Below, in pieces: positions 1-64,000 of a stretch of 64,000 nucleotides of DNA; the stretch's first letter is position 1; every line of letters starts with the position of its first letter. The translations under genes and the position numbers were made by a program. The notes under the pieces were generated by a model, which ran no database searches, was not told the origin of the DNA, and saw only the letters and a list, made by a program, of their open reading frames with translations. Origin of the DNA: Hemileia vastatrix (Eukaryota > Basidiomycota > Pucciniomycetes > Pucciniales > Zaghouaniaceae); contig JASXTE010000002.1 of the NCBI GenBank assembly GCA_030280995.1, positions 15,452,683 to 15,516,682 of the forward strand, written 5' to 3'.

Positions 1-2399
1 TCTATAATATAGATATTCTTCATCAATTAAAAATTTACCTTTTTCCAAAGCTTTTTGGTACTTTGGTGGAAGGGTTTTAATTAATGCTTGTATTGTAGCA
101 TTCTTTGGATCATTTAATATGGTGCATAACATTTTTAAGTCAGTGTCCTTATCATATGATTCCAGAATAGGCTGCAATAGCTCTTCCTCCATATCAACCA
201 CATATATTCCATGAATATGAATAATTTCATCCTCAGGATCATAAGCAGGATTAGAGTAATCATTTTGTAAAGGTAACCTAGATAACATATCCACATTTGA
301 GTGAACAATACCAGCCCTATAAATAATTATCATTCTCCCTCTGTACTCTTGAACAGCTAACTACCATCTGAACATATGTCTGTTAGGTTTTTTCAAGTTT
401 AAAAGGGATTTAACTGCACTGAAGTCAGTGACAAGTTCAAATTTCTGGTCATCTAGGTAATAATGTAGCTTTTCTAGAGCCCACACTACAGCTAAACATT
501 CCAACTGAGTAGCACCATATTTCAATTAACTATTTCTCAAGGTTCTTGAAATATAACAAATTACTACTTCTTATACTTTATCATTCATCACTTCTTTTTG
601 ATGGAGGGCAGCACCCAGACCAAAAAACTGGCATCAGTATATAAAACAAATGGCTGATTAAAGTTAGGTAAAGCAAGAATAGGTGCTGACATCAAACTGT
701 GTTTCATAGTGTCAAAAGCTCTTTGTCTTTCAGTATTCCAGACAAAAGCAACATCCTTTCTAGTTAATTGGGTAAGGGGTAAAGCTATAACTTTTTAATT
801 TTTAATATACTGTCTATAGTATCCACACATTCCCAAAAAACTCTGTAGCTCTCTAACTGTATTAGGAGCCTTTACCTGTTGTATGGCTGCCACTTTGTTT
901 TGGTCAACACATATCTGTAAGCCTGAAACAACATGACCAAGAACTTTTAAAGAATGGAAACCAAATTTACACTTCTTCAAAGCAAGTGTCATATTTATTT
1001 CATCCATTTTTTGGAACACTTTACACAGGTGGTTGAGACAGTCCTCAAATGTTTTTTAGAATATAATGATATCATCAATATAAACCATCAGCCAACCTTC
1101 AATTATCTCCTGATGGAATGTGTTATCCATGACTTTTAGATAAACTGAAGGGGCATTTTTAGGGCCAAATGGCATCCTAACATACTTATAAATACCCATA
1201 TGAGTAGCAATCATCAGAAAATTCTGAGAATTTTTCTCAACAGGTACCTGGTGATATCCTTTATTACCATCCAGACAGCTGATATATTTAGCACCCTGTA
1301 AGGTAGCATGTATAGAGCTAATCCTAGGCAAAGGATAGATATCATCAACAGTATAAGTATTTAGTGCTCTATAATCACCATATAACCTGGCTTTATATTT
1401 CTCATAAGAAATTAGGACAGGTGAGATAACACAATATTTAGGTGTTTCAACTACCTTTTCAATAATATTCATTTTTAAAAGGGTAGAGATATTGTCTTCA
1501 ATATCTTTTCTCTTTGTGGGAGAAGCAGGATAAGGCTTCTTCTTTAAACTAGGTGGTATATCAGTTAATGGACAAGACAATGAAAGTTTCATTTCCTCTT
1601 TAACTAATCCCAGTTCATGTGACCCATGAGCAAAGGCCATACGAAAAGACTTTATCAAGTTAATTATGGAATCTTTATCCTCACCAGAAAGTTGTTCTCC
1701 AAAAGAGGCATTGTCAATTTCATACATAAGGTCATGCATTTCTTTTGTAGATCTTCCTTTATATTGAACTACAGAATTACATGTGTTCAATTCTGGTTTT
1801 AATAATTTTTTGGAGGAAGAAATCTTAAATTTCCTCTTCCCATTCATCCCCATTGTGAAAAATTGGTTTGAGGGATCAAATTTTATGCCATACTTGGTTA
1901 AAATATCATTCCCTACAATAAACCAATTGCTTAAGTTATCATTTTTCATGACAACAAAATTACAAATGGCTCTTAAAAAACCATGGTTATATTTAAAAAA
2001 CACTGTGGCTTTGTTTTTACCAATGGGGGACAAAACAGAGCCATAACCTCTCCAATTTTCAGAAATGATAGGCATCAGTTTAGATTTATAGTCTTGATCC
2101 ACTGAAGCAAGTGCTCTTTCAGAAACTACACTTCCTCCAGCTCCAGAATCCAGAACAACTTCAAATCTGGTTCCATTAATCAAGACTGGTGCCTTGAGAG
2201 GGGCAATAACAATTGAGCTATCCTCAATGTTCTTTATGATCTCAGTATCTTCAACTGTAGATAAAGCATTATTATCAATATCAATAGTATTTAAATAATT
2301 AATATCCTCTTCCAGCATCAAGATTTCTTGTTGAGATTCATATGAAATATTTCTGGCACAATGACTTGACGTATCATCCAGTGCTACTGTGTCATCAGC
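1..2399 (-). pseudogene. pol of chromovirus A1: protease, reverse transcriptase, RNase H (partial)
   Basis: This part is in the same frame as gag, so the family makes one Gag-Pol frame. Protease has VLDSGAGGSVVS with an intact DSG triad (near 2130-2150). Reverse transcriptase runs from about 1560 and contains KARLYGDYRALNTY, LDGNKGYHQVPVE, MPFGPKNAPS and the catalytic YIDD (near 1065-1076). A stop follows directly after IIIF. RNase H starts with VLYTDASF near 640 and is frameshifted by one base right after it. The window ends before integrase. Stops near 1058 and 797 and the frameshift make it a pseudogene. Confidence 0.85.
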
Positions 2400-4667
2400 A
2401 TGCTCCTCTGTTTGTTCTACAAGATTTATCTTCTTTTCACAAAAATGGCCTTTCTGCCAAGGCTTGTTGCACTTGAAGCAAGTGTTTTTTGCATACTTCT
2501 TTGGTGCAACAGGGGCAGAAGGTTTACCAACCTTTTCCAGAGGTTTTTATTGGTAGGTGGATGATTTCTCCAAAGAGGTCCTAGGAATTAATCTTCTGGC
2601 ATCATACTTGTTGTTTAGAAGGATCTCATTAAAAGTATTAATGAAAGAAGAGGGTTCTCTGGAGAACTCAGTCCTAGCCACTATCAAGTCTCTCAGAGAC
2701 ATTGGTAATTTATAAAGGATCCTGTTCTTCCATAACTCAAACTCCATATTTGGATCCATTGCCCTCAAGATTTTTACAAGTTTCATTAAGAACTCAATAG
2801 GTTTATCAGTGGAAGGGCTATATTTAGTTTCCTCATACTGCCTCTGTTGAGCCATTCTGAACTTGGAGCCACCAAATTGTGCTTTAAACAATTTCCTCCA
2901 ATCATTCCATGAGTAGTCATTCCCATCCAGGAGAACAGATTCATACCACATTAGGGAAATATTAGTAATCAAAGAAATTACCTTGAACACAATTTCCTCA
3001 TCTGGGAGTTTGTAAGAATTTTTTAAGTTATAAATTCTGCAAATAAATTGCTGCCAATCAGAAGAATAATCACCATCAAATGTTGGGTACTGGTCAAGTT
3101 TTGGCCAATTCTTTTGATTTGAAGGAGTCTCCTTAGTAAAAGCTTGTTTCTGAGTAAGGAGCATCTGTAACTTCTCTAGTTGTGCAGTAATCTCATTGGT
3201 TAATCTCTCTGTTGAAGTTACTGGTGCATCATCACTTTTTAATGGAAACTCAGGGGTATCAACATGTGTTTCTGGAACTAATTTACTTTTAGATGAACTA
3301 GCCACAGGTAACTCTGGAGCATCCTGTACTATTTGTTCCTTCAAAGGAATCTCAGAATACTTTTGATCAATAAACAATGAGTTCAATTTCTCCTCAATGG
3401 TTGTTAGTCTGGTTTTTACTCTTGGAAGACTGGATAAACTCTCATTTATTGTTTCAAAAGATAACTGATTTTTATTTTGAAAAGATGAAAAATGGTCATT
3501 CAATCTTTTCAGATTCATCTTGTTTATCTCCAACTCCTGGCAACAGGCAGATACAGTATCTTTCAGTTTAGACAAATCATTTTTTATATTTTGCCATAAA
3601 GCAACTTTCTTTTCATTGGTTGCTTTGTAATGAGAAAATTCATCAGAAAATCTCTGTGATTCACTTCTTAATGCTTGATAACCCTGTTCAGTTAACAAAA
3701 TATTATATTTCTGAGTCAATTGCATGTTGTTCATTATATGATTTTGTTTGGAAATAATATCTCTCTAATATTCATCATTGATGTTAGCTACATCTGGAGT
3801 GTTTCTCAGTAAGGATACAGAGTAACTTTCCAGCATCTCATAAAACTCAGGTTCCAGTGTCTCATCAATAACAGCCATATCAGGATTTATCATTGAAGTA
3901 ACAATTAGAACTAAAGGATTAGATACATTTGAAATTTGTGTAATTTGTCTACTGTTCTCAGCCTCTACAGGTCTCACAGTCTCATCTCCTCTTCCATAAT
4001 TATCTGAGGGAACTGAATTAGTTATAAGAAATGGTACTTGAGAATCAATAGAGGGGCTTACCAAGGTTTGCTGGGTAAGATCATATTGTTTTTTCTTCTT
4101 CTTCCTCCTTGATAGGGGTGAGGAGGTGTGGGGTTGACTTATCTGTGTCTTGATGGACCTGCTTGGGGCGTCTGTTGATTTTGAGACAGGTAATCCCACT
4201 GAGTGTTCAGCCAATCCCACTGCCACTTGGGTACTTCCACTTTCTCTGGCTGCTGGGGAGTCAATTGATGAAGATCCCTGGGGGGAGGAGGTTTCCTCTT
4301 CTCTTGCAGAAAAACATCTATTTTTCTTACCTTTTCTTCTAGAGCATCTACTCTTGACCTCAATTTCAAGTTCTCTGTCCTTAATTCCTTTTTATGTGTT
4401 GACAGGTTCTTTACTTGTTGAGGTAATGGCATCTTTTTTATCTTGAAGCCTTTTGGAAGTCCTTCTTGGGGGTTTATAATAGGTTTCTGTTCCTGAGTTG
4501 TTTCCACCAGAACTTCCACTTCCTCCATCTCTACATCCTGATTGGGGCAATGATTGATTAATTTGAGATAATTTTCTAGTTAAATGGGAATTCACAGAAG
4601 TAGCCTCATTACAATCAATCAAATACAATTCTTCTTCATGTGCAGCAGAGATACCTTGATCAGTCAT
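2400..4667 (-). pseudogene. gag of chromovirus A1 (spliced, broken)
   Basis: Structural protein gene. Exon 1 (4667-4596, 24 codons) ends at GTGAAT. A 58-nt intron ends in CAG at 4538, and exon 2 continues in another frame with the QEGLPKGFKIKK block that A2 also has. Differences from A2 in this block fall mostly at third codon positions of that frame, so this frame and not the overlapping one is the coding one. A second donor, GTAAGC, lies at 4061. Further on come coiled-coil-like Gln/Lys/Glu-rich sequence, the capsid-like stretch around 2600-3120 (DQYPTFDGDYSSDWQQF) and a CX2CX7HXC zinc knuckle near 2490-2440. Stops near 4140 and at 3765 and 2547 break the frame. Confidence 0.75.
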
Positions 4668-5493
4668 TTCTAGTTTTTACTGCAATGAGCGAGGGAGAAA
4701 ATAAGATGAATTAATTTATATTTTTACTTTATATTTAAAAGAAAAATAATAAAATAAAATTTTCAAGGTAAAATCAACTAAAATAATAATCAATTAATTA
4801 ATTCAAAACAATTTAAAACCCGGATTATAAGATAATCAACTGAAGAAATAAATTTAAATTTTTTTATTAACAATTTTATGATAATTATTATCAGGATTTT
4901 AAATCAACTTAATAATTAACTACCAGGACTTAATTTCAACTGCAATAATTAAATATGAATTTTATAAAATTTTATTTTCAGGACAATTTGTCAACTGAAA
5001 CAAATAAAATTTAATTTATCAGGACAAAATTCAACTGAATATTATAATAATTAATTTTAAAATATAATTTTTATTCCTTCTAGGACTAAGAACACAATTT
5101 ATCTATTATTGTCAACTAGGAAAAATAAAAAAAATAAAAAATAAAAAATTAATTCCAATTTACTAGACACCTCCCCCTGTAAAATGAGCAAATTAATGCC
5201 ACTTACAGAGTGCTGAGTAAAAGGAAATACATAGAGAATGAAGAGTGAAAAGTGACCCACAAATAGTAATTTCAATAATTACCACAAATTATACGACGTT
5301 TAGTCAACAAATGAACCTAAATTTTGGAGCGCGGTTAGATTCCCATTCGCAGCAAAAAATTTTGTCACGTGATTTATGACGTTTGCCATTTTGTTGTTCA
5401 CTCATCCTTACAGGTACCTCGATGGCGATGGTCCCACAAACTCCGGTCCTCAAGATATTGATGCGCCGTCGACGATTTGGAAAGGCTCCCAAT
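4668..5493 (-). other. Leader of A1 with candidate primer-binding site
   Basis: This is noncoding AT-rich sequence between the LTR and the first gag codon. Two bases after the LTR end lies TGGGAGCCTTTCCAAATC (minus strand, about 5491-5474). It begins with TGG as tRNA-primed primer-binding sites do, and part of it (GCCTTTCCAAA) is shared with A2 at the same place. I could not name the tRNA. The 62-codon open frame here is not supported as a gene. Confidence 0.5.
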
Positions 5494-6304
5494 TGTCAAG
5501 GGGTCTTTTGGTCTAGAAAATTTATTTGAGGTTTATACAAGGGGTTTAAGTGGATTATTGGACTTTCAAAGGCAAGGTACGTATTTCTTAATCTACTTGA
5601 TTTTTTTACTCAAATTAATAAGAGGTAAATTTTAATATTATTATAATTTATATCTTTTAGAATTACAGTGATGTAAATACTAATGGTTATAAATAATAGT
5701 ATTAAAATTGTTTAACTAACGTGTTGTAAGAATTTGTAAGTTAAATAAGGAATGAATCAAAAGGACAAAAAGGAAGGGCCTTTTTATAGGCAATATGTGA
5801 GAAAATAGAACATGAAATTTACATCACCTAGTACAAGAGATTGAGAGGAAAAAACTTAAATAAAGAGAGTATGTGAAATAATAAGAGTACGACTAAATAG
5901 TGCATAAATAAAAGTAATTATTTTATTTGAAATAAAACTCTGAAACCTTTGGTCCGTCACATTTTGGTGCAAGAACATTTGATTTGAAATATTGAATCAA
6001 TAAAATCTAAACAAAGGAATTTGAAAAGTATTTTTCTTTTTATAATTTTATATATTTTTTTAATACTAATTTTTATTCCCATCTCATCTGTATTATTGAG
6101 CACGGGGTTTGGGAGTAAAAATATATATGGGACAAGTACTTATTTTTATTAATTATCTACATTACTTAGTGTACTTAGCTAGTTAATTGTAAGTAATACA
6201 TAAGTAGTTAATAATTAATTATTAATAAGGATCTAAAAGGCATGGCTTCACCTCAGTAAGATAATCAATTATTTTACTGGGTAAGTCTATTAGCCTGGCT
6301 GACA
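5494..6304 (-). repeat. 5' LTR of chromovirus A1 (811 bp)
   Basis: The LTR begins on the minus strand with TGTCAGCCAGGCTA at 6304 and ends in ...CCTTGACA at 5494. The solo LTR at 36632-37452 belongs to the same family and supports both ends, because there a perfect 5-bp duplication flanks the same termini. A TATA-like GGCCTTTTTATAGG block (plus-strand reading) near 5778 is shared by all LTRs of this superfamily in the window. Confidence 0.85.
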
Positions 6305-6586
6305 GAATCCATGATAATTCATTATCCTGCCTCTTATAACCCAATTTCTCTTTTTAATACCTGATCCCATACTCATCACATCCATGATGGAGTTTTAAGA
6401 AAGTCACATGACTTATAAGTTCTGATGCCATCCTTAAGTCTTTCCTCACTCTATTATACTAAATTTTGGTGGCAAAAACATAAAATATTTTTCTATCTAC
6501 ACACCCCACCTGCTCATTTGGTGGCAAATTCCCACTTCCCACTCATCACCTAAACCTTCTACTAAAAACCTTTTCTACCAACAATA

Positions 6587-7850
6587 ATGAAGCACCTCTC
6601 TAATAGGAAGCAAATTCACACAGCTATGAATTCTATCACTTTAATTTTAGCCACTGACTCTGATTCTGACTCTGGTTTGGAAGACACTTTAGCTTATATT
6701 TCTTATCTTTCCAAAAAGAGTTACATCATCCCAAGGGGGCGGAATCTTTATCATGATCTCAGATATGATCTCTGTTCCATTCTCAACATTCCTCAACTAA
6801 CCTTCACTCAACTATATTGAACTTCTCCTGATTTGTTTTTTAAACTTTCTTAACTCATCTCCAATCATCCTATCTTCCATAAAAATTCCCATAACAAACA
6901 GTGTGATCCTGCCTTTCAACTTGCTGTTGCACTATGTTTTATTGGTTCGAATGGAAATGGTGCTGCTTTAAGAGGTTTAGATAATCTCTTCACCATATGA
7001 TATGGTACCGTCATAATATAAACCAAGTGCTGCCTGATTTCTATCCTTACTCACAAGTTTCAAACACTTGCTTGGCCAACTCCACAACAGTGACTTAAAT
7101 CCTCTCAAGCAATGCAAGCCAAAGTTTTTCCTGGATGTTTAGGTTTTGTTGAAGGTAAAGCTATACCTTTGAGTCACAATCTTGATCATGATGGCAACCA
7201 TAATTTTGATTGCAAAAAAAGGTTTCTTCAAAATTTTCTTCAATTTCACATCTTTCATAAATTAACTTTTTATCTTCTTTGTACATACTCTATTGCTGTT
7301 CAACTTTTCAGTGACATCAACAAAAATTTTATTGCTTTTCATAGTGGCTTCCCCGGCTCATGTCATGACTCTTCTGCATTGCAAAGAATGAGGATTTCTC
7401 AAAGTCCTGACTCATACTTTGATGAATCTCAGTATCTCTTTGCAGACTCAGCATATGCAAGTGGAAAGTAAATTTTACCTGATTTCCTTGGTGCAACCTT
7501 AGGAAATTTCCCCAAAACCACCTATTTTTATCACCTTTCCCAATCAGGAGTACAGATTGAACATTCTATTGGTATTTTAAATGGAAGATATTCTAGTCTC
7601 AGAGAACTCAGAATCTAATTTTAAAAAAAAAATGGAAATCAAAACTGCAAATTGTTATATTATGACTTGCATTATACTTCACAATATCCCAGCTGATTTA
7701 AAGGATGAGTTGAATGATCTTTATGAAGAAGAGGATCCTTAACCAGCACTGGCTCTCCCCTCCCTTGAATCACAAAACATTCATTCAACTGGCATACACT
7801 TTTTCATTATGCTAATCACCCTCCACCATTTTGACACACAATCCTTTTAA
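6587..7850 (+). pseudogene. PIF/Harbinger DDE transposase, copy 1
   Basis: Cut-and-paste transposase of the DDE_Tnp_4 type. It starts MKHLSNRKQIH as the second copy starts MKHLSTRKLLH. The nuclease core is readable at 7112-7600: FVEGKAIPL, then GFPGSCHDSSALQR, then LFADSAYASGK, then IEHSIGILNG. The C-terminal stretch near 7630-7690 (IMTCIILHN) is typical of this family. In the second copy the first block reads FVDGTTIPL, so the first catalytic Asp has become Glu here. Stops after residue 77, in the middle region and at 7469, plus frameshifts, mean no full protein can be made. Confidence 0.8.
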
Positions 7851-8594
7851 TTTTTTTTCATACTATCCAAATTTCCACTTTGTATACTTTATTCACTTGG
7901 CTTGGTATTTTTGTTTGTTGCATATTTGTTTTTTTTTTGAACTTACAGTGAATATTTCTTTTTTGGATGGCTCATTGGTTATCTTTCACCAGCTCAACAT
8001 GAAATCACATATTTTTTCAGTGTTTCTGTTTTTCATTATTCACTCATATCCTTCTCCTCCTCTCCTCAAACATCCTTCAAATATTTTGGTTGCATTTTTT
8101 TAACTCATCTCAAAAGGTAAGTCATTTTTTCATTTTTGTTGATTTTTGATTTGCTAATCATGAATTTTGTTTTTGCTTTTTATTGCTTTTTTTTGTTTTT
8201 TTTTTGTAAGTGCTATACTTATTTTTTTTCAAGGTTAGACTAATTTTTTTTGTTTTTTCTCTCCCTCTTTTCTCTCTTGTCCTGCTCTTTTTCTCTCCTT
8301 TTCCCCCTTCTTGACGGCCTCAATCCCCCCTTTTCCCCCCTTATTCTCTTGTTCACCCCTCATTCCTCACCTTTTCCCACCTTTTCCCCCTTTTTATCCC
8401 CTTTAGGTATTCTTTTTTTACCCTATTTAGGCCCCTTATACCCCCCTTTACATTTTTTTCCCTCTTTAGGCCTTCTCACCCCTCCCTCCCCCCCTCATCC
8501 CCCTATCCCCTCCCCCCTACCCCCTCCACTGCTTCCCCCCCCTCCACTCCCCCCCTCCCCCCTCCCCCCTTTCCTTCCCTCCTCCCCCCTTTAA
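7851..8594. repeat. T-rich then C-rich minisatellite arm (copy 1)
   Basis: T-rich sequence grades at about 8270 into a run of C-rich degenerate units with repeated CCCTTTAGG cores up to 8594. The copy 2 counterpart at 49481-50065 shows that this is one arm of an inverted C-rich/G-rich array. The matching G-rich arm in this copy is at 9406-9660, separated by a retroelement fragment. Proline-rich open frames here are composition artefacts. Confidence 0.6.
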
Positions 8595-9405
8595 TCCCTA
8601 AATGAATTGCTTAGAGATTGATCTCTGGACAAGCTCCATACAAACTCTGGTGATCTCCAGACAAGCTACATCCAAGCTCTGGAATTCTCCAGTTAGGGAA
8701 AATAGGGCACATGACATACTATGCATATAAAGCCTGTAAACTTAAAATTAGATGGATCCAGGAATCTGAAAACAACTTATTCATCAACCACATTAACATA
8801 TATTATCAAAAATCATTACTATTTGACATAACAAATTATAAAATTGTAATACCCTTATAAATATAACACTTTTAACACAAAAATTTATTAATTTCACTCA
8901 TCATCACATATATTAAGTTTTAGGGTACCTTTTTAAATGTCTTTTTACCAGGGATCTGAATATGATAGCTAAATCATATAAAAATAAAATCTTCATAAAA
9001 ATATATTATTCAATCATTTAAATAACTTTTCTAAATACAGCTTCACTGTTGTGTTTCTTACCCTCATTATAAAGAACACTCATTCAACATCTCAAACCCT
9101 TTAATAACAAATAGCTTATTGGTCATTTCATAACAAGTAGAGACTATAGCTTAGTTTATTGTGTACTCTTATTTTACTTGAAGGGACAGGGCTTCTTAGG
9201 TTTATCCATCTCCCTTAGATTTTGCTTACAGAAAGGCTACTAAAAGAGTCTTTCTACATTGATGGTGCCCAACATGGGGTTTAATTTTGCTATCTCTTAA
9301 TTGATCTTACTTGGTATCTAGACTTTCTTAGCCTGAATGAGGCTTTTAAATGACCACTTATCTTATTTAAGAATTTTATCTTATACATTTGGGATGTCTT
9401 CTGCT
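8595..9405 (+). mobile_element. Fragment of a C/D-type retroelement: partial LTR, PBS, leader, gag start
   Basis: From about 8610 to 9258 it matches the distal half of the C LTR (25413-25807 and 60706-60899). The LTR end TTTCTACA is followed by TGGTGCCCAACATGGGG at 9263-9279, a primer-binding site like that of element D. The gag start codon is at 9394 (MSSAAGSGG, compare MSSTIGTA in D). The 5' part of the LTR and everything after the gag start are missing, and no target duplication is visible. It sits in the middle of the GC-rich array of Harbinger copy 1. It also preserves the uninterrupted version of the LTR site into which Harbinger copy 2 inserted. Confidence 0.75.
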
Positions 9406-10177
9406 GCTGGATCTGGTGGAGGGGGTATGGGGGAAGGGAGGAAGCAGTGGAGGGGATAGGGGGATGAGGGGGAGAGAGAGATGTGAGGTGTCTTAAAGGG
9501 GGGGAAGAGATGTCTGAAGGGGGAAAAGGGAGGAGAAACTGGTGAAAAAGGGGGGTAAGGTGATTTCAAGAAGATCAAGAAGGGGGAGGGGGGTTTGAGG
9601 ACACCAAAAAGAGTCAAATGAGGAAGACAAGGAGGGGTGATATGAGAGTTTGTAAAGTATAACTTCTATTATTTTTATTAACAATATTTTGTTTTTTTGT
9701 TTTTTTACAGAATATCATTATTTTTTTTCTTTATTTTTTTACAGAATATTATTAAAAAAATTCTTTACAGTTCAAGCTGATTAAAAAATTAATTTAGTGT
9801 GTTTATAATTTTGATTTTTTATTTTTGGGAAATATTTTTCTGATGCAAATTTTTTTTATTTTAATTTTTGTGTATAGTTTTTTTTATCATTTTTTTCAAG
9901 GACTTTAGGTGGTATATCTAAAGCCTAATAACTTTAAAATTCATTTATTTAGCAAATAATTTTACTGATGTTTGTTTTTATTTTATTTTTTCCTTTCAAT
10001 TTTTTTTCAAGGACAGTTTTAGTAATTGATTTATTTTCAAAAAACAATTATTTGGATTATTTTTTATCAATAAAATTCTCAAGGTTGAATAAAAAAGCTA
10101 AATTTTTTGAGTTTTATTTCTTTTCCATTCCATTATTTTGGTTTTTGACACAAATTTCTTTTTTTCAGAGAAAAAAA
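9406..10177. repeat. G-rich minisatellite arm, then AT-rich spacer
   Basis: 9406-9660 is G-rich, with units such as GGGGGAAAAGGG, and is the complementary arm of the C-rich block at 8270-8594. 9661-10177 is T/A-rich with no supported gene. The 93-codon open frame starting at 9968 only becomes meaningful at its inner Met (10178). Confidence 0.5.
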
Positions 10178-10882
10178 ATGTCTATTTTGTCAGAATCACC
10201 TCTTACTTATCTATCATCATCCTCTTTATCATCATTATCATCATTTTAAAATTCATTTTCATTTCAATCATCATCCAAAATATCAAAAAATAAAATAATG
10301 ATGATCAAATTCAGCAGAAAAAAAGAAAATTAAAAAAGAGAATTCATTTGAATTGCTTATTTGGCCATATATCTAATATTGAGTACTATAAAACTAGAGT
10401 GGATCAAAAAAATTCTTATCCAAAAAAGTTACAAGAAGATTTAATGTATTTAACCAAATAAGGAGAGGATGAGACTAAAGCAGTTAATATCTTTTGTTGT
10501 CAAATGTTATTATTACTCATTCAGGATTCCATAATAAGATTCATATCAATAGGAATGACGCCAATTATCTTACTCTGGGAATATCCACATATATCAATCT
10601 GATAACTGGCCAAACAATACCATCTCCAGCTAAAATCAAAGAAATGGCTTATATTTTCCAGACCATCAGTGCATGATTGATTTTAGTTTGGGAAATGGTG
10701 TGATTGAAACGATTCAGAATTCTTCTCAGGATTATCACCAAATGACCAAAGCTCCACCTGGCTTGGAATCTTGTCAAGAGCTCACACATTTGGGATGTTC
10801 TTTTCAAATCAGTCAAAACTTAATCCACCAAATAAAAAAGGTAAAAAAAGAAGGTAAGTTTAACAGATATAAAAAAAAATGA
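10178..10882 (+). pseudogene. Tet/JBP-like 2OG-Fe(II) oxygenase remnant, copy 1
   Basis: It starts MSILSESPLTYLSSSS, matching the copy 2 gene, which begins MSSSSDSPL or similar. The readable domain is at 10494-10870: ITHSGFHNKIHINRND, then LGISTYINLITGQTIPSP, then after a frameshift MIDFSLGNGVIETIQNSS, DYHQMTKAPPG and HLGCSFQIS. This order and these motifs resemble the fungal Tet-like 2OG-Fe(II) oxygenases annotated in rust fungi (known family, recognised from memory). The proximal metal motif reads H-I-N where HxD is expected, and the distal His (DYHQ) is present. Compared with copy 2 about 630 bp of the central coding region are deleted. The last assignment is the least certain; it could be another double-stranded beta-helix oxygenase. 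Confidence 0.6.
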
Positions 10883-11622
10883 AGTATATCAAAAAAGTAT
10901 GGGGATTAGTAGAGTCATTAAATATTTTTTATCTTTTCATAAATTTTTTATAAATAACTCTTATATTTCAAATTTCTAAAATAAAGTAATGTTCCAATGA
11001 CCCTGTATTGTATAAATGGTAATCATGATAACATCAAATTGTTTCATGGAGTTCATCTTTTCTATACCTGTGAAAATTCCCAAACTTAGTTTCTAGACTT
11101 GTTCCACATTTTGGCGGGATGAATTTTCATTACTTTAAGACTAGGGATATTTATATATATTAGTTTTTTATATATTAATTTATGTAATTATATTAAATTT
11201 TGGTGATTTTCACCCCTTACTTCAATATAATCCAGGGGAGTGTATTGCCAAATTTTCAAGTCTGGCATGTGAAATTGATGATTTAGAAAAAAATTTAGAG
11301 TTTTGTTGACTTAGCTGTATTAAGAAAAGTAAATTTATTGATTTGAATGTAAAGAAGAAAAAATTTATGATTTTTTCAAATTTTTGCAAAAAAAAATCAT
11401 CTATAATCAAGACCTTTAAAAAGTCAGTGCATACAAAATTATTACCATAAAGAAATAAAACAAAATCATTTTAACCAGACAAACAAATAATCTAAAATGT
11501 TGCAATAAAATTTTTCAAATCTCAGTGAGGAGTGGGTACCAAGTATTGATTATTAGATTTAATAAATTCTATCAATAAAACTTTATAAAAGAAATAAAAA
11601 AACTAGTTATAAAACATTTTCA
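10883..11622. other. Intergenic part of Harbinger copy 1 with one hairpin unit
   Basis: AT-rich sequence between the oxygenase remnant and the convergent Myb-like gene. 11205-11290 holds a single unit of the CACCCCTTACTTC... element (then CCAGGGGAGTGTATTGCC) that is tandemly repeated in copy 2 at 46905-47335. No gene is supported. Confidence 0.5.
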
Positions 11623-11716
11623 TTAAGCATTCAAATTCCTCAATAGATATATTTGCTAAAACACAATCTCTCAAGGAATCTTTCTTTTTTGCACCTTATT
11701 CAAGTTGATACTTTAG

Positions 11717-12509
11717 TGTCACCAGAAAACCTAGGAAAAAGGTCAAGGGTGTTCCTGGAAGTGAGATGGAGGGAGGAGTTTAGAAACATCTTTGATGCAC
11801 AGAGGAAATTATCGTGGAAGTGATTTGAAGATGACTCAAAGAAAGAGCTACTGCTTTGAGATATGTTTAATAAGAATTCTAATATAATTTAAAGGTAATA
11901 TTAATATTCTTAAGATCTCACAAAGGGTTGGAAACTCAATAATCAAAGATTTAAGACTTATAAATGATTACTGAGAAAAATAAGGAAATGTACAATCATA
12001 ATTATTTAACCTAAAGCTTTACCACTATTAACTATATATACATTTTATAATTTAATTCTAAAGAAATATCAAACCAAAATCCAACCCCTCCTCGCATTGA
12101 CCTTATACCCATCCATCATTCTGCCCACCACAGACCTCCGAAAATACACCCGCTACACCTGGACCCTCCTCAATAACATCCATTAACCCTTTAATCCTCC
12201 ACTAAACATCCCGTCCATGCTCACTACCCCTGTTATTAACCCACAGAGACACAATGACCCTTTAGCAGAATATTGCATTGACCGTTGCGCTGTGCGTCGG
12301 CTATTCGAAGAAAAAGACTGAACACACTATTGAGAGCTTGACTAATTTAGATTTAAAGTTTTAGATTAGTGCAGTTGAATAGTCAGTACACAAAGGAAAG
12401 TTGCAGTTGCTATGTAGAATCACTTCTGGGCTTTTGAACATGGATTTAGACCTTGTTATTATTGATTTAATGAGCTTCTTTTGCCTTGAGTGTCACGTGG
12501 AACGTGACA
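11717..12509 (-). repeat. 3' LTR of B1
   Basis: 793 bp. On the minus strand it begins TGTCACGTTCCACGTGACA at 12509 and ends ...TGACA at 11717. It matches the second LTR at 18410-19220 over its length and ends exactly at the TTTAG target duplication. Confidence 0.9.
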
Positions 12510-13217
12510 GATTCCCGGGTATAAAACGCTAGCTCCGTTGAGTGTGAGACACATTCTTTCCACACTACTTTTTCTGACTCTTTCTTTAAGTTGAAGAAGA
12601 GGTCAAGGATATCGTGGCAACTTGGGTAACCCAGGCCACAGGTAAAAAACTAGGGGTGGAAGAGGAGGTGGATGAACTGGTCAAAGAGGATGAGGATTAA
12701 GTTCCCATCTTAAACCGGACTGCGAAGAAGCAGCAGATGATCATCAAAGATGATGAAGAGGAAAAGGAAGTGACACTAGAGGTCACCCCAAGGCTATTTT
12801 TAGAGGCTAACCCAGCTTTTGAAGTAAGTCTGCCTTTTCTTGTTTCAAAATTTTGTTACTTATGACTGTATGTTTTTAGAATGCAGATTTCATTGCTGAA
12901 GCTCCAATTGTGGAACCTGCGCCATTGCTGCCAGTTGAGGCAAGTCAACCGGCGGTTTATTTGAGGGAGGATAACGAGGAAGCCATTGACCAGGTATGGT
13001 TGAAGAAACCTAGGCAGGTTTGACAAGCTCAATTCATCGAAAAATTAAGTGATAAGATTGACAAGATTGTCAATGCCGCCTCTTTTGATGTGGCAGAAGA
13101 ATTTCTGGAGATTTGAGAAGTGGTACCGGTAGGAGAGGAGGAGGTATTTGAAAAATGCAGGAAGGAAATAAGGGTGGTATTAGAAAAAATGAAGAAATTG
13201 GTTCAGGAGAAAATTTG
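12510..13217 (+). pseudogene. Antisense accessory gene of B1 (truncated)
   Basis: An open frame on the strand opposite to gag-pol, between chromodomain and 3' LTR. It is led by a TATA motif CCCGGGTATAAAA at 12514-12526 that B2 also has. Readable protein: ATWVTQATGKK, then VTPRLFLEANPA. A candidate intron follows (GTAAGT at about 12826 to TTTTTAG near 12880), then PAPLLPVEAS-like sequence and QVWLKKPRQ. After a TGA at the same place as in B2 comes FDVAEEFLE and EEEVFEKCRKEIRVVLEKMK. The N-terminal Cys-rich part seen in B2 is missing. Function unknown. Confidence 0.55.
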
Positions 13218-14162
13218 AAATGGAAAGAAACAAAAGAAAGGAAGAGGGAAGGAAAAAGTAGAAAGCAACTTGTGTATTTATTTATTTATTTTATTTTGTT
13301 GTTTTAATTGAAATTTTAATATATATTTTATAAGATTTTGAAAAAGAAAAAGAAAAAGAAAAAGAAAGAAAAAAAATATTTGAATAAAATTTTGTTTTAA
13401 ATTTTGAAAGAAGAAAAGAAAGAATATTTAACTGAGGAAATTTTAGTTTAAGTTTTGAATAGAAAAAATTTAAGTAAGAAGGAAAAAAATAGTTGATTGA
13501 AACAATTTTGTTTGAAATGAAAATTTAATGAGAGAAAAATTTGTTATTTGTGAAAGTTTGTTTATTGAAGTTTTTGAGGAATTTTGGTTTTTTGAAAAGA
13601 AAGAGAAAAAGAGTTTTGAAAAAAGAATTTGAAAGAAAGAAGTAATTTGTTTGAAGAATTTTTAAAGAGAGATTTAAAGGTTGAAGTGAATTTTTGAGGA
13701 AGATTTTTGTATAGAGTTCATGAAAAATTTTGATAGTTCAAAGAAAAAGAAATAAGGAAATAAAAATTGTTTTTTGAAAGAGAAAAAAAAGTTTGAAAGG
13801 AGAAAAGAAAGAAAGTAAAAGGAATTATTGATTTTTAAAATTTTATTTTAATGAATTTTTTAAGACTTTCTTTTTATTATTTTATTTTAAATTTAACTTT
13901 TTAATTTAATTTAATTTAATTTTATTTTATTTTATTTATTAAGTTTATTTATTTATTTTTAAAGAAGGTTGAAAAAGCTTTTGAAATAAAGGAAGAAGAA
14001 GAGAGAAAACAAAGTAAGGATTTTTTAGAAGTAACAAAGTTTTAGAATTTTAAGAAAAGAAAGAAAAGAGAAAGAAAAAAGAGAAGAGAAGAGAAAAATA
14101 AAAGAGAGTTTTAAGGTTTTGGCTTTAAAGGATATTTAAGATGAAAAGATTTTAGGAGTTCA
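13218..14162. other. Purine-rich noncoding tail of B1
   Basis: Low-complexity GAAAG/GAAAAAG and TTTTATTTTATTT stretches between the antisense gene and the end of pol. The equivalent in B2 is the pyrimidine-rich 57827-58809. No gene is seen. Confidence 0.6.
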
Positions 14163-17100
14163 GGGGTGTTAGAAACATTGATGGCTGGTTCCCAGGATGT
14201 TTTGTCTGAGTCATCAAGGAAGCCTTCCCATTCAACAAGGTATTGAAGTTTCCCCTTGCGCATTCTTGAATCAAAGATACGGCTTACTTCCCACTCTAGA
14301 TGTTCTTCTACTTCAACCCATTCCGGAGGAGGTTGGTTCCTGCCTGGGTATGTTTCTCAAGCCAGTTCCAGGAGAGATACATGAAAAACAGGGTGAATAG
14401 CCTGCCATTTAGGAGGCAGCTTGAGTGGAAGTTCAGTTTTAGAGACTTTGGAGTCGATTTCAAATGGTCCCAAGGGTTTTTCGGCTAGTTTCTTTGATGG
14501 TCGAGTCGTTCAAATGTTTTGTGCCTCAAGCCATACTTTGTTGCCTAGTTTAAAAGAAGGAGCAGATTGTCAATGTTTGTCAGCCTGTTCTTTGTACCTT
14601 TGAATTGCTAATTCCAAGTTTTATTTAAGCTCTTCTTGGAGTTGTGATATGGTTCAAAGATAATGTTCCGCAGGATAACTAGTTCCTACATGGATTGAGT
14701 TGAATCGAGGATGTCTTCCATAAACAGTTTCAAAGGGAGATTGTAGTGTCAAAGAATGAGTCGAGTTATTATAAGAAAATTTGGCCAATGGTAACCATGT
14801 GGTCCAATAGTCTTGTTGATAACTGACATACATTCAAAGGTATCGTTTGAGGATTTGGTTGACCCTTTCAGTTTTCCCATCAGTTTCATGATGATAGGCC
14901 ATGGAGAGATTCCTCGTGATATTGAGTTGTCGACACAATTGAGTCCAGAATGTGGATACAAACAATGAGCCTCTATCTGAAATAATATCATTAGGTATGC
15001 CATGTTTGGAAAATACATATTCTAGAAACAATTTTGACAAATCTTCTGCTGTAGCAGTAGTAGTGGTTTTAATGAAAATTCAAATTTTTGAAAATCTATC
15101 TACTATTACTAATATAGCATCAAAATTATTAGAAAGAGGAAGTTGAGAAATAAAATCCATCAATAAATATTCCCAAGGTTTAGAGGGAATAGGAAGTGGT
15201 TGAAGCAACACATGCTTCTGGTGACGGGGAGCCTTATTCCTATTACATTCGTAACAAGATCTTATATAGGCCTTGATTTCTCTGGTCATTCCTGGCCAGA
15301 AGAAATCCCTCACTATTAACTGGTAGGTTTTATCAACCCCAAAATGACCAGCTAATGGAGAATCATTTTGACTGTTGAAAATCCATAATTTTATTGCATT
15401 GTTGTTGGGTATGACTACTCTACCTTCGAAAACTATTAGACCTGACTCAATACTAAATCTTTTGGCCCCTTTCTTTGAGAGTATTTTGTCTTTTAACCCT
15501 AAACAATAATTGTCCTTGGACTGAGCTTCAAGGATGTTTGATAGTGGATTTTGAAAAGATTGAATTGTCACCAAATTAAGTTGATGAGTCGTTAACATTG
15601 ATTTGTTGAAGATTGATTTCACATTTGCTGGGTTCTTGTCAGAGAATGTGTCCCCCGCTGTGGGTAAACATTGTCCCGACGTGACAGGATATCTGGGACA
15701 ATACCATTTTTACCTGGGCAATAGGAAATAGAAAAAGGAAATTCAGACAGAAATTCAGCCCACCTGGCTTGACGCCTGGTTAACACTTTGGAAGCCATAA
15801 AGTACTTCAAAGCATTATGGTCACTTAGGATTTGAAAAGGACTATCTAGGCTGAGAAGAAAAAGAGCCATTTTTTAAGACAATGAATAATAGCTAAAAGC
15901 TCTTTGTCATGAATTTCATAATTTTATTCTGCTGCAATGAGTTTGCGTGACTCAAAAGTGACAGAATGAAACAATTTTGTTTCAGGATTGAATTGAGAAA
16001 TGACCCCTGCAATAGCATAATCGCTAGCGTCTGTCTTGACTATTGTCAAAGCAGAAGGATCAAAGTGTCAAAGGATTGGAGCTGCGGTGAACACAGTCTT
16101 CAATGCTTCAAATTCTTTTTGTGCTGTAGAAGTAATAGAAAAGGAATATCTTTTCTAACTAGAGAAATAAGATTGGAAATAGTTTTAGAGTAATCTTTAA
16201 TAAATCTTCTATAGAAATTGGAAAAACCCAAAAATCCTTGGAGGGATTTAACGGTTTTGGGTTCAGGCTATTCCAGGATTTGTTGGACCTTTTTGTCGTC
16301 AATGACTAAACCATCAGTGGACAAGGTAAACCCCAAAAAATCAATAGAATTGAGATGGAATCGCATTTATTGTGCTTGGCGTAGAGACCATGATCTCAAA
16401 GGTGATTTAGAACCTGTCAAACATGATGAATATGTTCATCTAGTGTCTTCAAGAAAATTAAAATATTGTCTACGTAGACAAAAACAAATTTTTAGACAAC
16501 ATCTTGAAAGATTTTGTTAACAAAAGTTTGAAAAGTAGATGGTGCATTACATAATCCAAAAGGCATGACTAAATATTCAAAACTACCAAATCTAGTGCAC
16601 ATTGCAGTAAGTGGTTCATGACCTTCTGCAATGCAAATAAGATTATAAGCACCTCTAAGATCAATTTTAGAAAAGGAATTAGAACCATTAAAAAGGGTAA
16701 GAAGCAATGACATAGGAGGAACAGGATATGCATTCTTCTTTGTGACTGTGTTGAGCTTTCTATAGTCAACACACAACCTAAGTCTACCATCTTTTTTCTT
16801 TACAAAAAAAACAGGGGATCCAGTTGGAGATTTACTGGCTCTGATGAAACCTTTGGCTACATTCTCTTCAATGTAGTCTTGAAGTGCTTGAGATTTGTCC
16901 TTTGACAAAGAATAGACAGGACCTATTAACTCTATTTGATGGTCGTTGGGTCAATGAGGTGGTAACTTATCGGCCTTGCTGATTGAGAAAACATCAAGGA
17001 AATTGTGATAGATTTCTGGTAGAGTTGATTTAATGGCTTCAACGTTGATTTGGTTGTCCTCATCATCATTGAGAGAATCTGTTGAGGGAAGACCAGAATT

Positions 17101-17736
17101 GAGAGAGCATAATTTGACTACTTTGAGGCAATTTAAATCCTCTTCGAGTGAAGTGATCGAGCTAGAAGGGTTAGCCAATTGCTCATTTAGAGAAAGATCA
17201 TATGCTTGCAAGTCATCTGATAGATTTGTCCTCTAGCAGGACATTGTCAGGCGGGTTGTTTAACTCCCTATTGACCTGAATTGAAGAATCAGAAATATAC
17301 TTAGTGCATGGGGTGATCAATCCCTGTGACCAATCAATTTCAGGATTCCAATGCATTAAAAAGTCATGGCCAAGGATGGTATTGTCCATTCTTGGGGCTT
17401 CCAAGACTGATAATTCCCACTCAAAAGGTGAAATTTTGAAAAGTTGAAAACCCATAAAACTTTCTTACTTACCCAATATTTGGGTTCCTCTGATTTGACC
17501 AAATAAATTGGAGCTCGATCAATATCTGTGAATTTCAGCTTTAACTTTTTGGCAAAAGATAAACTGACAAAAGAAATTGAAGCTCCAGATTCTATAAGAC
17601 AGCTGAAGGGGGTATCCTCCTTAAAAATAATGAATCTCAAGCGGTTTAAGGTAACTCTAGTCCTTAAGACATGGAGTTTCTGTGCACTGGGAGAGACAAG
17701 ATAGTTTGCTTTTGCACACAAGTAAACTATCTACTA
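14163..17736 (-). pseudogene. pol of chromovirus B1
   Basis: Protease with CLIESGASISFVS near 17600 (DSG replaced by ESG). RT with FVKKKDGRLRLCVDYRKLNTVTKK and MPFGLCNAPSTFQ (16492-16908), RNase H with SDHNALKYF (15770-15870), integrase zinc finger LAGHFGVDKT...CYECNRNK (15220-15360), integrase core SDRGSLFVSTF and a YHHETDGKTERVNQIL block with the catalytic Glu (about 14850-15000), and a chromodomain remnant (about 14170-14310). The reading frame changes at least twice (near 17455 and 15622) and there are several stops. The frame begins by -1 frameshifting out of gag. Confidence 0.85.
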
Positions 17737-17743
17737 GTTTTTT
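17699..17743 (-). promoter_or_regulatory. -1 frameshift signal at B1 gag-pol junction
   Basis: On the minus strand the slippery heptamer A AAA AAC is at 17743-17737, directly followed by TAG TAG. A stem of 9 bp (AGATAGTTT at 17731-17723 pairing with AAACTATCT at 17707-17699) starts right after it. Same arrangement as B2 at 54170-54213. Confidence 0.75.
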
Positions 17744-18352
17744 GACCTTGAACTAGTACCTTCTCTTTCCTTCAACTTTACACAATCTTCTAGATTTTGG
17801 TTACCCCCACAATACATACATAACCCATTATCTGCTCATCTCTTCCTCTCAGCCTCTTTAAGTTCCCCTTTTGGATCCAGTACCTTACTGATATTGCCTG
17901 GGGTCGAGCTTTTTGGTGGAGGTTTGTCTTTTTCCTTATTGGGTTTGGATTGAGTCAAGGAGGATTGAGTTGTCCATGGGTGTGAAGAAGGTCCCAATTT
18001 AAAATTTAGGCCTTGAGATTTGTTGGCATATCAATGATGTTGTAGTCTTCCTTGGTAAACTCTGTCAAGTTCAAGGGTTTGATCCATTAAATCCGTTAAA
18101 GTATTCATCTTCTGACCATGAAGATTTAATTGATCCAGAATCCTCAAAGGAAGTCCCTTTTTGAAAAGATACTTGGGGGCAGCATCATTCCAAACTACTC
18201 AAGTTTGAAGTTCTCTGAAGTTCAAGAGGTTCCAGGGAGTGAGTGCCAGAAACAGGCCGTGTGGCTTTTGGCCTGCCTCTGGTGCGAGCCCTAGTAGTAG
18301 TGCCCAAAGGACAAGTGCGTTGAACAGGTGCCGTTTTAAAAAATTTAGAGAC
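17744..18352 (-). pseudogene. gag of chromovirus B1, remnant
   Basis: Homologous to the 395-codon gag of B2 but much shorter. The start triplet is ACG instead of ATG (about 18334), and a large central part of the capsid region is deleted. Its end keeps the zinc-knuckle stretch (CMYCGGNQNLEDC-like, near 17790-17815) up to the frameshift site. Confidence 0.6.
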
Positions 18353-18409
18353 ACATGAAAAAGGATGTAGTAGAGCAAAGAATGAGAACTATGGAGAATT
18401 AAATTATAC

Positions 18410-19220
18410 TGTCACCGGACAACCTACGCACAAGGTCGAGGGTGTTCCTGGAAGTGAGATGGAGGGAGGAGTTTAGAAACTTCTTTGAAGCAAGGAGGAA
18501 ATGTTTGCCGAAGTGATTTTAAAATGACTCAAAGGAAGAGCTACTGCTTTGAGATATGTTTGATAAGAATTTTAATATAATTTAAAGGTAATATTAATAT
18601 TCTTAAGATCTCACAAAGGGTTGGAAACTCAATAATCAAAGATTTAAAATTTAGAAATTATTACTGAGAAAAATAAGGAAATGTACAATAATAATGATTT
18701 AACCTAAAGCTTTACCACTATTAACTATATATACATTTTATAATTTAATTCTAAAGAAATATCGAACCAAAATCCAACCCCTTTTATATCCATTACCCCT
18801 CCTTGCATTGACCTCATACCCATCCATCATTCCGCACACCACAGACCTCTGAAAATACACCTGTTACACCTGGACCCTTCTCACTAACATCCATTAACCC
18901 TTTAATCCTCCACTAACCATCCCGTCCATGCTCACTACCCCTGTAATTAACCCACAGACACACAATAACCCTTTAGCGGAATATTGCATTGACCGTTGCG
19001 CTGTGCGTCAGCTATTCGAAGAAAAAGACTGTACACACTATTGAGAGATTGACTAATTTAGATTTAAAGTTTTATATTAGCGTGGTTGAATAGTGAGTAC
19101 ACAAAGGATAGTTGCAGTTGCTATGTAGAATCGCTTCTGTGCTTTCAAACATGGATTTAGACCTTGTTAGTATTGATTTAATGAGCTGCTTTTGCCTCAA
19201 GTGTCACATGGCGCATGACA
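18410..19220 (-). repeat. 5' LTR of B1
   Basis: 811 bp, with minus-strand start TGTCATGCGCCATGTGACA at 19220 and end ...CCGGTGACA at 18410. The sequence right after it (GTATAATTTAATTCTCC) is conserved in B2 and has no TGG-type primer-binding site, so priming may be unusual in this family. Confidence 0.88.
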
Positions 19221-20721
19221 TTTAGTTTCATTTTATCTAATATAAAGTTGTACTCAAGATCCTTCTCCTATTTTTTTATCTTAAAATTCTTCTACTCCGA
19301 ATCATGTGCCCTGTAATCCCTCTTTAAAGAAAGCTTGAATTTCTTCTCCTCCAAGCCATGTGCCCTCTCATCCCTCTGTAAAGAAAGCTCAAATTTCTTC
19401 TCCTCCAAGTCATGTGCCCTATCATCCCTTTGTAAAGGGAGCTTGTATTGTTTCTTTTGAAAGTTGAGAGTATCTCCTGTAACTTCAACTTTACCTAGAG
19501 TGAAAAGGAATATGAAAAAAAGAAATTAAAAGTTGATTTTATTTTTAAGAGGTATTCTATCACTTACTAGATTCACATTTCTCCAAAAAATCATCAAAGG
19601 AAGAAAAAGTTGTTTGGGTAAAACTATCTCTGTTTCACTTTCTATGACTGTTGAAATTCAAAGTAGTTGATGGTCTTTACTTTTTTTGGAAGTAACATTT
19701 TCCTCTTCATCATTGATGCTAGCTTCAGACTCACTTGCTTGAGGATCCTGTGCTCATTCATTAGCCTTTTTAGAAATAAAAAAATAAAACAACTAGAAAA
19801 AAAAATACTTACTGTAGCTTGATCACATTGGTTAATATGACCATAAGGATCTGTTGGAAAGCTATCTAGATTTGTTGAATTTAGAATGGGGAAGGCTTGA
19901 GTGGAGGAAGAGGATGGAAAAAGATTTCTTTTGAAATCATGTTTGGAGATAGCATCTTCACCATCCAACATGTTGGAAGGATTAACATCAGCTTGCTCTG
20001 CAAAAATATCATCCATCTCTTTAAAGTATTGACATAGAGATTCAAGTTTATAATCTATAGATTTTATGACCTTACTGATATCAATGTCAGTAATAACAAA
20101 ACCAGTAGAAAATGAAAGAATCTTTGCCTTCTTGTATTTAGCTTGGTAATGCTTGAAACGTTCAGACATCTGTTTAGGCAAAAGATCAATCCTTCCCTTT
20201 GTATTATCTTGTAATTCATTGGCCATTAGAAGATAGCCATTAACTTTTGATTCAGGGGTCCATCCTACTTTATTTGCATTCTCAGTACCAAAAAAAGAAT
20301 CATAATTACTTTTTATTTTTAGCCAGTTGATAAGTATGAGATGATCATCTTTTTTTAGTTTGAAAGTCTTTGATTTCTCAGCCGAGTGGGGGGAAGGCTG
20401 TCTTTGAGAAGATCTATGATGATGAGGAATGTTGAGATATTTGATGATAAAAAGGAGAAGAAATAAATAGATGAGATGGGTAGGGGTTTTTAACGGATAG
20501 AATGAATAGACAGGATGGGAGTGCGCAGAAAGGTAGGGAGGCTGGCACATCCAGAAATTTTTCCAAGATGTGGTTATGAAAAATTGAGGATAAAAATGTA
20601 AGATAGAGGTGAACATTGACACGTTAAAGATCTAATAACCCAATTATTGGAAAAAATAATTGTGGAATATAATTGGGGTATAATGATTTTTATCTGCAAT
20701 TAATTTAATTTCAGATTGGTC

Positions 20722-20737
20722 AACATTGATACCCCCT
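20722..20737. repeat. Right terminal inverted repeat of Harbinger copy 1
   Basis: AACATTGATACCCCCT, identical to the right end of copy 2 (60690-60705) and inverted relative to its left end (25808-25823). ATT follows, as at the other ends. Confidence 0.7.
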
Positions 20738-22340
20738 ATTGTTTTATGGAAAAAACAAGAATTGCACTTTAAATCACTTGAAATTAAAGTGTATGCGCTA
20801 TAAATTTAATAATATTAAAAATGTTCCTTGAAAGATCAATTTGTCTTAATTAAGACTATTTATTTAGCTCCTGAAATGCATCAAAATAACACTTTTCAAA
20901 GTTGGATTTTTTTTATGCCAGAAATGGCTTCTGTGTACTGGCCACACACTTCCTGCATTTTTCCCATGTGAATAGCTTCATTTTTAGAAAATTTAGCATC
21001 TTAACACTATAATTACCACACATTTTATGCCCACTATGGGGAAACATGCTAAAATAGGCAACAGGCACATATTTGGTGTCCTATTTTAATTATAAGTGCA
21101 TTGACCTCATTATATGCACTAATTTCATTAAAAACCTCAAGATTGGCGCCTTTAATTCACTACCATGCTTCAATTTTCCTAAATTAGTAAAGTATTTACC
21201 CATGCACGCGCCTGCTAAGAACTGCATTCAGTTACCCCACATCTCACATCCTTTTTTGGGTTTCTCAGTGGTTTCTCAATCAATATTGCTCATAATTGGA
21301 TGGGGATTTCACATAGTAATTTGGAATAATCAGCCCCTTCATTTCCACTGTTGATCCCCCCTAATATAGTGTTATATTTAGTGTTATTATTTCTATTTTA
21401 AGTATTTTAATTTAAGTTATTACAGGCATATACTCTCTATTTTGCTTAATCTTTTCTTTTGATGGTTTACCCCTACTATCCCAGAATTTCGGCAGGTGAT
21501 ATCATTCTAGTTATGTTATTGTTCATTCCCTAAGTTGATGTAAGATCTTATTAGCTATAATAAGGCGTCTTTGGTTGTGTATAAGATTGGTATATTAGGG
21601 AAACACATTGGAGAGCTATTGGGTATAAAGGGAGGGGGTTTTTGGTCCCTTTTTTTTACATTATTTATCATTAAAATTACAACATATAACCATTACAATT
21701 ATAATACATTTCACTGGTACTTTTAAAGTCTTTGAATAGTGTTTGAATTATATTTTCTATTTTTCTACCAACTATAAGACTTCAACCCATTTATAAATAG
21801 TGAGATTAAAGTTACTGAGACCCTTATATTGAGTTATATTTTAATACTTATTGGATTTGTGCTACATTATTCATATGGGAACATTTAAGTCTTCTATCAA
21901 ACTTAATAATCAAGCTATTCATGTCTCTTTACTTAGACTCAGCCTAGAATTTAATCACTAACACCACAGGAAATTAGATGACATTTTTGATCAAGTGTCA
22001 CCCAAACTTTTTAACTTTAAAATGTGATGTCTCTTATTTTTCACTAAAAAATATGAAAAATTACCAATATATCAACCAATATATAAAATATTTGAGTGTT
22101 GCATAGCATAAAATGTCTTTGGCTTTCTTGTGGTGTAAGCTACCACAGTAGAGTATCAAGTAAACCTGAGATGGTTTGAGCTGAATGCTCTCTACACAAG
22201 CTTCATCTCCAGTTTTTTTTCATTACCATTATGGTGAATGGCTGTTATTGAATTGAAGACCGTTTCACTAAGCTCTAGTAGATTTTTCCTATTCTTAAAG
22301 GAATTATGGGCAGAGGTAGTCTATTTCTTTAAATATTTTT
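20738..22340. other. Unassigned AT-rich region
   Basis: No recognisable gene. 21073-21354 is an open frame of 93 codons without any family resemblance. A TATA-like GGGTATAAAGGG at about 21629 and a small hairpin TGTGGTGTAAGCTACCACA at 22129-22147 are the only visible signals. This may be flank or the older, unrecognised 5' part of element C. Confidence 0.4.
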
Positions 22341-23606
22341 TATTAATTTTTTAGGGAACAGGGTCTAATTGAATACAATATCTGTTGGATTCTATCTCAA
22401 GATATGCTGTTAGTCCTTCAAGACTTTGAACTGAATACTTATGAAGAACTTCAAATCCTGTGGGATCTGTTATTCAATCAAGACTTAAAACTGAATATTA
22501 AAGACAAAAATTTCAATTATATAAGATCAATTCAATCATTGGTCCACTATGACCTAAAACTAGAAATGAACTACAGGATTTGGTCCTCTAATACCTTAAA
22601 ATGGAAATAAAATCAAAATGTTAATAATTGTTCCCCTATGACCTTAAATTGGAAAATGACTTTCACTTTGGTCCACAAAGACTATAAAATGGAAATTGAT
22701 TAAATTCTTGGATCATAAGAATATCAGGAGGTAATTTTAATAAAGAGGGATATTAAATTCAGTCTTTTTCAATTTATCACTGGCTCATCAGTACTCAAAC
22801 TTTTATTTGCTCATTTTTCAACTCTGTCATTAATGAAAACAGTGCAACTAACTTTAGGTAATGTAGATGTCATAAAATGGATTTATTTAGGATTAAAGAA
22901 AGATAGAGATTTTAAAGATTATTGATTGAGATTTTCAAAAGTTAAAAATATAGGTGCTAAGAATTTCTGGAAAATTATGATTTATGATAAAAGTAGGAGT
23001 GATTTTAAATTTTTGGAAATTTATTTGAATTTTGTGATGGTGAATCATAGAAAAAGGATAGAATTTGGATTTAGTGTTTCTCTTTAGTAGAATATTTAGG
23101 AGGAAGCTTGGAGGACCTTACGGCGAGAATGGAATCATAGTATTGGGCTCAGGAGGAATCCCAATGGGAATGGAATAAAAAGTATTTGGCTCATTAGGGA
23201 GGCCCACTCTCTCATGCTTTGAAGAACAATGGAGACTGGTAGAGGAGAGTCTGAAGGCATTTAAACCATGCTCTCAGTTGTGGAATCATTACAAGGAAAA
23301 TAAGTTTTATTAAAAAATTTGTGTCAAATTATTATGATTATAAGACAATTTAGAAGAATTAAAATAAACCTGACAATAACATTTATCAGCACCAAAAAGA
23401 ATCAAAGTATTAAATTTTAAAAGAAGAGAAAACAATCAAAGAAAATAATCTCTTTGGAGTCTTTCAACTACAATATAAAAAAACTTTACAATAATAACTT
23501 TCACTTCATAATGTCTTAATGTTGAAAAGGATAAAGAGAAGATGAATATATGAACAATCAATTCTGAAATTTTAAATAATGGGGAAATTCTTCATTGGAG
23601 GGAGAA
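22341..23606 (+). mobile_element. 3' internal tail of retroelement C
   Basis: Homologous to the internal 3' tail of D (28209-29529 on the other strand). First comes a set of dispersed motifs (CTTCAAGACTTTGAACTG, CACTATGACCTAAAACTAG, CCCTATGACCTTAAATTGG and others, 22413-22690). Then a KLGGPYGE-coding block lies near 23110-23180, and finally a purine-rich tract ATTGGAGGGAGAA at 23594-23606 directly before the LTR. Gag, pol and 5' LTR of C are not visible. Confidence 0.75.
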
Positions 23607-24118
23607 TGTGGAAGTCTAAAGTTTATTAGCAAACTAAAGTATATTAAAAGTGTATTTTTGGGAGATAATTTTTGAGATTGGAAAAGCCAATCTAATTATA
23701 AAATGGTTATATTTAAGAAAATGAGTATATAAAAGGGTTTAGAAAGAATTTCTCCACAGGTCAAGGTTTAGCAAATAACTATTGGACAGGAAATGGTATC
23801 ATAGGTTTAAAAGCGCATGAAAATTAAAGTCAGGAGTCTTAAGAACCTTTGGGAATTTTTTTTGAATTTTTAATATTTTTCTACTATTTTTAATAATTTT
23901 ATAAAGTTTTTTTTTGGTTATTTTTCATTTTTCATAATTTGTTTAAACTTGATAATTGTTTACTAGGTGAATAGAGCTAAAAAGGCTATGAAAACTAAAT
24001 TTAATTATAAAAGAGAAGTATCTCAATCATCTGTAATTCTTCTAGATTGTTATTGATATTTTAAAGGTTCTAATTGAGTCTGGAAGTCCATACAAGCTCA
24101 GTACAAACTCTGGTGATT
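23607..24118 (+). repeat. 3' LTR of C, first segment
   Basis: Starts TGTGGAAGTCTAAAGTTTA, matching the LTR start of D (TGTGGTAGCCTAAAGTTTA), directly after a polypurine tract. It is interrupted at 24118 by a solo LTR flanked by TGATT and TGATC. Segments 23607-24118, 25413-25807 and 60706-60899 add up to 1101 bp, against 1113 bp for intact D LTRs. Confidence 0.8.
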
Positions 24119-25412
24119 TGTTGGCTGGTTGTCTAGAAGAAGAGGAAGAAGAAGAGAGGGAAAGGAAAAGAAAGAAAAAAGGGGGAAGAAATTAAAGAAA
24201 ACTAATAAAAAATAATAAAAAGGAAGAAATGGGGAATGTTTAAAGGAAGTGAAACAACGGTTTTGGAGAATGCTGACAAGACAAAAAACAATGTTTTAAT
24301 AGGTCTTTTAATCCAGTAAGTAATTTTATTCTACTCCGCTTAAATATCAACTACAGACTACTAAAAATCTTAAAGTAACTTTTTATTTATTTAATATAGA
24401 GATTAACAGGGAGACAAGTGCCAAAAGTAATTAATATAATAATTTATTGTAAAAATAATATAATAATGTAAGTGATGGGGCTAAAGGGGATTACCCAAGG
24501 CCTTTTTATAGGCAAGGAAACCTCTGAAGCGCCACAAATGAGTATATACAAAATGTTAATAAGTTGAAACAAGAAAATAAAAGAATATAACTAAAACATA
24601 TATATTAAGAGAAAAACATTAACAATTAACTAAACCCATGAGTAAGTAGCTATTTTTCCCACCCTAATTTCCCAAACCAGTTAATTAAAATAATGAGTAA
24701 CTAAGTAAGTCTGAAACATAAGAACTGTGAGTAAAAAAATCCAAAACAGGCATTACAGTAAAATGTAAGTGTTTTAATTGAAACAAATGAAATTATTTTG
24801 ACACAAAAATTCATGTAATAAATTTAACCTATTATAAAGCAGAATAAATTAATTGTTTTAACTATTTAATTAATTCAATAACTAGTTTGAATGAAACAAA
24901 TAATTAATTTAATAATATTGCTAATTTAAAGTGAGATTTTGAATACACTTTTATTAAATAAGTTTTTTAGCTTATTTAATAATTTTTCTGACACAATTAA
25001 GGGTCAAAAAAGTGCCCAATATTTATGGATAATAATATATGAGAATTTTTATTTAATATATAAATTTTATTAATTAAGTTTTAATTACATTTTAAGTTAA
25101 TTTTATCATTACACTTATAATATATATTTATAAATGATTAATTATTAATTTATAAATATTAAATACATAAGAATGCAAAATGATTTTATAGAATATAATA
25201 TATATTATGTTTTATGAAATTATATAAATAATTTACTTAATAATAAAATTAATATAATAATTATTTTACTTATTTATAAAATATTTTTATAATTTCATTA
25301 GTCAATAAAATATTTTATTTTAAATGCATAAAATACATAATTTTATTCCCTCTTATGGTTCCAATAAAGTATTATAACATTTTACTGGACTCCTTAGACA
25401 GCCTGGCTGACA
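24119..25412 (-). repeat. Solo LTR of an A2-type chromovirus (1294 bp)
   Basis: On the minus strand it starts TGTCAGCCAGGCTGTC at 25412 and ends ...CCAGCCAACA at 24119. It resembles the A2 LTR (29530-30653) along its length, including the TATA block and the GAAGCGCCAC stretch. Flanks are TGATT (24114-24118) and TGATC (25413-25417), a 5-bp duplication with one change. There is no internal sequence, so it arose by LTR-LTR recombination (inference). Confidence 0.85.
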
Positions 25413-25807
25413 TGATCTCTGGACAAGCTCTGAAATGCTCTGGTTAGGGAAAATAGGGCATGTGACATACTATGCATATAAAGCCTGTAGAATCAAAATT
25501 AGAGAAAATCTATCAACTTTTATTTTAACAATAATCATATAACAACCAACATCCATAACACATAAGTAAGAATCTTTTATTATTTTATAAAAAATTATAG
25601 AATTGCAATATCCTTATAAAAATAACACTTTTACATAACAATATATTAAATTCACTCATCATTATAAATATTAACTTATAGGGTACCAGTATAAAGGTCT
25701 CATTACTGGAAACTAGATTTTAACAACTAAATCATAAAAATATTTTTTTCAATCATTTAAATAACTTTTCTAAATACAGCTTCACTGTGGTGTTTTTCTA
25801 CCTCATT
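25413..25807 (+). repeat. 3' LTR of C, second segment
   Basis: Continues the C LTR from TGATCTCTGGACAAGC, matches 8613-9055, and breaks at CTCATT where Harbinger copy 2 begins. It resumes at 60706. Confidence 0.82.
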
Positions 25808-25823
25808 AGGGGGTATCAATGTT
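25808..25823. repeat. Left terminal inverted repeat of Harbinger copy 2
   Basis: AGGGGGTATCAATGTT preceded by ATT. Beyond these 16 bases the two ends differ (GACCAATCC here against CAGGGATCGG at the other end). Confidence 0.75.
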
Positions 25824-27095
25824 GACCAATCCGCAATTAAATTAATTGTGTAAAATAATCTGCATACCCCAATAATCTTCCACAATTATTTTTGCTAATA
25901 ATTGGGTTATTAGACACTTTACGTGTCAATGTTCACCTCTTATCTGAAATTTTTTTACTCAATTTTTCATTACCATATCTTGGACAACTTTCTGTCATAA
26001 CCACATCTTGACCTACTTTCTGCCATAACCACATCTTGGACTACTCTCTGGATATGGCTTCTACCTTGCTGCACACTCACATTCTCATCCCACCCTGTCC
26101 ATTCTATCCGCTCAAAATGCCTCACCATCTCATCTGCTTGTTTCTGCTCCTTTTCATCTTCATTTATATTTTAACATGCCTTGTCGTCCTAGATCTTCTC
26201 AAAGGCAGCCATCACCCAGTTGTTCTTCAAATTCCACTACTCCCTCTTTTCCCTGCTCAGCTGACAAATCTAAGACCTTTCAATTAAAAAAAGATGATCA
26301 TCTCATTCTTATCAACTGGCTGAAAACCAAATCTTACTATGATTCTTGTTTTGGTACTGAGTATGGAACTAAAGTAGGACAGCCCCCAGCATCAAAAGTT
26401 AATGGCTATCTTCTAATGGCCAATGAATTACAAAATTATACAAAGGGAAGGATTGATCTTTTGCCTAAACAGATGTCTGAACACTTCAAGCATTACCGAG
26501 CCAAATACAAGAAGGCAAAGGCTCTTTCATCTTCAACTGGTTTTGGGGTTACCAACATTGATATAACTTAGGGTATCAAATCCATAGACGATAAACTTGA
26601 ATCTTTATTTCCTTACTTTAAAGAGATTGATGCAATTTTTGGAGAGCAAGCCAATATTAATCCTGTAAACATGTTGGATGGAGAAGATCCTATCTCCAAA
26701 CATGATGTTGAAGCAAATCTTTTCCCATTCTCTTCCTCCACTCAAGCCTCCCCTCATTTGAATGAGACAAATCTAGATAGATTTTCAGTAGATCCTATTG
26801 GTGATTTAACCCAACCAAATCTAACTCAGGTCTGTTTCTTTTTTCTTTTATCTTATCATTTCTATTTTTTATTTACTTATCTTTTTCTTATTTCTTAAAA
26901 GGCTGATGAACAAACCCAGGATCCTCAATCAACTGAGTCTGAAGGTAGTGACAATGATGAGGAGGAAAATATGACCTTGAACAAGAAGCGTAGGGCTTCA
27001 TGTAGTCTAAATTTCCACTCACAAAGAAGACAAAAAATTTATACTTCATCACAAACCCCTTTTTTGTCTATGGAACAATTTTTAGAGAAACGTTA

Positions 27096-28208
27096 TGGTA
27101 AGGTAAACTCTTACAGTCGCCTTGCTGTAAGCAGAATCCGGAGGAGATATGTGGATTTAGCTGAAAACCCCGTCCTTCCAATAAAAAATAACAAAATGGG
27201 AATTCTAAATCACTAAGCTAACCATTCTACTTGGATCTGATTGATAAAAATAATGAAACTCTAAAATATTTAATGCTTATTGAGATTTAAATAAATTGGC
27301 TGTTGAGAAAGAAATACTGATTACAACAATTAAGGTGTACCAGTGAAAGATCTGAAAAGATTGACTTTTATGTTTTTATAACAATTTGAATTTTTATGAG
27401 ACAGAAATAATCAAGTCCCAGTAATGAAGACCTTTCTAAAGATAACCTGTATGAAGTGTGATTTAAATTGTTGAGTAGTATTTCTAAAATGTTATATATA
27501 AAATATAAAGTTATAAGGGTATTACAATTTATTTAATTTGTTGAGTAATAAAAAAAATGAGACTGTGGTGGTTAAAGATTAAGCTATCTGTTTCTGATGA
27601 TTGTAAGATGATGCCCAATTTCGAGTCTGAGAGGCTCTTAAGTATAACTATTCACGTTGCCTAAATTTCCCCTCCAGTGCTCACCCAGAGTCAATCCGGA
27701 GCCCGTACGGAGCTCGTACGGAGCCTGTACGGAGTCCGTCCGGACTCAATTAGAACCTTTAAAACTATAATAAAGAATCTAGAAAAATTACACATAATAG
27801 AGCCACTTCCCCTTTACATTCCAAACTAATTTTTGTAGTCTGCGCAGCTCTAATCATTCCGTGAAAATTCATCAAAGTTAAGTAATTTCTAAAAACATAA
27901 ATATTTCTATAAAACTTTAAAATTCATTTAAAAATATAAGAAAAATAGTAAAAATTCTGGGAAGATTTCCCAAGGTTCTTGAGTGACTCAACTTAATACT
28001 TAAAAACTCTTCAGACCGTAAAAATAAGTTTTCTCTGTAAAATAAATTGTTTTCGTGTAGGCATTTGCTCTTGACCAATTTCTTCATATTTAAAACTCAA
28101 ATAAATTAAATAAAACCCTTTTATAAAAAAAATAATAACGCCAATCTTGCACGCCGTAATAACTCCATTTACGTACTTAGGTGCCATACTAAACTTTAGG
28201 CTACCACA
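27096..28208 (-). repeat. 3' LTR of D
   Basis: TGTGGTAGCC start (28208) and ...CTTACCA end (27096), with only scattered differences from 45144-46256. It contains an 11-bp tandem repeat GGAGCYCGTAC at 27698-27741, a GC/CpG-rich island in otherwise AT-rich sequence. Confidence 0.9.
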
Positions 28209-28593
28209 TCCTCCCTCCAATTGAGAATGTCCCCATTCTCAAAACTTTGCATAAGTGTTTGAGCAATTCAAAAAGAATTATCTTTTCTAATAAAATAATT
28301 TGATAAATTTGTTTTAGCTGGTCTTCTTTTAATTCTTTATAATAAAAACGTTGTTTCTTCTTTTCTGGCTTGATATAACATAAAATAAAACAATATAAAT
28401 CTTGTGATGATTCCACTACTGAGAGCAAGGTTTGAATCCCTTCAGACTCCCATATACCAGTCTTCCTTCTTGTCACAGCATTGGGAGTGGATCTTCCTAA
28501 TGAGCCGAATACTCCTGATTCCAATCTCATAGGGTCCCCCACTGAGCCAAATTCTATGATTCCAATCTCGCCATAAGGTCCTCCAAGCTTCAC
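28209..28593 (-). CDS. Candidate small 3' ORF of D (conserved in C)
   Basis: An open frame of about 130 codons starts MKLGGPYGEIGIIEFGS at 28593 and runs into the LTR. The stretch KLGGPYGE-x-GII-x2-GS-x-G-x-PM and VFGSLGR is also encoded in C near 23110-23210 with a stop, so the block is conserved between two elements. Function and translation are unknown. It could instead be a conserved noncoding signal upstream of the polypurine tract. Confidence 0.35.
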
Positions 28594-28869
28594 ACCAAAA
28601 AAAAATGGCCTAACTATGAGGCACTAAAAAAAATCATTCCCTAAAATCCAACTACCATCCTAACTTCTGATTCCTTCAACACAATTTTCAAACTTTGCTA
28701 TGCAGCAAACCCATAAAATACTTTTTCCAGGCTTCCAATAATAATATTAACTTTAGACCATGTTAAAGCGCCACAAATTTCACCTAATTAACCATTATGC
28801 TTTCCTTGGCATCATCACCACCTAAAATTTTAACCTCCTAAAGCTTATCAGCACCCAATTCCAGAAATA

Positions 28870-29529
28870 ATTGAATAATCAGTTTAGAGTCTTGGTGGAC
28901 AGTGATAAATTAAAAGATTGAATTGAGTTATCCAAACAAGATTGACATTCCAGTTTAAAGTCTTGGTGGACAAAACATATAATCGATTGCCAGTTTATGG
29001 TCTTGGTGGACCAAAGATCGTTTAAGTGCATAAATAACTTGAAATATTCCTAAGTAAGGCCTAGGCTTGACCAAAGATTGAATAAACTTGATAATCCAGT
29101 TTAATGTCATAGTGGACCAAACATTTGATCGACAAGTAATCCAGTATAAGGCCATAGTGGACCAATGAATGTTGAATTATCCTGCAGATATTAATTTTCC
29201 AGTTTAAAGTCATAGTGGACTAAAACAATGAATGCACTACAAGTTTAAAGTCATGGTGGACCAAACATTTGATCAATAAGAAATCCAGTTTAAGGTCATG
29301 GTGGACCCAACAGCTTGATAATAGTCCAGTTTAGGGTCTTGGTGGACCTAACAACTTCTCTATCCTTGAACCCTTCTCCAAAAATTTCCATAAAATCTTG
29401 AACGTCTTTGAATTTCAGTTTAAAGTCTTGAAGGACTAACAGCTCCAATATAAAATCTTTAATGACAGTCTCAAAAATTAGCCAGTTTAAAGTCTTGGAG
29501 GACTAACAGCTCCATAGATCATATAAAAC
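28870..29529 (-). repeat. Array of CAGTTTAAAGTCTTGGTGGAC motifs, part 1
   Basis: About a dozen degenerate copies, read on the plus strand as CAGTTTAAAGTCTTGGTGGA or variants, near 28880, 28951, 28991, 29097, 29142, 29199, 29239, 29286, 29326, 29417 and 29483. They are spaced irregularly by about 40-90 bp. Read on the element's sense strand they translate as V-H-Q-D-F-K-L. They lie in the noncoding tail of D and are interrupted by A2. Confidence 0.85.
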
Positions 29530-30653
29530 TGTCAGCCAGGCTATTCCAGGAGTCCAGTAAATGATATGTAACTTATAAGACCTGAAAGAGGGGGTAAGAA
29601 TTGTATTTAATGTATATAAATTAATATTTTACTGCATAATAAAATTATATAAGTATTTTATTACATATAAGTGTTATATTAATTTTATTGGTTATATAAA
29701 TTTTTTATACATTTAAATTTAACATAATATATTATATTCTACAAATAATGGCACATTTTTTATGTATTTAATAATTATAACTTTATATTTAATTAATTTA
29801 AAACATATATTATAATTATAAGTGTAAAATTTACTTATAATATAATTAAATTAATTATTTATATTTATATATTAAATATCATTTTTTATAATATTAAACA
29901 ATAAATAATGACGCTTCTTTTGACCTATAATTGTGTCAGGAAAAACTAATTAATACTGAATTGAAATAAATTACATATTTGTTGCGTCAGAATATTTTTG
30001 TTTCACTTAAAAATCCTTAAATCAGACTGTACCATCTGTTTTGAATGATTTTTCTCATAGTTCCTATGTTCCAGGCTTTTTTAGTTATTCACTATTTTTA
30101 CTTACTGATTTGGGAATTAATGGCGGGAAAATTGGATTCTTAATTGGGGTTTAATTATTTGTTTCATATTTTTCTCTACATTGTTATTTTTCACTTACTC
30201 TTTGATATACTTGTTTTATCCTATTATAATTATTGTATTTACAAATATAGTGGCGCTTCAGAGGACCCATTGCCTATGAAAAGGGCCTTGGATAATCCCC
30301 TGTAGCCTCATCACTTATTACACACTCAACAATTTAAAGATAAATTTATTACGCTTATTATTATTTTTATTAGTATTAAATTCTAATTAAAAATTCTAAA
30401 TAACAATTTAAAATGTTGCCTTAAGTCTGATAGTAATTATAGTGTTTGCCGCGCAGAACTCTTACTTAAATAATATTAATATTAATAAAACCAATTTGTT
30501 GTCACCTCTCAAATCACTCGTCGTTGCTTTCTCTCAAATAAATTAAATAATTTCAATTGTTTTTATTTCTTTTATTTCTAAACTACTATCTCCTTCTTGT
30601 CCTCCTCTCTTTTCTTCCCTCTTCTCTTATCTCTTCTAGACGACTGACCGACA
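29530..30653 (+). repeat. 5' LTR of A2
   Basis: Starts TGTCAGCCAGGCTATTCC and ends ...CTGACCGACA. It includes GTGGCGCTTCAGAGGACCC followed by CTATGAAAAGGGCCTTGG, the promoter-like block. The 3' copy still has TATAAAAAGG there, so this TATA has mutated in the 5' LTR. Confidence 0.92.
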
Positions 30654-31329
30654 ACTGAGGGCCTTTCCAAACGATGACGACGATCGAGCCTGGCGACGAA
30701 CAACAAACGCACAGACCACCTAGCAAAAACAAAACTTTTGCCGCGACCGTGTTTTGAACTTGGGTTCAATTTCTTAGGTTTATATTGTATTAATTCATAT
30801 ATTATTTTGAAGTGATTTTTTGATCACTATAGTAAGTTCACCTTTGCACCTCTCACTCATATTACTATATTTTTACTGCAATAACAGTGATTGTGGCTTA
30901 ATTGCTGATTCACTGAGTGTAAGTGTTCAATTATTAAAATTTTTTTTTTCCTAGTTGACCATTATAGAGTGTTAAATCCTCTTAGTCCTAGAAGAAATGA
31001 CATTATTATTAATACAAATTGAATTATTAAATTAATTTTTTTATTATTAATTATTGTTAATTTTGGTTGACTTAAAAGTACTTTGTGCTTAGTCCCAAAT
31101 ATATTGCCATATTTAATATTGGTAATTAATTGGTTGAATTAACTTGATTGTTTATTCCCAATTTAACCTTGCAATCCATTTTTTAAAATTAATTTTTTAT
31201 AATTATTACTTTATATTAAAAAATTTTTTTTGTAATTTAATTAATAAAATTTTTTTTATATTTGGAGCAATTATTAACTAACTTTTATTATTTTTTTAAA
31301 AAAAAAAGTTAATTAATCTTCCCACTATT
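30654..31329 (+). other. Leader of A2
   Basis: Noncoding. It begins ACTGAGGGCCTTTCCAAAC, which shares GCCTTTCCAAA with the A1 leader and may be the primer-binding site. The rest is AT-rich up to the gag start. The 63-codon minus frame at 30578-30769 overlaps the LTR end and is not supported. Confidence 0.5.
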
Positions 31330-33700
31330 ATGTCCAACAATTTGGCTGAAAAAATGGATAACATGCAAGTGGATGAAATTGAAATTGACTATGATGCTGA
31401 TACTGTGAGTTCTTCTAAAGTTGGACATAAAAAATCTTATGCTAACACAAAAAATTCACATAATTCAGGATGTGGAAATGACAGGAAATGTAAACAAACC
31501 AAACCCCCTTCCCCCAGCACCACAGAAGGAAGTAAAGCCTCTAGTACCTCAAGAAGGTCTTCCAAAAGGATTCAAAATAAAAAAGCTTCCTCTGCCACAA
31601 CAAATCAGCAAACTGTCCAGTCATATAAAAGAGTTGAAGACAGAAAATATGACGTACAAAGCAAAAGTAGACACCTTGTGGGATCAGGTTCAAGAACTCA
31701 GGAACCAGATTCAGGCCCAGGCCCCTCCTCAATTGCCTCCCAATCAGCCTCAGTTTCAGGCTCAACCTTCACAGCCACCCAGCTCAACCATCCAAAATCC
31801 AAATACTATGGAAGTAGAGCAATGGAAATGGGATTATCTATTGAGTCACTACCAACAGAATGTGCAACACCCTCCTCATCATCAGCCTGGCCCATCCAGA
31901 ACACCCAATTTCCATCCACCTCCTCATCCCTACCAACAAGGCAGGAGAAAGAAGGCCCAAACACAATCCCAAACCCAGTCTCAGGGGAAGCTTCCTCCTC
32001 TGCCATGGTAAGTAATTTGGTTGATAGTCACTTGGGTGTGTTTTCTAATAAATCTTCTTCTGCAGGTAATATTATTGAACATGCTGAAAGAACAGTTAAA
32101 CCTGTTAAAAGACAGCTTCCTGTAACTAGTAGCCCTATTGATGTAATTAGCAAATTGTCATTTGATGAACCTTTACATTTAACTTCTACTTCTTTAATTA
32201 ATCCTTCTCTTGCAATTAAAAATGATTCTGTTCCCCCTGAAATCTATACCTTAATTGAAAAAACTTCTGAGGAAATATTGAAAGATACCCTTGATTTTAA
32301 TGTTGTGAAAGACAAACATGTGAGAGATGTGTTAATCCATGAAAATGATAGATTAAATAATTTACACTTGCAATGTAAAGTGAGTTCTTCTGTACAAGAT
32401 ACAGCTTATTTAAAAATCAAAGAACCCTTAAATATTGTTCTTAGTCAACAAAAACAAATAAGAAGTGACCATAGAGCTATCTCAGATAGAAATATCAGTC
32501 TACATAAGACCTTGAGTGAATTGAAACCCCTTATTGAAGAAAATTATTCATTCAAAAATGAAATAAAATCTCTGAAAAATGAGTTTAAAAAGCTAAGAAA
32601 TGATTTCCATGCACTAAGTACCAAACACTCAGTTTCTGAGGACAGAAATGTTCTATCTCTTGCAAAAGTAAATGACCAGATGTCTGAAATTCCAAGAGTA
32701 AGAAACTATGTGTCTGACCTGCAGGAAAAGTTCTCAACCTTAACCATCAATAATGAATTAAATGAGATTGCTGTCAATAAGCTGCATAAAAATGAAGGAA
32801 AACCTGAGCAAAGTTCATCATTTCTTCCTCATATTTCAACCATTAAACAAACTGACAATAAGTCTGTAAAATCTTTTGCTACTAGCAAAAAATCTTGTGA
32901 TGGTCATGCACCAGCTGTTTCTGTAAATAATGAAATTTCTTAACACCTGGCTAAACTTCAGGAATTATTAATAATGAATAATTCAAACCAAAAAGTGGAC
33001 CATCCCAGTAGTCAGAAAAATTGGCCTAAGTTGGACCAATATCCTACCTTTGATGGTGATTCTTCCTCTGATTGGCAACACTTTATCCAAAGAATTGATA
33101 ATTTAAAAAGATCTTATAAAATACCTGATGAGGAAATTGTTTCTAAGCTAATTTCTTTATTTTCCAATGTAGCCTTGATGTGGTATGAATCTGTTCTTTT
33201 AGATAACAATCATTATACATGGAATGATTGAAAATCCTTGATTGATAATCAGTTTGGTGGTTCAAAATTCAGGTTAGCTAAAAAAGACTGTATGAGAATA
33301 TTAGATATTTAGCCTCCTCTGTTGAAAAGCCAATTGTTTTTCTTATGAAACTGACAAAAATCCTAAGAGCAATTGATCCAAAGATGGATTATGATATTTG
33401 GAGAGATAAAATCTTGTATAAATTACCAAATTCTCTTAGAGATTTGATTGTGGCTAGAACTGAGAATGTAAGGGAAAATTCTTCTTTCATTAATATCTGT
33501 AATGAGGTACTACTCAACCATAGATATGAACCAAAGAATTACCTTGGTAAATCTTATAATGATCAGAATAAACCTTCTACAAAGCTCCCAGAAAAATCTG
33601 GTAAACCCTCTGCCCCAGTTGCACCTAAAAAATATGCAACAAATACTTGTTATAAGTGTAACAAACCGTGGCAGAAGGGTCATGTTTGTGACAAGAAAAT
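31330..33700 (+). pseudogene. gag of chromovirus A2 (spliced, broken)
   Basis: Exon 1 31330-31404 (25 codons) ends at GTGAGT. A 64-nt intron with a GCTAAC branch-like site ends in TTCAG at 31468. Exon 2 (from 31469) continues in the +1 frame with QEGLPKGFKIKKLPLPQQ, conserved in A1. The long frame 31330-32943 that overlaps it is fortuitous in this part and coding again from roughly 32100. A donor GTAAGT is at 32008. Then follow a coiled-coil-like region, a stop at 32941, the capsid part (KNWPKLDQYPTFDGD, from 33015), a Trp-to-stop TGA at 33230 with a nearby frameshift, and the zinc knuckle CYKCNKPWQKGHVC at 33649-33690. Confidence 0.78.
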
Positions 33701-35900
33701 TCATCTTGTTGAACAAAATGAAGACACTGATGAAGTTGAACTTGATGTCAATAATTCTTCCAGTGACTGTGAAAGTAATATCTCCTATGACAATGAATCT
33801 GTTAAAGATGTTTTAATGTTGGAACATGATGTCCATTATTTAAATAATATATCTGAAGATTGTGTATTGAATTTATCTTCAGTAGAAAATGCTGAGATAA
33901 TTAAAGATATTACTAACAATTCTATTCCTATATCCCCTTTGAAGGCACCTGTTATCATTAATGGTAAAAATGTTGATGTAGTTCTTGATTCTGTTGCTGG
34001 AGGAAGTGTAGTGTCTGAAAAAGCTTTGGCTTCAGTGGATAAGGAATATTTGAGTAAATTATTACCTATGACTTCTGGAAAATGGAGAGGGTATGGTTCT
34101 ACCTTATTTCCTATTGGCAAATACAAAACCTCTGTATTCTTCAAATATAATGGTGGTTTTGTCAGAGCTATTTGTGAGTTTGTTGTCATGAAAAATGATA
34201 ATTTGAGCAATTGGTTTATTATGGGAAATGATATTTTAACCATTTTTGGTGTGAAACTGGACCCAGCAAATAATTGCTTTACCTTAGCAATGAATGGGAA
34301 AAGGAAATTCAAAATTTCCTCTCCTAGAACTTCTGGGCATTTTTTGAAATCTTGTAACTCACTGATCCAGTGTAAAGGTAGAACAACAACTGAAATGGAT
34401 GATTTATTACATGAAATAAATACTGCTTCTTTTGGTGATCAGTTGACTAGTGAACAAAAAGATTCTATTGTTGCCTCTATTACCTCTTTCCCTATGGCTT
34501 TTGCTCATGGTTCTCATGTCTTGGGAATTGTTCAGGAAGAAATGAAAATTACCTTATCCTGTAACTTGAGTGATATTCCTCCTAGTCTTAAGAAAAAACC
34601 ATATCCTGCTTCTCCAACAAAAAGAAAGGATATTGAAGATAATATTGAAACATTATTGAAAATGAATATCATTGAGAAAGTGGATGTCACCCCCAAATAT
34701 TGTGTCATCTCCCCAGTCTTGATTTCTTATGAAAAAGATAAAGCTAGATTATGTGGAGATTACAGAGCTTTAAATACTTATACTGTTGATGATATTTATC
34801 CTTTACCCAGAATTAATTCAATACATGCTACCTTGCAAGGTGCAAAATTTATTAGTTTTCTGGATGGTAATAAAGGTTATCATCAAGTTCCAGTTGAGAA
34901 AAACTCTCAAAACTTTTTGCTTATTGCTACTCATATGGGAATATATAAGTATGTTAGGATGCCATTTGGCCCTAAAAATGCTCCTTCAGTTTTTCAAAAA
35001 GTCATGGATAACACTTTCCATCAGGAAATAATTGAAGGATGGCTCATGGTTTATATTGATGACATTATAATTTTTTCTAAAACTTTTGATGAACATATGA
35101 TTCACTTGAATAGAGTTTTCCAAAAAATGGATGAAATCAATATGACCTTATCTTTAAAAAAGTGTAAATTTGGTTTTCAATCTTTGAAAGTCCTTAGCCA
35201 TGTTGTGTCAGGCTTACAAATTTGTGTAGACCATAACAATGTTGCTGCCATTCAAAATTTGAAAGCACCAACTTCTGTAAGAGAAATAAAAAGTTTTTTG
35301 GGTATGTGTGGCTATTATAGACAATATATTAAAAATTATCAGGTCATAGCCTTGCCTCTTACAAAACTGACCAGAAAAGATGTTGCTTTTCTCTGGAATA
35401 ATGACTGTCAAAAAGCTTTTGATACATTAAAAAGTTGCTTAATGACAGCCCCTATATTGGCTCTTCCAGATTTTAACAAGCCATTTGTCCTATATACAGA
35501 TGCTAGCTTTATTGGTCTGGGTGCTGCCCTTCACCAAAAGCAAATTATTAATGATAAATCCTCAGAGGTTGTAATTTGTTATATTTCAAGAACCTTAAGA
35601 AATAGTGAATTGAAATATGGTGCCACTCAATTGGAGTGCTTAGCAGTTGTTTAGGCTCTTGAGAAACTTCATTACTATTTGGATGACCAAAAATTTGAGT
35701 TGGTAACTGACTGTAGTGCTGTGAAGTCCCTCTTAAACCTAAAGACACCTAACAGAAATATGTTCAGGTGGCAACTTGCTGTTCAAGAATACAGAGGACG
35801 GATGACAATTACCCATAGAGCTGGAAATGTTCACTCCAATGTTGATATGCTCTCCAGATTGCCTCTTCCAAATAATGACTCCAATCCTGCTTATGTACCT
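33701..35900 (+). pseudogene. pol of A2: protease, reverse transcriptase, RNase H
   Basis: In one frame with the C-terminal part of gag. The protease reads VVLDSVAGGSVVS at about 33980: the essential Gly of the DSG triad is Val here, while A1 keeps Gly. RT has KARLCGDYRALNTY, FLDGNKGYHQVPVE, MPFGPKNAPSVFQK and YIDDIIIF (35053-35076). RNase H has VLYTDASFIGLGAALHQK (35488), LECLAVV followed by an in-frame TAG at 35652, then LVTDCSAVKSLL and NVDMLSRLP (to about 35870). Confidence 0.9.
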
Positions 35901-38319
35901 GAAGATGATACTGTTCATCTCCATGGTATATTTATAGTTGATATTGAAGAGGAGTTATTACAATTAATACTGGATTCATATGATAAGGATTCTGATTTAA
36001 ATAAATTGGTTACTATCTTAAATGATCCTAAGAATGCTTCAATTCAAGCATTAATAAAAACTCTTCCTGCAAAGTACCAAAATGCTTTAAATAAAGGAAA
36101 GTTCTCTATTGAAGATGGTTATATATATTATAGAAGGAAGCTAACCAATGTAATTGTAATTCCTCCTTCAATGAAAGAAACTATCCTCAAACTTTGTCAT
36201 GATGACATATTAGCTGGTCATTTTGATCTTGAGAAAACATTAATTAGAATCAAAAACACTGCATGGTGGGCTAATATGTCCGAAGACACAAAATTATATG
36301 TTGAATCTTGTGATTCCTGCCAAAAATCTAAAAGGTTAACAGGTAAGAGAGCAGGGTTATTACAACATATTGAAGCACCTAGTGCTCCCTGGTAAATCAT
36401 TAATATGGATTTTGTCACTGGTCTTCCTGTTGCAGGTAAGGACATCTTTAACTCTTGTTGGGTAATAGTGCATAGATTCACAAAAATGTGCAAATTTATT
36501 CCAACCCACAAAGATGTATCCACCAAAGAATTAGCTTTCTTATGGTGGTCTTACATGTTTAATATTATTGGTTTTCCAAAAGCCATTATCTCTGATAGGG
36601 ATCCAAAATTCACTTCTGAGTTTTGGACCTCTGTCAAGGTACGCTTTTAGTCTAGAAGTTTTGGTACGAAGTTCTACGAGGATTTAAAAGGTTTAAATGG
36701 ATTCTCAACAAATTTGTACGTATTTCTTAATTCAAAAATTATTCTTTTACTCAATAAAAAGAGGTAGAATTAAAATATTAATATAATTTATAAATTAGAA
36801 TTACGTTATTGTAAATACTAATGATATAGAATATAAGAATAAGTTTTTATTGGTTATTGTTGTAATAAAATGAGTTGGTAAAATAGAATGATTAAAAGAC
36901 AACAAAAAGAGAGGCCTTTTATAGGTAAAGGAGAGACAAAGCACAGAAATCAAATTTTAAAAACAGTAAGAAAAAAAAAGAGAAAAAGAACATTCCAGAA
37001 AGAGTATTTCAAATAATAAAGTTATTCCAAAAAGAAGGTGTCAAAAAGATGTATTTACAGAGTATGTCAGAAATACATCAATATTTTTAATATTTACTGT
37101 AAATTTCAATCCCAAATAAGAAATTTGATTTATTTGTATATATTTAATATTATTTGAATATTTAAATCTTATTTTATCTTTGTATTTTATTTTTTAAATA
37201 TAAAGTTTTATTTTTCCCAACCTGTCAATTGAGCACGGTGTTAGAGAAAATATAAGGGACAAAATTATAATTATAATTTTACTTATTTATTTAATTAATT
37301 AATTTAATTTTAACATTCTGTAACTAGTTAATTTATAACTAATGTTAATGTAACTAAATGATAATTAAATAATAATTAAAGATGATAAGGTGCGGCTTCA
37401 TCCAGTAAATAATTACTTATTTCACTGGGTAAGTCTAGTAGCCTGGCTGACAACCTCTTTGATGGATATTTGTGGCTGTGAGTTAAAATTGTCTACATCT
37501 CACCATCCTCAAACTGATGGTCTAGCTGAGAGAATGATTCAAACTCTGGAAGATATGATTAGAAGGTATTGTGCCTTTGGTTTAGAATATAAAGACAATG
37601 ACAGATTTACTCATGATTGGGTCACTCTTTTGCCTGGTCTTGAATTTGCATATAATAGCACTGTTCATTCTGTCACTGAGAAAAAGCCTTTTGAGCTTTG
37701 GTTAGGTTATGTCCCAGACACTCCTGCTCAGATTCTCAATAATAAATTACCTAAGTTGGAACTACACCCTGGTGTAAAATCTTTTATGCAAATGCAACAG
37801 CTATGCAGAAAACATGCTCAGAGCTGTATTGATAAAGCATTTGAATATGAAAGGAAAAGATGGGATAAATCCCATAAATAATACACATTTAACAAGGGTG
37901 ATGAAGTGTTGATCTCTACTGTCCATTTCAATTTACAAGGTAACCACAAATTAAAAGATCCTTTTGTAGGACCATTTGTTATTAAAAGAATGGTTGGTGA
38001 TAATGCTGTAGAAGTTGTATTGTATTCTCCATATGATAGGAAACATCCTGTTTTTCCCATTTCTTTGCTTAAGCCTTATACTTCCAACAGTGACTTATTT
38101 CCCAAAAGAAGGGGAAGACCTAAGAAAAACCCTCATGAAGTCACAGAAACTGCAGAAATTGATAAAATTCTCAATGATAGAATTATCACTTCTGAAAGAG
38201 GTACTGAATATTTATTGAGATATAAGAACAAATCATCTGAACATGATGCATGGATACCTGGTAAGGAGATTTCAAATCTGCCTACTCTGTTGAAAAAGTA
38301 CAAAAAGAAAAAATCTTAG
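35901..38319 (+). pseudogene. Integrase and chromodomain of A2, interrupted by solo LTR
   Basis: Zinc-binding HHCC domain at 36195-36330 (CHDDILAGHFDLEKT, CDSCQKSK). Core: first Asp in NMDFVTGLP (36403), second Asp in ISDRDPKFTS (36588), Glu in HHPQTDGLAERMIQTLE (about 37501-37551). The solo LTR 36632-37452 lies between the second Asp and the Glu. Stops at 36393 and 37879 and the insertion disable it. After a C-terminal GDEVLIST...GPFVIKRM part, the tail EIDKILNDRII...EYLLRYKNKSSEHDAWIPGKE (38155-38280) is a chromodomain, which in chromoviruses directs integration to marked chromatin (known). Confidence 0.88.
36632..37452 (-). repeat. Solo LTR of A1-type chromovirus inside A2 integrase (821 bp)
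   Basis: On the minus strand it starts TGTCAGCCAGGCTACTAG at 37452 and ends ...GTACCTTGACA at 36632. A perfect duplication ACCTC flanks it (36627-36631, 37453-37457). It is related to the A1 LTR (5494-6304). It is the youngest insertion in the nest. Confidence 0.95.
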
Positions 38320-38352
38320 CATTTTTTTATTGTTTTTTTTAGAGTGAGGGAG

Positions 38353-39476
38353 TGTCAGCCAGGCTATTCCAGGAGTCCAGTAAATGATATGTAACTTATA
38401 AGACCTGAAAGAGGGGGTAAGAATTGTATTTAATTTATATAAATTAATATTTTATTGCATAATAAAATTATATAAGTATTTTATTACATATAAGTGTTAT
38501 ATTAATTTTATTGGTTATATAAATTTTTTATACATTTAAATTTAACATAATATATTATATTCTACAAATAATGGCTCATTTTTTTTGTATTTAATAATTA
38601 TAAATTTATATTTAATTAATTTAAAACATATATTATAATTATAAGTGTAAAATTTACTTATAATATAATTAAATTAATTATTTATATTTATATATTAAAT
38701 ATCATTTTTTATAATATTAAACAATAAATAATGACGCTTCTTTTGACCTATAATTGTGTCAGGAAAAACTAATTAATACTGAATTGAAATAAATTACATA
38801 TTTGTTGCGTCAGAATATTTTTGTTTCACTTAAAAATCCTTAAATCAGACTGTAACATCTGTTTTGAATGATTTTTCTCATAGTTCCTATGTTCCAGGCT
38901 TGTTTAGTTATTCACTATTTTTACTTACTGATTTGGGAATTAATGGCGGGAAAATTGGATTCTTAATTGGGGTTTAATTATTTGTTTCATATTTTTCTCT
39001 ACATTGTTATGTTTCACTTACTCTTTGATATACTTGTTTTATCCTATTATAATTATTGTATTTACAAATATAGTGGCGCTTCAGAGGACCCATTGCCTAT
39101 AAAAAGGGCCTTGGATAATCCCCTGTAGCCTCATCACTTATTACACACTCAACAATTTAAAGATAAATTTATTACGCTTATTATTATTTTTATTAGTATT
39201 AAATTCTAATTAAAAATTCTAAATAACAATTTAAAATGTTGCCTTAAGTCTGATAGTAATTAAAGTGTTTGCCGCGCAGAACTCTTACTTAAATAATATT
39301 AATATTAATAAAACCAATTTGTTGTCACCTCTCAAATCACTCGTCATTGCTTTCTCTCAAATAAATTAAATAATTTCGATTTTTTTTATTTCTTTTATTT
39401 CTAAACTACTATCTCCTTCTTTTCCTCCTCTCTTTTCTTCCCTCTTCTCTTATCTCTTCTAGACAACTGACCGACA
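38353..39476 (+). repeat. 3' LTR of A2, preceded by polypurine tract
   Basis: Same 1124-bp sequence as 29530-30653. AGAGTGAGGGAG at 38341-38352 just before it is the likely plus-strand primer (polypurine tract). It retains CCTATAAAAAGGGCC, the TATA-like block. Confidence 0.92.
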
Positions 39477-40639
39477 AAAACCCTTAAGGAAAGTCTTGAA
39501 AAGTAGCCAGTTTAAAGTCTTGGAGGACTAACAGATCCAAAATATGTATAAAAAAACCTTAAAGAATGTCTTGAACAGTAGCCAGTTTAAAGTCATGGAG
39601 GACTAACAGATGTCTTGAAGTAAAATCCCATAGGTATTGAGTTCCCCTAGACCCTGTTTCCTGTCTAAACTATATGAATAAACTAAAAAGAATGATGACT
39701 GAAAAATAAAACTAAGAAATATAATAATAATTTTGATTTAATTAATTTTTTTTTATTATTATTATTATTTTTTATTATTTTTTATTTTTTTTTATTTTTT
39801 AATTTAAATTTGTTTTTTTTTTAAAATTTAAAATAAAAGATTTTAGAAAAGATAGTTTTGAAATAAAAGTTAAAATTTAATTTTTAAATAAAGATAAACA
39901 AATGTGAAAAGAAAGATAAAAAAGTAATAATAATAAAAAAATTTCAAAATAAAATTTTAAAAGATTCCCCCCGGCCATTTGATGAGCCGTACCCTCGAAA
40001 TCATACCCACATCCAAGTGCAACTTGATGTGGTTACACAATTTTGAGAAATTGAAAAGAAAATAAAATAAATGAAAGTTTTTAGAAGATAATTTTATAAT
40101 GATGATCACTGGGTGGGCTCCCTCCAATTTATAAAAATGATTAGAGACCACCAGTGAGCATCACCTTGCAATAATTCATAATATATATTAAAGAAAAGAA
40201 ATCACAATCTAACATAAAAAAATCAAAAACAAAATAAAATAAAAGGAATCTTGAATCCGGAGTTGAGAGCAGTGTCTCTTGATTTGTTCCAGTTTATAGT
40301 CTTAGTGGACTTCCTAAAATTAAAAGACAAAGCCAGGATTCAACTAGAAACAGGGAAAATTTTGGAAACAAACATTATGGGGTAATTGTGTATAGAGCAG
40401 CCAGCCCATCAATTACCCCCACACTTGCCAATATTAAATCAAGAAGGTTCCCCTGTGAACACTTCTTCCAATAAATTTTTTTTTTTTTAAATTTCCAACA
40501 CTATCTTCACCCATATTTTATATATTTTAAATTTTGAAAATTTCCAAGAAGGTTTTCTTGCATTTCGTTAAGTTTCATCCAAGTTTTGTCGCCCATAGGC
40601 AGTGTAACGACAGTAAAGTATTTTGATAAAAAGAAGATA
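39477..40639 (-). repeat. D motif array part 2 and noncoding spacer
   Basis: After A2, the array continues with two more copies near 39510 and 39583, then one near 40288. The rest is AT-rich low-complexity sequence (TTTTTATTATTATT near 39740-39850) with no gene. The minus open frame at 39957-40151 has no recognisable feature. Confidence 0.6.
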
Positions 40640-40812
40640 GTTTATCCTCGTTGCGGAGGTTGATAAGATTTTTTTTTTTAAAAAAAACGTCATAGTTTAT
40701 CCTCATTGCAGAGGGATCCATAAAATTTTGTTGATATCATAGTTTATCCTCATTGCAGAAGTATCCATAAAATTTCATAAATTTCATAGTTTATCGTCAT
40801 TGCAGAGGTAGA
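40640..40812 (-). repeat. Four copies of AGTTTATCCTCATTGCAGAGG in D
   Basis: Copies begin near 40638, 40686, 40739 and 40787, about 50 bp apart. On the sense strand the motif reads L-C-N-E-D-K-L. The first (sense-wise) copy overlaps the end of the RT-RNase H frame (YLCNDDKL, stop at 40784); the others follow in noncoding sequence. Confidence 0.8.
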
Positions 40813-42154
40813 CTTCGGCACTCCTGGTGCCTCTAGGATAGAACCGCTTCACTTGATCGGCCGCTACCCTCTTCTTCAATACAACTCCATCCAACTCTTC
40901 TAACACATATGAACCTCCAGAAACTTGCTCCTTAACTTTATACGGTCCATTTCTTAATTTACTACTATCCCACACTACCAATCCATCTTCCTCTACATAC
41001 ACCACATCTTCTTCTACCTCCTTTCTACCGAATTTATCTACACCTTTTCCAACACCTTTATTAACATAAAAACTATTTTCCAGTTTATCATCTTGGTGGA
41101 GTTCATCATCACCATAATCTAAACACAATAATCCTGCCAGTTTAACCTCATGGGGGAGGTATGGAAAGTCTTCAGCTCCTATAGTGCTGGCTTTGATAAT
41201 AGGTATATCTTCATCAAACTCTTCTGAGTCTGAATCTTCTTCAGTGGGTGGTCTCCTTGATAAACCATCTGGCATAGTAAAAGTCTTGCCAGGCTTATGA
41301 ACTAAATCAAACAAAAAATGTTGAATAAAAGCTACCCATCTTGTCATGGGTGCGTTCGGTAAACTTGGGGAATTAATCATCTGGATTAACAATTTTGCAT
41401 CCACTTGCAACTCAAAATGTTGCCCCCACAAAACATGCTGAAGTTTCTTTAGTTTTTTCGCCACACCACATAAATCCAATTTTGGTTGAGAATATCTTGA
41501 TTTGACCTCAGTAAATACTACAGATTCATACCTAACTGGCCTGATGTAACCAGCTTTATCCATCTGAGACAAAACCTCCCCAGCTGCAACCTGACTTGAA
41601 TCAACTGATAAATAAATTCTTCCAGCTTCTTTTCCATAATCCAACTTGTGAAGGACTAAATCCTTCCCTACAACCTCCTTCAACTTCAAAAACACCTTCT
41701 CACACTCTTCATCCCACTCCCAGTCTGCATCCTTTCTCATTAACCGTCTCAATTGATCTGCCAATGAAGAAAAGTCCTTGATAAACATTCTAACATATAC
41801 GCAAACGCCTAAAAACCCTCTAACTTCTGTCGTATTCTTGGGTCTTGGCCAGGACTGAATTTTGTTAACTTTCTTCTTGGACATAATCCTACCCTCTCTA
41901 CATACCACATGGCCTAATATTTCTAAGGCTGGCACACAACATGAAAATTTTGAACCTGAAATTGTTAAACCAGCCTCTTCAATTCGAAACAAGATTCTTT
42001 CTAATGTAATTGCAAACTCCCAAATGAACTTACGTATCCCGGGATTCTCTTCCAACACCTGGTTATCATAGTCAGTTGTTGGTCCCTTAATTCCTCCATC
42101 ATCTATAAAGATTCCAGCATATTGTGGAATTTTGTCTTGAAGGATCCAAGCCAT
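40784..42154 (-). pseudogene. D pol, second half: RT C-terminus, RNase H, integrase C-terminal-like tail
   Basis: Begins in RT with GIFIDDGGIKGP (FIDD catalytic box near 42108), then LEILGHVVCREGRIMS, WPRPKNTTEVRGFLGVCVYVR, RNase H IYLSVDSSQVAAGEVLSQ and VHKPGKTFTMPDGLSRRPP (about 41250). Where a zinc finger and DDE integrase core of over 200 residues are expected, only acidic linker follows (with PHEVKLAG and LHQDDKLEN), then SKLRNGPYKVKEQVSGGSYV and VAADQVKRFYPRG, which resembles an integrase C-terminal domain. So the integrase core seems to be absent, and the element is probably non-autonomous. Confidence 0.75.
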
Positions 42155-43269
42155 CTGAGCTTGATAAACTGCAATAAATTTGTTGCTCCTTGAGGTAATC
42201 TTGTTAACTGTAAACGTCCTAGTGGCGTATCAAATGTAGTGAGAGGCCTTGAGTCCAGATGTAACTCTCTCTCATCATATCCACCCATAATATCTCCCAA
42301 ACCATAACACACTCTCCCTGAAAACGCTTCAACAAACTCCTCAGCACTAGGCAGTATCCCAGCATCCTTTATTGTAACCCTATTTAATTCCCTAAGATCA
42401 TGAACAACTCTAAGCTTGCCATTCGGTTTCTTGATACAAAATACCGGACTAGAATAACTTGATGTTGATTGCTCATACAGTCCAGTGCGTATCCGTTCTC
42501 TGACAACTTCAATATAGGCTTCTTTTAATGCAGCCGGAATAGGAATCGGTTTCTGCTGCCACGGTTCATGACACACCACAGGAATCTTGTAAGGCTCCCC
42601 ATAGGAATGCTTCAACACACCCCTCTCCTCTTCTACAAAAGAAATGGCCTTCTCTCGCTTGACCATCACATCCAACAACAACTTCTTCTCTTCACCAGAT
42701 AACCAACCATCAGGTCCAAAGTTAACAACACCCAGTCTCTCAAAAGTGATTCTTGACGTCTCAGAAAATTCAGGCGGATTCTTTTCCAAGGGACTTTCAT
42801 AAGGATCTCTTGATAACCTTGGTCTTCTCAAGGGTGGATTTAATTTGGAAGGTAGCGGTTCATTAATAGGTCGAACTTTATTTGCTACTTTCTTATATTT
42901 GGCTGCGTCCACATCTAAATAAACTTGAGGTAAATCATTTTCTTTTGTATCGCCATTGAAAATTTCATCATATAAATCTTCTTCATTGTCAGAATCGGAA
43001 TAAGAAAAATTAGAAAAATATTTTATTTCGTTTTTAAATTTTACCCTTTTCTCCTTTCCCTCGTCTAATTTATAAACAGATTTTCCAACACCTTTGCTTC
43101 CCTTATCCAACAGTAAATCACCCGTAAAGAAAGTTGGCAGTTTAGCCTCTTGCCAGAGAACCGGAATTGAATTTTCACAAAAATTATTTTTTTGTGTTTT
43201 AATTATACTGAGATTTTTTATTGAATTTTGATAAGTTTTTTTCAGTTTACCCTCTTGCTGGAGGTCCAA
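42103..43269 (-). pseudogene. D pol, first half: reverse transcriptase N-terminal part
   Basis: 388 codons with FCIKKPNGKLRVVHDLRELN (about 42400), CYGLGDIMGGYDERELHLDS, LTTFDTPLGRLQLTRLPQGA, the fingers and palm of a basidiomycete Ty3-like lineage. The frame changes near 42103-42154, where the FIDD part continues in another frame. Its N-terminus repeats a short unit (QEGKL / WQEAKL) described separately. Confidence 0.8.
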
Positions 43270-43415
43270 AATAGAAGGAGATACTTGCAGTTTAACCTCT
43301 TGCTGGAGGCCCGGAATTGAATTTTCACAAAAATTATTTTTTTGTGTTTTAATTATACTGAGATTTTTAATCAGATTTTGATGTGATTTTCACAGTTTAC
43401 CCTCTTGCTGGAGGT
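43137..43415 (-). repeat. Tandem duplication (about 130-145 bp) inside D coding region
   Basis: Two copies of a segment that encodes LQQEGKL, then QN-x2-KNLSIIKTQKNNFCENSIP, then QQEVKL or WQEAKL. One copy is at about 43137-43262 and the other at about 43285-43415, very similar at the DNA level. The second has a stop directly after the first QEGKL. Confidence 0.8.
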
Positions 43416-43728
43416 CATAAAACATACCCTTCCAAATTTTATCCAACCTAATTTGGCCCATTTTGCCTTTTTCACCATTTTTAAATTTAATAGAAAAACA
43501 GGGTAAATCCAATATACATATAGAAAAGTCCAAAACGTATTTGCACTCCAAAGTAATATTAACAGAAAATAATTGAGAATCCACTTGAATTATCTCCAAG
43601 TGAGCTGACCTATTGCAATCCGGGATCTCATCCTGAGGAGAAATTACAACATTAGAGTGATCAGCCCCTGCTACCCCAAAAAATGAGGGCATCCATATTA
43701 ATTTGAATCCTGAATAAATTGAAGACAT
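43390..43728 (-). pseudogene. D internal frame, unknown function (between gag and RT)
   Basis: 112 codons (MSSIYSGFKLIWMPSFFG to DLQQEGKL). It lies where a protease would be, but I see no DSG triad. It is in the same frame as the RT part downstream. It could be a decayed protease or linker. Confidence 0.4.
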
Positions 43729-43784
43729 AACGATAAAATAAAATTTCAGCCCAGTTTAGGTAGTTTATCCTCATTTCGGAGGAA

Positions 43785-44588
43785 TTAAATTCTTGATATC
43801 CCCTGGAGATAATCCATAATTTTGCCCCAAGGGCTTATCCACCAATTCCATAAAACCCAAAAATAAACCCCCATAATTTGTCCTACCATTGGACATAAAA
43901 AATAAACAACCCTTTTCCAAAACATGAGTGCATCCAATTTATGCACTCTATTATCAAATGCCACTACACTCTTTATTAGTGCAGGGAAAACCATATCCTC
44001 CTTAACAATCTCTCCCTGAGATTGTAACAAATCCACCATATCCATATCTTCATTGCAGACAGTCTCTGCTTCTGAAGACAAAACCTGAGGCAAAAAATCC
44101 TCTAAATCCGATTTCGAATAATTCAACACAAAATTATCCCCATCATCCAAAATTTTGTCATTAATGACAACAACATCTTCATCTTCAAAAATCTCTTCTT
44201 TCCCAACAGAATTGTTAACAAAAATAATATCTTCAGGCTGGACAAAATCTTCAGGAATGGCTGATTCCAAAAATTCAACAGAAGCTAATTCTTCTAAACC
44301 GCCATCTTCTATCTCTTGAGCAAGAAAAACCTCTTTTCCAGAGTCCAAATCAACAGAATTATGAGTATCCAGATGTTCTAAAATAGCCTTCTTTAGCACC
44401 TCCATACCAGGAATCCTAGTTTCTCCATCTGGGAGATCCTTCATTAAATTCGCATTAATAAGCACCATCAAAACATCTTTCTTAACCTTTTCCCCCATAG
44501 CATCCCAAAAAACATACTTTGATGCATTATCATGAAATAAAATTTCATACTCCAACAAATAATCCAGAACCACCTGAAATTCAACCAT
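43785..44588 (-). pseudogene. D gag, second part
   Basis: In the same frame as the first part, separated by a single TAG at 44592-44594. It starts MVEFQVVLDYLLEYEILF, has a helical region (VLKKAILEHLDTH) and then a long acidic region. Shortly after its stop the NEDKL motif appears again (near 43760). There is no zinc knuckle. Confidence 0.55.
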
Positions 44589-44591
44589 AAA

Positions 44592-44966
44592 CTAATGATA
44601 CTGATGCAGAGATGTTACACAACCTTTTGATTCCCATTTCCTAGCTATATCCTTTAGATCCTCCAATGAATAAACTTTTGGCCACCTTTTTTCTATTTCC
44701 ATCTTGAGCTTTCTCCAATCTTGATCTTTATAACCATCCATAGAAATAACCTCCTTTTCCACCTCTCTGTCCAAAATAAAGAACCTAATCTGCTTCACCA
44801 TATCCAAAGGTAAGGCACCATCAATTGCAGCTGCAGTTTCATACCTATGTAAAAATCCTTCTAAATCATCTCCAGAAAACTTGGGCCCAACCCAAGATAC
44901 AATCCTTACTGATGCCCTAACAGGTACACCAGCAGCCAGAATAGCAGTTCCAATAGTAGAAGACAT
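44592..44966 (-). pseudogene. D gag, first part
   Basis: 124 codons from MSSTIGTAILAAG, with SWVGPKFSGDDLEGFLHRYETAA and MDGYKDQDWRKLKMEIEKRW, typical of the capsid start of fungal Ty3-like Gag. The start is supported by the fragment at 9394 (MSSAAG). It ends at TAG, followed in frame by the next part, so either a nonsense mutation or readthrough. Confidence 0.65.
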
Positions 44967-45122
44967 CCCAAAACATAAGAAAAGTGTTAATAACCATTAA
45001 AATAACAAGCGTCTTGCAGGCCAATAACAAAAATCCAATTAGAGTTCCAGAGAATAAGCCTCTTGCAGGCTAAGAACGTTCTTGATCGAAGTAAGTCTTT
45101 AAAGAAAGCTAGAGAAATCAAA

Positions 45123-45139
45123 CCCCACATTAGGCGCCA
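45123..45139 (-). promoter_or_regulatory. Primer-binding site of D
   Basis: The minus strand reads TGGCGCCTAATGTGGGG, 4 nt after the LTR end. It differs at two positions (C to T) from TGGCGCCCAACGTGGGG, the well-known site for lysine tRNA (CUU type). The related fragment has TGGTGCCCAACATGGGG at 9263-9279. Confidence 0.7.
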
Positions 45140-45143
45140 ACTA

Positions 45144-46256
45144 TGGTAAGGTAAACTCTTACAGTCGCCTTGCTGTAAGCAGAATCCGGAGGAGATATGT
45201 GGATTTAGCTGAAAACCCCGTCCTTCCAATAAAAAATAACAAAATGGGAATTCTAAATCACTAAGCTAACCAGTCTACTTGGATCTGATTGATAAAAATA
45301 ATGAAACTCTAAAATATTTAATGCTTATTGAGATTTAAATAAATTGGCTGTTGAGAAAGAAATACTGATTACAACAATTAAGGTGTACCAGTGAAAGATC
45401 TGAAAAGATTGACTTTTATGTTTTTATAACAATTTGAATTTTTATGAGACAGAAATAATCAAGTCCCAGTAATGAAGACCTTTCTAAAGATACCCTGTAT
45501 GAAATGTGATTTAAATTGTTGAGTAGTATTTCTAAAATGTTATATATAAAATATAAAGTTATAAGGGTATTACAATTTATTTAATTTGTTGAGTAATAAA
45601 AAAAATGAGACTGTGGTGGTTAAAGATTAAGCTATCTGTTTCTGATGATTGTAAGATGATTCCCAATTTCGAGTCTGAGAGGCTCTTAAGTATACCTATT
45701 CACGTTGCCTAAATTTCCCCTCCAGTGCTCACCCAGAGTCAATCCGGAGCCCGTACGGAGCTCGTACGGAGCCTGTACGGAGTCCGTCCGGACTCAATTA
45801 GAACCTTTAAAACTATAATAAAGAATCTAGAAAAGTTACACATAATAGAGCCACTTCCCCTTTACATTCCAAACTAATTTTCGTAGTCTGCGCAGCTCTA
45901 ATCACCCTGTGGAAATTAATCAAAGTTTAGTAATTTCTAAAAACGTAAATATTTCTATAAAACTTTAAAATTCATTTAAAAATATAAGAAAAATAGTAAA
46001 AATTCTGGGAAAATTTCCCAAGGCGCTTGAGTGACTCAACTTGATACTTATAAATTCTTCAGACCGTAAAAATAAGTTTTCTCTGTAAAATAAATTGTTT
46101 TTGCATAGGCATTTGCTCTTGACCAATTTCTTCATATTTAAAACTCAAATAAATTAAATAAAACCCTTTTATAAAAAAAATAATAACTCCAATCTTGCAC
46201 GCCGTAATAACTCCATTTACGTACTTAGGTGCCATACTAAACTTTAGGCTACCACA
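45144..46256 (-). repeat. 5' LTR of D
   Basis: 1113 bp, TGTGGTAGCC at 46256 to CTTACCA at 45144, nearly identical to 27096-28208. The 11-bp tandem GGAGCYCGTAC is at 45746-45789. Confidence 0.9.
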
Positions 46257-46713
46257 ACATGATGCTGGTAAGTTATACCATACCTCTTATTAATTTACTC
46301 TACTTTTCTTCTACTTTATATTAATTTTTATTATCACTGTAGAACAAGTATAAATTGCTAAAGAGACTCTAAGCTTTGAAAAGAAGAAATGCAAGCTCTC
46401 TTTAAGGAGGGATGATAGGCTACAAGATTTGGAAGAGAGGAAGTACGAGCTCTCTTTACAGAAGGATGATCGGGCCCAAGATTTGGAGGAGAGGAAGTAC
46501 GAGCTCTCTTTAAAGAAGGATGGTTGGGCCCAAGATTTGGAGGAGAAGAAGTTTAAGTTAACTCTAAGTATTGAAAAATCAAAAAAAGAGGAGAAAACAC
46601 TCAAACATCAAAACCTATTAGAGCAGATGAAATATAAGTTTGATCATGAAGAAAATTCCAAAAAGAAAGATTTCTTGATAGAATGTGTTAAAGCTAATAA
46701 ATCTGTTGAGTAA

Positions 46714-47628
46714 AATGAACGTTTAAAGAAATTGTTGGATGACTAGTTTGTTTTATTTCTCTCACACTTCAACTGTTCATATTTATTTGAACATAAAATT
46801 TTATCTTAATCTCCTGTATTTCTTCAATCTATCAATCTTTACTTGAATTTTTGTATTTTAATGTTAAATATTCTTTTTTTAAATAAAATTTTCATGTCTC
46901 CTTTGAAAATTTGACAATCCCCCACCCCTGGATTCTTTTGAAGTAAGGGGTGGGTATAACCAAAATTCTTTCATTTCATGAATCTTGAAAGTCTTACATG
47001 AAACTTTGGCTTTACTACCCCCTGCATTTTACCGGTATCCCCAAAATTCTTACATGTCAAGAATTTTACAAGTCTTATAAGAAATTTTGGCAAAACCCCC
47101 CATGGATTTTATTGAAGTAAGGGATGGGTATCACCAAAAAAATTTCACCAAAATATTTACAAGTCAAAAAAATTCTATATCTGTTTTAAAAATTTGGCAA
47201 TACTCTCCCCTGCATTTTGTTGAAGAAAGGGGTGGGAATAACCAAAAATTTTCTAAGTCATCAATTTCACATGTCAGATTTGAAAATTTGGCAATACCCC
47301 CCCTGCATTTTATTGAAGTAAGGGGTGGAAGTCATCTAAATTTAATATAATTACATAAATTATTAAATAAATATCTAATGTATATCAATTTCCCTAGTTT
47401 AAAGTAATGACAATTCCTCAAGCCAAAATGCAGATCAAATCTAGAAACAAAAGTTTGGGAATTTTCACAGGTATAGGCTAGAGGAACCCCATGAAAAAAA
47501 TAAATGTTATCATGATTACCTGTTATACAACCCAAGGTCATTGTCCCATTAATTTAGTTGAGGAAATTGATATATATAAAATATTTATTAAAAATTTACG
47601 AAAAAATATAAAATTTTTGATGACAACT
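46714..47628. repeat. Tandem hairpin-forming repeats between convergent transposon genes
   Basis: 46905-47335 has four degenerate units of about 100-120 bp, each with CCCC(A)CCCCTG...TTGAAGTAAGGGGTGGG (self-complementary CCACCCCT / AGGGGTGG) followed by ACCAAAATTCT and TTTGGCAATACCCC. 47336-47628 is AT-rich spacer. Position between the 3' ends of the Myb-like and oxygenase genes suggests transcription end signals, but this is inference. Confidence 0.7.
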
Positions 47629-48999
47629 CTAATCCCCATACTTTTTAGATCTAGATAAAGTTTTTTTAAATTGATTAACTTTACCTTCTTTCTTTACCTT
47701 GTTGATTCTTTGAATCAACTTATGACTGATTTGAAATGAGCAATCAAAATGTGTTAAATCTTGACAGGATTTCAAACCAGGAGGAGCTTTGGTTGTTTGA
47801 TGATTATCCTTAGAAGAATTCCAAATATTTTCGATGATACCATTTCCCAAACCAAAATCAATGATTCACCGGTGGTCTGGAAAATATAAACCATGTCCTT
47901 TGATTTTAGCTGGAGATGGTATTGGTTGGCCAGTTATCAGATTGATATATGAGAATATACCAAAATTAAGAAAATTGGTGTCATTCCTATTGATATGAAT
48001 CCTATTGTGGAATCCAGAATGAGTGATAATAACATTATAAAATAAAAGATATTCTTGGCTGATATCTTCCCATTTGGAGTCACACCAATTTGGTATTCCA
48101 ACTTTGGTTTCAAGTTCATGATTTTTTCAAACGCTTTATTACAGAGCTTTTTGAGTGGAAGAGCAAGAAAAGAGTTAAAGGATGGTAGAGTGTCCCATAA
48201 GCAAAAATCTTTTTCTTTTTGAGCTTTAGCGATATTCTTGAGCAATGAATATATGCCTATATAATTGAAATAAGTGAAATGATATTAAGAATGGAACAAA
48301 AATTATTAGACATACCAAGAGGATATCATTTAACAAAACCTGGTCTCCAACCAAATCCAATCATGATACCAGCCAACAAATTTGTATTCCTTATAGGTAA
48401 TCAAACCAAAGCCATTTGATAAAGAGTTATTATAAGATCCAATAGTTGATTAAAAGATTCATCTTTTACACCATCAAATGAATGAACTTCCAAAATGAAT
48501 TGAGCCTTATAAGTATTACTGATAACTGCAACAACTCAATCATCTCCAAATTCTGTTAGATATTTGATATCTTCTGGTAATTTTTTCGGATATTGATTTT
48601 TTTATCTACTTTAGTTTTATGAAAAAAAATGTTTGGGATATGATGAAAATAACTTTCACAGAGAATTTTTTTTTCAGATATCTTTTCTTCTGATGAGACT
48701 GATTATCTTTAATTTATTTTGATGATTTAGATGATGAATTTTTTTTTTCAGATATCTTTTCTTCTGATGAGACTGATTATCTTTAATTTTTTTGGATGAT
48801 CTAGAAGAAGAATTTTTTTTTTCAGATATCTTTAATTCTGAGAAGACTGATTATCATTAATTTTTTTTGATGTTTTAGAAGATGATTGTATTGAAGTTGA
48901 TTTTGAAGAAGAAGATAGAGATGATAAAGATGAAGAAGATATAGATTATAAGGATGAAGATGATAGAGAAGTAAGGGGTGAATCTGAAGAAGAAGACAT
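47629..48999 (-). pseudogene. Tet/JBP-like 2OG-Fe(II) oxygenase, copy 2
   Basis: Starts at 48999 with a Ser/Asp-rich low-complexity N-terminus. The middle reads LPEDIKYLTEFGDD, FILEVHSFDGV and GFGWRPGFVK; a 59-nt intron (48315-48257, GTATGT to TATAG) follows. Then LWDTLPSFNSFLALPLKKLC, HSGFHNRIHINRND, a GIFSYINLITGQPIPSP block, KGHGLYFPDH, IIDFGLGNGIIE, DNHQTTKAPPG and CSFQIS. The splice joins both frames in phase. Tet/JBP enzymes oxidise 5-methylcytosine or thymine in DNA (known for the family). Metal-binding HxD reads H-I-N (near 47995), and the distal His is near 47800. Stops and frameshifts (for example TGA before IIDFG) make it inactive. Family assignment is from memory of rust Tet-like proteins. 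Confidence 0.65.
48675..48895 (-). repeat. 75-bp tandem repeat in oxygenase gene N-terminal region
   Basis: Nearly three copies of a unit containing TCAGATATCTTTTCTTCTGA, GACTGATTATCTTTAATTT and GATGAT, in the Ser/Lys-rich N-terminal region of the oxygenase pseudogene. One repeat of the same sequence survives in copy 1 near 10300. Confidence 0.8.
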
Positions 49000-49480
49000 T
49001 TTTTTGATCTGAAAAAAATTTAAATGTCAAAAAAAAATTCAACACATATTTTTTAAAAAAAAACTCACGTAATTATATCTTTTAAAATAAAATTTAAAGC
49101 AATATCCTTTTAAAAAAAATTAAGAAAAATTTTAAAACAATAATTTTAAAATTTTAAGTAAAAATTATTTCAAAAAAAAAATACAAAAGAAAACCTGAAG
49201 TTTGGTTATAAAAAACCTTCACAGAAAATCCTGTCAAAATAATAAAAAAATAAAAATAAAATAAAAAATCTGTAAAAGAAAAATTAGAACAAATTAAATT
49301 TAAAAAAAAATTAATTCAGTAAAATTATTTGTAAGAAAAATTAAAAATTAATATCTAAACCTTTTTTGTTTTGTCATTTACAGGGAAAGACCTTAACAAA
49401 ATGTAATAGTTTTTTTTTCTAAAAATGTGCCAAAAAAAAAATAAAGTTACATTTTAGTATGTTTTTTAAAAATTAGGTAT
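49000..49480. other. A/T-rich spacer
   Basis: Runs of A and T with no gene; equivalent to 9661-10177 in copy 1. Confidence 0.5.
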
Positions 49481-50065
49481 CCCCTCTTTAACTCCCATTA
49501 CAGTCCCCTTTCCCCCTTTTTCTTTCTCTGAAATCACCTCTAAAATCCCTCCCTCATTTCCTCAAAACCACCCTCAAATCCCCTCCTTGCCTGTCTCAAA
49601 ATCCCCCTGAAACCCCCTCCTTAATTGCCACAAAACCACCCCCAAACTCCCCCTTTTACCCCTTTTTATATGTCCCAAACCCCCCTCCATTCCCCCCTCT
49701 TTAGCCGCTTCAAACCCCCCCCCTTAAACTCCCCTTAAGCCTTCTCTACCCCCTCATCCTCCTTAAGAAACGATTGCTAATGATCGTTTGTTAAGAAGGA
49801 GGGGGGGTAGAGGTGGCTAAAGGGGAGTGGAAGGGGGGAAGGGGGATTTTGAGACGGGTAAAGAGAGGAGAAGGGGGGAGAGTTGAGGCACCTAAAGAGA
49901 GGGGAAGGGGGGTCATGAGGCACCTAAAGAGGGGGAAAGGGGGGATTTGGGACAGGCAAGGAGGGTGAAATAAGGAAGACTTGAGGAAGGTAAAGAGAGG
50001 GGAGAAGGAGTGACTTGAGGCAGGTAAATAGAGAGGAAAAGGGGTGAAATGAGGCAGCTAAAGAG
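49481..50065. repeat. Inverted C-rich/G-rich minisatellite with central hairpin
   Basis: Left arm 49490-49760 is C-rich with units of about 33-40 bp (CTTTAGCCGCTTCAAACCCC style). Right arm 49799-50060 is their reverse-complement type (GGGGATTTGAGGCACCTAAAG style). In the centre, CCTTAAGAAACGAT (49761-49774) pairs with ATCGTTTGTTAAGAAGG (49782-49798). A similar pair of arms exists in copy 1. Confidence 0.7.
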
Positions 50066-50608
50066 GGTGAAGAAGAGAAAAAAAAGAAAAAAAAAGAGAA
50101 AAAAGAGAAAAAAAAAGTTAGTCTAACCTTGAAAAAAAAAGGACTTACAAAAAAAAAATAAAATAAAATAAAAAAACAAATAAAAAAAACAAAAAACAAA
50201 AACAAAAAACAAAAAACAAAAACAAAAACAAAAAAAACAAAAAAAAGCAAAATAAAAAAATTCATGATTAGCAAATAAAAAACAAGAAAAAGGAAAAAAA
50301 AAAGACTTACCTGGTGAGATGAGTTGAGAAAATAATAGTAACAAAAATATTTGAGTGATGTTTGAGGAGAGGATGAAAAGGATATGAGTGATGAATGAAA
50401 AAAAAAATCACTGACAAAATATGTGATATAAGAAAATTGGTGATTTCATGTTGAGCTGGTGAAAGAAAACCAATGAGCCATCCAAAAAAAAGATATTCAC
50501 CGTAAATTCAAAAAAAAAATGAATATGCAACAAACCAAAATACAAAACCAAGTGAATAAAGTACACAAAGAAGACATTTGGAAAGTATGAAAACATAAAA
50601 ATTAAAAA
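50066..50608. other. A-rich low-complexity spacer downstream of transposase
   Basis: AAAAACAAAAAC-type runs; Phe-rich open frames on the minus strand are composition artefacts. No gene. Confidence 0.5.
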
Positions 50609-51871
50609 TTAAAAGTGTTGCAAAGTAAAATGTTGGAGAGTAATTGGCATTATAATGGAGCGTATGCCGGTTGATTGAATGATTTGTGAATCAAAGGAGG
50701 GGAGAGCCAGTGCTGGTTCAGGATCCTCTTCTTCATAAAGATCATTCCACTCATCCTTTAAATCTGCTAGGATATTTTGGAGTATAATGCAAGTCATGAT
50801 CCAATGATTTTCAGTTTTGATCTCCAATTTTTTTTGAAATTGGATTCTGAGCTCCTAAAGACTAGAAAATTGTCCCTTTAAAATAGCTATAGCATGTTCA
50901 ATCCGTACTCTTGATTGGGCAAGGTGATAATTAAATTTAGTTTTGGGGTCATTTTCTAAGGTTGCACCACAGAAAGCAGGTATAATGTACTTCCCACTTG
51001 CATATGCTGAGTCTGCAAGGAGGTACTGAGATTCATCAAAGTATGAGTCAGGGGTTTGAGAAATCCTCAATCTTTGGAAGACCAGAGAGTCATGACATGA
51101 GCCAGGGCAGCCACTATGAAAACCAATAAATTTTTTATTGACATCGCATACAAGTTGAACGGCAATAGAGTATCTAGAAAGAAGATGAAAATTTAGTTTA
51201 TGAAGGATGAGAAATTGGAGAAGATTTTGAGGAAACCTTTTTTTTGCAATCAAAATAATGGTTTCCATCATGAGCAGGCTTTTGACTCAAAGGTATAGTT
51301 GTGCCATCAACAAATTCTACACAGCCAGGGAAACCTTAAGCTTGCATTACTTGAGAGGATTCAAGTCGCTGTTCTGGAGTTGGCCAAGCAAGTGTTTGAG
51401 ACTTGAGGGAAAGGATAGCAACCATACAGCGCTTGGTGTATAATATCATGGTACCATATCCTATATTAAAGAGATTATCCAAACGTCTTACAGCAGCACC
51501 GTTTCCATTTGAGCCAAAGCAACATAGTGCAACTGCAAGTTGGATGGCAGGATTATGTGTTTGTTATGGGAACTTTTATGAAAGATAGGATGATCAGAGA
51601 TGAGTTGATAAAGTTTGAAGAAAGAATTGGGATAAGTTCTAAAAATTTGGGTGAAGTTTAAATGAGGAATGTTGAGAATGGAGGCCAGATCATATCAGGG
51701 ATCATGATAAAGATTTGGCCCCCTGGTGATGATGTAACACTTTTTGGAAAGAAAACACATATAAGCTAAAGCATCTTCCAAATCAGAGTCAGATTTATAG
51801 TAAAGAGCTAAAAGAAAAGTAATAGCATTCATTGTTGAGTGAAGTAGCTTCCTAGTAGAGAGGTGTTTCAT
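50609..51871 (-). pseudogene. PIF/Harbinger DDE transposase, copy 2
   Basis: Starts MKHLSTRKLLHSTMNAI at 51871. The nuclease core is better kept than in copy 1: FVDGTTIPLSQ (first Asp, near 51300), GCPGSCHDSLVFQR, LLADSAYASGKYI (second Asp, near 51020) and RVRIEHAIAILKGQF (Glu, near 50895), 38 residues between the last two. The C-terminal IMTCIILQNIL block is at 50609-50790. Several stops and frameshifts between 51270 and 51710 (for example DP-stop at 51695) break the N-terminal half. The DDE residues themselves are intact. It is transcribed toward the oxygenase gene. Confidence 0.82.
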
Positions 51872-52144
51872 TGTTGCCGGTGGAAGGGTTATGTGATGAG
51901 GGAAGTGGGAATTCACTGCCAAATGTGAAGTTGGGGTGTGTAGATAGAAAAAAAACTTAAGTGTTTGCCACCAAAAATAAGTAGCATAGAGTGAGGAAAG
52001 ACTTAAGGATGGCATCAGCAATGATGAGTCATGTTACTTTCTTGCAAATCCATCATGGATGAGATGAGTTTTGGATCAGGAATTAGGAATGAAAATTGGG
52101 GTATAAGAGGCGGGATAATGCATTATCGTGGATTCCTTATCAAC
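51872..52144. other. Subterminal region of Harbinger copy 2
   Basis: Upstream of the transposase; matches 6305-6586 of copy 1. Probable promoter region of the transposase, though no clear TATA stands out. B2 begins at 52145. Confidence 0.5.
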
Positions 52145-52920
52145 TGTCACGTGCCACGTGACAATCGAGGCGAAATCAACTCATTAAATCAATAATATCG
52201 AGTCCTAAATCTATACTCGAAGCGCAGAAAGCAATTCTCCATAGCAACTGCGATTTTCCTTTGTGTACTTACTATTTAACTGCGCTAGCCTAAACTCTAA
52301 ATCTAAATTAGTCAATCTCCCAATAGGGTACCTTAGTCCTTTTCAATAAGCGACGCACAGCGCTAGGTTCAACGAAATAGTACAGTAGTAGTTTTTTAAA
52401 TTAAAGTTTTGTTAATTAATTAAAAAGGGGTAAATTGAGCATGGACGGATATTTAGTGAAGAGGGTATAAGTGTATGTTAGTAATGGTCAATGGAATGGG
52501 AATGGTGCGATGGAAGGGAGGTCAATGCGAGGAGGAACAAAGGATATAAAAGGAGTTGGGTATTTGGTTCGATATTCCTTAGAATTAAATTATAAAATCG
52601 TATTTACATTAATAGTGTTAAATCTTTAAAGTTAAATCATTGTTATTGTATCTTTCTTTTATTTTCTCAATATTCATTTCTAAATCCTAAATCTTTGATT
52701 ATTGAGTTTTCCAACCCTTTGTGAGATTTTAAGAATTACTATTACCTTTGAAACTAGTTTATAATTCTTCTCAAACGAACCTCAAACCTATAGCTATTAC
52801 TTCGAGTGACCTTCGAATAATTTCCTCAAATCATTCCTCTGTGCTTCGAAGAAGTTTCTAAAATCCTTCATCTCACTTCCAGGAACATCCTTAACCTTGT
52901 ACGTAGGTCGTCCAGTGACA
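52145..52920 (+). repeat. 5' LTR of B2
   Basis: 776 bp, from the perfect palindrome TGTCACGTGCCACGTGACA to ...GTCCAGTGACA. A TATA box TATAAAAGG lies at 52545-52553, placing the transcript start about 30 bp further on. It is followed by GTATAATTTAATTCTCC, conserved with B1. Confidence 0.92.
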
Positions 52921-52991
52921 GTATAATTTAATTCTCCGTAGTTCTCATTCTTTGCACTACTACGTCCTTTTAGGTGTTTCTAAAATTCTAA

Positions 52992-54179
52992 ATGGCACCT
53001 GTTCAACGCACTCCTCCTACGGGCGCTACTACTAGAGCTCGCGCTAGAGGCAGGCCAACAGCCACAAGGTCTGTTTCTCGCACTCACTCTTTGGAACCAC
53101 TCGACCTTAGGGAACGGCAACATTCAGTTCAATCTGTAGAAGAAATTCCACAAGATTCTGAGGACTCTAGTGATGAAGAAGAAGGAGAGGATACAATGCA
53201 CGAGGCACCATCCGCCCCTGCAAATCACCCTTCTGGCCAATCCTCAGAACCAGGACCATCTAACTCTCTGGAAGATTTCATGAGACTTTTCATGAAAACC
53301 CTTTCAAATCCAACGTCTTCAGAGGGATCTAAGTTCAAAACTCCTTCTATGAAATCTCCTGACAAATTCGACGGAGATCACCCCAACAGATTGCAACCCT
53401 TCTTGCAAACCTGCAAGCTACTGTTCCATAATGACCCTCGAACCTTTAACAGCGACCGATCAAAGGTTGTTTACGCTTCTTCATTCCTAGCCGGGAAAGC
53501 AGAAAGATGGTTCAAACCTTATCTACTCATGCTTTCTTCGACAGAAACCCACTTACTTATCAATAATTGGGAAAAGTTCGAGGACCAACTTTTTACGTTG
53601 TTTGGGGACCCTAATGAAACGGACAACGCGGAAATTGAACTTGATTTTCTTCGCATGAGTGATAATGGTAAAGCTTCTGAATATATCTCGAACTTCAGAG
53701 CAGTTCAAACTCAAGTAGGTTGGAATGATGCTGCCCTTAAGTATCATTTCAAGAAAGGACTTCCTTCGAGGATTCTAGATCAATTAAATCTTCACGGTCA
53801 GAAGATGACTACTTTAACGGACTTAATGGATCGAACCCTCGAACTTGACGGCGTTTATCAAGGACAACTTCAAAATTGTCAATATGCCAACAAATCTCAA
53901 GGCCTAAATTTTAAATCGGGACCTTCTTCACACCCACGACCAAATCAATCCTCCTTGACTCAATCCAAACCCAATAAGGGAAAGGATAAACCTCGACCAA
54001 AAAACTCGACCCCAGGCGATATCAGCAAAGTACTGGATCCTAAAGGGGAACTTAAAGAAGCTGAGAGGAAGAGACAAGCAGATAATGGGTTATGTATGTA
54101 TTGTGGGGGTAAGCACAAGTTGGAAGACTGTGTAAAGTTGAAGGAAAGAGAAGGTACTAGTTCGAAGTCAAAAAACTAG
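52992..54179 (+). CDS. Gag of chromovirus B2, intact frame
   Basis: 395 codons, starting MAPVQRTPPTG. Order: Arg/Pro-rich N-terminus, acidic stretch (DSEDSSDEEEGEDT, about 55-70), capsid-like region (SPDKFDGDHPNRLQPFLQTC from about 120; FLAGKAERWFKPYL; LFTLFGDPNETDNAE) and a C-terminal knuckle CMYCGGKHKLEDC (CX2CX4HX4C). It packages the element's RNA into particles in the cytoplasm (known for the family). It ends in the frameshift cassette at 54170-54213. It is the only long undamaged retroelement gene in the window. Confidence 0.9.
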   Translation: MAPVQRTPPTGATTRARARGRPTATRSVSRTHSLEPLDLRERQHSVQSVEEIPQDSEDSSDEEEGEDTMHEAPSAPANHPSGQSSEPGPSNSLEDFMRLFMKTLSNPTSSEGSKFKTPSMKSPDKFDGDHPNRLQPFLQTCKLLFHNDPRTFNSDRSKVVYASSFLAGKAERWFKPYLLMLSSTETHLLINNWEKFEDQLFTLFGDPNETDNAEIELDFLRMSDNGKASEYISNFRAVQTQVGWNDAALKYHFKKGLPSRILDQLNLHGQKMTTLTDLMDRTLELDGVYQGQLQNCQYANKSQGLNFKSGPSSHPRPNQSSLTQSKPNKGKDKPRPKNSTPGDISKVLDPKGELKEAERKRQADNGLCMYCGGKHKLEDCVKLKEREGTSSKSKN

Positions 54180-54213
54180 TAGATAGTTTACTTGTGTGCA
54201 AAGCAAACTATCT
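54170..54213 (+). promoter_or_regulatory. -1 ribosomal frameshift signal, gag-pol of B2
   Basis: Slippery heptamer A AAA AAC at 54170-54176 in the gag frame, immediately followed by TAG TAG. A 9-bp stem then pairs AGATAGTTT (54181-54189) with AAACTATCT (54205-54213) around a 15-nt loop. Slipping back one base enters the pol frame, which is open from here (LVDSLLVCKANYL). The same cassette is in B1. Confidence 0.82.
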
Positions 54214-57200
54214 TATCTCTCCCAGTGCACAGAACCTCCATGTCTTAAGGACTGGAGTTGCCTTAAACCGCTTGAGATTCATTCTTTTTAAGGAGGATAT
54301 CCCCTTCAGTTATCTTATAGACTCTGGAGCTTCAATTTCTTTTGTTAGTTTATCTTTTGCCGAGAATCTTCAACTAACATTTACAGATATTGATCGAACT
54401 CCCATCTATTTGGTCAAATCAGAGGAACCCAAATATTGGGTAAGTAAGAAAGTTTTATGGGTTTTCAACTTTCCGAACTTTCCCCCCTTCGAGTGGGAAT
54501 TGTCAGTCTTGGACGCCCCAAGGATGGACGATACCATTCATGGCCATGACTTTTTAACGTATTGGAATCCCGAAATTGATTGGACTAGGGGATTGATCAC
54601 CCCACGCTCTAAGTATATTTCTGATTCTTCAATGCAGGTCAATAGGGAGTTAAACAACCCGCCTGACAACGTCCTGCTAGAGGACAATTCTCTGCCAGAT
54701 GACTTGCAAGCATCTGATCCTCCTTTAAATGAGCAATTGGCTAACCCTTCTAGCTCAATGACTTCACTCGAAGAGGATTTAAATTGCCTCGAAGTAATCG
54801 AATTCTGCTCTCTCAATACAGGTATCCCCTCGACAGATTCTCTCGAAGATGAAGAGGACGACCAAATCACCGTTGAAGCCATCAAATCAACTCTACCGTA
54901 AATCTACCACTATTTCCTCGATGTTTTCTCAATCTGCAAGGCCAATAAGTTACCACCTCATCGACCCTACGACCATCAAATAGAGTTAATAGGCCCAGTA
55001 CCTCCGGCAGGTCCTGTCTATTCTTTATCGAAGGACAAATCTCAAGTTCTTCGAGACTACATTGCAGAGAATGTAGCCAAAGGTTTCATCAGAGCCAGTA
55101 AATCTCCAACCGGCTCCCCTGTCCTTTTTGTAAAAAAGAAAGACGGTAGTCTTAGGTTGTGTGTTGACTATAGAAAGCTCAACACAGTCACTAAGAAGAA
55201 TGCATATCCTGTTCCTCCTATGTCATTACTTCTTACCCTTTTTAATGGTGCTAATTTCTTTTCTAAAATTGATCTTAGAGGCGCTTACAATCTTATTCGC
55301 ATTGCGGAAGGTCATGAACCACTGACTGCAATGCGCACTAGATTTGGTAGTTTTGAATATTTAGTTATGCCTTTTGGATTATGTAACGCACCTTCAACTT
55401 TTCAAACTTTTGTTAATGATATCTTTCAAGATGTTGTTGAACAATTTGTAGTCGTCTATTTAGATGATATTTTAATATTCTCGAAAACACTAGATGAACA
55501 TATTCATCATGTTCGACAGGTCCTAAATCGACTTCGAGATCATGGTCTCTACGCCAAGCATAATAAATGCGAATTCCACCTCAAATCAATTGATTTTTTG
55601 GGTTTTACATTTTCCACTGATGGTTTAGTCATGGATGACAAAAAAGTCCAGAAAATCCTGGAATAGCCTGAGCCCAAAAACATTAAATCACTCCAAGGAT
55701 TTTTGGGTTTTGCAAACTTCTATAGAAGATTTATTAAAGATTACTCTAAAACTATTTCCAATCTTACTTCTCTTCTTAGAAAAGATATTCCTTTTGTTTT
55801 TACTTCTACAGCACGAAAGGAATTTGAAGCACTAAAAACGGCGTTCACCACAGCCCCAATTCTTCGACATTTTGATCCTTCTGCCTTGACAATAGTTGAG
55901 ACAGATGCGAGCGATTATGCTATTGCAGGGGTCATCTTCCAATTAAATCCTGAAACAAATTTGTTTCATCCTGTTGCTTTTGAGTCACGCAAACTCATAG
56001 CCTCAGAATTAAATTATGAAATTCATGACAAAGAGCTTTTAGCTATTATCCATTGTCTTAAAAAATGGCGTTCTTTTCTTCTCAGCCTAGATAGTCCTTT
56101 TCAAATTTTAACAGATCATAATGCTTTGAAATACTTCATGTCTTCTAAAGTGTTAACCAGGCGTCAAGCCAGGTGGGCTGAATTTTTGTCTGAATTTTCT
56201 TTCTCTATTTCCTATTGCCCAGGAAAAAACTGCATTGTCCCAGATATCTTGTCACGTCGGGAAGACGTTTACCCACAGCGGGGGGACGCATTTGCTGACA
56301 AGAACCCAGCAAATGTGCAATCAATCTTCAACGAATCAATGTTAACAACTCATCAACTTAATTCGATGACAATTCATTCTTTTCGAAATCCACTATCCAA
56401 CATCCTCGAAGCTCAGTCAAAGGACGATTATTGTTTAGGGTTAAAAGACAAAATACTCTCGAAGCAAGGGGCCAAAAGATTTAGTATTGAATCAGGTCTA
56501 TTAGTCTTCAAAGGTAGAGTAGTCATACCCGACAACAATGAGATAAAATTATGGATGCTCAACAGTTGACATGATTCTCCATTAGCTGGTCATTTTGGGG
56601 TTGATAAAACCTACCAGTTAATAGCGAGGGATTTCTTCTGGCCAGGTATGACCAGGGAAATCAAGGCCTATATAAAAGCTTGTTACGAATGTAATAGGAA
56701 TAAGGCTCCCCGTCACCGGAAGCATGGGTTGCTTAAACCACTTCCTATTCCCTCTAAACCTTGGGAATCTTTATCAATGGATTTCATTTCTTAGCTTCCT
56801 ATTTCTAATGATTTTGATGCTATATTAGTAATAGTAGATAGATTTTCAAAAATGTCTATTTTTATTAAAACCACTACTACTGCTACAGCAGAAGATTTGT
56901 CAAAATTGTTTCTAGAATATGTATTTTCTAAACACGGCTTACCAAATGATATTATTTCAGATAGAGGCTCGTTGTTTGTATCCACATTCTGTACCCAACT
57001 ATGTCGACAACTCAATGTCACGAGGAATCTCTCCACGGCCTATCACCCTGAAACCGATGGTCAAACAGAAAGAGTTAACCAAATCCTCGAACAATATCTT
57101 CGAATGAATGTCAGTTACCAACAAGACGATTGGACCACATGGTTACCATTAGCCGAATTTGCTTATAATAACTCGACTCATTCTTCGACACAACAATCTC

Positions 57201-57826
57201 CCTTCGAAACCATTTATGGACGACATCCTCGATTCAACTCAATCCATGTAGGAACTAATCATCCTGTGGAACATTATCTTCGAACTATATCACGACTCCA
57301 AGAAGAACTTAAAACAAATTTGGAATCAGCGATTCGAAGTTACAAGGAACAGGCCGACAAACATCGACAATCTGCTCCTTCCTTTAAACCAGGCGACAGA
57401 GTATGGCTCGACGCACGAAACATTCGAACAACAAGACCATCAAAGAAACTGGCTGAAAAGCGCTTGGGACCATTCGAAATCAACTCTGAAGTCTCTAAAA
57501 CTGCATTTCGACTCAAGTTACCTCCTAAATGGCAGGCGATTCACCCTGTTTTCCATGTATCTCTCCTGGAACTGGCTTGAGAAATATACCCGGGCAAGAA
57601 CCAACCCCCTCCGGAACCGGTTGAAGTAGAAGATCATCTAGAGTGGGAAGTAAGTCGTATCCTTGATTCAAGAATACGCAAGGGGAAACTTCAATACCTC
57701 GTGGAGTGGGAAGGCTTCCTCAATGACTCAGACAAAACATCCTGGGAACCAGCCATCAATGTTTCTAACGCTCCTGAACTCCTAAAATCTTTTCATTTGA
57801 AATATCCTTTAAAACCAAAACCTTAA
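54180..57826 (+). pseudogene. pol of chromovirus B2 (five stop codons, no frameshift)
   Basis: Protease YLIDSGASISFVS (54320). RT: LCVDYRKLNTVTKK, KIDLRGAYNLIRIAEG, MPFGLCNAPSTFQ and VVYLDDILIFS (about 55452). RNase H: VETDASDYAIAGVIF, HDKELLAIIHCLKKW and LTDHNALKYF. Integrase: HDSPLAGHFGVDKT...CYECNRNK, MDFIS, ISDRGSLFVS and YHPETDGQTERVNQILE, then a GDRVWLDARNI C-terminal part. The chromodomain is HLEWEVSRILDSRIRKGKL, YLVEWEGF and SWEPA (57640-57770). In-frame stops are at 54899, 55664, 56567, 56792 and 57578. The frame is otherwise unbroken to the natural stop at 57824. Confidence 0.93.
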
Positions 57827-58809
57827 AATTTCTTTATTTAAACTTTTCTTTTCTTCTTCTTTCTTTCTTTAAAATCTAAAACACCTCTTAAATTTCTTAG
57901 CCTTGTTTTCTTTTTTCTCTCTTCTTTTTCTTTCTTCTCCTTCTATAAAATTTCCTCCAAAACCAACTAAAATTAAAATCAAAATTAAAATTAAATACAA
58001 TAAAATAAAATTAAATTAAATTAAAATTAAAATTAAATAAAATTAAACTAAATTAAATTAAATTAAATAAAATAAAATAAAATAAAATAAAATAAAATAA
58101 ATAGAATAAAACATAAATAATAAAATAAAATAAAAAACTCATAGATCTCTCTAAATATTTTCTTTCTTTTCTTTTTCAATTCTTTAAATACATTCTTTTC
58201 TTAAAATTAAAATTCTCTTCAAAATTTTCTCTTCCAAAAAAATTTATTCTCTCTTTGAAAAATTTTCTTTCCTTCGAATCATCAAATCTTTTATGACACG
58301 ACCATTTCCTTGAACTTAACTTCAACCTCTAAATCTTCCTAAAATAATTCTTCGAAACAAATAATTCTTCTTTTCAAATTCTCTTAAATTCTAAATTCTG
58401 TTTTTTTTCTTCTCTTTCTTCTTCCTCTCTTTTCAAACTAAAATTTCATAAAAAAAAAAAAAATCCTCAATTTAACAAACTCATCTCAATCACAAAACCG
58501 TTTCTTTTTTCTCTCTCTTTTCTTACATAAAATTTTCCTTTTAAAACACTAAAACTTCCTTCAATTAAACAACCTTTTTCTTTCTTTAAAATTCTTCTTT
58601 CAAATTCTAAAATTTTTTATTTTAAACTTTTTTTTTTTCTTTTTCTCTCTCTCTCAAATCTTATAAAATTAATAACATTCACCTACAATATAAAAAAAAA
58701 ATAATAATCATAATAAAATAAAATAAAACTAAAATACAATTTTCTTTTTTCTACTTCTTTACATCTCCTTTTCATTTCAAATCTTTTCTTTTAACTTCTC
58801 TCAAACCAA
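57827..58809. other. Pyrimidine-rich noncoding tail of B2
   Basis: CTTTTCTTTCTTT stretches and an AAATTAAAATAAAATA low-complexity block (57960-58140) between the end of pol and the antisense gene. No gene. Confidence 0.6.
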
Positions 58810-59725
58810 TCTTTTCATTTTCTCCAAAACTACCCTTATCTCCTTCCTGCATTTCTCAAATACCTCCTCCTCTCCTACCAGAACCACCTCTCCCATCTCC
58901 AAAAGCTCCTCTGCCACGTCGAAGGAAGCAGTGTCGATAATAGTGTCAACCTCCCCACATAGTTCTTCCGCGAACCTTACTCGTCAACTTTGACGAGGTT
59001 TCTTTGACCACACCTGGTCCAGGGTGTCTTCGGGCTCTTCAACTACTTCCGTGGCCGGAGGGTTTGCCTCAGTTGGTATAACCGGCGCAGGTTCCGCAAT
59101 CGGCTCTTTGAGGGTATTTGATGTCGAAACATAACTCATCAGTAACTTCATCCTTAAAATAAACAAATAAAACTTACCTTGAAGATGGGTCAGGCTCTAG
59201 AAATAACCTTGGCGTCACTTCGACCTCTACCTCTCTCTCTTCCTCATTGTCCTTGATGACCACCCGTCATTTCTTGGGTGCCCGCCCGGGAACAGGGACT
59301 TCATCTTCATCCTCCTCCACCGACTCGTCGACCTCTTCCTCAACACCTCGCTTCGAACTCGTGGCCTGGGTTACCCAGGTTGAGATCTCGTTGTTTAACT
59401 CCTTATCATTTTCCCCCACCGATTGTTCATCTTCGATAGAGACATCCCAAATGTCTTCGACCACCTCTTTGGTTTTCGAAACTACCCAAAACTTAGTTTT
59501 GGTAAATCGTTTTTCGATTTCCGCGTTCTTCGTCAACGCATCGCACGCCACTCGCCGCCAACGGCAAAACTCGCATTTCTGGCGAGGGCCTCAAGTCGCC
59601 GTACTTTCGACACAGAAATATTCCATGCTTTCACAAGCCATGAAAGTCTGTGAAAACTGTCGTGTGATTATTCCCCCATCCGCTTTAGGGTGTGGAGGCG
59701 TAGGTGTGGGAGTGGGGCAGTTCAT
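58810..59725 (-). pseudogene. Antisense accessory gene of B2
   Basis: Convergent with gag-pol. It starts at 59725 with MNCPTPTPTPPHPK, then MACESMEYFCVES, a TGA, and a Cys-rich KCEFCRWRRVACDALTKN (CX2CX6C spacing). Next come an acidic region (SVEEDEDEVPVP), a stop, and VTPRLFLEPDPSS. A GTAAGT follows at about 59180, then EPAPVIPTEANPPATEVVEE and LDQVWSKKPRQS ending in TGA at 58990. Similarity to B1 goes on past that TGA (FDVAEELLEMGEVV, EEEVFEKCRKEIRVVLEKMK). Zinc-binding is a guess from the Cys spacing. Function unknown. Confidence 0.55.
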
Positions 59726-59820
59726 TATAAGAATAAGTAATTAAGAGGTGAGGGAAAAAAGTATTAAAAAAAAGGGAAATTAGTGTGGGAAGATGGCTCA
59801 AGCTCAACGGAGTTCGCAAT

Positions 59821-59833
59821 TTTTATACCCGGG
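59821..59833 (-). promoter_or_regulatory. TATA promoter of the antisense gene of B2
   Basis: CCCGGGTATAAAA on the minus strand, just inside the 3' LTR boundary, identical to 12514-12526 in B1. CTCCGTTGAG about 20 bp downstream is also conserved, as expected for a core promoter. Confidence 0.6.
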
Positions 59834-59837
59834 CATC

Positions 59838-60594
59838 TGTCACGCGCCACGTGACAATCGAGGCGAAATCAACTCATTAAATCAATAATATCGAGTCCTA
59901 AATCTATACTCGAAGCGCAGAAAGCAATTCTCCATAGCAACTGCGATTTTCCTTTGTGTACTTACTATTTAACTGCGCTAGCCTAAACTCTAAATCTAAA
60001 TTAGTCAATCTCCCAATAGGGTACCTTAGTCCTTTTCAATAAGCGATGCACAGCGCTAGGTTCAACGAAATAGTACAGTAGTAGTTTTTTTCATTAAAGT
60101 TTTGTTAATTAATTAAAAAGGGGTAAATTGAGCATGGACGGATATTTAGTGAAGAGGGTCTAAGTGTATGTTGGTAATGGTCAATGGAAGGGAGGTCAAT
60201 GCGAGGAGGAACAAAGGATATAAAAGGAGTTGGGTATTTGGTTCGATATTCCTTGAAATTAAATTATAAAATTGTATTTACATTAATAGTGGTAAATCTT
60301 TAAAGTTAAACCATTGTTATTGTATCTTTCTTTTATTTTCTCAATATTCATTTCTAAATCCTAAATCTTTGATTATTGAGTTTTCCAACCCTTTGTGAGA
60401 TTTTAAGAATTACTATTACCTTTGAAACTAGTTTATAATTCTTCTCGAACGAACCTCGAACCTATAGCTATTACTTCAAGTGACCTTCAAATCATTTCCT
60501 CGAATCATTCCTCTGTGCTTTGAAGAAGTTTCTAAAATCCCTCATCTCACTTCCAGGAACATCCTCAATCTTGTGCGTAGGTCGTCTGGTGACA
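59838..60594 (+). repeat. 3' LTR of B2
   Basis: 757 bp, TGTCACGCGCCACGTGACA to ...GTCTGGTGACA. It lacks a small stretch (AATGGAATGGGAATGGTGCG) present in the 5' LTR near 52490, hence the shorter length. Confidence 0.9.
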
Positions 60595-60705
60595 TCCACT
60601 AGCCCTGGGGCTAGTGGATAAGAATCTTCTGCAATTAATAATGTCTGATCCTGGAAAAAAAATTCCTGATCCCTAATTGCCGATCCCTGAACATTGATAC
60701 CCCCT
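60595..60705. repeat. Right subterminal region and terminal inverted repeat of Harbinger copy 2
   Basis: Contains a perfect 12-bp palindrome ATCCACTAGCCC/GGGCTAGTGGAT (60594-60619), an array of GATCC(C)TGA-type short repeats (60648-60688) and the terminus AACATTGATACCCCCT at 60690-60705. Short subterminal repeats often bind the transposase (general knowledge). Confidence 0.65.
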
Positions 60706-60899
60706 ATTATTAAAACCACTGGCTCTACATCTCAACACTGTTAATAACAAATAGTTTATTGGTCATTTCTTATCAAGTAGAGTTTATAGCTTATATAATT
60801 GAGAACTCTTTAATTTCTTAAAGGGACAGGGTTTTCTTTGGTTTATCCAACTCCCTTGTATTCTGCTTACAGCAAGGCGACTGTAAGAGTCTTTCTACA
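60706..60899 (+). repeat. 3' LTR of C, last segment
   Basis: Resumes the LTR after Harbinger copy 2 (ATTATTAAAACCACTGG...) and ends AAGAGTCTTTCTACA at 60899. It matches 9055-9258. The flank ATGAC follows; its partner at the other end of C is not visible. Confidence 0.8.
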
Positions 60900-62994
60900 A
60901 TGACTCATAATAAAAATTTGGAATGATTTATGTCATGTTTGTATTTTGAATAGAAATCTTCTTCCAAAACAAAACTAAAACATGACATGGTCTTGTGTAC
61001 AGTCTCAATTTTCTTTTTCTTTTTTTTTTGTAGGCCTTCATACTTCTTAAAATATTTTTTTATTTCATTAAAATCTCACTTAGCTTGGGGAATGAAAGAG
61101 AATAGCAAAGCTAGGATATGTAATTCAAATTCAGGAGGAGAGAATTGGGTGAGGCACAGGCAATGAAACTTGAAACTAATTAGGAAACTACCGTGAGAGG
61201 GGAAGATTTTTAGGAAATCTTCCAGAAGTAACAAAAACTCTGGTGACTAAATGGATGATAGGGGGAAGGGAGAGGAGATTAGAGGTGTTAAAAAGAGTTT
61301 TATTTTAATTTTTTCAGCCTGTAATAGAGTAAAAAATTGGTCAAAGTGAGAAGAGCAGAAGTGAAGAACATTTTTGGGAGTATGAAGCAAAGAAAAAGTG
61401 AAAAGGGTAAATTTAGAATTAGGGGAAGCTTTAAATCTAAAAAAGGTAGTTATTGAGGGGAGAGTAGCTTAATCTACACATTATGAATTATGTGGCTAGC
61501 ACTCTAGGGAGGGTAACCAGGGTTTTGTACATGTAGGAAGGGTCAAACTTTCCTCTGAGAGTTTTGAGTGTTTCTGCACTTGGGGGGATATTGAGTAGGA
61601 AAAACGGAGTGTGATTTCAGTGTGTATTTTAAATGTGAGAGAGATGGGGGTAGGGGCTGGAATTTAGTAAGTGACATAGATATTTCAGATAAAGTTTGTT
61701 TCCCATTAGCAAGGGTATAAGCAATTTTGTTTCCCACTACCTTAAAATAATGTTGAAGACTTTTATCATCTTTTTTCTTTGAGTGGGAATCTTCTTGCCA
61801 GAAAAAAAAATGCTAAAACATGACATGATGTCTTGTAAGACCAAACATTCTGTTATACAACTTTTGGAGATGAATAAAATTTATGGAAAGTTTGTTAAAA
61901 TGAAAAATTTAATTATTTTTATTAATTTTTTTAAAACTCACAGTAATTTCAAAATAAGAATGTCAGTTTGAAATAGCAGCCAATGTATAGAAAAAGAAAA
62001 TTAACCTGAGTTGCATCAAAAACGATTAAATATTTTTCAGTTTAATATATAGAAGTACCAAACTTTATAGTGTTTCTTAGAGGGGTTTATTTAAAAATTC
62101 TTGGAAGATGTTGCTGTTTTAAAGATATTTATAAGAGTATAATTCAGATCAGTATCATATATGGGGAAAACTTGTTGTTATAATTTTTTTTAATATGTAC
62201 TTTATTGTGACTGGAAAGGATAGTAATGGGCTCAACCAGGGTCACTATATTGTATTGACCAAAGTCAAGGAATGAGCTTGAAAAAAGGTACATAAAAAAC
62301 TACTAGATATTTTGTGCACTCTATTTTTCTCCTGTGAATGCTATAAAATACTGCTCTGAATAATGCCTTTGGATTCTTGAGAGATTTATTCTCAACAAAT
62401 CTCCATATTTATATCATCCTTATTTGTATTTTATTCATAAACATTGTCTATCTATACTTGTCATTCCAGGTACAAGCTAATTAAGAATGATGAGGAAGAA
62501 AATAATTCCTGAGTCAAATTTAAAAACACTATTTTAGAGAACACTTAATCCACTGGGCATCATTTTAAATTTCATTTCATTTTTCTTTTCCTATCTTTAT
62601 TAAAAAAATGAAGGGTGTCAATTTGTTTAAATTAAGTTTGACAAACTTGGTGGGAAGGAGGGGGGGGGGTTCTCAATCATTATCATAAACTCCTGGTGGA
62701 TTTCAGTATTAAAATACCTTTCCATGAAGCCATGTGAAATTGGAAGAATTTGGGTTAGGAGTCTCCAAAATGAGATCCAATACTTCTCAATTTTGTTTTA
62801 AGATATTGGTATGTTTGGGTACCAGAGCTTATCAATCTTGATAAGGGGGTGGAGTGTATAAATGGTGTAGATGTACCCCCCCCAAAAAAAAAAAAAAAAA
62901 TTGTAGAGGTACAAACACACCATTCAAGTACACCTATCTTGGACAGGTGTACTTTAAATAATATTGGATTATTGTGACCATTATTGTGATGTAT
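60900..62994. other. Unassigned AT-rich flank
   Basis: No gene recognised; open frames at 61543-61737 and 61783-61971 resemble nothing. A direct repeat of about 50 bp (GAATCTTCTT...CTAAAACATGACATG) occurs at 60945-61005 and 61787-61840. Homopolymer runs are at 62661-62670 (G) and 62877-62900 (C then A). A hairpin AAGTACACCT/AGGTGTACTT is at 62926-62954. Confidence 0.4.
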
Positions 62995-63980
62995 TTTGAT
63001 AGTGTATATGAAAATGGTTGAGAACTTCTTTAATATCTTAAGTTATTGGAAATTTACATTTTTTTTTTTTTGCTTTTTTTAATCTCAATTTTTAACTTTT
63101 TTAGAATTATATTATATGCCCGTTTGGTCAGAAGAGTGATTTTACCTTCTTTGAACAGTTTACCCTTCCTTAATGGTTAAATAATGGTAATAACTCATGC
63201 ATCTCTTGGAAATTTTGTTTAGAATCACGATGAGTTAAAATCAATTTCTAACACCTCTTTAACTTGAATGAAAAAAATAATTTGAGATAAATGTACAAAG
63301 GAGGTTTTTTGGATTATTTAGCTCTGAATAATTAAAAGAATGAAATGAAGATTTATAAGAATTGACGAGAATGATAATATCTTTCTGAATTCGTGAAGAA
63401 AAAAAAATCTTTACTTAGAGGATAGTGTAAAAAGTCACATTGCCATTTAATTTTATGAGTGTGTTTTTACCTTAGAAGTGTTGAGCCGGTGTTAGATATT
63501 GTGGAATGTGAAAATGTTTTGTAGGGCGGGGGGGGGGGGTTGATCTTACATGTGTTTGAGAGATTTTTTTCTTTAAGAATACGGGAAGGTATTATCATAC
63601 TCGACAATTCTTATAAATCTTCATCTTTTTATTCTTTCAGTTATTTAGAGTTAAATAATCCAAAAACTTCTTCTGTACATTTATTTCAAATTATTTTTTT
63701 TCGTTAAAGTTAAAGAGGTGTTAAAAATTGATTTTAACTCATCGTGATTCTAAACAAAATTTCCAAGAGACGCATGAGTTATTACCATTATTTAACCATT
63801 AAAGAATGGTAAACTGTTCAAAGAAGGTACAATCACTTTTTCTGAACAAAAGAGCATATGAGATTATTCCATGAAGCTTAACTGTTGATATAAAAAAAAA
63901 GCAAATAAATGAAAATTTCCAATAACTTAAGGTATAAAAAGGAGGTCTCAACCATTTCCATATACACTATTCAAACACGT
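62995..63980. repeat. Long inverted repeat, arms about 410 bp
   Basis: Left arm is about 63000-63405 and right arm about 63568-63976, reverse complements with roughly 85-90% identity by eye. The loop of about 160 bp holds a G-rich run at 63527-63540. The best conserved part is around AATGGTAATAACTCATGC (63186-63203) and its complement near 63770-63787. No coding potential is recognised. It may be a foldback or MITE-type element, or an inverted duplication; the right side is close to the window edge. Confidence 0.75.
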
Positions 63981-64000
63981 CGCAAATTTGGTCCCAAGAA

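What the first reader, a model, noticed from the sequence alone, without database searches (positions are those of the whole stretch)
25808..60705. Harbinger-type transposon that carries a Tet/JBP-like DNA oxygenase gene and a Myb-like gene
Both copies in the window have the same three genes in the same order and orientation: DDE transposase, oxygenase-like gene in the same direction, convergent Myb/SANT-like gene. Both sit between AGGGGGTATCAATGTT termini. Fungal Tet/JBP genes are known to spread with KDZ-type transposons. As far as I know, linkage to a PIF/Harbinger transposase is not a described arrangement. An element that encodes an enzyme able to edit DNA methylation marks could counter its own silencing. 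The gene order is seen; the oxygenase identity rests on motif resemblance; the role is inference.
Basis: partly seen in the sequence, partly recalled or inferred. Interest (0 to 1): 0.88.

Follow-up and report, generated by a model that had tools for sequence, protein, structure and literature searches.

The report
Rust transposon carrying exchangeable oxygenase gene
A very abundant cut-and-paste transposon in what looks like a rust fungus carries a gene resembling enzymes that erase DNA methylation marks; such pairings were published in 2025, but here the gene sits in an internal slot that seems to have been swapped, shortened or emptied between closely related copies.

Summary
Copy B (25808-60705) is a true transposon insertion with a paralogous empty site at 8673-9262. 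Both copies keep a DDE_Tnp_4 transposase, a Tet-like 2OG-Fe(II) oxygenase (PF20515) and a convergent Myb-like gene; copy A keeps one terminus. Both are dead: stops, and the Fe-binding Asp is Asn. The terminus occurs 8,225 times in the genome.

The headline is not new: Kojima 2025 (PMC12730594) described Tet-carrying Harbinger elements in rusts and proposed anti-silencing. New here: (1) target duplications are AWT, shown by empty sites, not the TA of his PHISTA group; they fit the ANT of Pangu. (2) The oxygenase sits in an exchangeable slot: of ten complete copies two have both exons, six lack exon 1, two have none. Relatives with similar transposase and Myb genes (dS 0.18, 0.37) carry a distant oxygenase (dS 1.7), while a distant family with other ends shares the window-type oxygenase. 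Some exchange edges fall in repeat arrays. (3) Copies show CpG decay, strongest at TCG. Demethylation itself is inferred, not shown.

The parts
25808..25823 (+). Copy B, Myb-side terminal inverted repeat
   Evidence: exact 16-mer; 8,225 copies in the genome, control 0; 3-bp duplication ATT on both sides
26176..26571 (+). Copy B, N-terminal part of the Myb-like gene (frame then interrupted by a stop; gene split by an LTR element at 27094-46256)
   Evidence: 79% identical over its length to the copy-A ORF; homologues incl. Puccinia striiformis
46360..46720 (+). Copy B, C-terminal coiled-coil-like repeats of the Myb-like gene
   Evidence: matches in 10 of 10 complete copies L009-L018 next to the Myb-like part
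46881..47340 (.). Copy B, roughly 93-bp repeat array 3' of the oxygenase (right edge region of the slot)
   Evidence: units at 46925, 47099, 47207, 47300; same array in 16 of 17 fetched elements
47689..48999 (-). Copy B, Tet-like 2OG-Fe(II) oxygenase remnant: exon 2 homology 47689-48257, exon 1 homology 48329-48673 plus low-complexity 5' part
   Evidence: PF20515 1.8e-12 for one frame; exon homology; HxN and 4 stops
49480..50080 (.). Copy B, C-rich then G-rich repeat arrays between oxygenase and transposase (left edge region of the slot)
   Evidence: sequence; equivalent arrays in L018 at 2474-2711 and 2953-3205
50609..51871 (-). Copy B, DDE_Tnp_4 transposase remnant
   Evidence: DDE_Tnp_4 1.2e-19; 3 stops in 383 aligned codons
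60690..60705 (-). Copy B, transposase-side terminal inverted repeat
8673..9262 (+). Paralogous empty site of copy B (the sequence lies inside copy A)
   Evidence: flanks 25424-25808 and 60698-60903 contiguous here
6305..8207 (+). Copy A, transposase remnant
   Evidence: 82.4% identical to 52135-50216; 8 stops in 384 aligned codons, first catalytic Asp changed to Glu
10360..10849 (+). Copy A, oxygenase remnant with internal deletion
   Evidence: exon 1 and exon 2 pieces; HxN and 4 stops in 203 aligned codons
19642..20622 (-). Copy A, Myb-like ORF (326 codons open)
   Evidence: homologues
20722..20737 (-). Copy A, Myb-side terminal inverted repeat (its other end lies upstream of the window and has lost the terminus)
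5491..6304 (-). One LTR of the gypsy element that splits copy A
   Evidence: 95.2% identical to L037 7279-8093

Best explanation
SHOWN: a cut-and-paste DNA transposon of the PIF/Harbinger (PHIS) superfamily with ends AGGGGGTATCAATGTT and 3-bp AWT target duplications, encoding a DDE_Tnp_4 transposase, a Myb-like protein and a Tet-like 2OG-Fe(II) oxygenase; both window copies are dead and were later opened by LTR retrotransposons. STRONGLY INDICATED: the oxygenase lies in an internal slot between the other two genes whose content has been replaced by recombination between elements (whole gene, exon-1-less gene, a distant oxygenase, non-coding DNA), with some edges in repeat arrays. INFERRED: transposase and Myb-like protein recognise the ends and move the element; the oxygenase, where intact, oxidises 5-methylcytosine on element DNA and so delays silencing and CpG decay (about even odds). 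If so it can act in trans, since copies without it have also multiplied.
For: Profiles PF20515 and DDE_Tnp_4. Termini genome-wide and complete copies. Duplication AWT: 12 of 14 pairs identical, 0 of 14 extend to a fourth base, empty sites clear for L011, L014, L015, L017. Slot: L013 and L017 match L018 at 95-99% on both sides with nothing shared between L018 2708 and 5578; T2 copies dS 0.18 and 0.37 in transposase and Myb but 1.72 in the oxygenase; family C dN 0.30 and 0.37 in transposase and Myb but 0.13 in the oxygenase, with non-coding DNA after the oxygenase 84-86% identical. Selection: window-type against C-type oxygenase dN/dS 0.10. Scars: C-to-T in ten copies 40 of 232 at TCG, 46 of 569 at other CG, 169 of 15,699 elsewhere.
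Against: No activity, expression or methylation was measured. 8 of 10 sampled complete copies lack exon 1 or the whole gene, and empty-slot copies have multiplied (5 of 63 Myb-anchored places). dS above about 1 is saturated and imprecise. The exon-1-less edge at 4487 and the left edge with family C do not lie in the two arrays. The Myb fold rests on models of mean pLDDT 72.1 (one of five models; the others under 50) and 65.4. Two pairs, L013 and L020, have unequal triplets.
Confidence: 0.75

Rival explanations
1. The elements are simply PHISTA families as published: Tet-carrying Harbinger transposons with TA duplications and a third protein without a Myb/SANT domain.
For: Same superfamily, same cargo, rust hosts incl. 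Austropuccinia psidii. All 14 flank pairs can also be read as TA if the ends are written GGGGG..CCCCC. No Pfam Myb match reaches its curated score.
Against: 12 of 14 triplets identical and empty sites that hold AWT once; for L011 a TA reading would predict a longer empty site than its sibling copies show. Two copies of family C with other ends also have AAT on both sides. Weak but repeated Myb signals.
Confidence: 0.2
2. No exchange took place: the oxygenase merely evolves at uneven rates, fast in T2 elements and slowly between window-type and C elements.
For: T2 copies carry 1 to 4 stops in 285-327 aligned oxygenase codons, so decay is present; only three groups were compared, without an outgroup.
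Against: The jump is at synonymous sites too (0.18 to 1.72); the non-coding DNA after the oxygenase is 84-86% identical between window-type and C while the flanking Myb-side DNA does not align; L013 and L017 show outright replacement.
Confidence: 0.12
3. The oxygenase is passive cargo without use to the element, kept only because it sits between the ends.
For: 6 of 10 sampled copies lack exon 1 and 2 of 10 lack the gene; both window copies are catalytically dead; among window-type copies dN/dS is 0.35, not low.
Against: dN/dS 0.10 between window-type and C-type oxygenase; HxD kept in 8 of 9 window-type copies outside the window, 3 of 3 T2 and 3 of 3 C; in PF20515 all rows listed of the 150 scored hits pass the cut-off and many frames are open.
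Confidence: 0.3

Closest known systems
PHISTA: Tet-positive Harbinger transposons of rusts (Kojima 2025, PMC12730594)
   Same: PIF/Harbinger-type transposase, Tet/JBP-like oxygenase and a third protein in one element; rust hosts; same proposed role
   Different: Duplication is AWT here, not TA; third protein is Myb-like here (weak support), stated not to be so in PHISTA; slot variants not described there, and no signature at the edges of transferred genes was found there
Pangu group of the PHIS superfamily (Han et al. 2015, PMC4482050)
   Same: ANT target duplication, ends beginning with AG, two-gene base plan
   Different: No oxygenase reported in the parts read; transposase kinship not tested; in its own section the second ORF has no known motif, while the Discussion counts it among the Myb/SANT ones
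Canonical PIF/Harbinger
   Same: DDE_Tnp_4 transposase plus Myb-like protein, 3-bp duplication
   Different: Duplication TWA there, AWT here; carries an extra oxygenase
KDZ transposons with Tet/JBP genes (Kyakuja, Dileera, Zisupton; as told in PMC12730594)
   Same: Transposon-borne Tet/JBP gene in basidiomycetes
   Different: Unrelated transposases; 8-bp duplications reported for Zisupton
Sap1 of fission yeast (PMC6053445, passages)
   Same: Predicted fold of the Myb-like domain; Sap1 also is a myb-type helix-turn-helix domain followed by a coiled coil
   Different: About 10% identity over the aligned part; host protein; medium-confidence structural match only

Membership tests
PIF/Harbinger superfamily (PHIS) | DDE_Tnp_4-type transposase | tested here: met
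   1.2e-19 in copy B, 8.3e-25 in L035
PIF/Harbinger superfamily (PHIS) | terminal inverted repeats and short target duplication | tested here: met
Canonical PIF/Harbinger group | TWA duplication | tested here: not met
   AWT (AAT or ATT); definition from PMC4482050
Canonical PIF/Harbinger group | second protein with Myb/SANT domain | tested here: inconclusive
Pangu group | ANT duplication | tested here: met
   AWT in 12 of 14 pairs and at empty sites; only A and T seen at N
Pangu group | ends beginning with AG or GG | tested here: met
   AGGGGG; definition
Pangu group | transposase within the Pangu clade | not tested
   no reference transposases at hand
PHISTA (Kojima 2025) | TA duplication | tested here: not met
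   3-bp AWT shown by empty sites
PHISTA (Kojima 2025) | carries a Tet/JBP-like oxygenase | tested here: met
   at least part in 8 of 10 complete copies
PHISTA (Kojima 2025) | third protein without Myb/SANT domain | tested here: inconclusive
PHISTA (Kojima 2025) | transposase within the PHISTA clade | not tested
   reference sequences and supplements not at hand
TET/JBP 2OG-Fe(II) oxygenases | match to the Tet-like profile PF20515 | tested here: met
   1.8e-12 (copy B piece), 3e-32 (L035 open frame)
TET/JBP 2OG-Fe(II) oxygenases | HxD and distal H Fe ligands | tested here: met
   HxD in 8 of 9 window-type copies outside the window, 3 of 3 T2, 3 of 3 C; HxN in L012 and in both window copies; the distal H is kept in the 17 copies listed
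TET/JBP 2OG-Fe(II) oxygenases | oxidation of 5-methylcytosine | not testable with these tools
   needs an enzyme assay

The most novel reading that the evidence does not exclude
The element is a chassis with an exchangeable cargo slot: repeat arrays beside the Tet-like gene let recombination swap, trim or empty it between element lineages. This would explain how Tet genes pass between rust transposons without moving by themselves, and means the genome holds natural with-Tet and without-Tet siblings of one transposon, so that the anti-silencing idea becomes testable by comparing methylation and spread of sibling copies.
Probability: 0.5. Interest if true: 0.7.

Novelty: new variant of a known kind. 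Interest (0 to 1): 0.52.

Why it matters
If the slot is real, it offers a mechanism for the frequent transfer of Tet genes among rust transposons, for which the 2025 paper found no signature at the edges. It also supplies a natural experiment: closely related transposons with a whole, shortened, distant or absent Tet-like gene in one genome, whose copies carry methylation-type mutational scars. Methylation data could then show whether a transposon-borne Tet gene protects its carrier, acts on all carriers, or does nothing. It further suggests re-checking the TA duplication that defines PHISTA.
Full report
What is in the window. The 16-base end AGGGGGTATCAATGTT occurs exactly three times: at 25808 (+) and 60690 (-), facing each other, and at 20722 (-). 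Copy B runs from 25808 to 60705 and was opened by LTR elements at 27094-46256 (1,115-bp LTRs, 97.8% identical; inside it a further pair of repeats at 29530-30654 and 38353-39477, 98.7%) and at about 52141-60594 (94.4%). Its flanks are contiguous, without the element, at 8673-9262. Copy A: transposase 6305-8207, oxygenase remnant 10360-10849, Myb-like ORF 19642-20622 on the opposite strand, and one terminus. Its transposase-side end is upstream of the window, split by a gypsy element whose LTRs of about 815 bp are 95.2% identical; the terminal bases are gone. The three largest blocks shared by A and B are 82-85% identical.

Gene identity. A single-frame piece of the copy-B oxygenase matches PF20515, Tet-like 2OG-Fe(II) oxygenase, at 1.8e-12, and a transposase piece matches DDE_Tnp_4 at 1.2e-19. 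A 393-codon open frame in the related element L035 matches PF20515 at 3e-32 over profile positions 7-211 of 211. A likely GT-AG intron separates two exons: it breaks the frame in L018 and is read through in L035. Both window copies carry HxN in place of the Fe-binding HxD and several stops; the codon change is GAT to AAT after a C, so a CpG was lost.

Copies in the genome. The genome holds 747.6 Mb; the terminus occurs 8,225 times, control 0. Among the first 100 places listed, all inward-facing neighbour pairs under 10 kb were fetched: ten of 5.4-7.5 kb (L009-L018) and three of 0.4-1.0 kb (L019-L021, without matches to the three genes). Of the ten, transposase was found in 10 (in part in L009), Myb-like gene in 10, oxygenase in 8; by exon, 2 have both exons, 6 exon 2 only, 2 neither. 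By exact 24-base words the genome has 1,626 Myb-word, 2,816 oxygenase-word and 270 empty-slot-word places. On contig C2 up to 25.2 Mb, of 63 Myb-word places 36 have the oxygenase word at 2.0-3.0 kb, 5 the empty-slot word at 2.07 or 2.34 kb, and 22 neither, which may mean mutation of the word, interruption or other content. A family search with PF20515 gave 10,849 first-look candidates; 150 were scored and every row listed passes the cut-off; 14 control genomes gave none.

Target duplication. Twelve of 14 pairs (L009-L021 and copy B) have the same three bases, AAT or ATT, on both sides; 0 of 14 extend to a fourth. If the middle base were independent on the two sides, 12 or more of 14 would have probability 0.006. 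Empty sites were found for 6 of the 14: clear ones for L011, L014, L015 and L017 hold the triplet once; those of L020 and copy B are diverged but fit. L011 is inserted in a Myb-like gene of its own family, where sibling copies give exact empty sites. Two copies of family C, with ends AGGGGGTGTCAGTTCTGGCAAATC, also show AAT on both sides. Han et al. 2015 (PMC4482050, passages and the Pangu section) define groups by duplication: TWA for PIF/Harbinger, ANT for Pangu, so AWT fits Pangu. Transposase kinship was not tested.

The exchangeable slot. Coordinates are of L018 turned so that the transposase reads forward. L018 and the empty-slot copy L013 match at 95.4% up to 2708 and at 98.7% from 5578, with nothing in between; L018 and the exon-1-less L012 match up to 2336 and from 4487. 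T2 elements (L030-L032; terminus seen in L031 and L032) match L018 at 82-93% per 300-base bin on the transposase side and 80-91% on the Myb side, and at about 75% or not at all in the oxygenase (L031). Median dS between 9 window-type and 3 T2 copies is 0.18 for transposase (26 pairs), 0.37 for Myb (27) and 1.72 for oxygenase (27). Family C (L033, L035, L036) is far from window-type copies in transposase (dS 2.2, dN 0.30) and Myb (dS 1.8, dN 0.37) but closer in oxygenase (dS 1.26, dN 0.13; dN/dS 0.10), and the non-coding DNA after the oxygenase is 84-86% identical. Such dS values are saturated, so the dN values and the non-coding block carry the argument for C. The block shared with C ends at 5576, beside the right edge of the empty slot at 5578, inside a roughly 93-bp repeat array (5430-5841); the left edge of the empty slot, 2708, lies at the end of a C-rich 33-bp array (2474-2711). 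Array units were found in 16 of 17 elements (none in L010 by the pattern used). The edge at 2336 lies in a T-rich array, that at 4487 near the intron's end, and the left edge with C in exon 1. Repeat-guided exchange is thus well supported for the right edge and suggestive for the left.

Methylation-type scars. Relative to L018 and the sibling majority, C-to-T changes in ten copies are 40 of 232 at TCG, 46 of 569 at other CG and 169 of 15,699 elsewhere; in copy B 12 of 24, 18 of 60 and 57 of 1,697; in copy A 8 of 19, 18 of 49 and 133 of 1,344. TCG hypermutation in repeats of Pucciniomycotina is cited in Kojima's Discussion. This fits cytosine methylation but does not measure it.

What is known. 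Kojima 2025 (PMC12730594) describes Tet-carrying transposons of seven lineages in rusts, among them 15 Harbinger families from six species with TA duplications, whose lineage he names PHISTA and whose third protein lacks a Myb/SANT domain; he proposes escape from methylation-based silencing, sees frequent transfer of Tet genes between superfamilies, and finds no repeat or other signature at the edges. A 2026 review calls these enzymes yet to be functionally characterised (PMC13297926, passages). In the literature searches made here (listings, and the papers named) I saw no report of the slot variants, of AWT for Tet-carrying Harbinger elements or of a Myb-like third protein in them; Kojima's supplements were not read.

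Verdict. The elements are real and were well read, but the claimed novelty of the linkage is pre-empted. What remains new is a family with a different target duplication and good evidence that its Tet-like gene sits in a slot whose content is exchanged.

Noticed in passing
33345-35654 and 52992-57580: Two gypsy-type stretches differ strongly in CpG observed/expected, 0.016 against 0.728, hinting at very different methylation or age histories.
   Followed up: no
L011 (G000:C2:3487441-3495301): A complete element is inserted in the Myb-like gene of another copy of its own family.
   Followed up: partly
63132-63840: 146-base inverted repeat, 95% complementary, arms 417 bases apart.
   Followed up: no
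L019, L020, L021: Three short copies, 0.4-1.0 kb between perfect ends, without matches to the three genes: MITE-like derivatives.
   Followed up: partly
11714-12500 and 18407-19211: Repeat pair, 90.4% identical, of an LTR-type element inside copy A, related to the 52141-60594 element inside copy B.
   Followed up: no
49480-50080: C-rich and G-rich repeat arrays form a long near-palindrome between oxygenase and transposase.
   Followed up: partly
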